Positions 1 through 64,000 of a stretch of DNA of 64,000 bases are shown one piece after another. Source of the stretch: Hymenobacter canadensis (GTDB taxonomy: Bacteria > Bacteroidota > Bacteroidia > Cytophagales > Hymenobacteraceae); assembly GCF_027359925.1 (NCBI RefSeq), contig NZ_CP114768.1, positions 248,001 through 312,000 of the forward strand. The letters are read 5' to 3'. The position numbers were made by a program, and so were the translations under genes. The notes beneath the pieces are model-generated. The model had not been told where the DNA came from. It did not search any database and saw only the letters and a program-made list of their open reading frames with translations. How positions within the stretch are numbered: the stretch's first letter is position 1; each line of letters begins with the position of its first letter.

Positions 1-2024
1 GCCGTGATGTCGGTGCTCACGCCCAGCACCTGCGGCGCGGCGTCGGGACCAAAGGCCAGGGGGCTTTTGACGGTGTAGAACCAGCGTACGGTTCCGTCGG
101 CCAGGGTGAGGCGGTCCTCGGTAGGCAGGGTCTGGCCGGTAGCCAGCACCCGCGCGTCGAGGGCGGCGTAGCTGGCCAGCTCGTCGGTGCGCAGCTGCTG
201 CCCGGCCGGGGGCAGGTCGTCGATGCTGCCCAGCTGGGCCTGCAGGGTGCGCATGGCCTGGTTGGTAAAGTGAAACCGGCCCTCCTGGTCGCGCACGTAT
301 ACCACGCTCTGCGTCGTGTCGAGCAGCCGCTGCGTAAACGCCTGCTGCTCGCGCAACCGGGCCTCGCTGGCCTGAACCGCATCTTCGGCCGCCACCCGGG
401 CCGTGATATCTGTGCCGTAGCCGATGACGAACCGCAGCTGCCCGGCCTCGTCGAGCACTGGCTGGTACTGGCGCAGAAAGTGACGGGGCTGGTCGGTGGC
501 CACATCCGTGGTGGTTTCCTGCCAGATCTGCGGCCGGCCTTCCTGCGTGACCTGCCGGAAATACCCGGCCCGGCGCTCGGCCACGGCGGCAGGCCAGCGC
601 AGGTGGGCGGCCAGCTCGGCCGGGGTGCAACCCAGTAGGGCCCGGCGGGCGGCCGCGTCGGGCACAGTCTGGGCGTTCAGGAACAGGTAGCGGCCCCGCG
701 GGTCGAGCACGACCATCTGGCTGGGCATGGTGTTGAGCACGGTTTCGTAGAAGGTGCGCTGCTCCTGCAGCTGCTCTTCGGCCCGGTAGCGGATGCTGAT
801 GTCCACCAGGTACAGGTTCACATATTGCTGCGCGGGCACGGGCCAGGCCACCACCTGGAAGTGGCGCCCCCCGGCGGGCAGCTCCTGCTCTTGCACCTGC
901 TGCTCCCGCAGGGCGGCGTCGGCCAGCGCGTGCAGGCGGGCAGCCAGGTCGGCGGCCTCGGCGGCGGGCAGCGCGGTCCGGAGCGTGTCGGCGGCCTCGT
1001 TGGCAAACAGCCGCTCGCCGCCGGCCCCGAAGCGCACGATGGGATTGGGGTTCTGCTGGGGTATGCTGGAGATGTCGCGCAGCTCGCGCAGGGCCTGCTC
1101 GCGGGCCGTTACGTCGCGGGCGTAAATCAGGGTGCCAGCCGGCAGGGGCACGTAGTCGATTTCCAGGACGCGGCCATCGGTGAGAGGCATCAGGCTACGG
1201 TAACAGGGCTGGCCGGCGGCCCGCAGCTGCTCGCGCTGCCGGCCCTGCTCGGCGGGGTTCATCAGCAGGGGATAGGCGGCGGCCCGCAGCTCGGCCACCG
1301 GGCGGCCCCGCCACCACTGCGGGTCCTGGTCCGGTGGCAGGTTCCAGAGGGCGCAGTAGCGGGCATTGAGGAGCAGCACCTGGTCGTCGGCGTCCACGAG
1401 CAGCAGGCCGTCGGGCAGGTGGTCGGCCACCTGGGCCAGCAAGGGGTCGAGGGCGGGCGCAGGGGGGGGCGGGGTGGGGGTGGGGTTTTCCTCGGGCAGA
1501 CGCGACACCCGGCGCAACTGCTCTTCGCCCTGGCGCAGGGCCGTCACATCGCGGCAGCTCAGCAGCCAACCCGTACCAGCGCCCGTTTCCACGGCCACGA
1601 TGTCATGCTCCAGCACCCGGCCGCTGTGCAGGGGCAGCAAGCCATTGAGCTGGGGAACCGGAAACTCTCGGGCCTGGGCCAGCTCGGCAAAGTAGCCGGC
1701 TGGGTCGGCCACGCGCTCCACCACCATATTTACCAGCGTGGCCATGGACACGCCCAGCCACTGGCGGGCGGGCAGCGGCAGCTCCAGCAGGTGGCAATAT
1801 TGGTCGTTGATGAGCGAGACGCGCAGGTGCTCGTCCAGCAGCAGTAAGCCTTCGCGCTGGTAGCCGGCTAGGCTGTGCAGGCGCTGGGTGGCGGTGGCTT
1901 CGGCCGTGCGGGCCTCGGCTTCGGCCGTGCGGGCCTGGCGCAGCTCCCGCTCCAGTTCGGCAATGCGCTGCTGCGCGCGGGGACTGGTTGCCCCGGCGGG
2001 GGGCGGCGAAGAAGCACGTTTCAC
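1..2024 (-). CDS. PAS-rich sensor histidine kinase, N-terminal part (runs off window)
   Basis: About 674 codons are visible and the catalytic part lies beyond position 1. The start is a GTG at 2024; the same frame upstream is closed by a TGA with no ATG between. After a Glu/Ala/Arg-rich coiled coil (about residues 20-46) come at least five PAS-like sensor modules, recognisable by LLLLDEHLRVSLIN, GLLLVDADDQVLLLN, NPIVRFGAGGERLFAN, MVVLDPRGRYLFLN and VVYVRDQEGRFHFTN. The visible end reads VLGVSTDITA, the usual close of a PAC motif before another PAS or the kinase core. The organisation and wording are close to the kinases at 46.5 and 54.5 kb, so a HisKA-HATPase core, perhaps with a receiver domain, is expected outside the window. 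It probably senses a cytoplasmic signal, since no membrane segment is evident. Confidence 0.85.
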   Translation of the reverse strand, partial: MKRASSPPPAGATSPRAQQRIAELERELRQARTAEAEARTAEATATQRLHSLAGYQREGLLLLDEHLRVSLINDQYCHLLELPLPARQWLGVSMATLVNMVVERVADPAGYFAELAQAREFPVPQLNGLLPLHSGRVLEHDIVAVETGAGTGWLLSCRDVTALRQGEEQLRRVSRLPEENPTPTPPPPAPALDPLLAQVADHLPDGLLLVDADDQVLLLNARYCALWNLPPDQDPQWWRGRPVAELRAAAYPLLMNPAEQGRQREQLRAAGQPCYRSLMPLTDGRVLEIDYVPLPAGTLIYARDVTAREQALRELRDISSIPQQNPNPIVRFGAGGERLFANEAADTLRTALPAAEAADLAARLHALADAALREQQVQEQELPAGGRHFQVVAWPVPAQQYVNLYLVDISIRYRAEEQLQEQRTFYETVLNTMPSQMVVLDPRGRYLFLNAQTVPDAAARRALLGCTPAELAAHLRWPAAVAERRAGYFRQVTQEGRPQIWQETTTDVATDQPRHFLRQYQPVLDEAGQLRFVIGYGTDITARVAAEDAVQASEARLREQQAFTQRLLDTTQSVVYVRDQEGRFHFTNQAMRTLQAQLGSIDDLPPAGQQLRTDELASYAALDARVLATGQTLPTEDRLTLADGTVRWFYTVKSPLAFGPDAAPQVLGVSTDIT

Positions 2025-2489
2025 AGCGGATGGGCAGGGAGGAGAATGAAACCGGAAGATACCGAATCAGCCGGCACAGGGGCAGGCCGGTTGCCGAGGG
2101 CTGGCCGCCAGCAGCCTGCGCGCTGAGGGTCCGGTAGCGCAGCAGCAAGGCCAGCAGTGAGAAGAGAAGCTCAAAACTGCAAAACCAATTCCCGAGGATA
2201 CCCCGCACTTGCTGAACCGCCTCGTTTGTTGGCTGACTCCCGCTTCCGGCTGTGTCGGAAGTCTGGCCTGCCTGCTTGCCTACTGTGCCTGTCTTATGGA
2301 ATTGTATGCGTAAAAACAGAAACCCCTGTTAAGTCCGTGGCGGCGGATTCTGGCGGGTGCGGGGCGTCTCAGAATACGGGCATTTTAAGAAATGCCCCGC
2401 CCGTGACAAAGCAGGGTTGGCATAAACAAGGCCATGCAGCTGCGTCAGGAAGCCGACCGGCTGTTGGCCGAGTCCTCGCAACCGGGTCC
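2025..2489. other. Intergenic stretch with a perfect hairpin
   Basis: No convincing gene is seen. The stretch holds the upstream region of the kinase that reads to the left. A perfect inverted repeat, GGGCATTT (2378-2385) and AAATGCCC (2390-2397) with a 4-base loop, could act as a terminator or as the edge of old IS debris; no T-run follows it. Confidence 0.4.
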
Positions 2490-2883
2490 CTCACGCCAGG
2501 CGGCGGAACTGGTGTACGCCGTCGTATTGGTTCAACAGTCACTCAATAAAGTGGACGGCGGCCGCGTATTCGGCTTCTTCCCCCGTGTAGCCCTGGTCGG
2601 CATACGCCACTTCGACGTGCTGGCCCGTGACCTGCTGCACCTGCTCACACAGGGCGGCTACCTGCTCGCGGTCGGGTTCATTGGCTGGCGTGACCACGGC
2701 CGCCAGCAGATGGCCCAGTGTATCGACGGCCACATACACCTTGCGGCCCTTGCCTCGTTTGGCCCCTTCGTCGCCCGCCCGCGCCCCGCTTTCCGGCGTG
2801 CTTTGCAGCGTGCGCGCGTCCTGAATCACGGCCCTGGGGTCGGCGTGGCGGCCGGCCAACAGGCGCGCAAGCTCGCGTAAATC
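2490..2883 (-). pseudogene. IS5-family transposase remnant
   Basis: The reading frame on the minus strand contains ARTLQSTPESGARAG, KRGKGRKVYVAVDTLGHLLA, VTPANEPDREQVAAL and VAYADQGYTGEEA, which are typical of the catalytic region of IS5-type DDE transposases. The N-terminal part is missing: the frame is closed by TAG just before the DLRELARLL segment. After AVHFIE the frame stops again, and only a short FRRLA-like piece of the usual C-terminus follows at about 2495-2512. About 25 residues between the two pieces appear to have been lost. This is a dead copy. No terminal inverted repeats could be assigned. Confidence 0.75.
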
Positions 2884-2994
2884 AACAACACCCTACAGGG
2901 GGAGCACGCTGCCCGGGGCGAGGCCGGAGCGGGGCGAGGTCAACCATGTTGGTTGCCGCCCCGGCGGGCCGGGCACCGGGCGCGGGCCGGACTA

Positions 2995-3170
2995 CCGTTG
3001 ATGCGGTAGCGCGTGGCTAAGCCTTGTAGGCTATCCTGGCTGTGTTGGATAGCGCGCCGTACTGCTGCCGTTGTGCGGGCGCTGCCGTGGAGCACTTGTC
3101 CCATGGATTCGTGCGAAATGCCAGCCCGGAAAATACACCATCACTCCTTGGGACTATACCCCTAACGGCC
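2995..3170 (-). pseudogene. IS481-family left end and transposase N-terminus remnant
   Basis: From an ATG at 3104 the minus strand reads MGQVLHGSARTTAAVRRAIQ and then HSQDSLQGLATRYRIN, the start of an IS481-type transposase. The similarity stops near 2998, where unrelated sequence begins. Upstream of this start, 3105-3170 is the non-coding left end of the element. The segment 3079-3170 recurs with about a dozen differences at 51149-51240. The T9SS gene next to it ends with a TAG at 3162-3164, within the IS boundary, so the insertion may have set the last residues of that protein. Confidence 0.65.
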
Positions 3171-5351
3171 GCTCACCACGAGGCGCTCGGCGGCCACCTT
3201 GCGGCCGGCCGCATCGCGCAGCACCACGTAATAGAGGCCGGCCCCGAGCGCGGGCAACGCCACCCGGCCCGCATTTCCGGCCAACTGCGACTGGCTTACT
3301 AGCTGGCCGTTTTCGGCATAAGTAGTGAGCTGGCCGCCGCCGGGCAGGTTGCGGAAATCGAGGCGCGCCTCCTGGGCGGTGCCGGCGGGGGTGGGGTACA
3401 CGTCGAGCTGGGCCACACCGGCCAGCTTGCCCACGGCCACGGCTACTACGGGCGAAAATGTTTCGCTGCCATCCACATCCACCTGCCGCAGGCGGTAGTA
3501 CAGCAGGTTCACGCCCAGCGTGCCGGCTTCGGTATCGCGCAGCTGGTAGCTGCGGCGGCGGCTGCTACTGCCGGCGGCAGTCAGGCGACCCACGGGCTGG
3601 TAGAGCGTGCTGCCGTTGGCCAAGCGCTCCACTACGAAGTGACTGCTGTTTTTTTCCGACGCGGTGGTCCAGCGCAAATCGGTGGCGCTGCCGGTCCATT
3701 TGGCCTCGAAGCTGGTGAGTTCGACGGGCAAGGGGGATTGCTGCGAGAGCAAGGGCACATCCTCGGCGAAGGCGTAGTACACCCGTGTGCTGGAGAAAGC
3801 GGATAGGACGCCGGTCGCTTCGAGCGCAATGTACTGAAAGTCTCGCGAGGCCAGAAACGACACCCTATACCGGTCCGTCGAGCCGGCCAGTAAACTCACG
3901 TTAAGTAAAGCGGAACCTGTTTTGGTTTCGACAAGGTCCTTGTTAGCGTCGTAGGTGAGCAGGGTAAGGCGCTCGAGCGCGGCAACGTTGAGCAGCCCAG
4001 CGCCAAATTGAATGACCATGCCTACGCGGTTACCCGCGCGTCCAACGCCGTTGAGTTTGAGCCGCAGGCTAGGAGTGAAGGTAAGGAGCGCCGTTCCCGT
4101 GCTATTGAGGAGCGCGAAGTTATTAACATCCACGTCAGCTGCCCGCTCCGGGTTGTCTACTTTGGAAAGGGTGATTACATCCAACAAAACTGTAAGGGTT
4201 TGTGTAGGGCTGGCCAAGTACTGCTCGGGCGATGTAGGCGCCGCGAAAGTAGTGAGCACGGGATTTAAGCCCCCAAAGAATTGCGGCTGCAAGCCAAAGC
4301 CGTAGTAGATATTCAAATTATCAACGGCGGTAATCAGGCCCGTCCGTTGGATTCCGACTTCATCGAAGGGCAGGGTAGTCGGAAACGACACGTGGGCCCG
4401 GCCGCCCGGCAGCACAGTCAATTCCAAGAGGCCGGTGCCAGTTTTGGTTTGCTGTTGTACGCCATTGAGGTAGGTGGTCAGCCGCAAGCCGCTGAGTACG
4501 CCCACATCGAGCAGCCCCGCCTGCCCCACCACAAACCCGGCGTGGGAGCCGGCCGGTACGCCACCGGCCGGCACGTTCGCGAGCTTGGTACGGAGCGAGG
4601 GCTGGCAGCCCACGGTAAGCACGCTACGGAAGGTGGCGAAGTTGGTAGGGTCGAAGTCCGCCACACGCTCTGGGTTGTCCACGTCGGTGAACAGGCACAG
4701 CAAGCCCGTGTAGTCACGGGTGTTGTACTCAGCGCTGGTAGGCGCAGCAAATTTCGATAGGTAACCCGTTGCATAGGTTTGCACGCCCGGCCGCACCCCG
4801 TAAGCATAATAGATGTTGGTGGTATATAGCAGGCCCACCAGACTCTGAATCTCAATCTCCACGGCATCAAATGATTGGGACGACGAAAATTCCAGTTGCG
4901 TGGGGCGGTCTATGGCCAGCAACGCGGCCCGCACCAAGTCGGCACGCACCACTTTTTCTTCGCGCAGCTGGGGCGTGGCCGTGCTCAAATAAGTGCGCAG
5001 CGTGACGGTGCCCAGCGCGTTGATATTGAGCAGGCCGCTGGCGTTAGCCAGCACCACCCCGGCGCGGTAGCCGGCCGGTACCTCATTCGTGAGCTGCATA
5101 CGTAGCCCCACGGGGTTGTTCAGCGCCAATACAGCCGTTGTGAGGGTGGCAAAGTTGCTGAAGTCGGAGTCCACGGCTCTGGAGCCGTTCGTCACGTTTC
5201 CGCCGCCCGACTGCGTGACCTGAAATACACCGCTCGTGGAACAGTAGGCGGGCAGCTGTGCCCAGGCCGCGGGCACCAGGCCGAGCAGCAGCAGGTCAAC
5301 TAACAGAGCAAGGGCGAGGTAGTAGCGGGTACGGGACGAAGAAGTTACCAT
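3162..5351 (-). CDS. Secreted T9SS surface protein with three repeated domains
   Basis: 729 residues. An N-terminal signal peptide (about residues 1-31, hydrophobic core ALALLVDLLLLGLVPAA, cleaved after AWA) is followed by three diverged copies of a domain of about 150 residues. Each copy carries a D/N-F-A-T/L motif such as DSDFSNFATL, an AGVVLANASGLLNINAL-like stretch and a NIYYAYG or NIYYGFG end. A linker with PVELTSFEAKW leads into a C-terminal type IX sorting domain (PTPAGTAQEARLDFRNLPGG ... GLYYVVLRDAAGRKV). It is probably exported through the T9SS and anchored outside the cell, where the repeats may bind a ligand; the ligand is not known. It is a single gene with no clear operon partner, and its 3' end abuts an IS481 remnant. 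Confidence 0.85.
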   Translation of the reverse strand: MVTSSSRTRYYLALALLVDLLLLGLVPAAWAQLPAYCSTSGVFQVTQSGGGNVTNGSRAVDSDFSNFATLTTAVLALNNPVGLRMQLTNEVPAGYRAGVVLANASGLLNINALGTVTLRTYLSTATPQLREEKVVRADLVRAALLAIDRPTQLEFSSSQSFDAVEIEIQSLVGLLYTTNIYYAYGVRPGVQTYATGYLSKFAAPTSAEYNTRDYTGLLCLFTDVDNPERVADFDPTNFATFRSVLTVGCQPSLRTKLANVPAGGVPAGSHAGFVVGQAGLLDVGVLSGLRLTTYLNGVQQQTKTGTGLLELTVLPGGRAHVSFPTTLPFDEVGIQRTGLITAVDNLNIYYGFGLQPQFFGGLNPVLTTFAAPTSPEQYLASPTQTLTVLLDVITLSKVDNPERAADVDVNNFALLNSTGTALLTFTPSLRLKLNGVGRAGNRVGMVIQFGAGLLNVAALERLTLLTYDANKDLVETKTGSALLNVSLLAGSTDRYRVSFLASRDFQYIALEATGVLSAFSSTRVYYAFAEDVPLLSQQSPLPVELTSFEAKWTGSATDLRWTTASEKNSSHFVVERLANGSTLYQPVGRLTAAGSSSRRRSYQLRDTEAGTLGVNLLYYRLRQVDVDGSETFSPVVAVAVGKLAGVAQLDVYPTPAGTAQEARLDFRNLPGGGQLTTYAENGQLVSQSQLAGNAGRVALPALGAGLYYVVLRDAAGRKVAAERLVVSGR

Positions 5352-5720
5352 GACAAGGAGCGTTTAGGGGTTAGCATGTCAGTGGGTCAAACATAGCCCG
5401 CCCCAACCCCGGTCCGCTGGGAAATTGCGCGAACGGGGCGTTTGCTTTACTGAATCAGGCTCCTGGCTGCGCGGGGCTGCCGCGCCCGCCGCGGTTTTGG
5501 CGCCCGGCCGCCCCCGGGTTGGCCGGGGAAGGGCCGCCTGGTACTGTCCTGCTGGGTGGTAGCCGGCCGCTGCGTTGGACGTACCGTTGGGCCCGTTGAA
5601 CTCTCCGGCGGGGCCGCCTGGCGTAAGGGTGGGGCGGGCTGCCCCGGGGGGCGTACCTTGCCTGACGGGTGGGGCCGGGGCCGGCCCGTTCGTTGCCTCA
5701 CGTTATTTCCCCTTACCGTT
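5352..5720. other. Intergenic region between divergent genes
   Basis: This region lies between the T9SS gene (reading left) and the LytTR gene (reading right), so it should hold both promoters. It is very GC-rich in 5460-5690. Open frames here are shadows with no recognisable protein. The LytTR frame is open back to 5556, but that extension is low-complexity Gly/Pro/Arg-rich translation. Confidence 0.4.
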
Positions 5721-6467
5721 ATGTCTGCTTCTGCTCCGCTGCGCTGCATCATCGTTGACGACAACGCCATCAACCGCCTCACCCTGGAGCAGTTCGTGCG
5801 CATCACCGAGGGGCTGGAGCTGCTGGCCTCCCTGCCCGATGCCGTGCAGTTGCTGCCCCGGTTGGAACAGGAGCCCCGCCCCGATTTGCTGCTGCTCGAC
5901 ATCGAAATGCCGCGCCTCTCGGGCCTGGAGCTGGTGCGTCTGCTGCCGCAGCCTGCCCCCAGCGTGGTGTTGGTGACCTCGCACCCGCAGTTTGCCGTCG
6001 ATGCGTTTGCCCTGCCCGTGGCCGACTACCTGCTCAAGCCCCTCGACTACGCTCGCTTTCTGCAGGCCGTGGCGCGGGTGCGGGAGCAGCGCCGCCGCCA
6101 ACCGGAGGCCGCGCCCGAAGGCGCCGGCGAGCTGCAGATCCCCGCGCCCGGCGATGACCAGCACCTGTTCATCAAAACCAATAACAAGCTCGTGCGCCTC
6201 AACTTCGCCGACGTCTTGTATATCGAGGCCATGTCGGCCTACTCGGTTGTCGTCACGGCCACCCGCAAGCACATCGTGCTCAGCACCCTCAAGGCCCTGG
6301 AGGAGCGGTTGCCCTTCGCCCACTTCCTGCGCGTGCACCGCTCCTACATGGTCAACCTAAACCAAATCGAGAGCCTGGCCGACAGCCACCTGCAGCTCGG
6401 CGCCTACGAAGTGCCCGTCGGCAAAAGCTACGAAGCGACCCTGATGGGGCGGCTGAAAAGCTTGTGA
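5721..6467 (+). CDS. LytTR-family response regulator
   Basis: 248 residues from the ATG at 5721; an in-frame extension to 5556 looks non-coding. The N-terminal receiver domain (about 1-125) has the acidic pair in CIIVDDN, the phospho-acceptor Asp60 in LLLLDIEMP, and the conserved Lys in DYLLKPLDY. The C-terminal LytTR DNA-binding domain (about 145-245) shows VLYIEAMSAYSVV, LKALEERLP and FLRVHRSYMVN. It should act as a transcription regulator phosphorylated by one of the PAS-rich kinases; the partial kinase at the start of the window is the nearest. It is closely similar to the regulator at 49631-50356. The IS3 element sits 45 bases after its stop. Confidence 0.92.
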   Translation: MSASAPLRCIIVDDNAINRLTLEQFVRITEGLELLASLPDAVQLLPRLEQEPRPDLLLLDIEMPRLSGLELVRLLPQPAPSVVLVTSHPQFAVDAFALPVADYLLKPLDYARFLQAVARVREQRRRQPEAAPEGAGELQIPAPGDDQHLFIKTNNKLVRLNFADVLYIEAMSAYSVVVTATRKHIVLSTLKALEERLPFAHFLRVHRSYMVNLNQIESLADSHLQLGAYEVPVGKSYEATLMGRLKSL

Positions 6468-6562
6468 GGGGGTGACGGGGGACCGGGTGAGTCCCGCCGG
6501 GGCTGTCGGTCTGAGGTGGTCCAGTAGAGGCGGACAGAATTAGGACGTACTTTCCTACTGTC

Positions 6563-6856
6563 ATGATAACACCCGAGCCCGTAAGTAAGCCGGATAAACG
6601 GCGCAAATACGACAATGCCTTCAAAGCCGAGGCGCTGCGCCTGCCCCAGGAAAGCCGCTCGACCCGCGCTGCGGCGCGGCAATTAGGCATCAGCGAAAAG
6701 CTGCTCTACCGCTGGCAGCAGCAGCAAGCCGCCGCCGAGCTGGGCAGTAACGAGCTGGCCCGCGACCCGGAAGTGCGTGCCCTGCGCGCCGAGCTGCAGC
6801 GGGTGCAGCGGGAGCGGGACATCTTAAAAAAAGCCTCGGCCAGTTGCCTGCTATAA
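6563..6856 (+). CDS. IS3-family transposase OrfA (helix-turn-helix)
   Basis: 97 residues. The N-terminal helix-turn-helix reads KYDNAFKAEALRL then TRAAARQLGISEKLLYRWQ, followed by a leucine-zipper-like segment ending RVQRERDILKKASA. This part recognises the element ends and mediates dimerisation. A run of seven A lies at the KK codons, where IS3 elements commonly shift frame by -1. Here the -1 frame does not lead into OrfB: OrfB is in the same frame as OrfA, separated by a TAA and eight codons. See the finding on this arrangement. Confidence 0.88.
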   Translation: MITPEPVSKPDKRRKYDNAFKAEALRLPQESRSTRAAARQLGISEKLLYRWQQQQAAAELGSNELARDPEVRALRAELQRVQRERDILKKASASCLL

Positions 6857-6880
6857 GCGCAGGCTCAGCCGCGAAACGCC

Positions 6881-7756
6881 GTGAGTCGCTACCGCTGCAT
6901 CGACCGGTACCGAGACCGTGGGCCAGTGCAGGAGCTGTGCGCCGTGCTGCAGGTGGCCACCAGCAGCTACTACGTCTGGCGGCAGCGCCGCCAGCAGCCC
7001 ACCCCAGCGTGGGAGCAGGCGCTTGTGCGGGCCTTCGCCCACCACGGGCGACGCTACGGCACGCGCCGCCTGCGGGCCGAGGTGCAGGCCCAGGGCCACC
7101 GCGTGGGCCGCTGGCGCATCCGCCGCGTGCTCAACGCCCATGGCTGCGCGCCCAGCAGCCACGCTGCTTTGCGTGAGCGCACGACCGACTCGGGACACGG
7201 CCGGCGCGTGGCCCCGAACCGGCTGCTGGGCCAGCCTAGTCCCACCGCCCCGAACCAGGTGTGGGTGGGTGACATCACCTGTCTGCCCAAACAAGGTGGC
7301 GGTTGGCTCTATCTGGCCAGTTGGCAGGATGCCTGCTCTCGTAAAGTCGTGGGCTGGGACGTGCGCGAAACCATACCGGAGGATTTGGTCAGCGAGGCAC
7401 TGCGCCGGGCCCTGGCCGTGCGCCAGCCGCCGGCGGGGCTCATCGTGCATTCCGATCAGGGCAGCCAGTACACGGCCACCCGCTTTAAAGATCTGGTCGC
7501 CCAACATGGCGCGCAGCAAAGCATGAGCCGGCGCGGCAACTGCTACGACAATGCCCACGCCGAATCCTTTTGGAGCCGCTTCAAAGCCGAGCTGCTCGAC
7601 GGTGGCACCTTCCCCGGGCTGGCCGAGGCCAAGCTCGAAATCAGCCACCACATCGCCTATTACAATGCCGAACGACGCCACTCCGCCCTCGGCTACTGCT
7701 CACCCAACTACTTCGAAACCCACCTTCAAACAACGTCCCAATTGTGTCCAGCTTAG
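6881..7756 (+). CDS. IS3-family transposase OrfB (DDE integrase core)
   Basis: 291 residues from a GTG at 6881. It has an HTH_21-like N-terminus (QELCAVLQVATSSYYVW, then HGRRYGTRRLRAEV) and an rve-type catalytic core. The triad is Asp131 (VGDITCL), Asp192 (HSDQGSQYT) and Glu228 (AHAESFW), with the D-35-E spacing of the IS3 group. The C-terminal YYNAERRHSALGYCSPNYF is typical. All catalytic residues are present, so the protein should be active if it is produced. Translation may depend on re-initiation after OrfA. Confidence 0.92.
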   Translation: MSRYRCIDRYRDRGPVQELCAVLQVATSSYYVWRQRRQQPTPAWEQALVRAFAHHGRRYGTRRLRAEVQAQGHRVGRWRIRRVLNAHGCAPSSHAALRERTTDSGHGRRVAPNRLLGQPSPTAPNQVWVGDITCLPKQGGGWLYLASWQDACSRKVVGWDVRETIPEDLVSEALRRALAVRQPPAGLIVHSDQGSQYTATRFKDLVAQHGAQQSMSRRGNCYDNAHAESFWSRFKAELLDGGTFPGLAEAKLEISHHIAYYNAERRHSALGYCSPNYFETHLQTTSQLCPA

Positions 7757-7829
7757 CTAGACCACCTCATCTAGCTTTCGCCTCCCCCTAATTTCATTCC
7801 GTACTTTCACCCGAACAAAACTGCCTAAA

Positions 7830-8390
7830 ATGAGCAAAGCCCTGATTATTGTCGACGTCCAAAACGATTATTTTGCCAATGGTGCCATGGAACTCGTGGG
7901 CGCCTTGCAAGCCAGCGAAAACGTAAAACTGGTCTTGGCAAAATTCCGCGAAGAAAACCAGCCCATCGTCCACGTTCACCACCTGGGGGTATCTCCCGAC
8001 GCGACGTTCTTCCTGCCCGGAACTGAAGGGGCCGAGATTCACGCGAATGTGAAACCGTTAACCGGCGAAAAAATGGTGGTGAAATACTACCCGAACAGCT
8101 TTCGTGAGACGGACCTGCTGGAGCACCTGCAAGGTCTTGCGGTCAAGGAAATCGTGGTTACGGGCATGATGACGCACATGTGCATCGATGCCACCACCCG
8201 TGCTGCCCGCGACATGGGCTTTGCCTGCACCGTCATCGGAGATGCCTGCGCCACAAGAGACCTGGCAGTAAATGGGGCGCACGTGAAAGCCGCTGACGTG
8301 CAGACAGCATTTTTAGCCGCGCTGTCCGGTTTCTACGCTAAGGTTCAAAACACGCAGGAGTATCTGGCTGCCGAAGGGCTGACAGCCTAA
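7830..8390 (+). CDS. Isochorismatase-like cysteine hydrolase
   Basis: 186 residues. The fold signature begins ALIIVDVQNDYF with Asp9. Lys85 lies in MVVKYYPNSF and the nucleophile Cys118 in VTGMMTHMCIDATTRAA, which completes the Asp-Lys-Cys triad of the isochorismatase/nicotinamidase-like family. The substrate cannot be read from the sequence; family members hydrolyse amides, isochorismate or related compounds in the cytoplasm. The gene is alone, between the IS3 element and the array, and no array repeat clearly borders it. Confidence 0.88.
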   Translation: MSKALIIVDVQNDYFANGAMELVGALQASENVKLVLAKFREENQPIVHVHHLGVSPDATFFLPGTEGAEIHANVKPLTGEKMVVKYYPNSFRETDLLEHLQGLAVKEIVVTGMMTHMCIDATTRAARDMGFACTVIGDACATRDLAVNGAHVKAADVQTAFLAALSGFYAKVQNTQEYLAAEGLTA

Positions 8391-8510
8391 GGGGGTAGCG
8401 GCCTTTTTTAACTTGTAATTCAGACTAAAAAGACTAGCGGAGCCCGTCACGTTAGTGGAAGGGAAGCTTTAAAAAACGTGATAATCGGGTTAACGCGTTT
8501 ACGGTAGGAT

Positions 8511-8662
8511 CGTGGCTGGTCCAGAACCCTGATGCGCCCAAATTCGTGGGGCTTCCATCGGCTTGACCACACCACAGCGAGCACGCAATGGGCCTTTGCC
8601 AGGGCCCGCAGCCGTTTGGGTGCCCGGTACAAGATGGCTCATCGGGTTCTGCAACAGCCGCG
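8511..8662. mobile_element. MITE-like element related to IS1182 ends
   Basis: 152 bp with no gene. The left end reads CGTGGCTGGTCCAGAACCC and the reverse complement of the right end CGCGGCTGTTGCAGAACCC; similarity continues for about 26 positions with one gap. The right end matches the IS1182 terminus seen at 26052 and 27668 (GTGGCTGTTGCAGAA). The flanking 4-mers are GATC and GACC, not a perfect duplication. It could be a deletion derivative of an IS1182 relative or a small non-autonomous element. Confidence 0.45.
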
Positions 8663-8683
8663 ACCCTTAAAGTACTAGCGTGC

Positions 8684-9031
8684 TTACTCAACTGGCTTTC
8701 TAGATAAGTACCGCTGTAACACATAGCCACTAATGCCCACGTCGCCATTCCAGTATTCTACCCGTACCCAGTCACTGCTGGTAAGTTCCTTCAAGACGAG
8801 CTTCCTATTACGTTCAAACTGGGCATGGCAATAACCCTTGATCGTGGGAGTGCTGCGCACGTTGAGCAGTGAAGCATTAACGTAGCAGGTGTCGCCCACC
8901 ACCAATTTTGGTTGTACCTGGACAAGACTTGCCTCAGGGCTTGAGGAAGGCATTTGGTGAGGGGATAGCAGAGGAGGTGAGTACGTGCACATAGCTCCTA
9001 ATACATAGCGTAACGTCAGGAACCCGCTCAT
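8684..9031 (-). CDS. Small secreted or envelope SH3-domain protein
   Basis: 115 residues. A weak N-terminal hydrophobic segment (FLTLRYVLGAMC) suggests export; the Cys is not in a good lipobox. Residues 45-110 look like a bacterial SH3 domain: CYVNASLLNVRSTPTIKG, then VLKELTSSDWVRVEYWNGDV and SGYVLQRYLS. Such domains bind peptidoglycan or proteins. The gene lies just outside the left end of the repeat array, and the first repeat (9063) is 32 bases upstream of its start. Confidence 0.6.
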   Translation of the reverse strand: MSGFLTLRYVLGAMCTYSPPLLSPHQMPSSSPEASLVQVQPKLVVGDTCYVNASLLNVRSTPTIKGYCHAQFERNRKLVLKELTSSDWVRVEYWNGDVGISGYVLQRYLSRKPVE

Positions 9032-9062
9032 TTCAGAGAAGTAATAGTAACAGTCAAATTAA

Positions 9063-9110
9063 GCTCCTTCAAATGAACAGAGCGTTCACAGAGGCACCCT
9101 TTTCCTGAAC
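9063..9110 (-). repeat. Array repeat, long type (copy 1)
   Basis: First copy of the array repeat on the left. It reads GCTCCTTCAAATGAACAG, then AGCGTTCAC, then CACCCTTTTCCTGAAC. It is the reverse-complement form, as in the whole left arm, and closely matches the copy at 12048. Confidence 0.7.
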
Positions 9111-9233
9111 GCAAGTTCTGCTACGCCGACCAGCCAGGTGGATAAGGCCACCCGCACCTCGGTTCTGGCCTATTTTTCTTCTATATATTAGCCCGCCGGA
9201 AGGACTCCCTTTCTGCTTTTGCTGCCCCGCCTT

Positions 9234-9479
9234 ATGCCCCTGCTCCAGTTCTATGCTCATCTGTTGTTCCGGGCGGCCGCGCTGCTCGCGGCGGGGCTCG
9301 CCCTGGCCTGCCTCGCGCTCATCAGCGTGCTGGGTGGGGCCCTGCCGGGCGTGGAACTAAGCGAGCAAGTGGCCCGCGCGGCTACGGCGTTGCACCGCGA
9401 CGCTTGCCGGCTGCGGGCTTTGGCCCGGGCCCGTCAAGCCCCGGCGCCCACCGTTTCCGAGTCCGGCGACGCCAGATAA
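9234..9479 (+). CDS. Small membrane protein
   Basis: 81 residues from the ATG at 9234; a TTG at 9219 is an alternative start. A strong hydrophobic segment (ALLAAGLALACLALISVLGG) near the N-terminus is followed by an Ala/Arg-rich tail predicted to be helical and cytoplasmic. No family was recognised. It follows repeat copy 1 and is closed by a good hairpin terminator. Confidence 0.5.
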   Translation: MPLLQFYAHLLFRAAALLAAGLALACLALISVLGGALPGVELSEQVARAATALHRDACRLRALARARQAPAPTVSESGDAR

Positions 9480-9501
9480 GCCCCAGGGATTACCTCCCTC
9501 G

Positions 9502-9538
9502 AAAAGCCGCTGCACCTGCCGGGCCGTAGCGGCTTTTT
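9502..9538 (+). terminator. Rho-independent terminator
   Basis: AAAAGCCGCT (9502-9511) pairs with AGCGGCTTTT (9528-9537), with a 16-base loop and a short T-run. It lies 23 bases after the stop of the small membrane gene. Confidence 0.8.
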
Positions 9539-9743
9539 GGCGGGTATTTATTTTCATAAACTCCCCAAAATGAGGCGCTAGGGCCCGTTTATTACCAGCA
9601 AAAAGCTTGTTAGACTCCCCGTAGAGGCCAGCGCGAAGCTAGCCTTAGCGCGACCAGTCGGCTGACATAATCCTCCCTTGCTTGAACCACCGTTTGGCTG
9701 AAGGTAAGTTTAGCACCTCGCTTCTTCTGTCACCTCTGCGTTC

Positions 9744-10255
9744 ATGTTCTGGTTCCGACGTTTAGGTATTGTCCTTCTGCTTCTCCTTGCCGTGGGTAGG
9801 AGTGTGGTCGTGGCGCTCGATGGGGCTTGGGCGTTTAACCGGCCCTTGGACGAGCGCGCCGTGGCGGCGTTCTTTTGCCAACCGGGCCTGCGCCTACATC
9901 TGGTCGAGTCGCACAACGTGCTGGGCTTTGACCCGATGGAAACCCACGAGCTCTGGGTCTATGCCTCCACGGCCCCGGGCCAGCCCAGTCGGTTTTGGGA
10001 AAAGACAGCCTGGGGTGGGAGCTGACCGGCGGGGCGGTCCACGCCCTGGCGCGCAGCTTGGCCACGTCCCCGGCTTTGGACCGATGGCCCGGCAGCCGCC
10101 AGTTCGCGCGCCGCAAGTACTTGGCGTACGCGGGCAACGCCTACGCCACCTACTCGGACGGTGCGGGCGGGGCCTACCGCTACGTATAGGCACCGGCTGA
10201 GCAGCGGCTCTACGTCGTCGTTGACAGCCGCGGCGCGTTCTACATGGAGCCCTAG
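9744..10255 (+). pseudogene. Secreted protein gene broken by a frameshift and an in-frame stop
   Basis: The first part (from 9744) encodes a signal-anchor-like N-terminus (FRRLGIVLLLLLAVGRSVVV) and runs to QPSRFWEKTA, then stops. From about 9985 a second frame continues sensibly as ELTGGAVHALARSLATSPAL and KYLAYAGNAYATYSDGAGG. At 10187-10189 a TAG interrupts that frame, after which it goes on as APAEQRLYVVVDSRGAFYME to a TAG at 10253. One indel in the GGGAAAAG run and one nonsense change therefore separate three pieces of one protein of about 170 residues. No family was recognised. Confidence 0.6.
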
Positions 10256-10348
10256 CTTTTGGCCACCATAAGCTCAATTTTCGATAATGCTCGGAATGAC
10301 TTGCTTTTTCACTCGTTCACTTCCTAGGTAATTCCAACCCCACCACCT

Positions 10349-10807
10349 ATGCCAGACCAAGGCTACCCACCCGTCGGATTCTATTTCTCCCTTGGGTTCA
10401 GCGAGGTGAAAACCATGGCCGATGCCACCTTTCAGGAAGTTTCGGGCCTGTCGGCGGAGCGCGAAACCGAAACCATTAGCGAAGGCAGCCAGAACCTGTA
10501 CAAGTCCTCGATAACCACCGTAGCCAAGTACAGCAACCTCGTGCTGAAGCGCGGCCTGCTCATCGAAGGCTCGGCCCTCGCCGCTTGGGTGCGCAACACG
10601 ATGGGCTCGGACTTAACGGAGCCCATCAAGCCAAAGCAGGTGTACCTCAAGCTGCTAAATAATGAGGGTCAGCCGCTAGTCTTCTGGTCGTTCGAGAACG
10701 CTTGGCCAGTCAAGTGGAGCGTGTCCGACTTCAACAACCAGGACAGCACCATCGCTATCGAAACGTTGGAGCTGAGCTATACTAAGCTTCAGCAGCAGTG
10801 GGTGTAA
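10349..10807 (+). CDS. Contractile-injection tail-tube protein (T4 gp19-like)
   Basis: 152 residues. The pattern PPVGFYFSLGFSEVK, FQEVSGLSAERETE, YSNLVLKRGLL, LAAWVRNTMG and WSFENAWPVKWSVSDFNNQ then IAIETLELSYTKLQ is that of the tail-tube family shared by T4-like phages and extracellular contractile injection systems (Afp1/Pvc1 type). It would build the inner tube of a contractile particle. No sheath, baseplate, spike or ATPase gene is near. It lies inside the repeat array as a single-gene unit. A relative is at 58062-58700. Confidence 0.85.
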   Translation: MPDQGYPPVGFYFSLGFSEVKTMADATFQEVSGLSAERETETISEGSQNLYKSSITTVAKYSNLVLKRGLLIEGSALAAWVRNTMGSDLTEPIKPKQVYLKLLNNEGQPLVFWSFENAWPVKWSVSDFNNQDSTIAIETLELSYTKLQQQWV

Positions 10808-10888
10808 CGCGATGATTACGCCAAGCGCGTTTCCTTGCCTCAACGCTAATTACCGGCGCGGTACAGCTGCTGCGATGTGATCTGCGCA

Positions 10889-10925
10889 GGCTGTTTTTTC
10901 ATCGTCAATACCCTTTTCTTGAATC
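10889..10925 (-). repeat. Array repeat, degenerate (copy 2)
   Basis: GGCTGTTTTTTCATCG, then TACCCTTTTCTTGAAT. It aligns with the left-arm form GCTCGTTT...ACC(C/G)TTTTCTTGAAC. A weaker possible copy lies at 10288-10320. Confidence 0.5.
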
Positions 10926-10941
10926 CCTCCGAGGGTAGGCT

Positions 10942-11430
10942 TTACTTGATGGATTTCCCGTTCCGAAATGTCTGGACACTCTGCGGCTTTCCATCTTCTG
11001 CATACATGGTCCACGTGCCTTCGTATTCGTCATGCTGGAAGCCGCCTACCCCCCGCAGGTTGCCGTTCTCATACCAATAGCTGTGCGTGCCTTCGCGCTG
11101 CCCGTTTACGTAAGGCCCCACCCGCGCTTTTTGGCCATTACGATGCCAGTAAGTCCACTCGCCCGTCTCCTTGCCGCTTTGGAGCACTCCCTGTGCGTAA
11201 CGGCCTCCTGAGAGATAATAAATCGTTCGGAGTCCGTCAGTGGGAGGTGCAAAGACGAGGTACTTCGCACGTGATGCAGGCAAAGTGTTGACGTTGGCGA
11301 TAAAATCAGATTTACTGATTAGCGTGTCATGGATCACCACGTCCATGGCGTTTAAATCCATGTTCAGGGATTGGCTGAAGGAGAGGAAAGGGGTGAGTAG
11401 CGCTCCCACCAATAAAAATAGAGTTCGCAT
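10942..11430 (-). CDS. MORN/YwqK-like repeat protein, secreted
   Basis: 162 residues from the ATG at 11430; an in-frame ATG at 11469 adds 13 residues before the signal. The signal peptide is RTLFLLVGALLTPFLSFSQ. The C-terminal half has MORN-type repeats: GEWTYWHRNGQKARVGPYVN, GQREGTHSYWYENGNLRGVG and EYEGTWTMYAEDGKPQ. This is the layout of YwqK-family proteins, often annotated as antitoxin components; the role is not proved. The gene reads against the general left-arm direction, yet the flanking repeats keep their orientation. Confidence 0.65.
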   Translation of the reverse strand: MRTLFLLVGALLTPFLSFSQSLNMDLNAMDVVIHDTLISKSDFIANVNTLPASRAKYLVFAPPTDGLRTIYYLSGGRYAQGVLQSGKETGEWTYWHRNGQKARVGPYVNGQREGTHSYWYENGNLRGVGGFQHDEYEGTWTMYAEDGKPQSVQTFRNGKSIK

Positions 11431-11480
11431 AGCAAGGCAAAGACTGCAAATAAGCATGAATGATAGCACGAATCAATAAC

Positions 11481-11512
11481 GCTCGTTTCGCCGAATCACC
11501 GTTTGCGTGAAC
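11481..11512 (-). repeat. Array repeat, short type (copy 3)
   Basis: GCTCGTTTCGCCGAATC, then ACCGTTTGCGTGAAC. Its reverse complement is nearly identical to the right-arm copies at 25383, 30605 and 33086. Confidence 0.8.
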
Positions 11513-11537
11513 GAGACACTTCGTTCCAACCTGTTCC

Positions 11538-11990
11538 TCATTTTGGAAGCCAGGTGTATTTGTCCTTATTGAGCAACGCGTATCGCTGGCTTCCAACAAG
11601 TAGGTAGTCTGTTGCGGGCTTCTTTTCCACCAAGGAGCCCGTCGTACTGGCCCTGTATAAATGCTGGGTCACGCTAAACGTTAGGTGCTTTCCCAGGCTT
11701 GTTACGCGTATGCCTGGGCTGAAAACAAAAAAAGGTTCGAAGGATCTGTTGGCCAGCGCTATTTCATCGGGCTTTGTTGTTTCCAGCGCCACCACGAATT
11801 GGTACTTGTTAAGCTGGCATGCGGCGCAATATTTCTTTTCCTGCAGCACCCCCGTAAACGCAAGTGCGGCAAAGAATTCCTTGTGCGACGTGATGCGCTG
11901 TTGAGTGTCTGCGTTTACGCCCTGCGCAAACCGGAGATAACTACAGGAAGCCAGCAGGAGGGCCACCAGAGCGGGTACAACGTTTTGCAT
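11538..11990 (-). CDS. Small lipoprotein of unknown function
   Basis: 150 residues. The N-terminus VVPALVALLLASCSY has a lipobox with Cys16. The mature part has no recognised domain. It contains a YCAACQLNKYQF segment with two closely spaced cysteines, and beta-rich stretches such as KHLTFSVTQHLYRAST. It is a single gene between two repeats, read to the left. Confidence 0.6.
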   Translation of the reverse strand: MQNVVPALVALLLASCSYLRFAQGVNADTQQRITSHKEFFAALAFTGVLQEKKYCAACQLNKYQFVVALETTKPDEIALANRSFEPFFVFSPGIRVTSLGKHLTFSVTQHLYRASTTGSLVEKKPATDYLLVGSQRYALLNKDKYTWLPK

Positions 11991-12047
11991 GGATGCCGTT
12001 TACTTAGGGAATAGCTTTATCTAAGATTGACCTAAAGGTAGGCTTAC

Positions 12048-12097
12048 GCTCCTTCAACTGAACAGAGCGCGTTCACGGCAGTACCCTTTTCTTGAAC
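12048..12097 (-). repeat. Array repeat, long type (copy 4)
   Basis: GCTCCTTCAACTGAACAGAG, then CGCGTTCACGG, then CAGTACCCTTTTCTTGAAC. It contains the internal pair TGAAC/GTTCA. It closely matches copy 1 and the reverse complement of the copy at 31779. Confidence 0.8.
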
Positions 12098-12148
12098 AGT
12101 AAAGGGGAGGGGTCCACTCTAGGAAAAGTGGTAGCTTTCCCGCCCGTT

Positions 12149-12799
12149 ATGCTTCACCAACCTGCCCTGCCCACTGCTCAAACGCCTCGCGGGCTTCGGC
12201 TAACCTGCCTGCTGGGCTTGCTGGGGGCCCAGTTCCCCGGCTGGGCGCAAGAAGCCCCGACGCCCTTGCATGCCTTCTTGCAGCAGCACTACGACAGCAC
12301 CATCGTCTACCACGTCGGGTCCTCGTGGTACAACGCGCCGAACTATATCATCTTGGCCAAGCACCGGGGCGGGGTGGACGCCTTCACCTATGCCAACCCC
12401 TACCGGGACGGACTAGGCCACTACTACCCCGGCCAGCTCGTCCGCCACTTTAGCAAGGAGGACACCCGATTTCGGGCGACGCGGCCCGATACCAACCGCT
12501 ACCTGGTGCCCCGCGCCGGGGACCCAGCGGAGCTGCGGCGCGCCTGGCAGCAGCTGCACCCTACGCGGTTCTGGTCCGTACGCGGCGACGGGGAGCGGCC
12601 CGCTACACCGGCGTCCTGCTTCATCGACGACGGGCCCGAGCACGTGTTTTACCTGCTTGACAAACGCGCCATCCGGGTCGTCCGCTTTTACGCCCCGCAA
12701 GAGTTGCAAGACTGTGAGGATGCGAGGCAGGACCCGGGCCGAGCGCAGGCTTTGGCCACGATTCAAGTATTGCAAGCATTGATTCCGCGTGTACGATAA
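12149..12799 (+). CDS. Secreted protein of unknown function
   Basis: 216 residues. I use the ATG at 12149 because the longer frame to 12092 overlaps the repeat. A signal peptide (LTCLLGLLGAQFPGWAQ) precedes a mature part that starts LHAFLQQHYDSTIVYHVG and contains YNAPNYIILAKHRGG, FWSVRGDGERP and VFYLLDKRAIRVVRFY. No family was recognised. The stop is followed after 2 bases by repeat copy 5, the usual spacing in this arm. Confidence 0.6.
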   Translation: MLHQPALPTAQTPRGLRLTCLLGLLGAQFPGWAQEAPTPLHAFLQQHYDSTIVYHVGSSWYNAPNYIILAKHRGGVDAFTYANPYRDGLGHYYPGQLVRHFSKEDTRFRATRPDTNRYLVPRAGDPAELRRAWQQLHPTRFWSVRGDGERPATPASCFIDDGPEHVFYLLDKRAIRVVRFYAPQELQDCEDARQDPGRAQALATIQVLQALIPRVR

Positions 12800-12801
12800 A
12801 G

Positions 12802-12836
12802 GCTCGTTTTGGCGAATCCGACCCTTTCACTGAACT
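12802..12836 (-). repeat. Array repeat, short type (copy 5)
   Basis: GCTCGTTTTGGCGAATCCG, then ACCCTTTCACTGAAC, starting 2 bases after the upstream stop codon. Confidence 0.75.
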
Positions 12837-12931
12837 CTTATTCAAAAACGGGGCGAAAGCATTTTCTTGCGAAAGAACCCGCCCGCTTATGGCGAAATTA
12901 CCAGCATCCCTTCTCCAAAGAATACGATAAC

Positions 12932-13465
12932 GTGTCCAGTTCTAAAATCCTTGCTGTCTTGGTATCTTCTTTAGTCTCGCATACTGCTCACAGTCAATCC
13001 AAAGTAGGTATTGTGAAGATTAGCTCCGTTGATACGGTTATAAACAATAAGCCAATTCACTACGAGACCTTCTACAACCGATTTAATCATAAAAGGGGAA
13101 TCGTGCTAGGGCGCAGCAGGATTGAGTGTGAGATCGTTATCAAAGAAAAGACATTTGCCATCCTGCCCGGCAACAGAGATACCCGAAAATTGTATCTGCA
13201 TACAAATTTAACCCGCAACGATGTGGTCTTCAATTCCATGAATACGGAGAAGAACAAGGACGGCATATGGGTACATTATTCGGCTGCACATCGGGTTGAT
13301 TCAGTGGCGTGTTACGACGATCAGGGGCTACGCCTAGTGCTGCAATTCCGAAAGAATGGTTCGCCGAGAGTGATGCATCGCTATAAGAATGGCCAGCGAC
13401 AAGCCCTAGGGCCCTGGCTGTATGATAGAAGAGGCAGAGTTATGAATATCTCCCCAGATTTTTGA
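12932..13465 (+). CDS. Secreted protein, possible YwqK-type C-terminus
   Basis: 177 residues from a GTG at 12932. Longer starts in the same frame run through the repeat and lack a signal peptide. Here the N-terminus SKILAVLVSSLVSHTAHSQS is a good signal sequence. The mature part (GIVKISSVDTVINNKPIHYE ... GIWVHYSAAHRVDSVACYDD) ends with FRKNGSPRVMHRYKNGQRQA, which resembles a weak MORN repeat. The function is unknown. Base composition is lower in GC than the neighbours, which suggests a different origin for this unit. Confidence 0.55.
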   Translation: MSSSKILAVLVSSLVSHTAHSQSKVGIVKISSVDTVINNKPIHYETFYNRFNHKRGIVLGRSRIECEIVIKEKTFAILPGNRDTRKLYLHTNLTRNDVVFNSMNTEKNKDGIWVHYSAAHRVDSVACYDDQGLRLVLQFRKNGSPRVMHRYKNGQRQALGPWLYDRRGRVMNISPDF

Positions 13466-13482
13466 GGGGTAGTTCGTAAAAT

Positions 13483-13515
13483 GCCTCGTTTCGCTTTTTG
13501 GACCTTTTTGTAGAC
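13483..13515 (-). repeat. Array repeat, short type (copy 6)
   Basis: GCCTCGTTTCGCTTTTTGG, then ACCTTTTTGTAGAC, 17 bases after the upstream stop. Confidence 0.7.
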
Positions 13516-13583
13516 TTGCCTACCGTACATCACTCAGCCCTTTACTTCGGCCTGATGTCTTCCCCTCTTCGCCTCCGTCCCCA

Positions 13584-14330
13584 ATGTCCGCCGTCAGAAA
13601 GCTACCCGCCACTTCCGAAGACTGCCGCGTCGTGCTGACAGAAGAGGCCCTCGCGTACCTGAAGCAACAGGGCGTGCGCTTGGAAGAGGCCGAAGGGGTG
13701 ACCATCCCCAGTAAGTATGCCCAGGGGTTCGCGCTGGCCACCGGGGAAGTAGTGGTCGTGGAGAACGGGTGGCGCGCCGATGCCCCAGCCTTTATTTTCG
13801 CTACCGAGGCGGGCTTTGCCGCCTGCTGCCGTGCGGACCACTTTCCCGTGCCCCCGGCTGACGTGACGTGGCCCGAAGCCCACGCCCGGAACGTGCGGCG
13901 GTTCCTAACCCACCCGGCCGTGTACGCGGACCCGTTGCGAACTGCCTTGGGGGTAGCGGCCCCGTTTCGCACGCTGGCAGCGTGCGAAACCGCTTTTGCG
14001 CAGGTACTTCCCTATATCCGCCGGACGTCCGTGCCCTGGAAAACGCGCGAACCCGTGGCCTATGCCTTTGGCTTGGCTGCAGCCCAATTTTGCGTGGCCC
14101 ACTGGGGCCTGTCTTGCACGGTGCGCAAATGGTACGACCTCTACAATCCGTACTATCGGCCACACTTGAAGTTTGCCCCGGCGGGCGGACATGCGCATGT
14201 TACAGATGTTTTCAACACCGTGATTGCCATCTGCAGGTCTACTTCCAAGCCGAATTTTCCCACGCTCATGTGGTGGCTGACGGGTGTTTCTCCGGTGAAA
14301 CAGGCCACCGGTATGCCCACGGGGGAATAA
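13584..14330 (+). CDS. Hypothetical cytoplasmic protein
   Basis: 248 residues, no signal peptide or membrane segment. The N-terminal 100 residues (EDCRVVLTEEALAYLKQQGV, SKYAQGFALATGEVVVVENG) and a Trp/Tyr-rich C-terminal part (VAHWGLSCTVRKWYDLYNPY) give no known family. The size, soluble nature and single-gene unit are in keeping with immunity-like or unknown cassette cargo. This is not shown by the sequence. Confidence 0.55.
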   Translation: MSAVRKLPATSEDCRVVLTEEALAYLKQQGVRLEEAEGVTIPSKYAQGFALATGEVVVVENGWRADAPAFIFATEAGFAACCRADHFPVPPADVTWPEAHARNVRRFLTHPAVYADPLRTALGVAAPFRTLAACETAFAQVLPYIRRTSVPWKTREPVAYAFGLAAAQFCVAHWGLSCTVRKWYDLYNPYYRPHLKFAPAGGHAHVTDVFNTVIAICRSTSKPNFPTLMWWLTGVSPVKQATGMPTGE

Positions 14331-14334
14331 TACT

Positions 14335-14366
14335 CTGATTTGCCTCAAATACCGTTTCTCTGAACT
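14335..14366 (-). repeat. Array repeat, short type (copy 7)
   Basis: CTGATTTGCCTCAAATACCG, then TTTCTCTGAAC. Its reverse complement matches the right-arm copy at 34589, so this subtype occurs once in each arm. Confidence 0.75.
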
Positions 14367-14401
14367 TTCCTTTTATACCGCCGGCACGGAATGCAAGCCC
14401 A

Positions 14402-14803
14402 ATGATTCAACGGCTCTTTCATTACGCCTACTGCGGGGGCCGCCTGGTTGATAAATACCGCCCGCTCAATGGCGCACATCGAATCGTGAGCGTTTTCATT
14501 ACGTCACTGCTGACCTGCCTTTACTTCATCTTTCTGAGGCTGTTGTATGTTTTATCTGCGTTCAAGGTGCCGGAAGTTGCCTTGTTTGGAATGCTCGTCG
14601 TGCTGGTGGCGATTGGGTGGGGAGCGTTAAAAAAGTGGCAGTTCCGCCAGCTCCACGTATCGGAACGCATTGTAAACAATGGTTTCAGCAAGCGAAAGGT
14701 GAAAGCATGTGGTTGGCTATCGGTTGCCGTTTCCCTCTTCAGCATCTGGGCAGTCTTGCTGACAGGCATATTCACCATTGAGAATTACATAGCCTGGCCA
14801 TAA
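14402..14803 (+). CDS. Small integral membrane protein
   Basis: 133 residues with three likely membrane segments: VFITSLLTCLYFIFLRLLYV, VALFGMLVVLVAIGWGAL and WLSVAVSLFSIWAVLLTGIF. A basic loop (KKWQFRQLHVSERIV ... KRKVKA) lies between the second and third. No family was recognised. It is the only gene of its unit. Confidence 0.6.
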   Translation: MIQRLFHYAYCGGRLVDKYRPLNGAHRIVSVFITSLLTCLYFIFLRLLYVLSAFKVPEVALFGMLVVLVAIGWGALKKWQFRQLHVSERIVNNGFSKRKVKACGWLSVAVSLFSIWAVLLTGIFTIENYIAWP

Positions 14804-14822
14804 CCAATTGATTCTATTCATT

Positions 14823-14869
14823 GGCTCCTGTTTTTGAACGGGACGTGTTCACCGACCCACCGTTTTTTT
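14823..14869 (-). repeat. Array repeat, long type (copy 8)
   Basis: GGCTCCTGTTTTTGAAC, then GGGACGTGTTCACCG, then ACCCACCGTTTTTTT. The next start codon is 11 bases away, the closest in the left arm. Confidence 0.65.
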
Positions 14870-14879
14870 ATACTATTCT

Positions 14880-15329
14880 ATGGGCTATAGTCTGCGCGCC
14901 TTCATTGGTTCAACCGATGCCTTACTCCCGTTGGCCGCTGCTTACCCAGAAGCGGTGCGCGTGCCGCTCACCCAGGGTCTTTGCCTGATTCCGCTTACGG
15001 GCGAGCTCTACGATGGCATCGTGAACGGGGTGAGTTCGGCACACATCGCGCCCTTCTCCTTCATGCCTACACAGCTGGAGCAGCAGGTGCGCTCGCACAT
15101 CGGTCTCGCGGCCGTCGGCTATGTCGAAGCCGACTATTTCGGTGGCCACGGCCAGCAAGCGGCGCTGTGCTGGCAGAATGGGCAGCGGCAGGTATGGGGG
15201 CCAAGCCAGGGCGCCATTAATGCCCTACTCGCACAACTAGGCGCCGTAACCACACGGGGGCACCAGGACGCCTTTGAGGCGGTAGGTCTACGCCAACACC
15301 GCCACACCGAAGACTGGTTACCTGAATAA
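14880..15329 (+). CDS. Hypothetical protein
   Basis: 149 residues from ATG 14880. Cytoplasmic, with conserved-looking GYSLRAFIGSTDALLPLAAA, LTQGLCLIPLTGELYD, VGYVEADYFGGHGQQAALCW and WGPSQGAINALLAQLG. The family is not recognised, but the even composition and clear start support a real gene. It shares its unit with the next gene, 34 bases downstream. Both products have an EADYF/EADYL segment. Confidence 0.6.
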   Translation: MGYSLRAFIGSTDALLPLAAAYPEAVRVPLTQGLCLIPLTGELYDGIVNGVSSAHIAPFSFMPTQLEQQVRSHIGLAAVGYVEADYFGGHGQQAALCWQNGQRQVWGPSQGAINALLAQLGAVTTRGHQDAFEAVGLRQHRHTEDWLPE

Positions 15330-15363
15330 CCGTTTGCCTATACCTGCTCTACCTTTCGCCCAC

Positions 15364-15738
15364 ATGGTTACGCACCACCTTGTCACCTTCCCGGCTCACG
15401 AGCGCCCTTCATTCGCGGCAGTTGAGCGGGCAGTGCAGGCCCTCTCGGGCCTGGCGGTGCACTACACGCCCGAACGCATGCACTTGGTATGTCCCGCCCT
15501 GCGACGGGAAGTAGCCCTGTATGAGGAAGAAGGGAACAAGTACTGCATCACCACCTTTGTCGTCGAAGCCGACTACCTGCTGGTAACGACCATTGTCGCT
15601 TTGCAACGCTTAGGGGGCACCTTTTCCGCCAGCTTACCCCCGTGGGCCGGTCAAGCTTGGGGGCCACTCAATAAGTGGGTCTACCGGTTACGGCGAAACC
15701 GCATCTGGTATCCTTATCCCGATAAACCCCTCACATAG
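15364..15738 (+). CDS. Hypothetical protein, partner of the preceding gene
   Basis: 124 residues from the ATG at 15364; a TTG at 15334 is an alternative. It contains VVEADYLLVTTIVALQRLGG, which echoes VGYVEADYFGG of the upstream product, and WAGQAWGPLNKWVYRLRRNR. The two genes form the clearest two-gene unit of the array and may be co-transcribed as an interacting pair. No known family. Confidence 0.55.
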   Translation: MVTHHLVTFPAHERPSFAAVERAVQALSGLAVHYTPERMHLVCPALRREVALYEEEGNKYCITTFVVEADYLLVTTIVALQRLGGTFSASLPPWAGQAWGPLNKWVYRLRRNRIWYPYPDKPLT

Positions 15739-15753
15739 CAGGTTTTCTACTAA

Positions 15754-15786
15754 GCTCGTTTTCCTGTTCGGACTGTTTGAGCGAAC
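15754..15786 (-). repeat. Array repeat, short type (copy 9)
   Basis: GCTCGTTTTCCTGTTCGG, then ACTGTTTGAGCGAAC, 15 bases after the upstream stop. Confidence 0.75.
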
Positions 15787-15806
15787 ACCCCGTTGTTGTT
15801 TAGGGA

Positions 15807-16163
15807 ATGATTTCGACTGTTTTCTTCGCCTGTGTCTTTTCAGGAGCTGAATCACCTTCGGATAAAAAGAAGCTCTTGAAAGAGAAGTTACCACAGCTTG
15901 TCGAGATGACGGCTGCCTTCAAACGCTTCTACGGCAACAACGAGTTTGCCATCCTACTACAGCGGGTTAAGTCTGAGATATTCATCGACAACATCGTCCC
16001 TAAACTTGTCGAGAAGATCTGGCAGCTCACCAAGTATAACTCGGTGCCTGGTGAGGGGAAGGATGAGCCACTCGTTTCGAGCATCATCATGTCCGTTCTC
16101 AGCGACGACAAAATCAATGGCGTGGTAGATGTGACCGACTGCTCACTCAAACAGGCTGCTTAG
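15807..16163 (+). CDS. Small hypothetical protein
   Basis: 118 residues. A short hydrophobic N-terminus (ISTVFFACVFSGA) may be a signal sequence, or the start may lie further in. The rest is helical and charged (DKKKLLKEKLPQLVEMTAAF ... VPKLVEKIWQLTKYNSV) and ends SSIIMSVLSDDKINGVVDV. No family was recognised. It converges on a lipoprotein gene of the opposite strand within the same unit. Confidence 0.5.
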   Translation: MISTVFFACVFSGAESPSDKKKLLKEKLPQLVEMTAAFKRFYGNNEFAILLQRVKSEIFIDNIVPKLVEKIWQLTKYNSVPGEGKDEPLVSSIIMSVLSDDKINGVVDVTDCSLKQAA

Positions 16164-16181
16164 GGGAAGACCTGCTAGCAC

Positions 16182-16616
16182 CTAATTGCGGGCCATCTCT
16201 ATCTTATAGCCATAGCGCTCGCGTGCGACGGTCGGATCTTCGGGGAATTCTCCTCGCAGATACAAGTGTAATTCCTTGCTAGTCAGCTTAAGAATAGTAA
16301 AAGATTCCGAAAATGTTTGTTTAGGGCATATGATTTGATTGCCGGACCGCACGTAGGGGAATTCTACTCTAGTGCCGTTCTGCCACAATTGAGTTACTGT
16401 CGAATCAGTAAAAATCAGCTGCCTAATGTTTAGAGCAGATATAGTGGGCGCAAACCTGAAGAGCACTTTATCATTTGCATCACATAGCTCGGGATAGATG
16501 TTTTTGACGTACCAGTGACCCGGTAGTAGCCCCTCTGGCTCAGGTTCCTTCTCTTTTTTACAACCCGAGGCTAACAGGGTCAAAGCGAAAAGTAGGGCAA
16601 GTAAAATTCGTGTCAT
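16182..16616 (-). CDS. Lipoprotein, possibly lipocalin-like
   Basis: 144 residues. The signal peptide RILLALLFALTLLASGC ends in a clear lipobox, followed by the Lys/Glu-rich KKEKEPEPEG linker. The mature part (HWYVKNIYPELCDANDKVLF, SALNIRQLIFTDSTVTQLW, ILKLTSKELHLYLRGEF) has the alternating beta pattern of lipocalin-like Bacteroidota lipoproteins. It is read opposite to most left-arm genes while both flanking repeats keep the left-arm orientation. Confidence 0.65.
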   Translation of the reverse strand: MTRILLALLFALTLLASGCKKEKEPEPEGLLPGHWYVKNIYPELCDANDKVLFRFAPTISALNIRQLIFTDSTVTQLWQNGTRVEFPYVRSGNQIICPKQTFSESFTILKLTSKELHLYLRGEFPEDPTVARERYGYKIEMARN

Positions 16617-16687
16617 AAGTGGGGTACCGACTTTTAGAAGTTCTTGTAATATAATGATGCCATGCCCAGAAGTGCAACCTGATTAAT

Positions 16688-16721
16688 CCCTCGTTTCGCT
16701 ATTCAGACCCTTTTACTGAAC
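16688..16721 (-). repeat. Array repeat, short type (copy 10)
   Basis: CCCTCGTTTCGCTATTCAG, then ACCCTTTTACTGAAC. Confidence 0.75.
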
Positions 16722-16778
16722 GAGCAGCTAATGCGCTAATTTGGCTCCACTCAATTGCCTGCCACTGTTGCTACGCCT

Positions 16779-17126
16779 ATGCCACCGGACCTTGCTTATT
16801 CGTTTGACGACGAAGTGGCGTCAAAGTTTTGCTACGACCTGGACGGCAAGCGCCTGGAAATTCATTTCAACGGCTGCTGGGAAATAGCCACCAGGCGCTA
16901 CCACGACGGGCCCTGCCATTTACTGATACACCAGTGGACCGATGCCCGCTGCCAAGAGGAGGTCGTGAGCCCCCGCTTTGCCCGGTTAGAAGAGCGGATG
17001 GGCATTGTCAGCTTACTGCTGCACTTCGCGTGGACCGCCGAGGGGGCCGAGGCGTTGGTCAACACGATTGACAACCGCTACCTGCTGCTCCGATTTGCCA
17101 ATCCGTCCGTGGAAGTGGTGCTTTAG
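16779..17126 (+). CDS. Small hypothetical protein, immunity-like
   Basis: 115 residues from ATG 16779; a TTG at 16755 extends the frame. The order is SFDDEVASKFCYDLDGKRLE, IHFNGCWEIA, then a basic middle and NTIDNRYLLLRFANPSVEVV. The beta-strand-rich start about how a compound reads through an aspartate turn recalls small immunity proteins, but I cannot place it in a named family. Single gene between copies 10 and 11. Confidence 0.5.
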   Translation: MPPDLAYSFDDEVASKFCYDLDGKRLEIHFNGCWEIATRRYHDGPCHLLIHQWTDARCQEEVVSPRFARLEERMGIVSLLLHFAWTAEGAEALVNTIDNRYLLLRFANPSVEVVL

Positions 17127-17142
17127 CCTAACAGGCGCAGAG

Positions 17143-17177
17143 ACCCTCTTTTTGCTGTTCGGACCGTTTACTTGAAC
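17143..17177 (-). repeat. Array repeat, short type (copy 11)
   Basis: ACCCTCTTTTTGCTGTTCGG, then ACCGTTTACTTGAAC, 16 bases after the upstream stop. Confidence 0.75.
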
Positions 17178-17409
17178 AACCCGTTGCGCTTTGGAGCGCT
17201 GGCACAGAGCGTGGCATGTTTTACCATCCAGCGTCGCGGATGCCCATTCTCTCCAGGGAAGAATCAATCGCTGCCCGACAAGCATCCTCACTCCAAAAAC
17301 CGGCGCATGTTGAAGCGACCGCCCCTGTGGTGTGGAACTTTGGGGAGTTGCTTGGGGCCCATGCCAGGACTACCTTTATCCCTTGATCTCCTGATGCTAC
17401 TATTTTCGG

Positions 17410-19167
17410 ATGTTTAACTTTTACTTCTTGTCCTTTCCCGCGGTAGTGACCCGCACCTTGCAGGCCGTGTTGCTGCTGGCCTTGGTGCTGGCCACGCGGC
17501 TGCCGTCGGTGGCCCAGGCCCCAGCCTGGCAGTCGGCGCGGGGCGTCGCCATGGCTACCGCGGCGGCGGGCAGCAACTCGACCGTGGCGGCCACGGCCGT
17601 CGACGCGGCGGGAGACGTGTACCTGGCTGGGAATTTCGCGAACACGGTGGTGCTGGGCAGCACCTCGCTTACCAGCCTCGGCAGCTACGACGTGTTCGTG
17701 GCCAAATTCACCCCCGCCACCAACCAGTTCGCGTGGGCGCAGCGGGCCGGCGGGCCAGGCTATGACATTGCCACCGCGCTGGCCGTGAACGGCCCCGCCG
17801 TGTACGTAGCGGGCCATTTTGGCAGCCCCACGGTGGGCTTCGGTTCTACCACGCTGACCAATGCGGACGCGACGACGGGCACTTACGACGCGTTCGTGGC
17901 CAAGCTCGCGGACGCAGGGAGCTCGGGCGGCTTTGCCTGGGCGCAACGCGCCGGCGGCACCGACACCGATTTTGCCACCGCGCTGGCCGTGAACGGCCCC
18001 GCCGTGTACGTGGCCGGGGCCTTTGGCAGTCCCACGGCGGGCTTCGGGTCTGCCCTCCTGTCCAACGCAAGCATTTCTTACGACGCGTTCGTGGCCAAGC
18101 TCACGGACGCGGGCCCTACGGGCGACTTTGCCTGGGCGCAGCGGGCCGGCGGGCCTGGCTATGATTTTGCCAGCGCGCTGGCCGTGAACGGTTCCGGCGT
18201 GTACGTGGCCGGGGCCTTCGCCGGCCCCACGGCGAGCTTCGGTTCCACTACTTTGGCCAATGCGGGGGGGTACGACGCGTTCGTGGCCAAGCTCGCGGAC
18301 GCGGGGAGCTCGGGCGGCTTTGCCTGGGCGCAAGGCGCCGGCGGCAGCGGCAACGATATTGCCCGCGCGCTGGCCATAGGCGGCCCCGCCGTGTACGTGG
18401 CGGGGGAGTTTGGCAGCCCCACGGCCAGCTTTGGCGCCACCTTCCTGACCAATGCGGGCGCCGGTACCGGCACCGCCGACGCGTTCGTGGGTAAGCTCGC
18501 GGACGCGGGGAACTCGGGCGGCTTTGCCTGGGCGCAAGGCGCCGGCGGCAGCGGCAACGATATTGCCCGCGCGCTGGCCATAGGTGGCCCCGCCATGTAC
18601 GTAGCGGGCCATTTTGGCAGCCCCACGGCGGGCTTCGGTTCTACCACGCTGACCAATGCGGACGCGACGACAGGCACTTACGACGCGTTCGTGGCCAAGC
18701 TCGCGGACGCGGGGAGTTCGGGCGGCTTTGCCTGGGCGCAAGGCGCCGGCGGCAGCGGCAACGATTACGCCACCGCGCTGGCCGTGAACGGCCTCGCCGT
18801 GTACGTGGCGGGGGATGTGCAGAGTCCCACAGCGGGCTTCGGGACTATCCCCCTCGCCAATCCCAATCCCCCCGCTCCCCTCGGCTACCTGGCCGCCCTC
18901 ACCGACGCCATCCTCACGGCCACCGCGGCCCGCCCCCACCGGCCCCCCGCCCAACTCTTTCCCAACCCCGCTCGGCGCACGGCCACCCTGCGCTTGCCCG
19001 CCGGGGCCGCGCCCGCGCCCCTTACCCTCACCGATGCCCGGGGACGGACCGTGCGCCACTGCCCCGCCCCGGCTGGATCCGAGGCCACGCTCGACCTGCG
19101 GGGCCTGCCCGCCGGGCTCTACTGGGTGCGCGGCGCCGGCCCGGCCCAGCGCCTGTTGGTGGAGTAG
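17410..19167 (+). CDS. Secreted SBBP-type repeat protein with T9SS sorting domain
   Basis: 585 residues. A signal peptide (about 1-36, LQAVLLLALVLATRLPSVAQ) is followed by six to seven repeats of about 65 residues. Each contains AVYVAGHFGSPT-like, YDAFVAKLADAG-like and GGFAWAQGAGGSGND-like segments, the pattern of SBBP (beta-propeller) repeats. The C-terminus LFPNPARRTATLRLPAG ... GLPAGLYWVRGAG ... RLLVE is a type A T9SS sorting domain. The repeats are nearly identical at the DNA level between 17.9 and 18.8 kb, so copy number can change by recombination. The product is probably a surface-attached propeller of unknown ligand. It is one of the few large genes in the array. Confidence 0.85.
   Translation: MFNFYFLSFPAVVTRTLQAVLLLALVLATRLPSVAQAPAWQSARGVAMATAAAGSNSTVAATAVDAAGDVYLAGNFANTVVLGSTSLTSLGSYDVFVAKFTPATNQFAWAQRAGGPGYDIATALAVNGPAVYVAGHFGSPTVGFGSTTLTNADATTGTYDAFVAKLADAGSSGGFAWAQRAGGTDTDFATALAVNGPAVYVAGAFGSPTAGFGSALLSNASISYDAFVAKLTDAGPTGDFAWAQRAGGPGYDFASALAVNGSGVYVAGAFAGPTASFGSTTLANAGGYDAFVAKLADAGSSGGFAWAQGAGGSGNDIARALAIGGPAVYVAGEFGSPTASFGATFLTNAGAGTGTADAFVGKLADAGNSGGFAWAQGAGGSGNDIARALAIGGPAMYVAGHFGSPTAGFGSTTLTNADATTGTYDAFVAKLADAGSSGGFAWAQGAGGSGNDYATALAVNGLAVYVAGDVQSPTAGFGTIPLANPNPPAPLGYLAALTDAILTATAARPHRPPAQLFPNPARRTATLRLPAGAAPAPLTLTDARGRTVRHCPAPAGSEATLDLRGLPAGLYWVRGAGPAQRLLVE
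17690..18860 (+). repeat. Tandem coding repeats inside the SBBP gene
   Basis: Six units of about 190-205 bp, each with a GCCTGGGCGCA core (near 17732, 17937, 18129, 18321, 18525 and 18729). The last three units share long near-identical blocks, pointing to recent duplication within the gene. Confidence 0.8.
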
Positions 19168-19265
19168 CGACCCCAGCTTGGATTATGGTGATAAATGTCT
19201 TGTCCTAAAATAGGTTGACCATCACTCTCGTTTTGGTAAACGAAATAAGGCCTAACTAAGCATAT

Positions 19266-19347
19266 ACATTAAATAGCAGGTTGTTTTAATGTCTGGTGTG
19301 CTGGGATGGGCAACTAATGAGGTCTAAATACAAGCAGACATTAAATA
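19266..19347. promoter_or_regulatory. Dyad repeats upstream of the Fic gene
   Basis: TTTAATGTCT (19285-19294) is a perfect inverted copy of AGACATTAAA (19336-19345). ACATTAAATA also occurs directly repeated at 19266 and 19338, and 19266-19292 is itself a dyad (ACATTAAA ... TTTAATGT). This set of sites is a likely operator for a repressor controlling the Fic gene. Confidence 0.55.
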
Positions 19348-19379
19348 CTGGTGCTACGTGATGTCTGCTCAGGAAGCCT

Positions 19380-19387
19380 TATATTTG
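19380..19387 (+). promoter_or_regulatory. Promoter -7 box for the Fic gene
   Basis: TATATTTG matches the Bacteroidota TAnnTTTG element, 38 bases before the ATG. No clear -33 TTTG is seen. Confidence 0.5.
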
Positions 19388-19425
19388 CGCTCGCTCCAGG
19401 CCCCTTGATTCCCGCATACCCGTAG

Positions 19426-20547
19426 ATGAGCTACCCCCTAAACCCCGACCGCAACACGCCTTGGAATGCTCTGCCGGAGATGCCCTTGGCACAGGAGCTA
19501 GTGGAAACCATCGAAATTCTGAGCCAGTTGGTAAAGTCCCGGGCCGCATTGGGGCGCCTGCAAGGCCGGAGCGCGGTGATTCCCAATCAAGGCTTGCTCA
19601 TCAACAGCATCAGCCTGCAGGAAGCCAAGGCCTCCAGCGCCATCGAGAACATTTTCACCACCGACGACGAGCTCTACAAAGCCTACAGCGAGCAAGCCCC
19701 GGCGTCGGGCGAGGGTGCCCCCAAGGAAGTGCTGCGCTACCGCGAAGCCCTGTGGCACGGACACGAATACCTGCAGGACCGTCCGGCCTTTGACCTGGAG
19801 TACTTTCCGCAAATGTACCGGCAAATCACGCAGGCAACCGACGGGATTCGCCCGCCCGTTGCGCAGATTTACATCAAACAAGGCGGCTCCGGTCCCAATG
19901 CCGGCAAGGCGATCTATACGCCTCCCCGCGGGGCCGGCGTTCTCGAGGCGAAGCTGGCCAACCTGCTCGCCTTTATGAACGACGACGCGCGCTATCCCCT
20001 GGACCCGGTGCTGAAGATGGCTATTGGCCATTTTCAATTCGAAGCCATTCACCCGTTTCGCGACGGCAACGGGCGCACGGGCCGGGTGTTCAACATCCAC
20101 TACCTGACCCAGAAGGGGCTGCTGGATTACCCCATTCTCTTCCTGAGTCGCTACATCATGGACCACAAGGCCGACTACTACGCCTTGCTGGCGGGGGTGT
20201 CGCAACGGGGCGACTGGAAGTCGTGGCTGCTGTACATGCTGCGGGCCGTGGAAAGCACCGCCAATCTGACCTACGATAAAATCAACGACCTGATGGCGGC
20301 CAAGGAGGCCATTCTGCAGGCCATCGTCGCGGACACGGCGATCGAGCGCCCCGAGCAGCTGGTCAACAGCCTCTTTACCCAACCGTTTACCAAAGTCAAG
20401 CACCTGACCGACGCTCATCTGTACGTGGAAAACACCGCCCGCAAGTACCTCAATCAGCTGGTGGACATGGGGGTGCTCGGCAAGAAGGTGATTTCCGGTC
20501 ATCACTACTACCTGAATCTGGAGTTGAATCGCATTCTGAGCGAGTAA
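19426..20547 (+). CDS. Fic-domain AMP-transferase
   Basis: 373 residues. The catalytic motif HPFRDGNGRTGR starts at His209, with all residues needed to transfer AMP or another nucleotide moiety to a target hydroxyl. An N-terminal helix carries ASSAIEN (Ser70 to Glu74), matching the inhibitory (S/T)xxxE(G/N) motif, so it is a class II, self-inhibited Fic protein. The C-terminal part, with LTDAHLYVENTARKYLNQLV and GHHYYLNLELNRIL, looks like a winged helix, as in SoFic-type proteins. Possible roles are toxin-like or regulatory; the target is unknown. The upstream dyads (19266-19347) suggest tight control. It lies between array copies 11 and 12 together with the SBBP gene. Confidence 0.92.
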   Translation: MSYPLNPDRNTPWNALPEMPLAQELVETIEILSQLVKSRAALGRLQGRSAVIPNQGLLINSISLQEAKASSAIENIFTTDDELYKAYSEQAPASGEGAPKEVLRYREALWHGHEYLQDRPAFDLEYFPQMYRQITQATDGIRPPVAQIYIKQGGSGPNAGKAIYTPPRGAGVLEAKLANLLAFMNDDARYPLDPVLKMAIGHFQFEAIHPFRDGNGRTGRVFNIHYLTQKGLLDYPILFLSRYIMDHKADYYALLAGVSQRGDWKSWLLYMLRAVESTANLTYDKINDLMAAKEAILQAIVADTAIERPEQLVNSLFTQPFTKVKHLTDAHLYVENTARKYLNQLVDMGVLGKKVISGHHYYLNLELNRILSE

Positions 20548-20561
20548 CTGGGAAAACGAAA

Positions 20562-20598
20562 GTCTCTTCCTTCTGCTTTCTCGACCCTTTTCTTGAAC
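20562..20598 (-). repeat. Array repeat, short type (copy 12, last of left arm)
   Basis: GTCTCTTCCTTCTGCTTTC, then TCGACCCTTTTCTTGAAC, 14 bases after the Fic stop codon. This is the last copy in left-arm orientation. Confidence 0.7.
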
Positions 20599-20868
20599 GC
20601 GTGTCGCGAGCGAAATAGATGCTTTGTAGGGCCTAGACCCCGGGATTCGGGACAATTCCACGACGACTTGGCAGGCGTGACGTGATGCAGAAGGAGAAAG
20701 ACGGTCGGCTAGCGTAGCGAAAGCAGCGAATGAACTAACTATGCTATCGGCTGGTCTTGGTGAGGACCAATTACTCGGTTTCGTCGTTTTGTTGGTTCCA
20801 TTGATTGCGCTGAATGGCCTCTCCGACCAAGCACAGCGGTTGCTGGTCAACTTTGAATAGTCAGTTAC

Positions 20869-21078
20869 TCAATCCGGCTGCACGTTAGCTGGTGGATTCA
20901 TAATGGCTATCGTCGTCATCAGCATGAACAGCGTAAATAAGATACACGGGATGATGAGCACCCAACTCACCACACGCTGGGTGTTGGTTCCAGTACGCCC
21001 GAGTTTAAAAAGACGGTAACAGCCGGCCGCACCCAGTAAAAAGAACAAGCACGTGAAGGGGAAAAGGAGCCCGGCCAT
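20869..21078 (-). CDS. Small membrane protein
   Basis: 69 residues from the ATG at 21078; an in-frame start at 21120 adds 14 residues without hydrophobic character. Two membrane segments: LLFPFTCLFFLLGAAGCYRL and VVSWVLIIPCILFTLFMLMT. No family was recognised. It lies between the left arm and the recombinase. Confidence 0.5.
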   Translation of the reverse strand: MAGLLFPFTCLFFLLGAAGCYRLFKLGRTGTNTQRVVSWVLIIPCILFTLFMLMTTIAIMNPPANVQPD

Positions 21079-21184
21079 TTGAGGAACATTGCGTAGACAT
21101 CGGGCTACGGTGCTGCCCAACTGTTAATCAAATGCGGTTTAAAAAGTAACCCAATTCGCTTAAGCAAAGTAGTTTGTGCTTGGT

Positions 21185-21340
21185 TTTTTAAACTGCTCCC
21201 TTTCTTAAACTGCTAAATTAATCGCCTTGCAGGTTGCGCCAGCGCTTGGAACGGCCATCCCTCGCCTTTACCGAGTTTAAGAAACTCGTCTACCGATCAA
21301 AGTTCACGAAACTGCGTTAGCGAATGAGTTTCGTAAACTC
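21185..21340. promoter_or_regulatory. Putative res region of the serine recombinase
   Basis: Upstream of the recombinase are three dyads built on the same half-site: GAGTTTAAGAAACTC (21273-21287), AGTTCACGAAACT (21301-21313) and GAGTTTCGTAAACTC (21326-21340). A further related pair, GTTTAA repeats near 21187-21211, lies upstream. The spacing and common half-site are as expected for recombinase-binding subsites. The crossover site cannot be named from sequence alone. Confidence 0.6.
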
Positions 21341-21346
21341 CGAATT

Positions 21347-21961
21347 ATGAAAATTGGCTACGCCCGCGTCTCGACCCGCGACCAGAATTTAGAACTGCAG
21401 CTCGACGCTCTGACCCAGGCCGGCTGCGAACTCATCTACCAGGAAAAAGTCTCCGGCGCCCTCGCCGCCCGGGTTGAACTCGACAAGCTCTTGCTGCAGG
21501 TGCGCCCGGGCGACACGGTCTACATCTACAAGCTCGACCGGCTGGGCCGCTCGCTCAAGCATCTGCTCGACCTGGTGGCCGAGCTGCAGCGCCGGGACAT
21601 CGGCCTGATTTCCCTGACCGATGCCATCAACACCCACTCGGCCCAGGGCCGGCTCGTGCTCAACTTGTTTGCCTCGCTGGCCGAGTTTGAACGCGAGCTC
21701 ATCCGCGAGCGCACCCTGGCTGGACTGGCGGCCGCCCGCGCCCGGGGCCGCGTCGGCGGGCGCAAGCCGGGATTGTCTGAGGAGGCCCAGCGAACGGCTC
21801 GCGTGGCCGAGTTGCTCTACAAGGCCCAGGAACTGAGTGTCGACGACATGGCCCGCAGCCTGCGCATCTGCAAGGCCACCTTCTACAAGTACCTACACCA
21901 CCGCGGCGTGTCCCTGCACGCCCGGCCCCTGCCCAGTCCGGTTGCCGGGGCTGTCTCGTGA
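21347..21961 (+). CDS. Serine site-specific recombinase (resolvase/invertase)
   Basis: 204 residues. The catalytic domain starts KIGYARVSTRDQN with the nucleophile Ser9, and continues with YIYKLDRLGRSLKHL, FASLAEFERELIRERTLAG and a C-terminal helix-turn-helix (VDDMARSLRICKATFYKYLH). The length and layout are those of the small resolvase/invertase family, which cuts and rejoins DNA at res or inversion sites. It sits exactly where the orientation of the array repeat changes. It could have caused the inversion, but the array repeats do not contain its half-site, so this is only a suggestion. Confidence 0.92.
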   Translation: MKIGYARVSTRDQNLELQLDALTQAGCELIYQEKVSGALAARVELDKLLLQVRPGDTVYIYKLDRLGRSLKHLLDLVAELQRRDIGLISLTDAINTHSAQGRLVLNLFASLAEFERELIRERTLAGLAAARARGRVGGRKPGLSEEAQRTARVAELLYKAQELSVDDMARSLRICKATFYKYLHHRGVSLHARPLPSPVAGAVS

Positions 21962-22093
21962 GCAACCACCTACCGGTTGACGCCCGGGCAGGGCGTACCC
22001 AGTGGGATGCACCGTGCGGAGAGTAGCTCCAGGCGTTCCTGGGCAGCCACCGCACCTTACCGGTCAACGCATCCATCGGGTGAAGTTTCCAGG

Positions 22094-22101
22094 TATCTTT
22101 G
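22094..22101 (+). promoter_or_regulatory. Promoter -7 box
   Basis: TATCTTTG matches TAnnTTTG and lies 26 bases before the ATG of the small gene at 22128. Confidence 0.5.
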
Positions 22102-22127
22102 CGTTCTCCCGTGTTTCCCTTGCTGTC

Positions 22128-22295
22128 ATGAAGCTCCGCGACCGTTACCCCCAGCTGCAGGCCCCGGCCGTGGTCAAAGCCATCGTGCTACGCGCCGTGT
22201 ACGCCTCCATGGCGCTGGAGAACCAGGCCGTGCCCTTGGCACGCTTGGAAGCGTTGTACGCGCAGACCGCGCCGGCCCCTTCCCCGCAGCCATGA
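22128..22295 (+). CDS. Small protein overlapping the AlbA/ATPase gene
   Basis: 55 residues. It reads KLRDRYPQLQAPAVVKAIVL then RAVYASMALENQAVPLARLE, a helical, soluble, slightly basic protein. Its TGA overlaps the ATG of the next gene (ATGA at 22292), so the two are translationally coupled. The pairing of a small helical protein with a larger enzyme resembles antitoxin-toxin or regulator pairs. No family was recognised. Confidence 0.55.
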   Translation: MKLRDRYPQLQAPAVVKAIVLRAVYASMALENQAVPLARLEALYAQTAPAPSPQP

Positions 22296-23620
22296 GCACC
22301 GCCCGGGAACAGCAGAACGTGGAGTGGAAAGAGTCGTGGCGGGACGAATACCTCAAGTGGATTTGTGGTTTTGCCAACGCCCAAGGCGGGCGGATTTACG
22401 TCGGCAAAAACGACGACGGCCAAGTGGTGGGCTTGCCCAACATCCGCAAGGTGCTGGAAGATTTACCCAACCAGGTGCGCGATTTGATGGGCATCCTCGT
22501 GTAGGTCAACCGGCACGAGGAAGACGGATTGGAGTACCTGGAAATCGTCGTCGAGCCCTATCCTTACCCCATCAGCTACCGGGGACAGTACCACTACCGC
22601 AGTGGCAGCACGAAGCAGGAGCTCAAAGGCCCGGCCTTGAGCGCATTTCTGCTGCAAAAGCAAGGCAAACGCTGGGACGGCGTGCCGGTGCCGGGGGTCA
22701 CGGCGGCCGATTTGTCGGCGAAGGCCTTTGACCTCTTCCGCCAACGCGCGGCCAAAAGCGGGCGCGTGGACGAGCAGGTCCTGCACGACCACAACGAGGC
22801 GCTGCTCGACAATCTCAACCTAGTGGAAGGCAACTACCTGAAGCGGGCCGCGGTGCTGCTGTTTCACCCGAGGCCTGAGAAGTTCATCACCGGGGCCTAC
22901 GTCAAGATCGGCTTCTTTGCCACCGACGACGATTTGCGCTACCAAGACGAAGTGCACGGGCCGCTGCTGCAGCAGGTCGAGCGCACGCTGGATTTGCTGC
23001 AGACCAAGTACACCAAGGCCCAAGTGCGATACGAAGGCGCCAGCCGCCTGGAAGAACCTCCGTTTCCCGCTGCTGCCCTGCGCGAGGCCCTGCTCAATGC
23101 GTTGGCCCACAAAGACTACAGCGGCGGCACGCCCGTGCAGATTAGTGTCTACGAGCACCGATTGCAGTTCTGGAACGAAGGCGACCTGCCCGACAGCTGG
23201 ACGGTGGAGAACCTGTTGCGCAAGCACCCCTCAAAACCCTTCAATCCGGACGTGGCCAACACCCTCTTCCGCGCCGGCTACATTGAATCATGGGGCCGCG
23301 GCACCCTGAAGATCCTCAGCGAGTGCCGCGCCGTCCACCTGCCGGCCCCGCGCTTCTACTTCGAGGCCTCGGGTTTCGTGGTGGCCTTCGCCGAGTACTC
23401 CTCGGCCTACTGGCAGCAACAAGGCGTGCGCGCGGAACTGATTCCGGTACTGCTCTACACGGGGCAACACGGTAGTATTACCAATACGTTGGTACAGCAG
23501 CAACTGGGCGTGAGCAAGCCCACGGCCACGCGCTACTTGGGCGAGTTGGAAAAGAGCGGCTACCTGCAGAAAACCGGGACCCGCGGAGCCGGAACAGAGT
23601 ACCGGTTGATTGGCTCATGA
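22292..23620 (+). pseudogene. Schlafen AlbA-type ATP-binding protein with in-frame amber stop
   Basis: 442 codons in one frame, interrupted once by TAG at 22502-22504. The first 70 residues (NVEWKESWRDEYLKWICGFA, NAQGGRIYVGKNDDGQVVGL) are an AlbA_2 domain. After the stop it continues in frame as HEEDGLEYLEIVVEPYPYPI, then an HATPase_c_4-like region (AALREALLNALAHKDYSGG, IQISVYEHRLQFWNEGDLP-type) and a C-terminal winged helix (QQLGVSKPTATRYLGELEKS). Such proteins are putative RecG-like or transcription regulators, often in defence or mobile contexts. The intact remainder suggests a recent nonsense change or a sequencing error. It is coupled to the small gene upstream. Confidence 0.75.
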
Positions 23621-23715
23621 TTGGCTCACCACCAGATGGCGCTCAACGGCAATTGGCTGAATGGACGCTGTAAAGGCGTGTTTTCCGATAGGTGAATTGG
23701 CTCACGATTGGCTCA
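23608..23715 (+). repeat. Short direct repeats GATTGGCTCA
   Basis: GATTGGCTCA occurs at 23608, 23619 and 23706, and AATTGGCTCA at 23695. The copies form two pairs about 85 bases apart, at and after the stop of the AlbA gene. They may be protein-binding sites or a small tandem duplication. Confidence 0.5.
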
Positions 23716-23776
23716 CGTGATCGAATCGACTTATCTTTTGAGGTGTCGATCTGGGGTTCTATTATAACGAGCGTAA

Positions 23777-23807
23777 TTTGTTGACACCTTAGCTGGAGCT
23801 ATGTTTG
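23777..23807 (+). promoter_or_regulatory. Bacteroidota-type promoter
   Basis: TTTG (23777-23780) and TATGTTTG (23800-23807) are 19 bases apart, a full match to the TTTG-N19-TAnnTTTG consensus. It covers the ATG at 23801, so the gene behind it should start at the next ATG, 23819. Confidence 0.65.
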
Positions 23808-23818
23808 GTCTGTTTTGT

Positions 23819-24385
23819 ATGCGTCGGTTCTTCTGCCTGCTATGCTTGCTCGGCGGGCCTTCCTTCGGGTCCTGGGCCCAACGGGCGCTGCTGAAACCGG
23901 CCAATACCCCCCGCGACCTGGTGCGCGACTCCGTCAACCGGTTTGCCTGGCAGGTAAGCCGGCAAGCCACGAGCGTGTTTTACGTCGTGCGCTACCACGA
24001 CACCGGGTACTACAACGAAAACGCCCAGGTGGGCACGGTCGTGTGGAAAGCCGCGGGCCGGTGCTACGCCCGCGTGTTCCGCCCCGGGGAGGCGGGGGCC
24101 GAGCCTACCCCGCGGTTGCCGCTGGACACGTTGTTCGCGATCTACCAGCAGCACCGGCTTTCCCAGCTCTCGGACCAAGTGCCCCCGGCAAAGGACGGGG
24201 CCCTGCAGGGGCCGGCTTACAACGTGGACCTGATCGTACGCGACGCCAAGGGCATACACACGGAAGGCTTCAACGTGCGGGCGCCGGCTCGGCATACTGA
24301 AGCGCTCGTGCCGGGCTCAAAAACGAAGTACGTCTACGATCCGCGGTGCGCGTGGCTCGACTTGTGGGAAGAAGTGCTGCCGTAG
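23819..24385 (+). CDS. Secreted protein of unknown function
   Basis: 188 residues from ATG 23819. The promoter -7 box overlaps the earlier ATG at 23801, so I reject that start. The signal peptide RRFFCLLCLLGGPSFGSWAQ is followed by VRDSVNRFAWQVSRQATSVF, YYNENAQVGTVVWKAAGRCY and YNVDLIVRDAKGIHTEGFNV. No family was recognised. The style (short secreted protein, WAQ cleavage site) matches the array genes at 12149 and 31884, so it may be the first unit of the right arm. Confidence 0.6.
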   Translation: MRRFFCLLCLLGGPSFGSWAQRALLKPANTPRDLVRDSVNRFAWQVSRQATSVFYVVRYHDTGYYNENAQVGTVVWKAAGRCYARVFRPGEAGAEPTPRLPLDTLFAIYQQHRLSQLSDQVPPAKDGALQGPAYNVDLIVRDAKGIHTEGFNVRAPARHTEALVPGSKTKYVYDPRCAWLDLWEEVLP

Positions 24386-24497
24386 GCCGCGCAGTATCGA
24401 AGAAGCGCATTGCCGAGCTGGTAGGAAAAGTAGCGTTGACTCCGGAAATCTAACTAGGTCCCGTGTGGCTTTCTGTTCCTTTAAACAGCGCAATGCC

Positions 24498-24531
24498 GTT
24501 CACTGAAACGGTGCTGCCGTGAACAAGAGGC
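24498..24531 (+). repeat. Array repeat, long type (copy 13, first of right arm)
   Basis: GTTCACTGAAACGGTGCTG, then CCGTGAACAAGAGG. First copy in right-arm orientation. GTTCAC and GTGAAC form an internal inverted repeat around the ACGGT core. Confidence 0.75.
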
Positions 24532-24570
24532 TAGTAAGTAGACCATCATGCTGGCCATTTGACATCAATA

Positions 24571-25023
24571 ATGAGCTTTTTCGATTTCTTTAAATCCCCT
24601 CCGCTCTTGGAAGACCCTTTCTTTGGCCCGCTGCGGTTTATGAAAGGCACCACGGCCAACTACTACTATGAGGGATCGGGAGTGTTTGCCCCCACGGGCC
24701 AGACCATTGAGTATTTTATCGACTCGGATGAGAATGGCCCCTCTGAGGCGCAACGCGAATTCTACCGCCACCTTCAGATGGAGTTCAACACTTATGTTAC
24801 GCAGATCAAGCCCCTGATCATCGACGAGTTTCGCAACTGACGACCGGACTTTGCCATCCAGGATTTTGGGCAAGAGTTCACCCTGTTGTGCGTCACGATT
24901 CCACAGCTTGATACCGCTCCGGTAGAATGGAATTTGTCCTTCAGCACCATCCATGACCTAGATCATGACATCACTATTTCCTTCCAGGATGAGCACGCGG
25001 TCCATATCCTAATTGATGGGTAA
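24571..25023 (+). pseudogene. Hypothetical protein gene with one in-frame TGA
   Basis: From ATG 24571 the frame encodes FFDFFKSPPLLEDPFFGPLR, YYYEGSGVFAPTGQTIEYFI and QMEFNTYVTQIKPLIIDEFR. It stops at TGA 24838-24840 and then continues sensibly as PDFAIQDFGQEFTLLCVTIP, VEWNLSFSTIHDLDHDITIS and DEHAVHILIDG to a TAA at 25021. One tryptophan-like codon has probably become TGA. The whole protein would have 150 residues; it resembles small cytoplasmic DUF proteins often found with toxins, but no family can be named. Confidence 0.6.
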
Positions 25024-25029
25024 AGGCTA

Positions 25030-25079
25030 GTTCAAGAAAAGGGTCCTAGCTTGAACGCGCGCTGTTCGAAATAAGAAGC
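25030..25079 (+). repeat. Array repeat, long type (copy 14)
   Basis: GTTCAAGAAAAGGGTCCTAG, then CTTGAACGCGCGCTGTTCG, then AAATAAGAAGC. GTTCAAG and CTTGAAC form an internal dyad. It starts 6 bases after the stop of the broken gene. Confidence 0.7.
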
Positions 25080-25136
25080 ATTATTCCATGACTACCTACC
25101 ATTCATTGCAAATTGCTCCAGCAGCGCAGAATCTTC

Positions 25137-25361
25137 ATGTTTAAACCTGGAACTTCCGTTACGCTCATGGTGGCTTGGCCAGCGCACCGCCTTCCCGCAG
25201 GGTTTGTCTGCGAGGTGGTAAATGTGCTGGACGGCGGAGAAGCATACGAAGTGAGCGCATGGGGCTTCTTTGACGGTTTACAGCATCCGCCTCGTACGAT
25301 TGTCGGCCGGTTCTTAGCAAGTGAAATGAGAGAGACGACTTTCCATCGACTGGGCTTGTAG
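25137..25361 (+). CDS. Small hypothetical protein
   Basis: 74 residues from ATG 25137. It begins FKPGTSVTLMVAWPAHRLPA and continues FVCEVVNVLDGGEAYEVSAW, a small beta-rich, barrel-like pattern. No named family. It is the smallest unit of the right arm, about 350 bases between repeats. Confidence 0.5.
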   Translation: MFKPGTSVTLMVAWPAHRLPAGFVCEVVNVLDGGEAYEVSAWGFFDGLQHPPRTIVGRFLASEMRETTFHRLGL

Positions 25362-25382
25362 TTAGAGGTGCATCGCTTAAGT

Positions 25383-25413
25383 CTAACGAAACGGTGATTC
25401 GGCGAAACAAGCC
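25383..25413 (+). repeat. Array repeat, short type (copy 15)
   Basis: CTAACGAAACGGTGATTCGG, then CGAAACAAGCC. Same subtype as 30605 and 33086. Confidence 0.8.
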
Positions 25414-25440
25414 TATTTTGTGGCCCCTTACATGATTTGA

Positions 25441-26028
25441 ATGGACGACCTGCGCCCCTTACTCTTGCCGTTACCCCTTACGCACCAGGCGGTGTTCGCT
25501 GCCTTGACCTGTGAGCGCTTGCTCCCGTCGGTAGAGCGGTTTGACCAAGCGGAAACGGAGAAAGGAGCGCCCATCTTTCGCTCGGTCATCGCGGCCCTGT
25601 GTGCGTTTGGGGTGCAGGAAGCCATTGCGCCGGACCAATGGGCGCACTTGCAGGCGCAGTTGGAGGTGTTTTGGCCAGATTTGGACGAGAGCACCAACCC
25701 GTTTGCCTCCTATGCCTTTGACGCCTGCGTGGCCTTGGGCGAAGCCTTAGCGCTGGTGCAGGATGGAGAGGCAGAACATGCCTTGCAGTGCGCCACAGCG
25801 GCCCGGGACACAGTGGATATGTACGTGCAGGACGTAACGGGCGTGGAACTGCCCTTGGAAGCATTGAATGCCTTCGTTGACGCCACGCCAGAAATGCAAC
25901 GCGAAGTCGCGCGGCAGCTCGCCTTAGCACAGGCCTTGGCGACAGAGCGCCCGCTAACGGCCGCCGCGGTCGAGCAGCTGCGTGCCCAAGGTGGGAACGA
26001 GCCGTTAATAGACTTGACTGTACTATAG
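25441..26028 (+). CDS. DUF416 family protein
   Basis: 195 residues. The layout agrees with DUF416 (YjaG-like) proteins: LTHQAVFAALTCERLLPSVE near the start, SVIAALCAFGVQEA, LDESTNPFASYAFDACVALG with the central Asp-rich turn, a helical DTVDMYVQDVTGVELP and a C-terminal helical tail. The family is cytoplasmic with no settled function. It is the only gene of its unit, between copies 15 and 16. Confidence 0.75.
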   Translation: MDDLRPLLLPLPLTHQAVFAALTCERLLPSVERFDQAETEKGAPIFRSVIAALCAFGVQEAIAPDQWAHLQAQLEVFWPDLDESTNPFASYAFDACVALGEALALVQDGEAEHALQCATAARDTVDMYVQDVTGVELPLEALNAFVDATPEMQREVARQLALAQALATERPLTAAAVEQLRAQGGNEPLIDLTVL

Positions 26029-26036
26029 CCTAATCG

Positions 26037-26051
26037 TCTACAAAAACGGTC
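26037..26051 (+). repeat. Array repeat, left half (copy 16, split by IS1182)
   Basis: CTACAAAAACGGTC ends in GGTC at 26048-26051. The repeat resumes at 27669 on the far side of the IS, again with GGTC. Confidence 0.8.
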
Positions 26052-27668
26052 GTGGCTGTTGCAGAAGTGCTAGCCGGCAAGTTGCTGAATTCGTAGCAAG
26101 AGGATGCAAGGCAGGAAAGATTTCACCGACAAGGTCGTGACTCGTTTTCGGCTCTCCGAACGGGTTCCGACTCATAACCTGTACCGGCGGCTGGCCGAGC
26201 TGGTCGACTGGCGTTTTCTTTACGAAGAGACCAAAGCGCTCTACAGTCACACGGGCCAGCCCTCGCTCGACCCGGTGGTGTTTTTCAAGCTCGTGCTCGT
26301 GGGCCGGCTGGAAAACCTGATCAGTGACCGGCGCTTGGTCGAGCACTGTGCCCTGCGGCTCGATATCCTCTTTTTCCTGGGCTACGAAGTGGATGAGGAG
26401 TTGCCTTGGCACTCGACCGTGAGCCGCACCCGCCAGCTATTTCCAGCCGCCGTATTTGAGCGCCTGTTTGACCACGTCTTTGCCCAGTGCGTAGCCCAGG
26501 GGCTAGTGGCCGGCGACACGCAAGCCGTCGACTCCGCCCCGGTCAAGGCCAATGCCTCGCTGGAAGCGGTGCTGGAAAAGGGGCAGGTGAGCGCCCGCGG
26601 CCCGTTGCTGGTCACAGGTGAGCTGGTGGCCACGGCGCCTGCGGCTCACCTGGTAACGGCCCCGGCGCACCAGCTGCGGAATCTGGCCACGGCCCAGGCT
26701 CGGCGACAGGGCACGCAATCGGGCGCCTTGGGCGCACAGCATGACAAAGCCCGATTGCTGAGCAACAAGACCCATTATAGCCCCACCGACCCGGATGCGC
26801 GCATTTCCATTAAGCCCGGCAAAGCCCGGGCGCTCAATTACCTCTGCAGCCTAGCCGTGGACACGGCCCACGGCGTGATCAGCCACGTGCAGGCTGATTT
26901 CGCCGATAGCCGCGATAGCCTGCACTTACCCCGCCTGCTCACTGGGCTGCAGCAGCGGTTACGAGCGCAGCAGCTGCGCATGCATGAGCTGCTGGCCGAC
27001 GCGGGCTACGCCAACGGCTTGAATTACGCCCTGCTCGAAGCCCAGCAGGTCACGGCCTGGATTCCGGTCTTTGGCCAATACAAGGCCACTATCGAAGGCT
27101 TTACCTACGATGCTGAGCAGGACGTTTACCACTGCCGGGCGGGCAAGGCGCTGCCGTTTCGCAAGTGCGATATGACGGCCGACGGCACCGGGCTAAAAAT
27201 CTACTGGGCCACCTGCTCGGACTGCCAGCAGTGCCCGCTCAAGTCTACCTGCATACCCGGGGCCAAGCGCAAGCAGCTCACCCGCACGCTCTACGACGCA
27301 CCCTACCGCCGGGCTTGGCAGCGCCAGCAAAGCCGACAGGGACAGCGCATGCGCCGGGTGCGCCAAGGCACCGTCGAGCCCGTCTTCGGCAATCTGATCC
27401 AGCACTACGGCCTGCGCCGGATGAACGTGCGTGGCCAGGCCGGGGCCCACAAAACCATGCTGCTCACAGCCGTGGCCTACAACCTGAAAAAGCTGCTCAA
27501 GCACCGTGTCAACCGGCAAGTGAGCCTGGCCATGGCCCTGCCACAGCCGATATTAGCCCTTATTAGGCGCTCGCAGGGCCCAACTGGCCGACCTTGACGC
27601 ACAGATGAGACCTCGGACAGCAGCTGGCAGGAAAAAGAGGGTAACGAAACGAGTTCTGCAACAGCCAC
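26052..27668 (+). mobile_element. IS1182-family insertion sequence
   Basis: 1617 bp with perfect 15-bp terminal inverted repeats (GTGGCTGTTGCAGAA), one intact transposase gene, and a 4-bp target duplication GGTC (26048-26051 and 27669-27672). Removing the element and one GGTC restores a normal copy of the array repeat, so the element entered after the array was in place. Confidence 0.92.
26104..27597 (+). CDS. IS1182-family transposase
   Basis: 497 residues. The N-terminal DUF772-type domain reads PVVFFKLVLVGRLENLISDR and EHCALRLDILFFLGYEVDEE, followed by PWHSTVSRTRQLFP. The DDE catalytic part includes AGDTQAVDSAPVKANASLE, RALNYLCSLAVDTAHGVISH and LLADAGYANGLN. A Cys-rich segment (CSDCQQCPLKSTC) and VEPVFGNLIQHYGLRRMNVR close the core. 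The frame is complete, so the element may still be active. Confidence 0.93.
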   Translation: MQGRKDFTDKVVTRFRLSERVPTHNLYRRLAELVDWRFLYEETKALYSHTGQPSLDPVVFFKLVLVGRLENLISDRRLVEHCALRLDILFFLGYEVDEELPWHSTVSRTRQLFPAAVFERLFDHVFAQCVAQGLVAGDTQAVDSAPVKANASLEAVLEKGQVSARGPLLVTGELVATAPAAHLVTAPAHQLRNLATAQARRQGTQSGALGAQHDKARLLSNKTHYSPTDPDARISIKPGKARALNYLCSLAVDTAHGVISHVQADFADSRDSLHLPRLLTGLQQRLRAQQLRMHELLADAGYANGLNYALLEAQQVTAWIPVFGQYKATIEGFTYDAEQDVYHCRAGKALPFRKCDMTADGTGLKIYWATCSDCQQCPLKSTCIPGAKRKQLTRTLYDAPYRRAWQRQQSRQGQRMRRVRQGTVEPVFGNLIQHYGLRRMNVRGQAGAHKTMLLTAVAYNLKKLLKHRVNRQVSLAMALPQPILALIRRSQGPTGRP

Positions 27669-27690
27669 GGTCCGAATGGTGAAATGAGGG
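27669..27690 (+). repeat. Array repeat, right half (copy 16)
   Basis: GGTCCGAATGGTGAAATGAG continues the copy cut at 26051. It lies directly after the right end of IS1182. Confidence 0.8.
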
Positions 27691-27691
27691 A

Positions 27692-28249
27692 TTACACTTC
27701 CACGCGCCGGCCCTGTTCGTCGAAGCACTCCGCCAAGCGGTGGGCCTCGGCGACGAGCATCACGTCGAACCCCGCCCACTCATGGACCACAGTGCCCTCG
27801 GCCGTCGTGCGCTGCACGGCGTGGGTGTGCAAATCGATGGACAACCAGGGCCCCGTGTTATACCCAGCCAGGTACAAGCGCCCAGGCGTGGGCCCGCCAC
27901 GGCGGTAACGGTTGAGGTCATCCACGTGAAACGGTTGCCACGCGGCGTCGCCGGTGCGCTCATAACTGTGGCGTAGGCCGTGAATGGCTAGGCTGGTGGA
28001 GAAGAGGTTCAGGCCGTTGTGGTGGGTGTAAAACGTGCGCAGTACCGGTGGCAAAGCCCCGCCCAGCGCCTGCTCCCAGGCGGTTAGTTCGGCATCCTTA
28101 AGCGGGGCAAACAGCTGGTGCAGCCATGCTTCGGGCGCGACGTGCGGCACGTGGCCCACCAGTTCCGTGCCGTTGGACAAAACGCGGTGCCCAAAGGATT
28201 TGGCTCGGTTGGTGACGGCGTATACCGCTTGCAAATACGCAGGAGTCAT
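27692..28249 (-). CDS. SMI1/KNR4-like protein (immunity type)
   Basis: 185 residues from ATG 28249; a start at 28300 would overlap no signal and adds 17 unlikely residues. The fold markers are LKDAELTAWEQALGGALPPV, LRTFYTHHNGLNLFSTSLAI and the C-terminal LAGYNTGPWLSIDLHTHAVQ and VVHEWAGFDVMLVAEAHRLA. These fit the SMI1/KNR4/SUKH superfamily, whose members neutralise toxins of polymorphic or contact-dependent systems. No toxin is adjacent. As a lone immunity gene in a repeat-bounded unit, it may protect against toxins of other strains. Confidence 0.7.
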   Translation of the reverse strand: MTPAYLQAVYAVTNRAKSFGHRVLSNGTELVGHVPHVAPEAWLHQLFAPLKDAELTAWEQALGGALPPVLRTFYTHHNGLNLFSTSLAIHGLRHSYERTGDAAWQPFHVDDLNRYRRGGPTPGRLYLAGYNTGPWLSIDLHTHAVQRTTAEGTVVHEWAGFDVMLVAEAHRLAECFDEQGRRVEV

Positions 28250-28342
28250 ATGCAGAGAATAAGGCGAGCGCGTCGGGCAAACAACGCCGCGCGCAGCCAA
28301 AGGTAGGTCGCGGGCAGTCCGGGAGAAATCCCTCGCACCTCA

Positions 28343-28375
28343 GTTCAAGAAAACGGTCGGAAAGGCAAGACGAGG
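28343..28375 (+). repeat. Array repeat, short type (copy 17)
   Basis: GTTCAAGAAAACGGTCGG, then AAAGGCAAGACGAGG. It is close to the consensus. Confidence 0.85.
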
Positions 28376-28480
28376 CTTATCGGATACGCGGTACTGGTAT
28401 TTAGGTGCAGAAGTACAGCAGGCAATAGAAGCGCAGAACCGGACGTTCAGGCCGCGCAAACCAACACCAATCAGTTTTTT

Positions 28481-29095
28481 ATGCACCGTATTTCCCTCTC
28501 CATCCTCCTCACAACGACTGCTTCCGTAGCCGCAGCCCAAACGGTACGTTTTGGCGTTAAAGCGGGCCCTTCCTACACCAAATTCAGGGGAGTGGACCCC
28601 GAACAGCTTAGCTCCGCGAGCAATGCTTACCGCTTGGGTTTCCATGCCGGCGTGCTGGCCGAGGTGAAAGTGACCGATAAGTTCTCCGTGCAGCCGGAAT
28701 TGTTGTATTCGCAGAAAGGGGCCAAGAATAAGTTGGTGAACGAGATATATACTGTATTCTCCTACCTGGATTTGCCTATTATGGTCAAAGCGCGGCTGGG
28801 CGAAACCGGGGTTTTCCTCGAAGGCGGTCCTCAGTTTGGCTATTTGTTCCGGGCTACCTCCACCTTTATGGATAACTCCTATAAGGTGCGTGACAGCTAC
28901 GAAAAAGTTGATGTGGGGTACGCCGCCGGCCTAGGCTATCAGTTGGCCAGTGGCCCACTCCTCGGCTTTCGCTTCAATGGCGGCCTTACTCGCCTCAATC
29001 AACCAATTATTTCGGGTGGCCAAATAAGGGCCACGGAAAACATGTGGAACAACGCGTTTCAACTGTATGCTGGCTACGTGTTGGGAAGCAAGTAG
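28481..29095 (+). CDS. Outer-membrane beta-barrel protein (porin family)
   Basis: 204 residues. The signal peptide ISLSILLTTTASVAAAQ is followed by the pattern of an eight-strand OMP_b-brl_2 type barrel: VRFGVKAGPSYTKFRGVD, YRLGFHAGVLAEVKVTDKF, VQPELLYSQKGAKN, YLDLPIMVKARLG and FLEGGPQFGYLF, ending FQLYAGYVLGSK. It is located in the outer membrane; its function is not known. It is read to the right while neighbours on both sides read left. Confidence 0.85.
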   Translation: MHRISLSILLTTTASVAAAQTVRFGVKAGPSYTKFRGVDPEQLSSASNAYRLGFHAGVLAEVKVTDKFSVQPELLYSQKGAKNKLVNEIYTVFSYLDLPIMVKARLGETGVFLEGGPQFGYLFRATSTFMDNSYKVRDSYEKVDVGYAAGLGYQLASGPLLGFRFNGGLTRLNQPIISGGQIRATENMWNNAFQLYAGYVLGSK

Positions 29096-29194
29096 GGTAC
29101 GCTAGCCAACTGGATGGTCCTCCACCGGTTGCTGCAGAAACCTACAGCGGAGCACTAGACAGGGAATTAAAGAAAGACTTTCTGCTAGCTTCTG

Positions 29195-29240
29195 TGTTTA
29201 CGCAAACGGTCTAAATCCCGACCATTCTGACAAAGGAGGG
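29195..29240 (+). repeat. Array repeat, degenerate (copy 18)
   Basis: GTTTACGCAAACGGTCTAAA, then TCCCGACC and ACAAAGGAGGG. The core ACGGTC and the 3' AAAGGAG are kept, the middle is longer than usual. Confidence 0.5.
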
Positions 29241-29242
29241 TA

Positions 29243-30151
29243 TTAAACAACGTGCTGCTGGGCAATCTGGAGCACGTTGTTTACCCATGCGTAGCCGTCT
29301 ACCCGAGCAAGCTTTTGGAGCAGTTCCGGGGGGAGATGGTGCGGGCCAAGCAAGGCGCCGGCGATTTGGCCCGCCAGTGAAGCATTAGTGTCGGTATCGC
29401 CCCCCGCTGCGATGATGGCTGCGAACGTCTGGTTGAGCCCCAAACGCGGCACCTGCGCCGCGCAGAACAAGGCAAATGGCACTGAATCCACCACGTACCC
29501 ACTCGTACCCAGCTGAGCCACGTCGGCAATGGCAGGAGAGCCCGGCAAGGCTTGTATTTCCAGGAGCCGGTCCCGCAACCGCGTGTCCGGGAGTTGCGGC
29601 ACCAGTAGGTCAAGCAGCGATTCCGGGCCCGTCCACTGTTTGGAAAGCACCGCCCGCAGGGCTAACACTACGGCCAAGGCGCCCACGTACGCGTCAACGT
29701 GGCGGTGGGTAATGTGGCAGAAGTCGTGGAGCTCGGCGCGGTCGTACTCCGGCCAGAAGGCAAACGGGGCGATACGCATCGCCGCGCCGTTGCCCGCCCC
29801 GTATTCGCCTTCGCGCCCCACGCGGCTCCAGTGCCCGCCGGCCTGCAACTCCCGCAGGGCTTTTAAGGTGCTTGCTCCCAACCCGGTTAGCCTGCCTTGG
29901 GCATAGGCCGCCACCAAGTGGTTGGCGAGCGTTGCCGGCGCCAGACGCGGCCCCTGGCACAGGGCTTCCAACGTAACCAGAGTCAACTGGGTATCGTCCG
30001 TCAACTGCCACACGGGTCGCCGGGTAGGCGGGGGCTGCAGATAAAAGGTCGTCGGATCCGGCCCTTTGGGCAGGTTTTCGAAACCACTGCCCCAAGCGTC
30101 CCCAATGGCGCCGGCCAAGACACAGCCTGCTAATCGTTCCGGTGTGGTCAT
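29243..30151 (-). CDS. ADP-ribosylglycohydrolase family protein
   Basis: 302 residues from ATG 30151; an ATG at 30181 adds 10 residues. The metal-binding motifs of the family are present: LAGAIGDAWGSGFE near the start, QLTDDTQLTLVTLEALC, and AAGGDTDTNASLAGQIAGAL towards the end. The protein should remove ADP-ribose from proteins or other substrates, using two magnesium ions, in the cytoplasm. In accessory regions such enzymes can undo attack by ADP-ribosylating toxins, which would fit with the immunity-like neighbours; this is inference. Confidence 0.9.
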   Translation of the reverse strand: MTTPERLAGCVLAGAIGDAWGSGFENLPKGPDPTTFYLQPPPTRRPVWQLTDDTQLTLVTLEALCQGPRLAPATLANHLVAAYAQGRLTGLGASTLKALRELQAGGHWSRVGREGEYGAGNGAAMRIAPFAFWPEYDRAELHDFCHITHRHVDAYVGALAVVLALRAVLSKQWTGPESLLDLLVPQLPDTRLRDRLLEIQALPGSPAIADVAQLGTSGYVVDSVPFALFCAAQVPRLGLNQTFAAIIAAGGDTDTNASLAGQIAGALLGPHHLPPELLQKLARVDGYAWVNNVLQIAQQHVV

Positions 30152-30208
30152 ACCCAAAGGTGGTGAGGAATCCACCCACATTTACGGCCGCAGGTAGCTA
30201 CGAACGGA

Positions 30209-30244
30209 GTTCATTCAAACGGTCCGAGTAGCAAAACGAGCATT
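30209..30244 (+). repeat. Array repeat, short type (copy 19)
   Basis: GTTCATTCAAACGGTCCG, then AGTAGCAAAACGAGCATT. Its end touches the stop of the next gene. Confidence 0.85.
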
Positions 30245-30542
30245 ATTCTGCCTTAGGCAGCACGGCAAGTAGCAGCCCGTGCCCGACGATGCGCCCGGGG
30301 TGCCCAAAGGAAAAGGCGCGGCCCACCAGGTCTTTCGACACCCGCCCCGCCGGGTCGAGGGCCAGTACGCGCACCTCGACACGGGCTTGCCCGTACGTGA
30401 CGTGTTGAAACTCGCACGGCATGCAGCAGGCGGGGACGTCCCCCTCGGCCCACACCGACGTGCGGAGCCCGGGGCGAAGTGTAACTTCTGGCAAGAGCCA
30501 GGTGTACGCAAACACCAGCTCTTTCGTGTCGGGGTCGTTCAT
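30243..30542 (-). CDS. Small beta-rich hypothetical protein
   Basis: 99 residues. It starts NDPDTKELVFAYTWLLPEVT and contains AEGDVPACCMPCEFQHVTYG and the hydrophobic end GHGLLLAVLP. The pattern of PxVxL, PC, and VxVRVLALDPAG with FSFGHPGRIVGHG resembles a translation-factor-type beta-barrel, but no family is certain. The next gene to the right is similar in style. Confidence 0.5.
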   Translation of the reverse strand: MNDPDTKELVFAYTWLLPEVTLRPGLRTSVWAEGDVPACCMPCEFQHVTYGQARVEVRVLALDPAGRVSKDLVGRAFSFGHPGRIVGHGLLLAVLPKAE

Positions 30543-30604
30543 GGCACGGGCAGGGAGCAGGGAAAGGCAACAAAGGAACTACGGGCCGCGCATGCGCCGT
30601 GCTA

Positions 30605-30637
30605 GTTTGAGAAAACGGTGATTCGGCGAAACGAGCG
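30605..30637 (+). repeat. Array repeat, short type (copy 20)
   Basis: GTTTGAGAAAACGGTGATTC, then GGCGAAACGAGCG. Confidence 0.85.
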
Positions 30638-30646
30638 TTTGTGCGG

Positions 30647-31021
30647 TTACGGTTCTGCTCGGAGCACGAGTTCCGTTACGCTTTGCTCGTACCACTCGCC
30701 GACTGGGGGCAAACCCATCATTAAACGCGGACCCGGTTCCAGCCCCCGAAAAGCACAGATGGTCTTCCAGCCGTGCGGGATTTCGTCCATGGGGTGGTCG
30801 TACTGCTGGCTGATGGCCACCAAGCGGTAGTGTTCCGTCACTTCCTGCCCGTTCGCCCCCAGGCCCATGGTCCGGAACGTGGTTCCGAGGGGAATGTCGT
30901 GTTCCTGGCGCATCACGAAGGCGAAGACCACGTGCGGGTCCTCTCGAAATGGCCGCGTCAAATTGGGAAATGCCCTTAGAACGTTTGGCGCAACCCGCCC
31001 CCGGAGAATCAGTTCAAGCAT
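30647..31021 (-). CDS. Hypothetical protein
   Basis: 124 residues from the ATG at 31021. An ATG at 31051 would begin inside the repeat. The product starts LELILRGRVAPNVLRAFPNL and has HVVFAFVMRQEHDIPLGTTF, VTEHYRLVAISQQYDHPMDE and CAFRGLEPGPRLMMGLPPVG. It is soluble and mostly beta. No named family was recognised. Single gene between copies 20 and 21. Confidence 0.5.
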   Translation of the reverse strand: MLELILRGRVAPNVLRAFPNLTRPFREDPHVVFAFVMRQEHDIPLGTTFRTMGLGANGQEVTEHYRLVAISQQYDHPMDEIPHGWKTICAFRGLEPGPRLMMGLPPVGEWYEQSVTELVLRAEP

Positions 31022-31045
31022 CGAGCAAGGTAGCGGACGACTTGT

Positions 31046-31080
31046 GTTCATCTAAATGGTCCAAATCGCTCAAAGGAGCG
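31046..31080 (+). repeat. Array repeat, short type (copy 21)
   Basis: GTTCATCTAAATGGTCCAAA, then TCGCTCAAAGGAGCG, one base before the next stop codon. Confidence 0.75.
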
Positions 31081-31081
31081 T

Positions 31082-31423
31082 TTAAGATTGGGCCTGACCC
31101 TTCAACCACTCTAGCTCCTCTTGTGCGACCTTTGGATGTATCGTGCTCATAGCATGGCTCTCAATTATTTTCATGCACAGCTGCCGGGTTGGCCCATCAG
31201 GGCAATGGTGCTCAACAAGTAGATGAGCAGCCCATAGATTGATGCTATAGTGGCCTTCTTGTAAAAAGCCGACAAATGCTTCCATTTGGTTGGCCGCAGT
31301 GAGGCCGCGAAATAGGGCAACAAGGGCTTGTTTCGCGGTTTCTGCGCCGGGGCCAGAGGGCGTAATACCTTGGAAAAAATTCTCCCGGCACTGCATCAGA
31401 AAGGAATCGGTCAAACGTTGCAT
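31082..31423 (-). CDS. Small helical protein, possibly DUF2019-like
   Basis: 113 residues from ATG 31423. The longer frame to 31516 crosses the repeat. Helical pattern: FFQGITPSGPGAETAKQALV, ALFRGLTAANQMEAFVGFLQ, then GHYSINLWAAHLLVEHHCPD, ending KVAQEELEWLKGQAQS. The VNLWAA(T/H)HLL-type motif and size recall DUF2019/HEAT-like small proteins that accompany toxins. The placement is tentative. Confidence 0.5.
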   Translation of the reverse strand: MQRLTDSFLMQCRENFFQGITPSGPGAETAKQALVALFRGLTAANQMEAFVGFLQEGHYSINLWAAHLLVEHHCPDGPTRQLCMKIIESHAMSTIHPKVAQEELEWLKGQAQS

Positions 31424-31444
31424 TGTTCTGGTTGTCTGAAAAGC

Positions 31445-31480
31445 TGTCCAGCTAAAGGGTCGGAAAGGCAAAGGAGCGCT
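31445..31480 (+). repeat. Array repeat, short type (copy 22)
   Basis: GTCCAGCTAAAGGGTCGG, then AAAGGCAAAGGAGCGCTC. Confidence 0.75.
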
Positions 31481-31508
31481 CGTCTTCCAGTGTAAGGTAT
31501 CTTGGCCC

Positions 31509-31742
31509 ATGCACAATCCATTCGAGTTGCTGGTGACCTATGCTGACTACCGGGAAGGCTTTGTCGCCGAGGTGTGGCTGAATAACATCCACATTGCCGA
31601 GGTTTACGAGGACGCGCAGGGGGACAAGCGGGTCGAACTATATTTCATGCAAAAGCAGGACCTATCGTTGCCTTTGGAAGCCCTACAAGAGACGTTGCAA
31701 CGGGCGAAGGAAACGCTGTGGCCGACGGTCCGGCCCGAGTAA
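31509..31742 (+). CDS. Small hypothetical protein
   Basis: 77 residues: HNPFELLVTYADYREGFVAE, VWLNNIHIAEVYEDAQGDKR and LPLEALQETLQRAKETLW. A beta-beta-alpha pattern, soluble, unknown family. It forms a 330-base unit between copies 22 and 23, the shortest of the array. Confidence 0.5.
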   Translation: MHNPFELLVTYADYREGFVAEVWLNNIHIAEVYEDAQGDKRVELYFMQKQDLSLPLEALQETLQRAKETLWPTVRPE

Positions 31743-31778
31743 GGCCAGCCTTATATGGCGTGGGGTGCTTTGACTTTG

Positions 31779-31829
31779 TTCACAAAAACGGTACTGTTGT
31801 GAACGTGCTCTGTTTAGTTGAAGGAGCCA
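31779..31829 (+). repeat. Array repeat, long type (copy 23)
   Basis: GTTCACAAAAACGGTACTG, then TTGTGAACGTGCTCTG, then TTTAGTTGAAGGAGCC. It is the best example of the long type, with GTTCAC/GTGAAC dyad and the GAAGGAGCC end. Confidence 0.88.
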
Positions 31830-31871
31830 AAAAATAAGACAATGTTCACCTAATCTACCTGCCCGCGCGGA

Positions 31872-31879
31872 TACTTTAG
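31872..31879 (+). promoter_or_regulatory. -7 box four bases from the start codon
   Basis: TACTTTAG, a near match to TAnnTTTG, ends 4 bases before the ATG at 31884, so the transcript would have almost no leader. Confidence 0.45.
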
Positions 31880-31883
31880 CCCC

Positions 31884-32531
31884 ATGAAAAAAATCCCTGG
31901 TTTGCTAAGCATAAGTCTTAGGGCTGTTACCCTGCGCTCTTTTTTCGCCCTTTGTTGGCTCCTCGCTGCGGGAGACCCGGCCGCAGGCCAGCAACTGCGG
32001 GCCGGGTACGTCGTCACGACGGCAGGCGACAGCCTGCGCGGGGCAATCCATGTGGGTGGGCAGCCCCTGGACCGGCAGCGGCTGGTGCGGTTCGTACCCT
32101 TGGCCGGCACCAGCCGCCGGCACCTGGGGCCGACCCACGTCCGGGCCTATGGCTACGTGCTAGACCCGGACACGGTCCGCTACGTGGCCTTTTTCCTGTC
32201 CTCAGGCCCCGTAGGAACCGATGGCCTGTTTCTCAAACAAGTCGTGGACGGCCCCGTGCAGCTCTACGAACGCTACGCGGCCAATACCGCGCAGCGGGGG
32301 ACGGCCATCACCCGCCGCGAATGGCTCGTGCGCCGTGGCGACCAGCCGCCGGTCAACACGTATTGGTGGAAGTTCGAAACAGATGCCGCGGCGTTCTTCC
32401 GCGGCTGCCCCGCCCTCCAGGCCGACCTGCAGGCCGGGCGCTACCAGCCGCGTGACTTGGAGCGCATCGTGCGCGCCTACAACGCGTGCGGAACGGCGCC
32501 CACGAGCCCCAGGCGCACTGGAGAGCACTAG
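31884..32531 (+). CDS. Secreted protein of unknown function
   Basis: 215 residues. The signal region (VTLRSFFALCWLLAAGDPAA, cleaved near AAGQ) is followed by LRAGYVVTTAGDSLRGAIHV, a beginning often seen in Bacteroidota proteins that respond to AGD.. LxG motifs, and by RYVAFFLSSG, LFLKQVVDGPVQLYERYA and WKFETDAAAFFRGCPALQAD. The last part resembles the short C-terminal region of secreted DUF proteins with a conserved Cys. Function unknown; single gene in its unit. Confidence 0.6.
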   Translation: MKKIPGLLSISLRAVTLRSFFALCWLLAAGDPAAGQQLRAGYVVTTAGDSLRGAIHVGGQPLDRQRLVRFVPLAGTSRRHLGPTHVRAYGYVLDPDTVRYVAFFLSSGPVGTDGLFLKQVVDGPVQLYERYAANTAQRGTAITRREWLVRRGDQPPVNTYWWKFETDAAAFFRGCPALQADLQAGRYQPRDLERIVRAYNACGTAPTSPRRTGEH

Positions 32532-32581
32532 TACAACGAAACGGTGGCAAGGTAAACGCGCTCCGTTCAGTTGAAGGAGCC
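32531..32581 (+). repeat. Array repeat, long type (copy 24)
   Basis: GTACAACGAAACGGTGGCAA, then GGTAAACGCGCTCCGTTCAG, then TTGAAGGAGCC. It shares its first base with the stop codon of the gene before it, and its last base touches the stop of the gene after it. Confidence 0.8.
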
Positions 32582-33004
32582 TTACATATCCAACGAGTGA
32601 TCCGTGGTGTCGGGTAGTATTGGGGTTTGCTGGTCTTTGGCCTTCAAATAGGTCCGGACGCGCCGCTGGAGCTGGTCGTTTAACACCAGCACCTCCTCGG
32701 AACTGTATTCCACGGTGTAGCGCCCTTTTCCGTTTTCTAAATCTCCGTTGGGCAAGAGCCTCCAGGTGTGGCGCTCTAACTCGCCCGCGCTGGTGCGGAT
32801 TCCCTTGCGGTCAATGGTAAAGCCATGGTAAGTGCCGTTGGCCCGGTAGCAAATGCCCACGTATTTTAGGATGGGGTAGTCGGTGACCAACGTCCAGTAT
32901 TTTTCGTTGCCGCCGGTCAAATGGTGTACCACTTCTGAGCCAGGATCCGGGTTACACGCGAGCAACCAGACTGGTAAGAGTAATAAGACACGCTTGGTAG
33001 TCAT
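32582..33004 (-). CDS. Lipoprotein, lipocalin-like
   Basis: 140 residues. The signal KRVLLLLPVWLLAC has a lipobox with the Cys at residue 17. The mature part (YWTLVTDYPILKYVGICYRA, ELERHTWRLLPNGDLENGKG, EEVLVLNDQLQRRVRTYLKA) is beta-rich, with a YRANGTY motif as in small lipocalin-type Bacteroidota lipoproteins. It is probably in the periplasm or outer membrane. No operon partner. Confidence 0.6.
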   Translation of the reverse strand: MTTKRVLLLLPVWLLACNPDPGSEVVHHLTGGNEKYWTLVTDYPILKYVGICYRANGTYHGFTIDRKGIRTSAGELERHTWRLLPNGDLENGKGRYTVEYSSEEVLVLNDQLQRRVRTYLKAKDQQTPILPDTTDHSLDM

Positions 33005-33085
33005 TTGATTGGCTCCGGTGGTAAAGACTTTTCATGGATTACGGACGTGGCAAGGTAATTCCGCGAACACGAGTAATTGTGATGC

Positions 33086-33120
33086 GTTCAAGAAAACGGT
33101 AATTCGGCGAAACGAGGGTC
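33086..33120 (+). repeat. Array repeat, short type (copy 25)
   Basis: GTTCAAGAAAACGGTAATTC, then GGCGAAACGAGGGTC. Confidence 0.88.
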
Positions 33121-33139
33121 ATAATGACTTTGGCAGTGC

Positions 33140-33832
33140 TTACATGAGGGGCCAGGTTTCCAAGGTGGGGTGGACGTGCAGCTGCTGCGCGATTGCCAGC
33201 GAACAGCCCAGCGCCAGCTCTTGGTCCTCCCCCTGGTAGAGGCACCACGTTCGGTTCGCAGCAAACGTGTAAGTGGGCCAACGGCGCTCCTGCTGGTACA
33301 AGTCAACTACGTTCCCGGCTTGCCCTTGCTCCAGCCAATCGGTAGGCAGACCCTGCACGTCCCAGTGGTACGCGCCTTCGGCCACCGACCCAAAAAAGTA
33401 CGTGTCCGTCTGCGGGTCCAATACCTCGACCAACTGCTGCGCGAACGCCACTTCCAGGGCCAAGCTGCTGCCCAAGTGCGGGGGCCAGCCACCATAGGCG
33501 CGGGAGATGGCCTCGTTGCCAAAAGCAGGAGTAAAGGCCACGTCCAGTTCGGCCGCCACTTGGCGGTAGGTTATCGGAGTTAAGCGGTCCGGAGCTGGTT
33601 GGCCGTGGTGGATGCCATGCGTGTTCCAAAACGCTACGCGGGTGTTAAGTTGCTCCACCGTGCGGGCCTGGAACGAATAGGTGGCCACTGGAATGGAACG
33701 GTCAATGCCCAGGGGAGGCAACAGCTTCAGGTACGCCGCGAAGCCCAGCGGCAACCCTGAGACGGCGGGCACGTCGTCGGTCAACGGCAACCAGTCGAGC
33801 GGAGAGCGGTCGGAAACGGGGTATCGGCTCAT
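33140..33832 (-). CDS. Hypothetical protein, immunity-like
   Basis: 230 residues from ATG 33832; ATG 33841 adds three. It reads PVSDRSPLDWLPLTDDVPAV, PLGFAAYLKLLPPLGIDRSI, and further on DRLTPITYRQVAAELDVAFT, WPPHLGSSLALEVAFAQQLV and EVLDPQTDTYFFGSVAEGAY. The pattern of an acidic, soluble, middle-sized protein beginning with a PLPxG(F/Y)xAYLK motif resembles proteins found with polymorphic toxins, but no family can be named with confidence. Confidence 0.5.
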   Translation of the reverse strand: MSRYPVSDRSPLDWLPLTDDVPAVSGLPLGFAAYLKLLPPLGIDRSIPVATYSFQARTVEQLNTRVAFWNTHGIHHGQPAPDRLTPITYRQVAAELDVAFTPAFGNEAISRAYGGWPPHLGSSLALEVAFAQQLVEVLDPQTDTYFFGSVAEGAYHWDVQGLPTDWLEQGQAGNVVDLYQQERRWPTYTFAANRTWCLYQGEDQELALGCSLAIAQQLHVHPTLETWPLM

Positions 33833-33887
33833 GTCGGCCACAGTGGCAAGGAGGAAGTAAGTACCGCTCGTAAAAGTATGAGCACTC

Positions 33888-33920
33888 GTTCAGCGAAACG
33901 GTCGGAAAGCGAAACGAGGG
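33888..33920 (+). repeat. Array repeat, short type (copy 26)
   Basis: GTTCAGCGAAACGGTCGG, then AAAGCGAAACGAGGG. Confidence 0.88.
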
Positions 33921-33954
33921 TAAGTTTAATTCAGTAGTCGGACGATGCTGCTAG

Positions 33955-33962
33955 TACTTTAG
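33955..33962 (+). promoter_or_regulatory. -7 box four bases from the start codon
   Basis: TACTTTAG followed by GCGC and the ATG at 33967. Same arrangement as at 31872. Confidence 0.45.
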
Positions 33963-33966
33963 GCGC

Positions 33967-34578
33967 ATGAAACAATTGAAAGGGGGCTTTCTAGGAACTG
34001 TTTTGCTGCTCACTGCCTGCTCCGGCCCGCAAGAGGCGAAAACTGACACCCAGGCGCCATCCTCATCCATCCCGCCGGCTGTTAGCCCCAGTGGGTCGCC
34101 CGCAGCGACCGTGCGAGCTTTTTTGAAGTGGTACCTGCAGCACCAATCCCCGCTCAACTCCCTGCCGGTGGTTCCGGCCCGAATGGACGAGGACACGACC
34201 CAAGTGTATTCGGTTGACTTTCACGCGGTCGAGGACTACGTGCGCCTGTTGCAGAGTAGCGGCACCGTATCGCCCGTTTATCTGCAAGCGCACCGGCGTT
34301 ATTTTCAGCAATGCGCGGATTCGTTACGCGCCCACCCGCAGACCGATGGCTTCGTTACTGGGCTGGATTACGACCACATCCTCTACACCCAGGCCGGAGA
34401 CATCCAAACCCAACTCGTCCTCCGAAGCCAGCCCACCCGCGTAACGGTTGGCGCCGACACGGCCCAAGTGGTATACCGCTTCACCGAGCAGCAGATGAGC
34501 GAGGGGCCCAACCTAGCCTTTAGCTTGGCGGTAGAACAAGGACGGTGGATGATTACGGCCGTGCGCCCCCTTGAGTAA
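33967..34578 (+). CDS. Lipoprotein with DUF3828-like domain
   Basis: 203 residues. The signal GGFLGTVLLLTAC has a lipobox (Cys18), followed by a Ser/Pro-rich linker. The mature domain starts AATVRAFLKWYLQHQSPLNS and contains DFHAVEDYVRLLQSSGTVSP, VYLQAHRRYFQQCADSLRAH and the final VEQGRWMITAVRP. The order of an AFxxWYL helix, an SGxVSxxYLxxxxxYFxxC helix and a beta end fits DUF3828. Its role in the cell is not known. Confidence 0.65.
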   Translation: MKQLKGGFLGTVLLLTACSGPQEAKTDTQAPSSSIPPAVSPSGSPAATVRAFLKWYLQHQSPLNSLPVVPARMDEDTTQVYSVDFHAVEDYVRLLQSSGTVSPVYLQAHRRYFQQCADSLRAHPQTDGFVTGLDYDHILYTQAGDIQTQLVLRSQPTRVTVGADTAQVVYRFTEQQMSEGPNLAFSLAVEQGRWMITAVRPLE

Positions 34579-34588
34579 GCACTAATGA

Positions 34589-34621
34589 GTTCAAGAAAAC
34601 GGTAATTGAGGCAAATCAGCC
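34589..34621 (+). repeat. Array repeat, short type (copy 27)
   Basis: GTTCAAGAAAACGGTAATTG, then AGGCAAATCAGCC. It matches the left-arm copy at 14335 in reverse complement. Confidence 0.85.
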
Positions 34622-34658
34622 TTTCTTAGATACTGTATTTTCGTTCCTGCGCATATTC

Positions 34659-34666
34659 TACCTTTA
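34659..34666 (+). promoter_or_regulatory. -7 box close to the start codon
   Basis: TACCTTTA lies 5 bases before the ATG at 34672; the third example of this arrangement in the right arm. Confidence 0.4.
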
Positions 34667-34671
34667 GGCGT

Positions 34672-35082
34672 ATGAAATATAACGTCCTTGTCCCGTTGGG
34701 CATCCTGCTGTTGACAAGCTGCGATAAACGTACGCCGGCACCACCGACCCTAGTCGGCGTGTGGAATCTGGAATCCATCCACTACCTGACCGATTACCAA
34801 GACGGCAGTCCCACAAGAGAACGGACATATGTGGCCCCCAGCGGCAGCGAGCAGCAGGAATTTACCGCCGATGGCCGAGTGTTTGTTCAACTCCCGGGAG
34901 CCGCCACGGGCTCATTTCACCCGTACCGCTTCGACGGCACCACCGTCGTGGTTTCCTTAAGCGCCTTTGACCTCACGTGGACTGTGCAGGAATTAAAAGC
35001 GCAGCGCTTGGTCTACAAGGAGATTTACGAAATACCCGGTAGTTCCGGTCAGTTAACGCAGACATTTACCTACAGCCGATAA
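34672..35082 (+). CDS. Lipoprotein, lipocalin-like
   Basis: 136 residues. The signal YNVLVPLGILLLTSC has a lipobox with Cys17. The mature part starts at a typical lipocalin-like LVGVWNLESIHYLTDYQDG, followed by SEQQEFTADGRVFVQLPG, RFDGTTVVVSLSAFDLTWTV and a C-terminal strand TQTFTYSR. This is the small Bacteroidota lipocalin-family pattern GxWxL...FxxDGxV. No partner gene. Confidence 0.7.
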   Translation: MKYNVLVPLGILLLTSCDKRTPAPPTLVGVWNLESIHYLTDYQDGSPTRERTYVAPSGSEQQEFTADGRVFVQLPGAATGSFHPYRFDGTTVVVSLSAFDLTWTVQELKAQRLVYKEIYEIPGSSGQLTQTFTYSR

Positions 35083-35140
35083 AGACAGACGAAGCCATTC
35101 AGAAACGGCTTACAACCGACGGGTTAGACAAGTTGATAAC

Positions 35141-35174
35141 GTCTACTAAAACGGTCCGAATACCAAAAGGAGCG
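35141..35174 (+). repeat. Array repeat, short type (copy 28)
   Basis: GTCTACTAAAACGGTCCG, then AATACCAAAAGGAGCG. Confidence 0.85.
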
Positions 35175-35186
35175 TTATTTTATGAG

Positions 35187-35714
35187 ATGAAGCAACTGCT
35201 TTTTGTCTGGATGTGTCTGGCGTGGTGCTGGGATGCCGTGGCCCAATCCGCTGGCCCGTTGCCCTTGCGGCCCGCGTTCATCAATGTGAATGCGGCGGCC
35301 CACGGCCTCCCGGGGTATGACACGGTGGCCCGCCCCGGGGTACAGCAAATTCCCGGGCGCCTGGCCTACGTGGGACCGTACCGGGTGTGGGTGTCGGGGG
35401 CCGGCGAGGTGGCCACGCATGCCGTGGCGGACCGGAATGCGCCGCACTTCGTGTATTCCCCCAGTAGCGCGTTTGGCTTTGCGGACTTTGCACGCTGCTC
35501 CAGCGTGCATGGCAACAAACTCGTGTTCGTCAGCATCACCGACGGCTACTTGCAACCCCGGCGGTACCGAGTGGTGGAGATGTCGCTGGACCGCCAGGCC
35601 GTGGTCCGCCATTACCGCAGCCGCTTGCCCGTCTGCGCCACCTACTCCGCGGACGGCACCCACATCGTGGTGGAAGCGCAGGGCCGCCAACAGAGGGTGC
35701 CTTCCGCATATTAG
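35187..35714 (+). CDS. Secreted protein of unknown function
   Basis: 175 residues from ATG 35187; the frame back to 35133 crosses the repeat. The signal KQLLFVWMCLAWCWDAVAQ is followed by ARPGVQQIPGRLAYVGPYRV, GEVATHAVADRNAPHFVYSP, FADFARCSSVHGNKLVFVSI and RYRVVEMSLDRQAVVRHYRS. It is probably periplasmic and beta-rich. No family was recognised. Confidence 0.55.
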   Translation: MKQLLFVWMCLAWCWDAVAQSAGPLPLRPAFINVNAAAHGLPGYDTVARPGVQQIPGRLAYVGPYRVWVSGAGEVATHAVADRNAPHFVYSPSSAFGFADFARCSSVHGNKLVFVSITDGYLQPRRYRVVEMSLDRQAVVRHYRSRLPVCATYSADGTHIVVEAQGRQQRVPSAY

Positions 35715-35775
35715 ATGCCCTTCGCCAAACCCATGCGGCGACCCGATTACTCGAGTTCCGCTTCCTGCCCATTGA

Positions 35776-35810
35776 GTCTACTTTAACGGTCCGAAGCTAA
35801 ACGGTCCCGG
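35776..35810 (+). repeat. Array repeat, short type (copy 29)
   Basis: GTCTACTTTAACGGTCCGAA, then GCTAAACGGTCCCGG. It includes a second ACGGTC. Confidence 0.75.
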
Positions 35811-35825
35811 TCCCGGTACCGTTGC

Positions 35826-36536
35826 TTATGGGAAGAGCGCGATACGGTGTTCAATCAACTCGTACAGGCGCTGCACGATGCGCGGGCGCATCGCCTCAAA
35901 CGCAGCACTGGCCGCCTCAAATTCCGGCGTAGGGCTGTAGCTTCCCGTGCGGGCCAGTTGGCGGCGACGGGGCTCAGCTTGCACCTGTTCGAGCGCGGCT
36001 ACAGACAGCAGGGCTTGGCTGACCTGTGGGAGCGCCAACAGCTGGTCGACGTACGCGAGCACCGGCTCGAGGTAAAAATACACGGCTGCTTCCAAGCTTT
36101 CCCAGTCTTCGTAGGCCAGCCACTCGCTCACCACCAGCACACAGGCTACGGGGGGCGGCAACAACTGGGCGGCCTCGAAGTCGAGCCAGTACGTGCGGGG
36201 CACTTGGTGCGCCTGCTCCACCGCGTCGGCCACCCGGCGCACGGCATCGTCGGGTACGGGATACCGCCGCAGGATGCGCTGCGTGAGCGAGTGTCGGGCC
36301 TGCTCCAGCTGCTGCAAGGTGCGCGGTACATCATAGCCCGCTCGTTCCAACGCGTGGCGCGCCGCGGCATCGGGCACCTGTGCTTGGTGGGCCACCAGCC
36401 GCGTGAGTTCCTGCTGAAACAGGGATTCGGCGGCTGCCACATCGCCGTTGGTTTGCTGTAACAGCACCAGCCCGTGGCGCACGCCAATGGGGGTGCGTTG
36501 GCGCAGGGCGTGCAATTCCTCTTGGTAAGCTCCCAT
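35826..36536 (-). CDS. Hypothetical protein with an EF-Ts/UBA-like N-terminus
   Basis: 236 residues. The first 45 residues (ALRQRTPIGVRHGLVLLQQT then NGDVAAAESLF) look like the UBA/TS-N three-helix motif of elongation factor Ts, and a second similar helix pair may follow (AARHALERAGYDVPRTLQQL). The remaining part (YWLDFEAAQLLPPPVACVLV, EDWESLEAAVYFYLEPVLAY) is alpha-beta and of unknown family. A fusion of a UBA-like module with an unknown domain is unusual for bacteria. Confidence 0.5.
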   Translation of the reverse strand: MGAYQEELHALRQRTPIGVRHGLVLLQQTNGDVAAAESLFQQELTRLVAHQAQVPDAAARHALERAGYDVPRTLQQLEQARHSLTQRILRRYPVPDDAVRRVADAVEQAHQVPRTYWLDFEAAQLLPPPVACVLVVSEWLAYEDWESLEAAVYFYLEPVLAYVDQLLALPQVSQALLSVAALEQVQAEPRRRQLARTGSYSPTPEFEAASAAFEAMRPRIVQRLYELIEHRIALFP

Positions 36537-36569
36537 AGTAGTGCTAGCCCGCTAAGTTTAAGATAGGCT

Positions 36570-36604
36570 GTTCAATAAAACGGTCCGAACCTCAGAAGCG
36601 AAAG
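36570..36604 (+). repeat. Array repeat, short type (copy 30)
   Basis: GTTCAATAAAACGGTCCGAA, then CCTCAGAAGCGAAAG. Confidence 0.85.
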
Positions 36605-36658
36605 AACGGATGGACTGGAAGCGTAATGGCACCCGGTTGGACTTCTGACCGGCTACTG

Positions 36659-37666
36659 TCAGCTGTTGCCTAAGCGTTCTTGCTCCTCTCGTACCAACTG
36701 CTGCAGCTCTTCTTCCGACGGCAGGTTCATCTGGTATTTGCTCACAAACAGTTGCTCGGCCATGCCCGTTGTCGCATAGCGCACGAGAGTGTCGTTCTTC
36801 TGGGCACACAGAATGAGCCCCACCGGCGGATTGTCGCCTTCGGTCATCTCCTGCTCCCGGTAGTAGTTCAGGTACACGTTCATCTGCCCCGCATCGGCAT
36901 GGCTGAACGCCCCGATCTTCAGGTCCACCAGCATGTGGCACTTCAGAATGCGGTGATAAAAGACTAAGTCAATGAAGTAGTGCGCGTTGTCGAAGGTGAT
37001 GCGCTTTTGCCGGGCCTCAAAACAGAAGCCCCGACCCAGTTCTACCAGAAACGTCTGCAGGTGCGCAATAATCGCCGCCTCCAGGTCGCTCTCGCTGTAG
37101 CTGGCCCGTTCCTCCAGACCTAAAAATTCCAACACGTAGGGGTTTTTCACCACATCGGCCACCGCCAGCGGCTGCGTGCCGGCGTGGCCGGCCAGCACCG
37201 CCGCCTTATCGGTAGAGAGCCCCGTGCGCTCGTATAGCGCCGACTCAATGGCGCGCTTCAACTCCCGCACCGACCAGCTGTTTTAACCGCCTGCACCTCA
37301 TAGAACGCCCGTTGCACCGGCCGGTCCAGGGCCAGCAACTCCAGAAAATGTGAAAAGCTCAGCCGGTTCAGCAGCAACTCCGGTGCCAGGCCCGGCAGGG
37401 CGTGCGGGCCGCTGGCCAGGGCCGACGCGGCCGTTGGGAAGGGCTTGGACGCATTCAATAGACCAGCTTGTTGCAATTCCGCAGACACGGTCTGCAAAAT
37501 CAGGGGGTAGGCCCGGTAAAACTCACGGCACTGGTAAAGTCGCCGTTCTGCGAGCCCTTTGACGCCGTGCAGCTGCCGCGCCAGCTCCGACAGCAGCCGC
37601 CCGCTGCGTTTGCGCGTGCAGCTGCCCAATCTGTTCTGCTAGCAGCGAAAGCGTGCGTTCTTCCAT
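36659..37666 (-). pseudogene. DUF1016 (YhcG-type) PDDEXK nuclease, double frameshift
   Basis: The C-terminal piece (36659-37270) has the DUF1016 nuclease core: ADVVKNPYVLEFLGL, ESDLEAAIIAHLQTFLVELG, RGFCFEARQKRITF, YFIDLVFYHRILKCHMLVDL and MNVYLNYYREQEM. The middle piece (about 37258-37610) gives KGLAERRLYQCREFYRAYPL and FSHFLELLALDRPVQRAFYE in another frame, and the start (ATG 37666, ERTLSLLAEQIGQLHA) is in a third. Two indels, near 37270 and 37610, break the gene. The family is a putative endonuclease linked to mobile DNA. Its N-terminus is shorter than usual. Confidence 0.75.
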
Positions 37667-37758
37667 CGGGACCAAGTTACGCTTGTCCAGTGAGTCGACC
37701 GCAAGGCATGCACCTACAAAAAAGCGGATTATCTAGCGAAAAGTTGGCCCTGGCTATT

Positions 37759-37790
37759 GTTCACTTAAAGGGTCCGAACCTATACCAGGG
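37759..37790 (+). repeat. Array repeat, short type (copy 31)
   Basis: GTTCACTTAAAGGGTCCGAA, then CCTATACCAGGG, one base before the next stop codon. Confidence 0.75.
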
Positions 37791-37791
37791 C

Positions 37792-38256
37792 CTAATCTGC
37801 CCCATAATCGTTGTTGAGACAACGCAAGCTTTTCACCGACACCTCGACCAACTGGCCCTGTGCATTCACCCCCCACGCGCGCCGCGGATAGGGCAGGTAG
37901 CGCTTATCAGCGGCCGGCACCCACTTATACAAAACAAAGTACTGGCGGGGCTTGCCCGTAGCCGTCGAGCAGTAGGTGATGTGCACCTCGCGCCCAGGCA
38001 CCGCTGTGCGCACATGCACCGTGTCGATAATCTCAAACCGGGCCCGGTCCGTGCGGGCGGACAGGCGCTTTTCGAAGGCGAGCACGAGCTGGCCATTGCG
38101 GCATTCGGCCTGCGTCTTGGCGTAGCACGCGAGTGAATTGCCACTTTCTTCGAGCAGGGCGCCCTGGCAGGAGAAATAACCCGGCAGCACGATGCGCGGC
38201 GGGCGGGCTGCCCCGGAGTTGAGGTAGAATAGGATCAGCAGAAACAGCACGCGCAT
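37792..38256 (-). CDS. Secreted protein of unknown function
   Basis: 154 residues. A short signal sequence (RVLFLLILFYLNSGAA) precedes RIVLPGYFSCQGALLEESGN, CYAKTQAECRNGQLVLAFEK, REVHITYCSTATGKPRQYFV and PYPRRAWGVNAQGQLVEVSV. Four to five cysteines suggest disulphide bonds in the periplasm. No family recognised. Confidence 0.55.
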   Translation of the reverse strand: MRVLFLLILFYLNSGAARPPRIVLPGYFSCQGALLEESGNSLACYAKTQAECRNGQLVLAFEKRLSARTDRARFEIIDTVHVRTAVPGREVHITYCSTATGKPRQYFVLYKWVPAADKRYLPYPRRAWGVNAQGQLVEVSVKSLRCLNNDYGAD

Positions 38257-38343
38257 GGGATGATCTGATAAAAGGGAGCGTACAAGACGTCGTTGTACAA
38301 GGTAAGCGCCCGAATATAAAGCCTCGCGATCATCCTCCCCTTA

Positions 38344-38380
38344 GTTCAAATTAGCAGTTGGAATCGCTAAAACGAGGGTC
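38344..38380 (+). repeat. Array repeat, short type (copy 32)
   Basis: GTTCAAATTAGCAGTTGG, then AATCGCTAAAACGAGGGTC. The core is altered (AGCAGTT in place of AACGGTC). Confidence 0.65.
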
Positions 38381-38492
38381 TTCCTTCGGGTGCGCTGGTT
38401 TGGAACCGCCTTGGGCGAGAACAATCCGCTCGGAGTAACGCTGGAGGCATATCGTCTGCTTGAGCACGCTTCTCTATTCCACCGCTAGTTCT

Positions 38493-40889
38493 TCATTCCA
38501 CTACTAGGCGCAGGGTGCGCGTGGCACTTTTCGTGGTGGCCCGAAGCAGGTACAAGCCGGGAGTGAGGTCTGTTAGTACGATTTCAGGAGAGGCAGCGGT
38601 GTGCACCAAGCGGCCCTGCGTATCAAACACCTGCACCTCGACCTCTTTTGTCGGCAGGCCCCGCAATTGTACTCGGCGCTGGGCAGGATTAGGAACGAGT
38701 TGCCAGCTACCCGCGGCGGTAGTGGCCACCGTTGTCAAGGGCGTGCCGCCCGAAGGAATGTAGAGCGGCGTGGGATTGGCTACGGGCTGCGCTAACTGGC
38801 CACTGCTGTTCCAGCCCCAGGCCCACAGCAGGTTGTCAGCACGAATGGCCAGCATGTGGCTTCCCCCCGTGGCCACCCGCTGCCAGGTGGCCCCGGTGCC
38901 GACCTGCACGGGGACATTCTGCGTGGCCGTGGTGCCGTTGCCGAGTTGGCCAACGTTGTTGTTGCCCCAGGTCCAGAGCGTGCCATCGGTCCGCAGGGCG
39001 GCCGACACATAGCCGGCCGCCTGCACGCTTTGCCAGGTCGATGACGTCCCAATCTGCAAGGGGGCCTGCTGGGAAGTAAACGTTCGGTTGCCCAATTGTC
39101 CGAAGCTGTTATCGCCCCAGGCCCAGAGCGTGCCGTTGGCGCGAACGGCCAGGGTGAATTGGGAGCCCACGGCGACGTTGCGCCAAGTAGTGGCCGTCCC
39201 GATTTGCACGGGGTTGGATTGGTCGGCCGTGGTGCCGTTGCCCAGTTGGCCGTCGGAGTTGCTGCCCCAGGCCCAGAGCGTGCCGTCGGTGCGAACGGCC
39301 ATAGTATGGCTCCCGCCTGCCCCTGCGCTTTGCCAGTTGGTGTCCGTGCCGACCTGCATCGGCGCATTTTGGGCAGGCAACGCACCGATACCCAGCTGGC
39401 CAGAGTTGTTGCTTCCCCAGGCCCAGAGCGTGCCGTCGGTGCGCAGGGCTACCACGTGGCGGCCACCGGCGCTCACACGCTGCCAGGTGCTGGCTGTTCC
39501 AATCTGGACGGGGGCGCGCTGATTCTCCCTCGTTCCGTTTCCGAGCTGGCCTTCCGTGTTCTCGCCCCATCCCCACAGGGTGCCGTCGGCGCGAATGGCC
39601 AGGGTGAAGCGGCCTCCCGCGCTCACGCTTTGCCAGGTAGCGGCGCCGATCGGTACAGTTGCGTCGCGGCTGGTGGTGGTGCCGTCGCCGAGTTGGCCGT
39701 ACGCATTATTCCCCCAAGCCCAGAGGCTCCCATCGGCCCGGATGCCAACGGAGTGATTGTGGCCGGTGGCGACGGCGCGCCAGGTGCTGGGCGGCGCCAC
39801 CTGAACGGGCGATGCCTGCAAGCCGGCGTTGTTGCCGAGCTGGCTACTCGTGTTATCGCCCCAGGCCCAGAAGGTATCATCCCGGCGCAACGCGACGGTG
39901 TGCGTCTCACCGGCATCCACGGCCTTCCAACCCCCTAAGCCGCCGACTTGCGTAGGCGCCAGGCGGCGGGCGGTGGTGCCGTCGCCAAGCTGGCCATACG
40001 TGTTATCGCCCCAGGCCCAGAGCGTGCCGTCGGTGCGGATGGCCACGGTGTAGCTGGCCCCGGCGGTGGCGCTTTGCCAGGTCGTGGCCGAGCCGATTTG
40101 CACGGGAACGGCTAGCGGGTTGGTGGTGCCGTTTCCTGCTTGACCGCTTCCATTACTTCCCCAGGCCCAGAGGGTGCCATCGGTTCGGATGGCCACAGCA
40201 GAGCCATTGCCTACGGATACCTGTCGCCAGGTCGTGGCCGTGCCGATTTGCACCGGCGTAGCGGCCGTGCTGCCGTTTAGGAGCTGGTAACTGCCCCAGG
40301 CCCACAAGGTGCCATCGGTGCGAATCGCGACGGTGTTCTGGGCACCCGCGGCAACGCTTTGCCAGGTGGCCGTGCCCACCTGCACGGGGGCATCCTGCGG
40401 GGCTGTGATGCCGTTGCCGAGCTGGCCATACGTGTTATTGCCCCAGGCCCAGAGCGTGCCATCGGCCCGGATGGCTTCCACGTGTCTCTCGCCGGCCGAC
40501 ACACTTTGCCACACATCGGTCCCTACTTGTGCGGGCTGGGATCGGCTGCCGCCAGTGCTGGCCGCGCCCAATTGACCGTTGTCGTTGCCGCCCCAGGTCC
40601 ACAGCGTGCCGTCGGTGCGCAAGGCGACCGTAAAACTTTGGCCCGCTGCCACCGACAGCCAGTTTGCATCGAATCCCACCTTTTCTGGCGCCGCATGGTT
40701 GGCGTATGACCCATCGCCCAGTTGGCCGGAGGTATTGGCCCCCCACGTCCACAAGGTCCCGTCGGGGTGAATGGAAGCCGTGTGCGAACCACCCGCGGCA
40801 ATGAGTTGTGGCTGGTTTTGAGCCTGGGCCGTTAGTGCAGCAGCCCACAGGCTAAGCACAGCCCATAGAAGACGCGTAATGTTCGACAT
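38493..40889 (-). CDS. Secreted RCC1-repeat protein with T9SS sorting domain
   Basis: 798 residues from ATG 40889; the frame extends to 40964 but the signal peptide (ITRLLWAVLSLWAAALTAQA) starts at 40889. Fourteen repeats of about 50 residues follow, each with RTDGTLWAWGDN-like and GQLGDGT-like segments, which fits two seven-bladed RCC1-type propellers. The C-terminus (VPNPAQRRVQLRGLPTKEVE ... LTPGLYLLRATT) is a T9SS sorting domain. It is probably surface-displayed and binds an unknown ligand. A closely related but frameshifted gene is at 51448-53926. Confidence 0.88.
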   Translation of the reverse strand: MSNITRLLWAVLSLWAAALTAQAQNQPQLIAAGGSHTASIHPDGTLWTWGANTSGQLGDGSYANHAAPEKVGFDANWLSVAAGQSFTVALRTDGTLWTWGGNDNGQLGAASTGGSRSQPAQVGTDVWQSVSAGERHVEAIRADGTLWAWGNNTYGQLGNGITAPQDAPVQVGTATWQSVAAGAQNTVAIRTDGTLWAWGSYQLLNGSTAATPVQIGTATTWRQVSVGNGSAVAIRTDGTLWAWGSNGSGQAGNGTTNPLAVPVQIGSATTWQSATAGASYTVAIRTDGTLWAWGDNTYGQLGDGTTARRLAPTQVGGLGGWKAVDAGETHTVALRRDDTFWAWGDNTSSQLGNNAGLQASPVQVAPPSTWRAVATGHNHSVGIRADGSLWAWGNNAYGQLGDGTTTSRDATVPIGAATWQSVSAGGRFTLAIRADGTLWGWGENTEGQLGNGTRENQRAPVQIGTASTWQRVSAGGRHVVALRTDGTLWAWGSNNSGQLGIGALPAQNAPMQVGTDTNWQSAGAGGSHTMAVRTDGTLWAWGSNSDGQLGNGTTADQSNPVQIGTATTWRNVAVGSQFTLAVRANGTLWAWGDNSFGQLGNRTFTSQQAPLQIGTSSTWQSVQAAGYVSAALRTDGTLWTWGNNNVGQLGNGTTATQNVPVQVGTGATWQRVATGGSHMLAIRADNLLWAWGWNSSGQLAQPVANPTPLYIPSGGTPLTTVATTAAGSWQLVPNPAQRRVQLRGLPTKEVEVQVFDTQGRLVHTAASPEIVLTDLTPGLYLLRATTKSATRTLRLVVE

Positions 40890-41146
40890 ATAAGGGGATG
40901 GGAAACGTAGAAAACTAGACGAAGTCAAACGCCGGGGGAGCAATATGATTGCCGGCCAAGACAAATATACCGGCTCCCTCTAACCACCAGCCCTCCGCGT
41001 TGCCGCAGTTCGCTGGTAGAGCGCCGCCAGCCCCTGCTCCTCAGGACTTGCTGCCTGCCAGGGTTAAACTTCTTTCTCATTGCCGCCCGCTCGTTGCAGC
41101 CCGAAGCCATGCTGTTTCAACGGGGCTACTGGTCAGTGGCAGGGTA

Positions 41147-41196
41147 GTTCATTTACACGGTACTGCCCTAAACACGATCTGTTTAAAAACAGGCGG
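41147..41196 (+). repeat. Array repeat, long type (copy 33)
   Basis: GTTCATTTACACGGTACTG, then CCCTAAACACGATCTG, then TTTAAAAACAGGCGG. Confidence 0.7.
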
Positions 41197-41211
41197 CATT
41201 CTAAACTCCTT

Positions 41212-41919
41212 TCAGGCTCTCGCTTCTTTAGCGCTAAGGTGGGCTTGCAGGGTTAAGTTGAGTAAACCGCCTACCACCAAAATAGCTCCGGCGACAAACG
41301 GGAAGCCTGCTCCAACCAAATCGGCTAGGTCGGCGGACCACAGAAAGGGATAACAGAACAGCATCGCCGCGATGCCCACGGCCATTATCCCGTAGCTGCC
41401 CAGCCAGCTCAGGCGTGAGTGTATAGTAGACGGGCGGGCGAGCTTCAGTGCTTGGTAGCGACTAAACAAGTGGCTGCGCAGCTGCTGCAGGGAGTGGTGC
41501 TGACAGTCCTCAATGGTCAGGGCAGCGAGCGGCAAACAGCGTCGTCCGGCGTGGTAGTCTTGCCCAAACAAGCGCTAGTGCTGCGGCAAGAGCAGCAGCC
41601 CAAACAGAAAAATCAGCATGCTGGGCAGCGTCCAGTTGCCGTTGCCCAGCATGAAGGCTTGCATCCTAATTTCGCCTACCGGCTCTAATTCGTACGCCAG
41701 CACCACGTGTTTCAAATCGTGGCTTTCAAAGCCAGGCACCAACGTTAACTCCCGGGCCAGCAAGCACGCCCCCAGCGCGTGCCCAACCGTTCCATCGGGC
41801 AGTTGGCTCAAAGCGGTTACCTGGCGGTGGTAGCGCGTCATGTCGTGGCACTGCTCCAGACACCACACCGACAGGAAAAAAGCGTGGCGAATGAGCTGCT
41901 CGGGGACGGAATACTTCAT
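41212..41919 (-). pseudogene. COQ4-like membrane protein gene with in-frame amber stop
   Basis: From ATG 41919 the frame encodes EQLIRHAFFLSVWCLEQC and GHALGACLLARELTLVPGFE followed by SHDLKHVVLAYELEPVGE, which fits the HDxxHx11E metal-binding motif of COQ4-type proteins. A hydrophobic stretch (LPSMLIFLFGLLLLP) ends at TAG 41575-41577. The same frame then continues for 121 codons (LFGQDYHAGRRCLPLAALTI, two more membrane segments, ending LSAKEARA). The shared frame suggests one protein of about 235 residues broken by a single stop. Its role may be in quinone or lipid metabolism; this is inferred from the motif only. Confidence 0.6.
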
Positions 41920-41986
41920 AGGGAGCCAATGTCTCGTTTGAACACAATCTAGCACCGATTAAGCCGTCAGGCATTACTGTATCGCC

Positions 41987-42030
41987 TCTCTACAAAAACG
42001 GCGGTACAAGGAAGGCCGAGAAAGGAGCAC
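41987..42030 (+). repeat. Array repeat (copy 34, last of right arm)
   Basis: TCTCTACAAAAACGGCGG, then TACAAGGAAGGCC, then GAGAAAGGAGCAC. This is the last clear copy. Confidence 0.7.
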
Positions 42031-42082
42031 TGCTTGCTGCCCTTATCATAAGTGGACTTATCAGACAGCATATAATATCGGG

Positions 42083-42090
42083 TAGCTTTG
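42083..42090 (+). promoter_or_regulatory. Promoter -7 box
   Basis: TAGCTTTG matches TAnnTTTG, 21 bases before the ATG at 42112. Confidence 0.5.
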
Positions 42091-42111
42091 GTGTATTTGA
42101 ATCCTAGAATC

Positions 42112-42630
42112 ATGGACTCACGAAATACTTTGCGAATGCCTTGGGTGCTTTCTTTGCTACTGATAATGATTCTGGTTGCTGGATGCGAGCAACGCCAGAA
42201 CCTCGCTACACTGACTTACCGCCAGCACCTTTATGTCACACCAGATAAGACCGTTTTCACTGGCGTAGGCGTGCGCGAGTTTGATGATGGCCAACAGGCG
42301 GAGCTGATACGGTTTGAGCAAGGCATCCCATCTGGTACTTGGCAGGCCTTTGGCTACCAAGGAGAGATCATTCAAGAGGGATCTTATCGCGTGCTGCCAC
42401 TACCAAGCGGCGTTCACGCTTACCACGGGTTACGTGTGAAGCGCCTGAACCTATTCCACTTTAGAGAAGGAAACTATGACTACGATGAGTTGCTTGTCAT
42501 CTCCCCGGATTCTAACCTGTATGGCAGTTACACGCTGGCAGAATTTGCCCGTCGGCAGCCCTTTTTAGTTTTCCCGCAGCTACGCCGCAGGCCGCTCACC
42601 AAGGTGGTAATCACCAGCAAGGAGTTCTAG
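42112..42630 (+). CDS. Lipoprotein with a YwqK/MORN-like segment
   Basis: 172 residues from ATG 42112. The -7 box at 42083 makes the frame start at 42088 unlikely. The signal MPWVLSLLLIMILVAGC has a lipobox (Cys25). The mature part (LTYRQHLYVTPDKTVFTGVG, REFDDGQQAELIRFEQGIPS, GTWQAFGYQGEIIQEGSYRV) has the FTG...G(T/V)W..YGYxGEI pattern of YwqK-like antitoxin-annotated proteins. Lower GC than neighbours. Confidence 0.6.
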   Translation: MDSRNTLRMPWVLSLLLIMILVAGCEQRQNLATLTYRQHLYVTPDKTVFTGVGVREFDDGQQAELIRFEQGIPSGTWQAFGYQGEIIQEGSYRVLPLPSGVHAYHGLRVKRLNLFHFREGNYDYDELLVISPDSNLYGSYTLAEFARRQPFLVFPQLRRRPLTKVVITSKEF

Positions 42631-43013
42631 GATTCGGCCTCCAAGTAAATATTCCTTCACCAAGAATGAAGCATACTGTAGATCTGATAGAGGTTCTTGG
42701 AAAAGTTGCTTGATGTAATGTCTGTCATAAGCATGTTCTGGAAATAAGTACGGGTTTGGCCTTTCTGGGGATTCGTATACAACGTGGTACTTTTCCGCAC
42801 TGCTTCCCGTTTGCATTCGCACTCGCTCTTCCTAATCCTACCGGACAAGCTAGGAGTTTGGCAGCCCTCAGAAGAAGAGATTTCAGCTGCTTCCATGAAC
42901 TGTTCTCAGAATCTTATCGGCCATCTCATGCAACAAAGCATGTGCGGTTACCTTTGTGGGATATTGTAGGCCCGGGGGTTTTCTTGGATCCACCCCCCAT
43001 TAAACTTGACTAG
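42631..43013. other. Intergenic stretch without a supported gene
   Basis: Short frames on both strands show no recognisable protein. It is the beginning of the sequence outside the repeat array; no array repeat is seen here or further right. Confidence 0.4.
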
Positions 43014-44579
43014 GTGACGCTATACGAGTGGATATTGTTAGGTCTGTGCGGCGGATTGACCATTGCGAGTTGGGGGGCACACCGACGCTCCCGTGTCCAT
43101 TGGGCCATAGCCTTCCTGATGGGTGCCGCAGCTAGTTTGCGACTCCTGCTCATTAACCGTGACCCGTTTCTACACCCGTGGGACGAACAATTTCATGCCC
43201 TAGTCGCCAAAAATCTTTCGGCTGATTGGTGGCGGCCTGTCTTGCGTGCCCACCCTGTCTTGCCCTATAATTATCGGGACTGGGCTAATAATCACGTGTG
43301 GCTGCACAAACAACCCCTGTTTCTGTGGCAGATGGCGTTGTCGCTGAAGATCGTTGGCATAAATGAAGTGGCGGTGCGCCTGCCGAGTGCCCTCTTGGGG
43401 ACGCTCTTTCTGTGGCCTGTGTATCGACTGGGCCGGTTAGCCGCCTCCCCGTCGGTGGGGTACTACTTGGCCGTGCTCTTCGCCTTTGCCTATTACCAGT
43501 TAGAGCTTACGACGGGCTGGCAAAGCGTCGACCACGCCGATGTGGTCTTTGGAGTTTATGTAGGGGCCAGCTTGTGGGCATATGCTGAGCACCGACATAG
43601 TAAGGCGTGGGCCTGGGCCGCCGCGGTGGGCGTCTTTGCCGGCTCTGCTCTGCTCTGCAAGTGGCTGCCGGGTCTGGTCGTCTACGCGGTGTGGGCGGGG
43701 GATGCCTTGTTGAACCCAGTGCGCCGCCAGTGGGCGGAAGGCCGGCGCTGGCTATGCGCCTTGGCCCTGACCGCGCTTGTCGCTCTGCCGTGGCAAGTAT
43801 ATACGCATTACCGGTTCCCCCGGGAAAGCGCCTTCGAGACGCAGTACGCCGCACAGCACTTTACCCACGTGTTGGAAGGGCACGACCAACCCTGGCACTT
43901 CTACTTCGGCCATAACCTCTGGTATCAGTACCATTGGGTAATAGTCTTGGCTGGGGCGGGGCTGGTGGTCTTGGGCTGGCGCCGCGTCCCGGACGGGCGG
44001 CGGCGCCCGTTACTGTGGAGCGGAGCCCTACTGTTTGTCTTTTTTAGCGTAGCGGCGACCAAGATGCCCTCCTACACCTACGTGGTGGCCCCATGCATGC
44101 TCTTCTTGGCCGCGGTGGCGTGGGCTGAAGGCGTAGCGTGGCTTAGGCTCACCACTGGGCGCGCCGCGCCCCTGCTCGAAGGGGTGGCATTACTTGTCGT
44201 GGTCGCCGTAGACCTGCGCCCGACCGCGTTGCTTCAGCACCACACCCAGCGCTTTGCATCGCCCGCCGCCAGCCAGAAACGGGAAGCTAAAGCACAGTGG
44301 GCGGCCGCCTACCGCGCCTTGGACCGGACGGTGCCAGTGGGGTACGTGGTGGTCAACGTGCCCTCACACGGGGCCTCAGAAGCTATGTTTTATTCGCGCC
44401 GGCCAGTTTACGTCGACTGGCCTAGTGCTGCGGAGTACCGCTTCCTGCGCCAGCAAGGCCTGCACGTGGCCGCCTTTGCGCCCCGTCAGAAACCACAACC
44501 CGACTACCTGCGGAAAGAGGATATCCTGCTCCTGCCTGACCCGACGCAGTTAACCCCTCTACTGGTAAAGATGAAATAG
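43014..44579 (+). CDS. Glycosyltransferase family 39 (PMT/ArnT-like) membrane protein
   Basis: 521 residues from a GTG at 43014. About ten membrane segments are visible. The first outer loop has the family's acidic motif, HPWDEQFHALVAKNL, and a second loop YRDWANNHVWLHKQPLFLWQ, both typical of dolichyl-phosphate-mannose or lipid-A aminoarabinose transferase relatives. VRLPSALLGTLFLWPVYRLG and KMPSYTYVVAPCMLFLAAVA are standard for the family. It would transfer a sugar from a polyprenyl carrier to a lipid or protein at the periplasmic face. No further sugar genes are near, so the acceptor is unknown. Confidence 0.88.
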   Translation: MTLYEWILLGLCGGLTIASWGAHRRSRVHWAIAFLMGAAASLRLLLINRDPFLHPWDEQFHALVAKNLSADWWRPVLRAHPVLPYNYRDWANNHVWLHKQPLFLWQMALSLKIVGINEVAVRLPSALLGTLFLWPVYRLGRLAASPSVGYYLAVLFAFAYYQLELTTGWQSVDHADVVFGVYVGASLWAYAEHRHSKAWAWAAAVGVFAGSALLCKWLPGLVVYAVWAGDALLNPVRRQWAEGRRWLCALALTALVALPWQVYTHYRFPRESAFETQYAAQHFTHVLEGHDQPWHFYFGHNLWYQYHWVIVLAGAGLVVLGWRRVPDGRRRPLLWSGALLFVFFSVAATKMPSYTYVVAPCMLFLAAVAWAEGVAWLRLTTGRAAPLLEGVALLVVVAVDLRPTALLQHHTQRFASPAASQKREAKAQWAAAYRALDRTVPVGYVVVNVPSHGASEAMFYSRRPVYVDWPSAAEYRFLRQQGLHVAAFAPRQKPQPDYLRKEDILLLPDPTQLTPLLVKMK

Positions 44580-44886
44580 GACCGACACTCCCGTTAGATT
44601 TGTTCGGCTGTTCCGATGAAGCAAAAAGTAATCGCTACTACGGTAGATACTTCTGAATGGCCTTCGACTCGTCTCGCATTGGAATCCAACAGCCCTTGTA
44701 ATCTTGGAAGTCGGGGCTTATAACGTTTTACAAACGGATGTTTATAGAACGTTATGCCTGCTCATCCTGCCCTTCCAACAGGGCTTGTCACATCTCTTAT
44801 GTGACCGTTCAACAAATGTGACAACGTCTTATTCTCCTCCCTCGCCTCGGTGAAGCTGACTGCTTATGCCCGTGATTAAGCCGCTA
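44580..44886. other. Intergenic stretch with inverted repeats
   Basis: No gene. ATAACGTT (44720-44727) and AACGTTAT (44748-44755) form a perfect 8-bp inverted repeat with a 20-base spacer that contains ACAAACGG. A second imperfect dyad, TCACAT ... ATGTGA, lies at about 44789-44804. These may be terminators or protein-binding sites. Confidence 0.4.
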
Positions 44887-45477
44887 TTATTGGTTGAGTC
44901 GTTTTTCTCGCCACCCGTAGGAAGCGGAAAAGAAGTCATTGGCCACAATGGCTTGCACCGTACAGGTTTCAAGTTTGGTGGGCAGCAGCAGCGTGTCATT
45001 TGAAAGGGCTGTTCCCGACAAATCAACGTCACGAAAAACCGAAGGCGCGAATTCGTACACCAACCTTCCGTACTTAAACACGGAGTCTATTTGCCTGAAG
45101 GAATCAAAATGTCCTTTTCCGCGCAGGAAGTACCCAACACCTATAAAGGAAGTAACGGTGTTAGCAGAAAAGACCAAGTGGTGATCCGGCCCCTTTACCC
45201 CCAGGTAAAACGTGTCTTGACCCGCCACCAGGCATAAGTTCTTTGCTTGGTAGTGGCCATCAGGAAGGGAGTCAAAGACCAATACGACTTTATGGCGGGT
45301 ATAATTAGTTAGCTTGAGCCGGATGGGAAATGTCACCAATTCTGGCCTCCGAAGGCTATCTACTTCCAGCTTCACCGCGCCGCTAGTAGATGCAAGCATT
45401 AAGTGAACTTGCGGGTGGTGGCAAGCCGTCACCCCGAACAAGAGCATTATCAAACAGCGCAGTCGGCTAATTACCAT
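44887..45477 (-). CDS. Lipoprotein of unknown function
   Basis: 196 residues. Signal ISRLRCLIMLLFGVTAC has a lipobox with Cys19. The mature region starts HPQVHLMLASTSGAVKLEVD and contains LVTFPIRLKLTNYTRHKVVL, a beta-sandwich-like pattern often seen in DUF proteins with an immunoglobulin-like domain, FGHYQ-type turns, and a C-terminal LLPTKLETCTVQAIVANDFF. Function is unknown. Confidence 0.6.
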   Translation of the reverse strand: MVISRLRCLIMLLFGVTACHHPQVHLMLASTSGAVKLEVDSLRRPELVTFPIRLKLTNYTRHKVVLVFDSLPDGHYQAKNLCLVAGQDTFYLGVKGPDHHLVFSANTVTSFIGVGYFLRGKGHFDSFRQIDSVFKYGRLVYEFAPSVFRDVDLSGTALSNDTLLLPTKLETCTVQAIVANDFFSASYGWREKRLNQ

Positions 45478-45681
45478 TCGCTTGGTACAGATGGTAACTA
45501 TTTCATTTCCCTTGTGAGAAAGTCAGTGCCAGTCTGAAGTGAGGAGTCGCACAAGTATACCAAGGGAATTGCTGCGTTCACAAAATACTACAACTAGAGG
45601 GCAGGGGGCGTAGAGATCAAAACCGCGCTGATTCCCCTGTTATTGTCAGAAGTTGTAGAAAAGAAGCAACGATGCCCGCCT

Positions 45682-45689
45682 TAACTTTG
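45682..45689 (+). promoter_or_regulatory. -7 box four bases from the start codon
   Basis: TAACTTTG, an exact TAnnTTTG match, followed by AAAG and the ATG at 45694. Confidence 0.55.
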
Positions 45690-45693
45690 AAAG

Positions 45694-45990
45694 ATGAGTA
45701 ATGCTCCGGTTCGGGTGTCTATTGTTTCACTCGTAGCAGTCGTGGCTACGTATGCTGGGCTTTTACTGATTGTTGTAACACTAGGTACTAAACAATGGTC
45801 TGAAATGGCCATACTTGCCTACGTATATCTGCTGTTCATTGCTCCGGTGGTGATGAGTATAATTGCTTATCAAACGTATCGGGCCAAGCATGCTTCCATG
45901 CTTCATCAGGTAATATTCTATGCCGGAGCGTCCTATTGTTTCGTTGGACTAGCCGTACTAGCCTTTTTTACTTTCTTCTTTCAGTTCTAA
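45694..45990 (+). CDS. Small membrane protein
   Basis: 98 residues with three membrane segments: VSLVAVVATYAGLLLIVVTL, AILAYVYLLFIAPVVMSIIA and YCFVGLAVLAFFTFFFQF. No family recognised. The start is supported by a -7 box 4 bases upstream, implying a leaderless transcript. Confidence 0.65.
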   Translation: MSNAPVRVSIVSLVAVVATYAGLLLIVVTLGTKQWSEMAILAYVYLLFIAPVVMSIIAYQTYRAKHASMLHQVIFYAGASYCFVGLAVLAFFTFFFQF

Positions 45991-46546
45991 TCTAGGAAAG
46001 GGTTATTTTCTAGGATGAGTTAAGGGCGATATTACCCTACCAACCGCAGCAGGGTTACAGCATCAGTCATGCGCCCGTGGGAATGCACTACCGGCTCATA
46101 CAGGCTACCCGCAGAGATTTCATCTTTTGGCGGTTCAATAAGTAGTAAGGGATTCTTCATACAACGGGGCGGATCAGGACACGTTTGCCTTATCCTTTGG
46201 GCTCCGTAAGAACGACTGTGGATTTGCCGAGCTCTAACGCTTTACCCTCCACTACAACGGGCGCGCGGTAGCGGCCGGAGATGGGTTGACGATACTACAC
46301 GTGAACTTATACAAACGTTAAGATTTTCTAAACATCCCTCTATAGAGCGTTACCCCCCCTGTCTTGCTGGGCACCGACATGCCGAAGGCAGACCGGCCGC
46401 ACGAGCCGCCCGGGCCGCGCCGTTCACTCCGGATTCGGTTAGGTTCGCTCACGCCAGGGGTGCGTTCAGGTGCCCAAATGCACCGTTCGGTTTTTTCAGC
46501 AGCATTTCTGAAAAACTACCGGCATCTTACGGCGCACCCGCTCGCT
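45991..46546. other. Intergenic stretch upstream of the hybrid kinase
   Basis: No well-supported gene. It contains one tiny frame on the minus strand (46032-46160, listed separately) and decayed-looking coding sequence at 46190-46290 (minus strand, VVVEGKALELGKSTVVLTE). The kinase promoter should lie in its right part. Confidence 0.35.
46032..46160 (-). CDS. Possible 42-residue peptide or gene remnant
   Basis: The frame KNPLLLIEPPKDEISAGSLY then EPVVHSHGRMTDAVTLLRLV has amino-acid use like a real protein. There is no homologue I recognise. It could be the surviving end of a lost gene. Confidence 0.2.
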   Translation of the reverse strand: MKNPLLLIEPPKDEISAGSLYEPVVHSHGRMTDAVTLLRLVG

Positions 46547-49500
46547 ATGAAAAAAACCGTTCCGCCTTCCAAATCCCCCTCCGCTGCCGACCAGCGTCTT
46601 GCCGAGCTTGAGGCGGAGCTGGCCACGCTGCGCGCCGTAGCCGCCGTCACCGAGCACAGCCCCAACCTGCTGATCCGCCTCGATGCCGCCGGCGTGCGCG
46701 CGTACGCCAACGCGGCGGCCTGCGCCTTCGAGCAGCAGCTGCCTGCCGCGGCGGCAGCTGAGCTGCAGGCCCACCTGCGTGAGCAGGCCGCGGCCTGTCT
46801 GGCGGCGGGCCACCCGCGACGCACGGAGCTGGCCAGCGGTGGCCGCTACTTCACGCTCACGGCCTGCCCCGAGCCCACCACCGAAGCTGCCACGCTCTAC
46901 CTCACCGACATCACCGAGCACTATCAGGCCGAGCAGCAGGTCACCCAACAGCGGGACTTCTTCCAGAGCGTGCTCAACGAGCTGCCCGGCGACGTGGCCG
47001 TGTTCAGCGCCGAGCACCGCTACATCTTCCTGAACCCGGCCGCCATCAAGAATCCCGAAATCCGGGCCTGGATTGTGGGCAAGGACGACTTCGAGTACTG
47101 CGAATACCGCGGCTTCTCGCCCGAGCGCGCCATGGGGCGGCGGCAGTACTTCACCCAGGCCCTTAGTTCGCGCACCGAAGCGGCCTGGGAAGAAGAGCTG
47201 CCCCTGCCCGACGGCACCAAATACTTTCTGCGCCGCTTCCTGCCCATTTACCGGCCCGATGGCACCCTGAACTTCATGCTGGGCTACGGCCTCGACATCA
47301 CCGACCGCCGCAGCACCGAGGAGCGGCTGCGCGAGAGCGACGAGATGCTGCGCGAGCAGCAGGCCTTTCAGCAGCTGGTGCTCGATGTGATTCCGGCCGC
47401 CGTGTACGTGCGCGACCAGGGCCGCACCACCTTCGCCAACCGCGCCATGCAGGAGCTCAACGAGTTGGCCCGCGACCAGTCGAAGCGCGTGCGGCAGAAC
47501 CCCAAGGGGCAGGAGGCCCGCGAGGTGGCCCACTATGCCCAGGTGGATGCCCAGGTGCTGGCCAGTGGCCAGGCCATGCGCAGCGAAGACTCCCTCACGC
47601 TGGCCAACGGCGAGGTGCGCTGGTTCCAGACTGTGAAATGTCCCTTCCCGCGTCCCGACGGCACGGTGCTGGTGCTGGGCGCCAGCACCGACATTACGGC
47701 CAGCAAGGAAGCCCGCCTGCGGGTGGAGCGCAGCGAAAAGCGTTACCGCGACCTGCAGCACTACGCCCTGGCCCTCATCTACACCCACACCCTAGACGGG
47801 CAGATGCTGACCGTAAACCCCGCCTGCGCCCAGCTCATGGGCGTGCCGGCCGAGGTGCTGGCCGCCGGCCGCCTGGCCCACGCCCTGGCCCCGCCGCTGC
47901 GGCCCCGGGTGGACAACTACCTGCGCACGCTCAATACCGAGGGCGAGGTGCGCGGCGTGGTGCGCGTGAGCACTGCCGGCGGCCACACCCACTACGTGCT
48001 CTACCATAGCCACCGGGTGCAGGAAGCCGGGCAGGAGCCCTACGTCATCGGCTACGGCCAGGACATTACCGACCGGGTGCTGGCCGAGCAGGAGCTGAAG
48101 CGCGCCAAGAAGGTGGCCGAAACCGCCGCCCAGGCCCGCACCACTTTCCTGGCCAACATGAGCCACGAAATCCGGACGCCGCTGAACGGGGTGCTGGGCA
48201 TGGCTGCGCTGCTGGCCAAAACCAAGCTCACCGCCCAGCAGCACGAGCAGGTGGCCATCATCCACTCCTCGGGGCAGCACCTGCTGGCCGTCATCAACGA
48301 CGTGCTCGACGTGGCCAAGATTACCTCCGGCAAGCTGGAGCTGGAGCAGACTGCCTTCAATCTCTGCGACTCGGTGGGGCAGGCGGTGGCGCCGCTGGCC
48401 CAGCAGGCCCGGCAGCGGGGGCTGGAGTTCCGGGCCGAGCTGCCTGGCCCCGACTGCCCCTGGGTGCTCGGCGACCCGTTCCGCCTCAACCAGATTCTGC
48501 TCAACCTGCTCAGCAACGCCATCAAGTTCACGCACTACGGGGCCGTCACGCTCAGCAGCCGGCTGCTGGCCGACAGCGCGGACAAGGTCACGGTGGAGTT
48601 CCGGGTGTCGGACACCGGCATCGGCATCCCGGCCGACAAGCTGGACTACATCTTCGAAAGCTTCACCCAGGCCAAGGCCGACACCACCCGGCAGTTCGGG
48701 GGCACGGGCCTGGGCCTGAACATCAGCCGGGCGCTGGTGGAGCAGTTTGGCAGCCGGCTGGTAGTGGAATCCACGCCCGGACAGGGCAGCACCTTTTATT
48801 TCAGCATCACGCTGCCCAAAGCGGCCGAGCCCGAGAGCGTGACGCCCCCCGTGCCCCAGGACGGCGCGCTGGAGGGCCTGCGGGTGCTGCTGGTGGAAGA
48901 CAATACCATCAACCGGCTGGTGGCCCGCCAGATGGTGCAGAGCTGGGGCGGCCACGTCGACGAGGCTCCCGATGGCCTGGTAGCCCTGGAGCTGTTCGAG
49001 AAAAACCGCTACGACGTGATTCTGATGGACATTCAGCTGCCGGGCATGAGCGGCCTCGACATCACCCGGCACATCCGCCAGCACGCCGATGCTTCCCGCG
49101 CCGGGGTAGCCATCTTGGCCCTCACGGCCAACGCCTACCAGTCGGATATGCAGCAGTACCTGGCCGCCGGCATGAACGACTGCCTGGCCAAGCCTTTCGA
49201 TGAGGCCGAGCTGTGCCGCAAGCTGCAGGCCCTGCGCCCGGCCGCCGCTGTGCTTTACGACCTGAGCAAGTTCCGGGCCCTGGCCCACGGCAACGCCGAC
49301 TTCGTGCCCGACATCATCCGCTCGTTTCTGCACGATATTCCGCCCAGCCTGGATCAGCTGCGCGAGGCCGTGGTCAGCCGCCGCTGGACCGAAGCCCGCC
49401 GGCTGGTGCATTTTATCAAGCCCAACCTGGAAGCCCTGGCCGTGGCCGGCACCGCCCCGCTGCTCGCCGAGCTGGATACCATCAGCCCGGTGACCCTTGA

Positions 49501-49591
49501 AAACCCTGGCCGCATGCTGGAGGTAGTCGAGCAGCTGACGGCCGCCGTGGGCATGGTGCTGGAGCCGCTGGCCCGTGAGCTGCCGGGGTAG
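46547..49591 (+). CDS. Hybrid sensor histidine kinase with receiver and Hpt-like domains
   Basis: 1014 residues from ATG 46547. The open frame to 46364 is basic and Pro-rich and does not look coded. Four PAS-like modules (about 35-125, 140-255, 275-400 and 405-525, several ending in GLDITDR-type PAC motifs) are followed by HisKA with the phospho-acceptor His540 (FLANMSHEIRTPLNGVLG), a HATPase domain (NLLSNAIKFTH, DTGIGIP, GGTGLGLNIS), a receiver domain with Asp828 (VILMDIQLPGMSG) and a C-terminal Hpt-like helix bundle (ARRLVHFIKPNLEALAV). No membrane segment, so the signal is probably cytoplasmic. The LytTR regulator at 49631 converges with it and is a likely target. Confidence 0.92.
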   Translation: MKKTVPPSKSPSAADQRLAELEAELATLRAVAAVTEHSPNLLIRLDAAGVRAYANAAACAFEQQLPAAAAAELQAHLREQAAACLAAGHPRRTELASGGRYFTLTACPEPTTEAATLYLTDITEHYQAEQQVTQQRDFFQSVLNELPGDVAVFSAEHRYIFLNPAAIKNPEIRAWIVGKDDFEYCEYRGFSPERAMGRRQYFTQALSSRTEAAWEEELPLPDGTKYFLRRFLPIYRPDGTLNFMLGYGLDITDRRSTEERLRESDEMLREQQAFQQLVLDVIPAAVYVRDQGRTTFANRAMQELNELARDQSKRVRQNPKGQEAREVAHYAQVDAQVLASGQAMRSEDSLTLANGEVRWFQTVKCPFPRPDGTVLVLGASTDITASKEARLRVERSEKRYRDLQHYALALIYTHTLDGQMLTVNPACAQLMGVPAEVLAAGRLAHALAPPLRPRVDNYLRTLNTEGEVRGVVRVSTAGGHTHYVLYHSHRVQEAGQEPYVIGYGQDITDRVLAEQELKRAKKVAETAAQARTTFLANMSHEIRTPLNGVLGMAALLAKTKLTAQQHEQVAIIHSSGQHLLAVINDVLDVAKITSGKLELEQTAFNLCDSVGQAVAPLAQQARQRGLEFRAELPGPDCPWVLGDPFRLNQILLNLLSNAIKFTHYGAVTLSSRLLADSADKVTVEFRVSDTGIGIPADKLDYIFESFTQAKADTTRQFGGTGLGLNISRALVEQFGSRLVVESTPGQGSTFYFSITLPKAAEPESVTPPVPQDGALEGLRVLLVEDNTINRLVARQMVQSWGGHVDEAPDGLVALELFEKNRYDVILMDIQLPGMSGLDITRHIRQHADASRAGVAILALTANAYQSDMQQYLAAGMNDCLAKPFDEAELCRKLQALRPAAAVLYDLSKFRALAHGNADFVPDIIRSFLHDIPPSLDQLREAVVSRRWTEARRLVHFIKPNLEALAVAGTAPLLAELDTISPVTLENPGRMLEVVEQLTAAVGMVLEPLARELPG

Positions 49592-49606
49592 GGCTGGGGC
49601 GAGGGT

Positions 49607-49634
49607 GTAGCGCGGACTTGGTAGTTCGCGCTAC
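49607..49634. terminator. Bidirectional hairpin between converging genes
   Basis: GTAGCGCG (49607-49614) pairs perfectly with CGCGCTAC (49627-49634). It lies between the kinase stop and the LytTR stop, overlapping the latter, and may end both transcripts. Confidence 0.6.
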
Positions 49635-50356
49635 AGGCTGCGCAGGCGGGCCATCAGGGTCTGCTCGTAGCTTTTGCCGATGGGCACCTCGAAGCTGCCC
49701 AGCTGCAGGTGGCCGTCGGCTACGCTGTCGATGAGGCGGGTATTGACCATGTAGGAGCGGTGCACCCGCAGGAAGTGGGCGAAGGGCAGCTGCTCGTCGA
49801 GGGCCTTGAGGGTGGCGTGCACGATGTGCTTGCGCGTGGCTGTAACCAGTACGCAGTACGCCGACATGGCCTCGATGTAAAGCACCTGGTCGAAATCCAG
49901 GCGCACGAGCTTGTTGTTGGTGCGGATGAACAGGGACTGGTCGTCGGTGTGCAGATCAGGTCGGGAGGGTAGCGGGCGGCTGGCCAGCCGCTCCCGCACC
50001 CGGGCCACAGCCTGCAGAAAGCGGGCATACTCCAAGGGCTTGAGCAGGTAGTCGGCCACACGCAGCGTAAAGGCATCAACGGCAAACCGGGCGTGCGAGG
50101 TCACCAGCACTACCTCCGGGCCGGGCGTGGGCAGCAGCTTCACCAGTTCCAGGCCCGTGAGCTGAGGCATTTCGATATCGAGCAGCAGCAAGTGGGGCAG
50201 GGGCTCCTGCTCCAGCAGCGGCAGCAACGCCACGGGGTCGGCCAGGGAGGCCTGCACCTCCAGCCCCTCCGTGATGCGCACGAACTGCTCCAGGGTGAGC
50301 CGGTTCATGGTGTTGTCGTCGACGATAACGCAGGTGAGCGGGGCAGGAGCGGGCAT
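49631..50356 (-). CDS. LytTR-family response regulator
   Basis: 241 residues. The receiver has CVIVDDN, Asp60 in LLLLDIEMP and Lys in DYLLKPLEY. The LytTR domain (about 140-240) reads VLYIEAMSAYCVL, LKALDEQLP and FLRVHRSYMVN. It differs from the regulator at 5721 mainly in the linker (about 125-145). The two are clearly duplicates, each next to a PAS-rich kinase. The identical receptor-facing helix (RLTLEQFVRITEGLE) suggests that both may talk to the same kinases, unless timing or location separates them. Confidence 0.92.
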   Translation of the reverse strand: MPAPAPLTCVIVDDNTMNRLTLEQFVRITEGLEVQASLADPVALLPLLEQEPLPHLLLLDIEMPQLTGLELVKLLPTPGPEVVLVTSHARFAVDAFTLRVADYLLKPLEYARFLQAVARVRERLASRPLPSRPDLHTDDQSLFIRTNNKLVRLDFDQVLYIEAMSAYCVLVTATRKHIVHATLKALDEQLPFAHFLRVHRSYMVNTRLIDSVADGHLQLGSFEVPIGKSYEQTLMARLRSL

Positions 50357-50602
50357 AGGTTAGGCGACAGGCAGGCGTGACGCTAATTATGCCCCATGAT
50401 ACGGATAAGCCGGCAATCGGCCCGCCGGCATGCTCCGGCCAGTCGCTTCGGCTACCGTTGCGCCCCATTCGGATATGTGGGCGGCGGTTTAAGTAAATTC
50501 TTTGGCAGGCAAGCAGCAAGACAGGCAACTTCAGACAGGCAGCGCATCAATCCGCCGCCTGCCCTGCCCGCGCCGAGTCCAGTTATCCACGCCTAGTCTG
50601 TC

Positions 50603-51022
50603 ATGCTCATGTACCATTCCCACGCCGCCGGTCCCCCGTGCGAAGAAAACGCGCCGCTATACCATTTTGCCGCCCTGGGCCGGCTGGCCGACGACCCCGC
50701 TTTCGTGTGCAAAATCAAACAGGTATTTCTGCAGGACACGCCGGTCCGGCTGGCGGGCCTGGAAGCGGCCATTGCCGCGGCCAACTGGTGCCTGGTGGCC
50801 CGGGAGGCCCACAGCCTCAAGTCGATGATGGGCCTGCTGGGCTTGCTGCTGCCCATACACCTGCTGCGGCAGATGGAGCAGGCCGCCGACTCCCGCCCCG
50901 CCCAGCAGCACATGTCCACCTGGCTGCGGTGCCTGCGCCTGTCGGTGGCCCCGGTGCTGCTGGCTCTCCACAATGAGCTGCGCGCCGGCAGCAGCGCAGC
51001 GAATCCGCTGGGGCCGGCCTGA
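50603..51022 (+). CDS. Free-standing Hpt (histidine phosphotransfer) protein
   Basis: 139 residues. The Hpt motif VAREAHSLKSMMGLLGL carries the phospho-accepting His and the usual HSLK-S pattern, inside a helical bundle (FVCKIKQVFLQDTPVRLAGL, LEAAIAAANWCL, LRQMEQAADSRP). Such proteins pass phosphoryl groups between hybrid-kinase receivers and response regulators. It could connect the kinase at 54463, which ends with a receiver and has no Hpt domain, to the LytTR regulator. An ATG at 50609 is an alternative start. Confidence 0.75.
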   Translation: MLMYHSHAAGPPCEENAPLYHFAALGRLADDPAFVCKIKQVFLQDTPVRLAGLEAAIAAANWCLVAREAHSLKSMMGLLGLLLPIHLLRQMEQAADSRPAQQHMSTWLRCLRLSVAPVLLALHNELRAGSSAANPLGPA

Positions 51023-51108
51023 GGCCCGGAAAGCGGCCATTCAGCTTCGTTTTCACCTGATTCGTTGATTATTCGTAGACCCGGGCTGCTCGCAGGATGT
51101 CTGCAAAG

Positions 51109-51155
51109 CCGAGGCACTACGCCTAGCCCAGGAAAGCCGTTCAACCCGCGCTGCC
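51109..51155 (+). mobile_element. Fragment of an IS3-family orfA
   Basis: TGCAAAGCCGAGGCACTACG, then CCTAGCCCAGGAAAGCC, matches orfA of the IS3 element at about 6620-6670 with few changes. It breaks off at the IS481 fragment. Confidence 0.7.
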
Positions 51156-51240
51156 GTGGGGTGCTTGTCCCATAAGTGCGTGCGAAATTCCAGCCCGGAA
51201 AATACACCATCACTCTCTGGGACTGTACACCTAATAGGCC
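51149..51240 (-). mobile_element. IS481 left-end fragment
   Basis: It matches 3079-3170 over 92 bases. On the minus strand it carries the start of a transposase (MGQAPHGSA) and then breaks at the IS3 fragment. So the same IS481-type end occurs twice in the window, both truncated. Confidence 0.65.
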
Positions 51241-51447
51241 ATAGTCTTCCAGCTCCCCAGCGACATACCTCTGGAAGAAGGGCGGTTTTTCAACCTCCTT
51301 CCGGGGCGCGGCCGGCGTAGTACTTTGCCAGGCTGTTGCTGTCCCGCACAACCTATGTAAACGGGGGGAGGGCTCTGATAGCCATCGTAGCGACCAGCTG
51401 GGCCCACGTAAATACCCGGGCCTTATATTGCAGTGCACTTTTACATT
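51241..51447. other. Gap between IS debris and the RCC1 gene
   Basis: Nothing coding is seen. A TATATTG sequence at 51424-51430 could be a weak promoter box for the RCC1 gene. Confidence 0.3.
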
Positions 51448-53926
51448 ATGCCTGCGCCCTTTTCTATCCTGTCCATGATACGTTTTACCTCCTTCTGCCA
51501 GGCCGGTTCCCTCAGCCTTTTCTACCAACTCCTGATGTGGGTGTGCCTGCTGGGCGCAAGCCTGAGCACGTCGCACGGCCAGCGTTTAGCGGCCGGGGGG
51601 GAGTACTCAGTTTCCATTCGCCCCGACGGCACGCTGTGGGCCTCTGGCAGCAACTTCGTGGGCCAGCTCGGTGATGGTACCCGCGTGAACCAACCGATTC
51701 CGGTGCAGATCGGCACGGCCAACACCTGGGAGCGGGTGGCAGCCAGCCAAACCGGCCACACGGCGGCTATCCGGACGGACGGCACCCTCTTGGGGGTACA
51801 ACTCGGCCGGCGAGCTCGGCCATGGCCCCGGAAACAACCGCCTTACGCCGACCCGAGTCGGCACGGATACCTGGCGGCGGGTGGCCGTTGGGGTCAGGCA
51901 TACGGTAGCTGTGCGCACCGACGGTACGCTCTGGGCCTGGGGAGAAAACTCCCGGGGCCAGCTTGGCGATGGCACGACCACCGACCGGGCGTTGCCTCAG
52001 CAAATTGGAACGGCCACTACGTGGAGCAACGTGGCCGCAGGCACCTTTTTCTCGGTGGGCCTGCGCACCGACGGCACACTGTGGGCCTGGGGTGATAATT
52101 TCCAGGGCCAGCTCGGCGATGGAACGTTTACATCCCGAATCACCCCGGTTCAAATCGGCACGGCCTCGACCTGGCAACAGGTGGCAGTGGGTGCTTTCCA
52201 CACGCTTGCGGTACGCGCCGATGGCACGCTCTGGGCCTGGGGCAGCAATTTCCGCGGCCAGCTCGGCGACGGCACCGGTACCTCCCGGAACACTCCCGTG
52301 CAAATTGGTACGGCCACGAACTGGCAGCGCTTGGCCGCCGGTGCCAACCACACGCTCGCGGTGCGCACCGACGGCACGCTGTGGGCCTGGGGCGACAACG
52401 CCAACGGCCAGCTCGGCGACGGCACCATTACCAACCGGCTGACGCCGGTGCAGGTGGGCACCCTGGCCACCTGGCGGGAGATTGCCGGGGGCAGCACCCA
52501 CACCGTCGCTACCCGTACCGACGAGTCGCTTTGGGCCTGGGGCAGCAACGGCAGCGGCCAGGTGGGTAGCCCGGCTCTGGCTACGGCCCGGGTGCGGCAG
52601 CCCGAACAGCTCGGTACGGACACGAACTGGCAGCAGGCAGCCTTGGGCAACACCCACACGGTGGCAGTGCGCACCAACGGCACGCTGTGGACCTGGGGTG
52701 AGAATGCGTTCGGCCAGCTCGGCGACGGCACCACCACCGCGCGCAACGTGCCGATCCAGATTGGCACGGCCACGGACTGGCGCAGCGTGGCGGCCGGCTT
52801 CAACCATACCCTCGCGGTGCGTGCCGACGGCACGCTGTGGGCCTGGGGCGACAACGCCGGCAGCCAGCTCGGCGACGGCACCACCACCAACCGCCTGGTT
52901 CCGGTGCAAATTGGCACGGCCACGAACTGGCAGCGCGTGGTTACGGCCAACTTCTGGACGCTCGCGGTGCGTACCGATGGCACACTCTGGGCCTGGGGTT
53001 CAGGCGTTACAGGCTTTGGCACCTTGTCCGGCTCGTATCGTCCCACCCCGACTCAGATCGGCACCGACATGAACTGGCGATGGATAGCCATGGACGGCGG
53101 GCGCGCGGCGGGCGTGCGCACCGATGGCACGCTCTGGGTGTGGGGCAGGAACTTCGGTGGCTGGCTCGGCGACGGCACGACCACCGACCAACTTGCGCCG
53201 GTGCAACTTGGTACGGCTACAACCTGGCAGGAAGTTGTTTTCGGCGAGCGGCACGGGTCTGCCGTGCGCACCGACGGCACGCTCTGGGGCTGGGGCGACA
53301 GCTTTTTTGGCCAGGTGGGCGATGGCAACACCACTTCCCGCCCGACGCCAATACAAGTAGGTCCGGCCGCCGGGTGGCGCAGCGTGACCGCCGCCTCTCT
53401 TCATACCCTGGCCCTGCGCACCGACGGCACGCTCTGGGGCTGGGGCGCCAACTCCGGCAACCAGCTCGGCGACGGGACCTCCGACATCCGCTATGCCCCC
53501 GTGCAAATCGGCACGGCCACGAACTGGCAGCAGGTTATCACCAGTACGACCCACACCGTGGGCATACGCACCAACGGCACGCTCTGGGTGTGGGGCAATA
53601 ATGAGGAGGGCCAGCTCGGCACTGGCCAGCCCTACAGCACCTCCGTGCCCCTGCTGGTCACGAGTGGTTCCGGTCCGCTGTCGGCGCGTGGAGCCCGCGG
53701 AGCTGCCGGCTCGTTGGTTCTGGTCCCCAATCCGGCCCGCGACATGGTCACCCTCCCCGGGCTGGGAACGAATACCATCCTGCGCCTGCTCGATGCCCAA
53801 GGCCGGCTGGTGCGCACCGGCGCCGGTGCGCGCTTGTCGCTGGTAGACCTGACACCCGGTTTGTACCTGCTGCAAGCCACCGTGCCCGGCCAGCCAGCAC
53901 GAACGGCCCGCCTCCTGGTCGAGTAA
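51448..53926 (+). pseudogene. RCC1-repeat T9SS protein gene with a frameshift
   Basis: The first frame from ATG 51448 (or 51475) has a signal-like segment (LLMWVCLLGASLSTSHGQ) and two RCC1-type repeats. Near 51787-51795 an extra T in CTCTTGGGGG shifts the frame; correcting it gives TLWGYNSAGELGHGPGNN and leads straight into the second frame (VAVGVRHTVAVRTDGTLWAW, 51881 onward). In total 14 RCC1 repeats and a T9SS sorting domain (VPNPARDMVTLPGLG ... LTPGLYLLQATV) are encoded. It is a paralogue of the gene at 38493-40889. It may be a recent loss, a phase-variable switch or a sequencing error. Confidence 0.8.
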
Positions 53927-54462
53927 GTCCCCATCTAGCTGCGGTGGGCCGCCGCTCGTGAAACGTGTGTTCCTTCTACCATACTCTCCGGACGCTTGCG
54001 CATTCTCTGCTAGCTGCCCCTCTTCCCTGCTTGCTCGCTAAAACACTATAGGCCAGCGAAGGAAACGGTTAGCTCTCCGACGGTCCCGCTTCACGGGGTT
54101 GCGTTAGCAGTTGGACAAAGAATTGTGATAAGCTGATAACTTATTGATCAGCAGCGGTTTTTAACTAGCACTCACCTATCCACTTCTGCTGCTTTCCCTG
54201 GTCCAGTGGATTACCCGCCGTTTACATCGCCTCGCGTTGAAGGCCAGCAGAGAGCCCGAAAACGGGGGATTTCCGCTACTAGCTACTTCCTGCCGCTGCT
54301 AAGCTGTAAGCTGGGCAAAACCTAGTATCCCGAACGCGTAGCGGCAATCAAAGTACCCGTTAGGCCCATTTTATGGCTTTCTGGTACCCTGAGCCGAGGG
54401 AAGTAGGCCTCGGAAATACAGTTGGGTAGAAAGCAAGGAATGGCAATGGCCTGGTGCGGGCC
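53927..54462. other. Intergenic stretch without a supported gene
   Basis: 536 bases between the RCC1 gene and the stop of the converging kinase. Frames on both strands are short or match shadow translation. No repeat from the array and no clear terminator were found. Confidence 0.4.
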
Positions 54463-57183
54463 CTAGCGGCGCAGCAGCTTCAGCAGCTTGGCGTAGAGCT
54501 GGGCCTCGTCGAAGGGCTTGGCCAGGCAGTCGTTCATGCCGGCGGTCAGGTAATGCTCGTGGTCGGCCCGGAAGGCGTTGGCGGTGAGGGCCAAGATGGG
54601 CACCGTGGCCCGGGCCGGGTCGGCGTGGGCGCGCAGCAAGGCGGTGGCTTCCAGGCCGCTCATGCCCGGCATTTGAATGTCCATCAGCACCACGTCGTAG
54701 TCGTCGCGCCCAAATTGCTCCACGCCCTGGTGGCCGTCCTCGGCCTCGGTTACCACCACGCCCCATTCCTGCATGGTGCGCCGGGCCACGAAGCGGTTGA
54801 TGTCATTGTCTTCCACCAGCAGCACCCGCACGCCGCGTAGCGCGCCGGTGTCGAAGCTTTCCGGCTCGGCGGCGCTAGTGGCGTTCTGGGCTTTGGCGAG
54901 CGTGAGCACGAAGGTGAAGCAGCTGCCCACGCCGGCCGTGCTTTCCGCCGTGAGCTGGCCGCCCATCTGCTCCACCAGCGCCTTGCTGATGCTTAGGCCC
55001 AAGCCCGTGCCGCCAAACCGGCGCGAGGTGTCGGCGTAGGCCTGGGTGAAGCTCTCGAAGATGCGCGCCAGCACCTCGGGCTTCATGCCGATGCCGGTGT
55101 CCGTCACCTGAAAGCGCACGGTGAGCGCGTCGGCAGTTTCGGCCAGCAGCTCGCCCTGCACGCGCACGGTGCCGCCGGCGGGGGTGAACTTCACCGCGTT
55201 GCTCACCAGGTTGATCAGTATCTGATTGAGGCGGTGCGCATCGCCCTGCACCCAAGGCAGGGGACAGGACTCGCGCAGCGGCTTGCCCTCAAACCGAATA
55301 CCCTTTTCCGCGGCCTGCAGCGCCAGCGGGTGCACGGCGTGGCCCATCGAGTCGCAGAGGTTGAAGGCCTCCAGATCCAGCTCCAGCTTACCGGAGGCGA
55401 TTTTGGCCATGTCGAGCACGTCGTTGAGCACGGCCAGCAGGTGGTGCCCCGAGCGGCTGATGATGGCCAGGTACTCCTGCTGCTCAGGCGTGAGGGCGGT
55501 TTTGCTCAGCAGGTTGGCCACGCCCAGCACCCCGTTCATGGGCGTGCGGATTTCGTGGCTCATGTTGGCCAGGAAGTTTTCGCGGGCCGTCACGGCAGCC
55601 TCGGCGGCCAGCCGGGCGCGCTGCGTTTCCTCCTCGGCCAGAATGCGGTCCGTGATGTCGTGGCCGTGCGAAATCATGTACGATTCGTTGGGCTCACGCA
55701 CCACCACGTTGTGGTAGAGCACGTAGCGAATGTCGAGGCTGCCGCGCGGGCGCACCCGCAGCACGCCCTTGTCCTCGCCGCGGGCCGCCATGCGCACCAG
55801 GTAGGCCCCAAACACGGCCCGGTCCTCGGCCAGCATGTGGTCCGTCACGTGGCGGCCGGGCATCGCGTCGGCGTTCTCGCGCAGCAGCGTGGCCAGCGCG
55901 GGGTTCACCGAGAGCACCGTGCCGTTCAGGTCGCAGGTGCCGATGAGGGCCTGGCCGTAGAACATGAGGTCGTGGTACTTTTTCTCGCTGCGCTCGAGCG
56001 TGCGCTGTGCCCGTTTCATGGCCGTGATGTCGGTGGTCACGCCCAGTACCTGCACCGTGCCGTCGGTGCGGTAGAGGCAGCGCTTGGTTGTGTAAAACCA
56101 GTGCACGACGCCATCGGCCAGGGTGAAGGGCTCCTCGCGGGAGATTTCCTCCCCGGTTTCCAGCACCTGCCGGTCCACGGCCGCGTAGGCGGCCAGCTCG
56201 CGGCCCAGCTGGCTGTTCGGGTCGATGTTGTCCGGGTCGGGGGGCACGGGCGAAAGCTCCACCAGGTGCTGCATGGCCCGGTTCTGAAAAATCAGCTTCT
56301 GCTGCCTATCGCGCACAAACACGATAGTCGGAATATTGTCGAACACCTGCTGCATAAATTGCTGCTGCTCGTGCAGCTCGCGGCGCACCGCGTTGCGCTC
56401 GGTGATGTCGGCAAAGTAGAGGTTGACGTAGCCTTCCTGCGGAAAGGGCATCACCGCCACAGACCAGGACTGCTCGCCCATCATTACTTCCACCTCATGG
56501 CCTTCGGTCTGGGTGAGGGCCTCGGCGACAGCGGCCCGTAGCTGCCGCTGCACCTGCACCTGCTCGGCCCGCGACAAACCCTTGCTGATGCGCCGGGCGG
56601 CTGGATTGGCATGGAGCTGCTGCCGGTTGGCCCCAATGCGCACGAAAGGCCGCGGGCTCTGGTCGGCAACGGTGAAAATCAACTTCTGCTCGGCCAGTAG
56701 TCGCTGCTCCTCGCTCACGTCGCGCAGGGTGAGCAGGGTAATGCCTTCCGGTCCAGCATCCGTCGGGGCGGGCCTAATATCGTAGGCCAGCACCCGGCCA
56801 TTGTGCAGCCGAAAAAGCTCGTGGTGGGCTGTGGTGAGCTTCTGCGAATCGGGCGCCGTCCAGCTCGCCAAATCGAGCGGCGCGGCCAGCAGGGGCTGCA
56901 TCTGGGCCATCAGGTGGCCGGCCGGCCGGCCGAGCCAGGCGGCTACCTCAACCGGCAAACCCAGCAGGTGGAAAAAATTGCGGGTGGCCAGCACGATGTT
57001 GCCCGCCGCGTCCAGCAAAAGCAGGCCTTCGGGGAGCCGGTCGGAGAGGGTTTCCAGCATCTGCTCCACGAGGCGGGCCTGGGCCAACTCGGCCGTCAGG
57101 GCCTGAATGCGTAGCTCGGCCGCGGCCAGGGCAGCGCAGCAAGGAGAGGCCACGGCGGGCACGGGAGCAAATGCAGCAGTCAT
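54463..57183 (-). CDS. Hybrid sensor histidine kinase with receiver domain
   Basis: 906 residues. After an Ala/Glu-rich coiled N-terminus come four PAS-like modules (for example EGLLLLDAAGNIVLATRNFF, RPFVRIGANRQQLHANPAAR, PTIVFVRDRQQKLIFQNRAM and ALIGTCDLNGTVLSVNPALA), then HisKA with His543 (FLANMSHEIRTPMNGVLG), HATPase (NLVSNAVKFTP, DTGIGMK, GGTGLGLSIS) and a C-terminal receiver with Asp835 (VVLMDIQMPGMSG). No membrane segment and no Hpt domain. It is a paralogue of the kinases at 1-2024 and 46547; the two N-terminal PAS modules resemble those of the partial kinase most. The free Hpt protein at 50603 may serve it. Confidence 0.93.
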   Translation of the reverse strand: MTAAFAPVPAVASPCCAALAAAELRIQALTAELAQARLVEQMLETLSDRLPEGLLLLDAAGNIVLATRNFFHLLGLPVEVAAWLGRPAGHLMAQMQPLLAAPLDLASWTAPDSQKLTTAHHELFRLHNGRVLAYDIRPAPTDAGPEGITLLTLRDVSEEQRLLAEQKLIFTVADQSPRPFVRIGANRQQLHANPAARRISKGLSRAEQVQVQRQLRAAVAEALTQTEGHEVEVMMGEQSWSVAVMPFPQEGYVNLYFADITERNAVRRELHEQQQFMQQVFDNIPTIVFVRDRQQKLIFQNRAMQHLVELSPVPPDPDNIDPNSQLGRELAAYAAVDRQVLETGEEISREEPFTLADGVVHWFYTTKRCLYRTDGTVQVLGVTTDITAMKRAQRTLERSEKKYHDLMFYGQALIGTCDLNGTVLSVNPALATLLRENADAMPGRHVTDHMLAEDRAVFGAYLVRMAARGEDKGVLRVRPRGSLDIRYVLYHNVVVREPNESYMISHGHDITDRILAEEETQRARLAAEAAVTARENFLANMSHEIRTPMNGVLGVANLLSKTALTPEQQEYLAIISRSGHHLLAVLNDVLDMAKIASGKLELDLEAFNLCDSMGHAVHPLALQAAEKGIRFEGKPLRESCPLPWVQGDAHRLNQILINLVSNAVKFTPAGGTVRVQGELLAETADALTVRFQVTDTGIGMKPEVLARIFESFTQAYADTSRRFGGTGLGLSISKALVEQMGGQLTAESTAGVGSCFTFVLTLAKAQNATSAAEPESFDTGALRGVRVLLVEDNDINRFVARRTMQEWGVVVTEAEDGHQGVEQFGRDDYDVVLMDIQMPGMSGLEATALLRAHADPARATVPILALTANAFRADHEHYLTAGMNDCLAKPFDEAQLYAKLLKLLRR

Positions 57184-57448
57184 GCGTAAAAACGAGTTGG
57201 TGAAGGTGCGCCAGCGGCTGCGTGTGCTGGCTACCGTACCAACACGGTGCCAAAGCGAATTTTATTAATTATAACGCTGATTATTAACAATTTGTGCTGC
57301 AAATAAGCTTGTCGCCGACTCCAGCCCGTAGAATAACCATCCAGCATCTGGAGGCCTGGGGCGGGCCGCCGGCCCGACCCCCAAACGCAGCCAGCCCGCC
57401 GGCCCCACGGGGGCCAGCGGGCCGGTCAAAGAGCTTACACCGGGTAAA
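57184..57448. other. Upstream region of the hybrid kinase
   Basis: An AT-rich patch at about 57257-57305 (ATTATTAACAATTTG and similar) in otherwise GC-rich DNA is a probable promoter or binding region for the kinase that reads left. No gene seen. Confidence 0.35.
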
Positions 57449-57652
57449 TCAGCTGATAAAAACTTCGAGCACTCGCTTCCGGTGGGTGCTGGTGATGCTC
57501 AGGCCGGGTAGGTCGACGGCGGGCCCAGTGGGAAGCTCGCGCTCGCCCTCGGCCGCAAAGCCAAAATCCAGGCTCCAGTCGGCAAAGCGGCGGGCGGCAA
57601 TCGAGATAGCAGGACAAATGCTGGAAAAACGGCAATCGGGACTCGTAGCCAT
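57449..57652 (-). CDS. Possible small protein
   Basis: 67 residues from ATG 57652. It reads ATSPDCRFSSICPAISIAAR, RFADWSLDFGFAAEGERELP and AVDLPGLSITSTHRKRVLEV. The residue pattern is protein-like and an AT-rich stretch (TTTTATTTGATTA) lies just upstream of the start. No family. It may also be chance. Confidence 0.35.
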   Translation of the reverse strand: MATSPDCRFSSICPAISIAARRFADWSLDFGFAAEGERELPTGPAVDLPGLSITSTHRKRVLEVFIS

Positions 57653-58061
57653 AGTAATCAAATAAAAGGATAGGAAACGCCCCGCCTGCAGCGGCAGCAC
57701 GCGGCCGGGCAGGACACAGTTCAGCAGTACCGCCGGCCGCTTGGAGGGCGCAGCAGGGCACTGATTTCAGGAAGTGGGGAGCGTTAGGCGAGAGAGCCTA
57801 CAAACAGGACGGGCCGCTGCTGAATGGGCAGCGGCTGCCGGTGAGCCCAGCGCAACCAGTCCGCAGATTGAAGCGCTGACGAGGGGCAACTATGCAAAGC
57901 GTAGGATCTCGGAGCTAGCAGACTCGACAATCAGTTTGGCAAGCAAAGCTACCCAATACGGGCAAAACAGGCTGCTGTTACGTTTTTTAACCTGCGAAAT
58001 GACTGTGTTCGAGTGGCGCAACTAGGTCCAACCCTGCAGCCAACTTATGTTGCCAACGCAG
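57653..58061. other. Intergenic stretch without a supported gene
   Basis: It contains only a shadow-like frame (57774-58025, plus strand) with no recognisable features. It follows the stop of the tail-tube-like gene on the minus strand. Confidence 0.35.
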
Positions 58062-58700
58062 CTACACTCGTTGGCAAGTCGAGTACGCAAGTTCCAGCGT
58101 TTCGACGGCCAGCACCATTTGCGGCAACTCAAGCTCGGAGGTACTCCACTTCACTGGCCAGGCCTGCGTGAATAACCAGCTGGCCAGGGGGTTGCCGGCC
58201 TCGTCGAGCAGCCTAAGTGACACGTTGCGCGCCACAATGGGGGAGGTGAAACTTCCAGCTAGGGTTGTCAGGCACCACGCCGCTAAGGTAGCGTCTCGGC
58301 TAACCAGACCACGCCGCAGCACCAGATTGCTGTACCCAGCCCTGGCAGGCAGGCGAGGCAAATACTGGTCTTGCCCACTGAGGCTCGGCTGCTCTTGCTC
58401 TGGCTGCTCGAGTAAGATCCCGGACATTTCCTGAAAAGCAGCCTCGACATCCGCGGGCTCACCTTCCAGCTCTAATTGAAAGTAAAACCTGGGAAGAGGC
58501 AAGGTATCTGCCATGGCTAGCCGTTGATAATGGATTGGGGTTTGCCCGGGTAGCGTCGGAAGGTCAACGGCTACCTTGTTGCCATAGGTCTGTCGGCCGG
58601 TTCCTTGCACTTTAACGGCCCGGAAAAAACGGGCATCGTTGAAAGTCCTCGTAATGCAGGCCGTCAGATAAGGCAGGGCTGGTGGCTGTGGGTCCGTCAA
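58062..58700 (-). CDS. Diverged tail-tube (gp19-like) protein
   Basis: 212 residues. It shares the tail-tube pattern of the protein at 10349: PLPRFYFQLELEG, AAFQEMSGILLEQ, GYSNLVLRRGLVSRDATLAA and FTQAWPVKWSTSELELPQMV then LAVETLELAYSTCQ. It differs by an N-terminal extension of about 60 residues (YLTACITRTFNDARFFRAVK) and a longer insert after the EMSG motif. It starts 4 bases after the hydrolase gene ends, so the two form an operon. No other contractile-system genes are seen. It may be a repurposed or orphan tube protein. Confidence 0.75.
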   Translation of the reverse strand: MTDPQPPALPYLTACITRTFNDARFFRAVKVQGTGRQTYGNKVAVDLPTLPGQTPIHYQRLAMADTLPLPRFYFQLELEGEPADVEAAFQEMSGILLEQPEQEQPSLSGQDQYLPRLPARAGYSNLVLRRGLVSRDATLAAWCLTTLAGSFTSPIVARNVSLRLLDEAGNPLASWLFTQAWPVKWSTSELELPQMVLAVETLELAYSTCQRV

Positions 58701-58704
58701 CCAG

Positions 58705-60165
58705 CTACTGCTTCAGATACCAGTACATCCCGGACCGACCCGACTTGTTTCTGAGGCCGAAGCGTTGCTTGGCGCGCTGGCCTTTAAACAAATCGGCTAA
58801 GTCGGCCAGCAACTCTTGTTCCTCGGCAATGTAGGAGTGCCCCAGCAGACTGGTGTCGATGTTGGAGGCATCCACGGTTTCCACTCCCTTGGTTACCACG
58901 AGAGTAGCCCCACCCTGGCCGGCTCGCGGCTCTTTGTGAACTTTCTGCGAAGCCAGCAAGGCCTGATCCTTAGACGAGGCATACAGCGTGATTCCGCCAA
59001 AACGGTTGCTGAGCTTAGGTGCGATCTGCTCGCGGAAGATATCGGCATCGATGTCCGGGGCGGCGAGTACTATCTCCTTGATTCGGGGGGCCAGGGCCGG
59101 GTTTTCGGCTACCAGATCCACCAGTGCGGCGGTAAGTCCCCGGTTGCCCATGCTGTGCCCAACGATGTAGAGCTGCTCAATGCCCCCCGTCGTCAACGCG
59201 TCCACGATAAACTTCTTTAAGTCGGGCGTAGCCCAGACAATGTTGTTCTCGTCCACGGTATAGCCCAGCGTGTTGCCTTGGGAGGGCCAGCTGAACAGCA
59301 GGGCCGGGCCGGCAAAGCTCAGGTCGCTGGCCATCTGCGCCGTTCGCTTCACGGCCGCGTCAAACCCCACGTTGTAGCCGTGCACGAACATGAAGGCACT
59401 TTTGGAGCGGGCCGCGTCCTTACGAATGTTCTGAAAGAAGACATCCTTTGGCCTGGTAGATGACTGCGTAACAAACACGTGCTTGTCGGGGTCGTTGCTG
59501 CCTATTTCGAAGCCCAGCAGGGAGTAAGGGGATTCGATCTTGCCGATGCTGTGGCCGGGAGGGATGTTGACGACGGCCATACCGTACGTGACTTTAGTAG
59601 CACTGGTCGCCCGGTCGCCCGCAAACTGCAGTACTTGCCGCTCGCTGCCATTTGCCTTCCGGTTGGTCGCAAAGTAGACCACCACGTCCTTGCCGTAGCG
59701 CAAATTCACTTTATCCTGGGCGTACTTGCGTGTCCGCTCCAGCTGAGCCTGGGTTGGGGCTGGCCCGGGCTTCTGCGAAGGCATTGGCCCGGGAGCTGAT
59801 CCCAGAACAAGCGGGGGAGCCAACTGCAGCGAATCCACCGCGGCCCAGGTGGCCAGCACTTTTTCTTTTCCGCGCTCTCCGTCGGCGGTCACATACTCTC
59901 CTTCCCGCAGAACAGTGCGCGAGCCGTTCAGGTCCACGGTTGCGGTTTTATGTTCCAGCCGGGCCCCATTAGCCAGCACAACATCTTCCAGCAGGGGCTC
60001 TATCGCCTCGTCCGTTACGCGCATCACCGAGCCGAACTGCATCACATACCGCACCGGTACAGCAGTAGCCTGGTGAGAGCCCCTGGCTGTTAACGTAAAT
60101 GGGGCCGGCTGCAGGGTGGCAAGAGACAAGACGAGCAGGGCAGACCAGCGGAAGGTGAAGTGCAT
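58705..60165 (-). CDS. Secreted alpha/beta hydrolase (DUF900-like) with DUF6799-like N-terminus
   Basis: 486 residues. A signal peptide (WSALLVLSLATLQPAPFTLT) precedes a DUF6799-type region (MQFGSVMRVTDEAIEPLLED, LREGEYVTADGERG). The hydrolase part has YFATNRKANG, AFMFVHGYNVGFDAAVKRTA, FSWPSQGNTLGYTVDENNIV and the nucleophile elbow in IVGHSMGNRGLTAAL, followed by VLAAPDIDADIF and a late LLGHSYIAEE histidine. This is the DUF900 family of alpha/beta hydrolases. It likely acts in the periplasm or outside on an unknown ester or amide. Co-transcription with a tail-tube-like gene is unusual. Confidence 0.85.
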   Translation of the reverse strand: MHFTFRWSALLVLSLATLQPAPFTLTARGSHQATAVPVRYVMQFGSVMRVTDEAIEPLLEDVVLANGARLEHKTATVDLNGSRTVLREGEYVTADGERGKEKVLATWAAVDSLQLAPPLVLGSAPGPMPSQKPGPAPTQAQLERTRKYAQDKVNLRYGKDVVVYFATNRKANGSERQVLQFAGDRATSATKVTYGMAVVNIPPGHSIGKIESPYSLLGFEIGSNDPDKHVFVTQSSTRPKDVFFQNIRKDAARSKSAFMFVHGYNVGFDAAVKRTAQMASDLSFAGPALLFSWPSQGNTLGYTVDENNIVWATPDLKKFIVDALTTGGIEQLYIVGHSMGNRGLTAALVDLVAENPALAPRIKEIVLAAPDIDADIFREQIAPKLSNRFGGITLYASSKDQALLASQKVHKEPRAGQGGATLVVTKGVETVDASNIDTSLLGHSYIAEEQELLADLADLFKGQRAKQRFGLRNKSGRSGMYWYLKQ

Positions 60166-60560
60166 GAAGTTAGGGGAGCGTACTAGGTACTAGAGGGAAG
60201 AGGATATAGTAGGGTAAATATAGAGGATTAATCAGATATAATATAATTATTAAAACAATTATCTATACTTGATGAAGGGTGGCTACGCGGCTCACCAGGC
60301 CCCTTGCCATTGGCGGGGGGATAAACCAGCAACTGTCATTCCGGTATGGTAAACCGTCCACAAGTTCAATGGGCCGGCCCAAGAAGTAATCACCCGTCCA
60401 GCCTGAATAATTTATTCTCCCACTGTTTTTGTTAACGATTTTTTGGCGGCTCCATTAAGCGCTGTAAAAAATATTTTTTCAGCTCACACGTTTATCTCTT
60501 ACCGGTAAAGCTGTCTTTCAATTAACATCAAGCTTGTTTTTTGCCAGAATACCTAAACAC
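60166..60560. other. AT-rich intergenic region
   Basis: No gene. The sequence near 60205-60260 is strongly AT-rich; on the minus strand it carries TATATTTA, a likely -7 box for the hydrolase operon. Further right nothing is recognised. Confidence 0.4.
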
Positions 60561-60596
60561 TTTGGTCAAGTTTTTACACGTAAAAGCTTGACCAAA
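60561..60596. terminator. Long perfect hairpin after the efflux operon
   Basis: TTTGGTCAAG (60561-60570) pairs perfectly with CTTGACCAAA (60587-60596). The inner bases TTTTTA and TAAAAG extend the stem to a 4-base loop. It lies 37 bases after the stop of the outer-membrane gene and probably ends its transcript. Confidence 0.65.
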
Positions 60597-60633
60597 ACAA
60601 GAAAAGGCAACCATTCTTGACCCAGCTCTCATT

Positions 60634-62154
60634 CTATTGCCAGCTCCCCCCCAGAGCCCGCACCAGCTGCACGAGGTAGCGCAACTGCTCGCCCCGATTC
60701 TGAGCTACCAGCCGGGCAGCCTCCAGGTTGGTACGGTTGGCATCCACTACCTCAAAATAGGAGGTAAGGCCGGTACGGTACCGCTCCAGGGTGAGGCGAA
60801 CCGCTAACCGGGAGGCCCGCTGCGCCCGCTCCTGCGCGGCCAGTTGCTGCTGACTGAAGCGCACATCGGCCAGGGCTGTTTCTACCTCCTGAAAGGCCAC
60901 TAAGGCCCGCTGCTGGTAGTCGGCGGCCAGGGCCTGGTAGCGTGCTTCGACTACCTGCTGAGTAGCGCGGTTGCGTCCACCATTGAAGATGGGTATGGAC
61001 ACCATACCGCCCAAGTAATAGGTATAGTTGGCGCTGACTTTGGGCAGGTCAGCTAGTTCGGCACTCTGCGGGCCGATACTGCCATTAAAGGAGACTGCCG
61101 GCAGGCGGGCGAGCCGGGCAACGTCCCCGCGCGCACCAGCGGCAGCCAGCTGTCGTTCGGCCCGATACAGGTCGGGGCGGCGCGTGAGCAGGGCCGCCGG
61201 CAAGGTGAGCGGAACAACTGGTACCGCTACCACGCCGGGGCGGGGCGCCACCGTGAAGGCACTGGCTGGTTGCCCTACAGCCGTGGACAAGGCATTCTCC
61301 AGCCCGGCACGCTGGCGCTGCACATCCAGTAGGGTAGCCTCCACCAGGGCCAGCTCGCTTTCGGCCCGGCGCACGGCTATTTCGTTATCGACACCGGCTT
61401 TAAAGCGGGCCTGGGTTAACAACAGGCTGCGCTGCCGGTCCTGGCGGGTGGTGTCGAGCACGGCGGCATCGGCATCGAGGGCCCGCAGGCCAAAGTAATA
61501 CGTGGCCGCATCGGTGGTGAGCGTGAGCTGCACGACGCGCAGGTCCGCTTCGACAGCCTGGGCATCGGCCCGGGCCGCCCGCACGTCGCCGCGCAGCCGC
61601 CCCCACACGTCGGCCTCGTAGCTTACGTTGAGTGGCACATAGTATTGTGTCTGCACCACGCCCCGGCGGTTGGTGGCTCCGTCCCCGAGGGCAAAGGGAA
61701 TGGGCCGCAGACCGGAAAGGCGGGTGCGGTAGGCCTGCGGATCAAGCGTGATGTCGGGCAAACGGTACGAATTGGCAATGCGCACAGAAGCCCGGGCTTC
61801 CTCCACCCGGGCCGCCGCCGCCCGCATAGTAGGGCTGGCGGCCAGGGCCTGCTCTTCCAGCTTGTTGAGTTCCGGATCAGCAAATACTTCCCACCAGGCG
61901 GGCAGGCTAGCAGGCTGGTCGGCCGCGACCGGGGCCACCGTAGGCGTCAAGGGCTGCGCAACTGGAGTAGGAGAGGGGGGCGACGCATTTTTCCAGGCCG
62001 CCGGCACGGCTACATCGGGCCGCTGATAGCCGGGGCCACGCACACAACCTATCAATAGACTGGTAAGGCCACCTAAAATCAGCACTGCCAAGCGGCCAAC
62101 ATATGGCTTCTGCCCCCGGAAGTGCCTCGCAGAGTCATAGCGTCTGTGCTTCAT
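60634..62154 (-). CDS. Outer-membrane efflux lipoprotein (NodT/TolC type)
   Basis: 506 residues. A lipobox near LGGLTSLLIGC (Cys37) is followed by the standard efflux start (GPGYQRPDVAVPAAWKNASP, LPAWWEVFADPELNKLEEQA). Two long helical outer-membrane-efflux repeats follow (SPTMRAAAARVEEARASVRI; YLGGMVSIPIFNGGRNRATQ, YQQRALVAFQEVETALADVR, LTLERYRTGLTSYFEVVDAN). It forms the outer-membrane channel of a tripartite RND pump. It overlaps the adaptor gene by 4 bases (ATGA), so the two are translated together. Confidence 0.93.
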   Translation of the reverse strand: MKHRRYDSARHFRGQKPYVGRLAVLILGGLTSLLIGCVRGPGYQRPDVAVPAAWKNASPPSPTPVAQPLTPTVAPVAADQPASLPAWWEVFADPELNKLEEQALAASPTMRAAAARVEEARASVRIANSYRLPDITLDPQAYRTRLSGLRPIPFALGDGATNRRGVVQTQYYVPLNVSYEADVWGRLRGDVRAARADAQAVEADLRVVQLTLTTDAATYYFGLRALDADAAVLDTTRQDRQRSLLLTQARFKAGVDNEIAVRRAESELALVEATLLDVQRQRAGLENALSTAVGQPASAFTVAPRPGVVAVPVVPLTLPAALLTRRPDLYRAERQLAAAGARGDVARLARLPAVSFNGSIGPQSAELADLPKVSANYTYYLGGMVSIPIFNGGRNRATQQVVEARYQALAADYQQRALVAFQEVETALADVRFSQQQLAAQERAQRASRLAVRLTLERYRTGLTSYFEVVDANRTNLEAARLVAQNRGEQLRYLVQLVRALGGSWQ

Positions 62155-63764
62155 GGCTTCGTAGCAGGTTTTTGCGCCTCGCTGGACTTGGACGTTGCGG
62201 CGGGCGGGCGAGGCTCATCAACGGGCAGCGACACGCGGGGCCGGTCCGGATCATAGAGCGGCTCGGGCCCTTTGGGCTTGTCTTTATCCTCGCCCTGGCC
62301 TTTCTTCTCGTCCTTGCCCGATTCGGCCTGCCGTACTTCCACGGCCAGTCCGTCGCGCAGGGCTTCGCTGGGGTTGATGACCAGCAGCTCCCCACCTCGC
62401 AGACCCTTGCTCACCTCAATCTGGTCCCCAAAATCCCGGCCTGGCTCAATGGTCTGGAAATACACCTTTTTATTGCGTACTACCACTACCTTCGACTCCA
62501 GGCCACTAGGCACCAGCGCGTTAGCCGAAATAATAACACCCGGGTTGGCTTGCGGGAGCTGAAAGCGAACCAGGGCAAAGATGCCGGGCTTGAGCTCATC
62601 CTTGGGGTTGGGTATCTTAACTTCCGTCAGCAGGGTGCGGGTATCGGTGGCCAGGGCCCCTGAGTTGCGGGATACGCGGCCGGGAAAGGGCCGGTCCGGA
62701 AACTCGGGGACGATAAAATCGGCCAGCAGGCCGGGGCGGATGCTGGGGACGTAGTTCTGGGGCACGTTGACAAAGGCGCGCAGCGTATCGGTTTGCTCGA
62801 GCTTGAAGAGCTGGCTGCCCTCGGCATTGCTGGTCGAAACCAGAGCGCCAACTTCCACCCCCCGCTCCGTGACAATACCACTGAACGGGGCCGTGACGCG
62901 CCGAAAGCTGCGCTGGGCCAGCAACTGGTTGAGGATGGCGCGCTGGGCGTCGTACTGGGCCCGTCCCTGGTCGAGCTCCTGGCGGGAAATGGCTCCCGGC
63001 AGCTCAATGCTGCGCAGGCGGTTGTAGCTGCTGCGGGCCAGCTCCTGGTTGGCGCGGGCCTCGGTGACGCGCTGGTCCAGCTCGGGCGTGGCAATGAGGG
63101 CCAGCAACTGCCCTTCTCGCACCCGGGCACCAATGTCGGCGTACCAGGCTTCCACGTAGCCGTCAGTGCGGGCAAAGAGGTAGGTTTCCCGGTTGGCGCG
63201 GGTGTTGGCCGGTAGTTCCACACGGGTGGTGTCGGGGCCTTTTTTGGCCGCTAGCACCTGTACTACCGGCTTGGCAATGAGCATGGCCCCGGCCGCTTTC
63301 TTGCGGGCCCGGGCTTTCTGAATTCGCGGGAGGATGCCAACCAAAAGCAGCAGCACGAAAAAGCCCCCAATCCCGAGCAGGATAAATCCTAAGCGCCGCT
63401 TGCTGCGCGGCTTTTTAGCTCCGGGGTCTTGGTCTGCTCCCGCCTTTTCGTCTGATTTCTCGGGGTCATCTGGTTTATCGGGGTCTTCTGGTTTGTCGGT
63501 TGAATCCGGTGCCTGCTCACCCGCGGCAGGCGTATCGTCTTCCGCTTTCGGCTTCTCGTCTTGCTCGCCAAACCGCATGTGGTCCTTAATGGCCTGGTCA
63601 GGGTCGTTATGGTTTACGTTATCTGCCGGCGTTTTTGTCCGGTCCGTGCTTTCCGGCCGCTGGCCTGCTTCCCCCTGCGGGTCTTGGCGGCCGGATCCGG
63701 TTGATGAGGCGGCATCGTTGGCTTCCGGTTCGGCGGCAGTAGGCTTATCAGGTAGGTCAGGCAT
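62151..63764 (-). CDS. RND efflux periplasmic adaptor with long acidic N-terminus
   Basis: 537 residues, longer than usual adaptors (about 370-400). The first 120 residues are Asp/Glu/Lys/Pro-rich (for example EDDTPAAGEQAPDSTDKPED) and probably cytoplasmic and unstructured. One membrane anchor (RRLGFILLGIGGFFVLLLLV) leads to lipoyl-type and hairpin domains (ANTRANRETYLFARTDGYVE, VREGQLLALIATPELDQRVT, FRRVTAPFSGIVTERGVEVG) and a beta-barrel (ALVPSGLESKVVVVRNKKVY). An extra Pro/Lys-rich tail follows. It joins the RND permease to the outer-membrane channel. The extended acidic N-terminus is unusual; the reason is unknown. Confidence 0.9.
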   Translation of the reverse strand: MPDLPDKPTAAEPEANDAASSTGSGRQDPQGEAGQRPESTDRTKTPADNVNHNDPDQAIKDHMRFGEQDEKPKAEDDTPAAGEQAPDSTDKPEDPDKPDDPEKSDEKAGADQDPGAKKPRSKRRLGFILLGIGGFFVLLLLVGILPRIQKARARKKAAGAMLIAKPVVQVLAAKKGPDTTRVELPANTRANRETYLFARTDGYVEAWYADIGARVREGQLLALIATPELDQRVTEARANQELARSSYNRLRSIELPGAISRQELDQGRAQYDAQRAILNQLLAQRSFRRVTAPFSGIVTERGVEVGALVSTSNAEGSQLFKLEQTDTLRAFVNVPQNYVPSIRPGLLADFIVPEFPDRPFPGRVSRNSGALATDTRTLLTEVKIPNPKDELKPGIFALVRFQLPQANPGVIISANALVPSGLESKVVVVRNKKVYFQTIEPGRDFGDQIEVSKGLRGGELLVINPSEALRDGLAVEVRQAESGKDEKKGQGEDKDKPKGPEPLYDPDRPRVSLPVDEPRPPAATSKSSEAQKPATKP

Positions 63765-63806
63765 CAGGAAACGACACGGGTGGATAAAAGCAGGTAGCGG
63801 CAGATA

Positions 63807-64000
63807 TTACGCGGCAACGCGTGCTACAGGCTGCGTAACAGGGACTTTTTTCTTAAGCAGGCTATACATGATGGGTACGAGCAGCAGGGTGGTGAAGGTG
63901 GCCAGCAACAGCCCGCCGATAACGGCGCGGGCCAGTGGCGCGTTTTGCTCCCCGCCCTCACCCAGCGCCAGCGACATTGGCAGCAGACCAATAATAGCCG
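63807..64000 (-). CDS. RND efflux permease, C-terminal end (runs off window)
   Basis: 64 residues visible, ending in a TAA at 63807. The piece reads IGLLPMSLALGEGGEQNAPL, ARAVIGGLLLATFTTLLLVP and IMYSLLKKK, the end of an AcrB/MdtB-type inner-membrane permease. It is upstream of the adaptor gene (42 bases), so the operon order is permease, adaptor, outer-membrane channel. Confidence 0.9.
   Translation of the reverse strand, partial: AIIGLLPMSLALGEGGEQNAPLARAVIGGLLLATFTTLLLVPIMYSLLKKKVPVTQPVARVAA

Follow-up and report, generated by a model that had tools for sequence, protein, structure and literature searches.

A candidate integron-like cassette array with a small serine recombinase at its hub in Hymenobacter

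What are the repeats that lie between the small genes at positions 9063..42030 of this DNA, and could a recombinase be using them to collect those genes? The window, meaning the whole stretch of 64,000 nucleotides that was analysed, belongs to a 378-kb contig (C2), one of four contigs in a 5.09-Mb Hymenobacter-type genome. A preliminary description had counted about 34 copies of the repeat there, with an orientation that stays fixed in each arm even where genes flip, and had proposed a new cassette system other than an integron. Using a weight matrix for the 18-nt core GTTCANNNAAACGGTNNN, 31 strong sites (>16 bits) were located in the window, from 9093 to 41147, and weaker or gapped copies near 13484, 15326, 15769, 38343 and 41988 bring the total to 33-36, in agreement with the earlier count. 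At >9.5 bits the window contains 57 matches, compared with 10-16 in simulated sequence. The 31 strong sites divide by strand without exception: the 11 at 9093-20581 are all minus and the 20 at 24498-41147 all plus; weak matches of mixed strand, such as those at 21003 (plus, 14.4 bits, left half) and 60419 (minus, outside the array), were excluded from this split.

Minus-strand sites thus occupy 9.1-20.6 kb and plus-strand sites 24.5-42 kb, and gene strands are mixed. The left arm (9110..20566) consists of small, mostly single-gene cassettes on either strand. Its sites, all on the minus strand, were placed by the weight matrix at 9062..9110 (long type), 9672..9703, 10890..10924, 11481..11512, 12047..12097 (long type), 12802..12835, 14333..14365, 14822..14873 (long type), 16689..16721, 17145..17177 and 20566..20598, the last being the arm's strong site closest to the hub. 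To these are added a copy with a 1-nt deletion recognized from the sequence (13484..13515), a weak site (15326..15343, 13.7 bits) and one with a weaker core (15754..15786, 15.9 bits). The right arm (24525..41987) is built similarly and includes genes for a SUKH-family protein and an ADP-ribosylglycohydrolase. Its plus-strand sites begin with the near-palindromic copy closest to the hub (24498..24524) and continue, again by weight matrix, at 25030..25080 (long type), 25381..25412, 26036..26050 (the left part of a site that is split by an insertion sequence, IS, and resumes at 27670), 28343..28375, 29196..29240, 30209..30241, 30605..30636, 31046..31079, 31446..31477, 31778..31828 and 32531..32581 (both long type), 33086..33117, 33888..33919, 34589..34620, 35141..35173, 35776..35810, 36570..36609, 37759..37790 and 41147..41197 (long type). 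A degenerate copy at 38343..38379 was recognized by eye only, and a weak site (41988..42028, 11.5 bits) marks the right end.

The orientation of the sites does not follow that of the genes. Of the 25 scored cassettes in the window, 11 have their main ORF on the same strand as the site and 14 on the opposite strand, as the preliminary description had indicated from the gene flips. Cassettes were then defined as the intervals of 200-2500 bp that separate successive sites of >16 bits on one strand, which gave 506 cassettes (median 652 bp) in 24 genomes; 191 have their main ORF on the strand of the site, 231 on the opposite strand and 84 were unscored. Adjacent sites less than 3 kb apart share their orientation in 520 cases and differ in 18. 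A polarity imposed by the replication strand was ruled out, as both arrays on the 378-kb contig switch from minus to plus.

Short and long types of the repeat, as described earlier, both exist, but each is in fact a tandem pair of motifs, namely GTTYANNNAAASGGT followed ~17 or 34 nt later by a second copy ending NNNAAASGAGS, and it is this spacing that makes a site short or long. The double nature of the sites and the serine recombinase at the hub had both been overlooked. Among 658 sites in 1.70 Mb of DNA from 27 genomes, the consensus is GTTYA at positions 1-5, AAA at 9-11, C or G at 12 and GGT at 13-15, the last at 0.97-0.99. The right half of array sites is a poor match with variable spacing, and the borders of the hub have only a single simple copy, GTTYANNNAAASGAGS. 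Folding of both strands, also proposed earlier, covered five places and nine strands and thus few sites: neither of the two short sites folded gave a stable hairpin, so that they lend no support to attC-like folding, and one of two long sites folds as a hairpin (z -2.3 and -2.1). The window has no Rfam match to a known RNA element.

Scoring of 150 of 1393 candidates with a sequence-only model from 19 sites gave this genome at least 67 matches at E<=1. At least 66 of them are on three small contigs (378, 143 and 39 kb), presumed from their size to be plasmids, and the copies are thus not scattered genome-wide. The remaining, borderline match is the sole one on the 4.5-Mb contig among those scored (C1:1227983, E 0.84); its neighbours are a further serine recombinase, ~1.6 kb away (C1:1229572), and a tyrosine recombinase (C1:1230676). 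The small contigs hold four arrays, namely that of the window, C2:148-187 kb, C3:57-85 kb and one running across the ends of C4, on which every site is on one strand. Searching relatives with the profile yielded matches at E<=0.05 in at least 55 of 200 family genomes, at least 51 of these in the same genus, counts that are lower bounds as 35 candidates were scored per genome. Arrays are not limited to plasmids, since they are present in the single-contig genomes G096, G137 and G176.

A serine recombinase gene (21347..21961, plus strand) lies at the hub between the two arms and would account for them. Its 204-aa product, of the small resolvase/invertase type, has a resolvase catalytic domain with the serine motif (PF00239, 148.8 bits), and its closest solved relatives are the Gin DNA-invertase (161 bits) and gamma-delta resolvase (101 bits). 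An ATP-binding/HATPase-type gene 3' of it (22324..23620, plus strand) contains an in-frame stop near 22502. Genes of the Fic family are repeatedly found in or next to hubs (19426-20547 in the window), and in several genomes one lies directly 3' of the recombinase. In Hymenobacter sp. 5317J-9 the recombinase gene (NZ_CP095052.1:4730-5429) contains an in-frame TAG and is absent from the listed features of the plasmid record.

Copies of the enzyme at least 86% identical occur at 20 loci in 16 of the 200 family genomes. The model finds sites in 14 of these 16 genomes (Fisher p=2e-4 within 116 same-genus genomes), and the weight matrix finds them in the remaining two, G056 and G170. Around 18 of the 20 loci (G158:C68 and G152:C12 were left out), 144 sites lie within 12 kb, of which 136 are directed away from the recombinase gene, independently of its own strand, which varies between hubs. 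Nine named loci at >=85% are also outward, with two inward exceptions. The 86% level is not a sharp boundary, since two hubs with a 75-80% enzyme (G188C8 and G134C40) bear outward arrays too; three others in that range have none. Eight Hymenobacter relatives with a 73-80% enzyme have two sites altogether, and other relatives have 18 sites in 836 kb.

A small serine recombinase is expected to have its crossover site upstream of its own gene, and this is what we find. In the window a simple, hub-type half-site, GTTTAAGAAAGGGAGC (21195..21210, minus strand), begins 136 nt upstream of the recombinase ATG, and in 17 of 18 hubs the half-site begins 135-137 nt upstream of the start codon. Alignment of the 18 hubs shows conservation only from the simple half-site inwards, with variable DNA beyond it, and conserved palindromes such as GAGTTTANGAAACTC lie between half-site and gene. 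Candidate accessory sites in the window are the palindrome GAGTTTAAGAAACTC (21273..21287), GTTCACGAAACTGCG (21302..21316) and the palindrome GAGTTTCGTAAACTC (21326..21340), which may alternatively be an operator. An inverted simple site with a conserved flank is found downstream in seven of the 18 hubs.

Enzyme relatives below 85% identity number 71, many from Pseudomonas, Xanthomonas, Legionella and methanotrophs; 47 were used and 24 left out, and removal of seven duplicates left 40 distinct regions. In 26 of the 40, and in 22 of the 32 outside Hymenobacter, there is a complete palindrome made of two half-sites of this kind around two bases, centred ~126-144 nt upstream of the gene, compared with 1 of 940 shuffled regions and 10 of 940 random windows from the same loci. 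Four Hymenobacter loci with a 73-77% enzyme and a complete palindrome (L111, L113, L115 and L117) have one site in total in their flanks, as expected of hubs that never acquired cassettes. In array-bearing hubs, variable DNA has taken the place of one half of the palindrome.

Based on these sequence comparisons, we think it probable that a small serine recombinase operates the array as an integron-like cassette system, with the enzyme's crossover half-site bounding the cassettes. The hub would comprise the recombinase gene, half of its own crossover site ~136 nt upstream and candidate accessory sites in between, and in some hubs the site recurs, inverted, at the opposite border. The half-site GTTYANNNAAASG, with a two-base centre (GT or AG) after it, would have been copied to the boundaries of hundreds of small cassettes, and recombination by the enzyme would connect one site's left half with another's right half. 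With directly oriented sites the result could be excision or insertion of a cassette; with inverted sites the hub could be flipped together with cassettes, which would then pass from one arm to the other. Either kind of event would preserve the outward polarity of all sites. Arrays that have no recombinase gene may be served in trans, or may be inactive like CALINs.

Does the enzyme exchange cassettes, flip the hub together with its arms, or do both? The array might behave as a shufflon, in which a Gin/Hin-like invertase flips the hub and cassettes and never inserts or excises, with copies on different replicons arising by homologous recombination or plasmid fusion. Gin is the closest solved relative, inverted simple sites bound some hubs (seven of 18 downstream, with a conserved flank), and inversion would both keep the outward polarity and account for a recombinase strand that differs among hubs. 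Inversion by itself, however, cannot copy or import units, and the 506 cassettes include 46 groups of at least two, giving 56 pairs at other places. Twenty-five of these pairs are within one genome, in separate places or on separate contigs; the other 31 are between genomes, those between species without conserved neighbours. The absence of conserved neighbours (0 of 56 pairs) comes from an automated count that misses one two-cassette block visible by eye, C2w 260049-261504 vs C3 78175-79630, which is 99.4% identical and extends across a site into part of the following unit. One inter-site stretch, C2:155166-156258 vs C3:74390-75482, is 99.9% identical over 1093 bp at unrelated places. We consider inversion alone possible but rather unlikely, and movement of single units by the hub recombinase, in some cases perhaps between replicons, the better reading.

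The ends of the shared stretches lie inside the site, as expected if cassettes recur as discrete units, and this supports the earlier proposal of a new, non-integron cassette system, as do the related arrays across Hymenobacter and the lack of an integron integrase above its cut-off. Homology ends at GGT. In 34 pairs with shared DNA upstream only, identity runs through position 15 and drops to baseline at 16; in 28 pairs with shared DNA downstream only, identity at positions 6-8 is no higher than baseline. Some downstream-sharing pairs agree only from the second motif on, so that either motif seems able to serve as a crossover point. Among the upstream-sharing pairs, agreement at positions 6-8 and 12 is only 65-68%, lower than a clean two-base crossover would give. 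These positions differ in about one third of pairs with near-identical upstream DNA, as if recombination had rewritten them, and the attempt to map the crossover to a single base failed on the same variation.

Several observations weaken the assignment of the reaction to the hub enzyme. The preliminary description had suggested a search for a recombinase always near the arrays, and the outcome is divided: the serine recombinase is present at the hub in the window, but it is missing from the strand switch of two of this genome's four arrays (C2:148-187 kb and C3:57-85 kb). A copy at >=86% is likewise absent from 37 of the 51 same-genus genomes that are site-positive, a total that is itself a lower bound. 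G096 bears an array, yet a search with the hub protein at E<=1e-40 gave nothing there, and an array centre in G136 (G136:C11:825076-835654) has a protein-kinase-like gene and one for a plasmid-type tyrosine recombinase of 319 aa in place of the serine recombinase. No single protein is common to the 11 array centres compared; only the serine recombinase recurred, in two of them. Further points against the hub enzyme are the poor and variably spaced right half of array sites, the 14 of 40 relatives with no good complete site, the GT and AG centres, which should not recombine together, the 65-68% agreement at positions 6-8 and 12, and G056, where two sites point outward and three inward. In addition, resolvases usually resolve and do not insert.

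Could a tyrosine recombinase, either host XerC/XerD or a plasmid-borne enzyme, move the cassettes instead, with the serine recombinase a mere bystander? The array sites are loosely like two-armed sites with TRAAC-like outer ends, and the rewriting of positions 6-12 could fit a longer overlap. Six such enzymes are encoded in this genome, one each on C2 and C3, one sits in the G136 array centre, and rAID systems, according to the accessible part of their description (PMC12247911), employ one. Nevertheless, no PF00589 match was found in the window, and the nearest on the contig (C2:349758) is ~60 kb past the array. The plasmid-type enzyme is present in 105 of 200 genomes and shows no association with the sites within the genus (45 of 51 site-positive vs 54 of 65 negative genomes, p=0.60, site-positives being a lower bound), which ruled it out as the driver, and G096, G137 and G169 have sites without it. 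One dif-like pattern, with up to two mismatches, had six matches genome-wide vs four for a control, none of them at array sites. Two of the six are near arrays, C2:181734 in the centre of one and C3:85011 at the end of another. A tyrosine recombinase would also leave the polarity around hubs and the complete palindromes of the relatives unexplained, and we judge this explanation improbable.

The repeats could also be promoters, terminators or REP-like elements in arrays that grow by ordinary repeat-mediated recombination, which would suit their intergenic position and the partly unexplained rewriting within sites, but this is very hard to reconcile with a strand independent of the genes, breakpoints at one position, a polarity set by the hub, targeting by an IS and the lack of Rfam matches in the window. 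The IS concerned is of one type, with ends CGTGGCTGTTGCAGAA, and in nine of 12 listed end-pairs (two of the 12 share an end) it adjoins an array site, although array sites make up <1% of the DNA. The copy in the window (26051..27669, plus strand) encodes a 497-aa DDE transposase and lies in the middle of an array site, and the central GT is duplicated around it, as around every copy checked. Some ISs are known to target attC sites, and the IS at array sites resembles these.

Integrons are the textbook cassette platform, based on one tyrosine recombinase family and on single-stranded hairpin sites. Similar to integrons and CALINs, the array is a row of small, mostly single-gene and mostly uncharacterised cassettes with a site of fixed orientation, and its units recur singly. 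In contrast to them, it has a serine recombinase hub, two arms and genes on either strand, the folded short sites have no attC hairpin, and no IntI-type tyrosine integrase was found in the whole genome, the best TIGR02249 match being 81.4 bits with a cut-off of 265; the earlier statement that IntI is missing is thus upheld. It is the enzyme, together with site folding as tested, that sets the array apart from integrons.

In the dif (pdif) modules of Acinetobacter plasmids, genes are flanked by a site-specific recombination site, a dif-like site on which host XerC/XerD act. Plasmid gene modules with recombination sites at their boundaries are a shared feature, but the array sites miss the dif-like pattern tried, and because of this mismatch we do not regard the array as a dif module. 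Tn3-type resolvase/res systems and Gin/Hin/Mpi inversion systems share with it the enzyme family, a crossover site upstream of the gene and candidate accessory sites; they act at one or few sites, whereas here tens of sites bound independent cassettes.

Also from Bacteroidota are rAID, with a tyrosine recombinase and co-oriented genes (PMC12247911), and the polyimmunity loci of Bacteroidales/Bacteroidetes, which are rows of short genes (PMC3482391). As far as the accessible parts of these papers go, both resemble the array in being rows of short genes with intergenic motifs in Bacteroidota, with some immunity-like cargo (SUKH, Imm11, Barstar). The array differs from rAID, to the same extent, in its serine recombinase, its mixed gene strands (191 same vs 231 opposite, so rAID-type co-orientation does not apply) and its sampled cargo, most of which is not recognisably immunity; enzyme class and gene orientation are our grounds for separating the two. 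No earlier description of a serine-recombinase cassette array was found in the accessible parts of the open-licence literature.

The cargo had been described as diverse and mostly single-gene, as in integrons, and wider sampling bears this out. Twelve of 40 ORFs in the window are above the cut-off for a Pfam family. A sample of 140 cassette ORFs, taken from 401 mapped references with no more than 18 per genome and no IS-bearing cassettes, represents 54 Pfam families at E<=0.001; SUKH-1 is the commonest, in four ORFs, and Fic, SUKH_6, Imm11 and DUF1493 follow with two each. This spread does not support an immunity role for all cargo; immunity-like proteins are a minority, and PADLOC matches are few. 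The cassettes may nonetheless benefit the cells that carry them.

That the hub enzyme belongs to another class than the integron enzyme suggests that this gene-collecting system, though integron-like, evolved separately. With somewhat less assurance than for the role of the recombinase itself, we think it likely that the arrays represent a second, independently evolved integron-like platform, with a resolvase hub, two outward arms and double-stranded exchange between replicons and species. If this is true, gene-collecting arrays would have arisen more than once in bacteria, a serine recombinase acting on short double-stranded sites would offer a new toolkit for site-specific recombination, and a reservoir of uncharacterised small genes in Bacteroidota would be opened.
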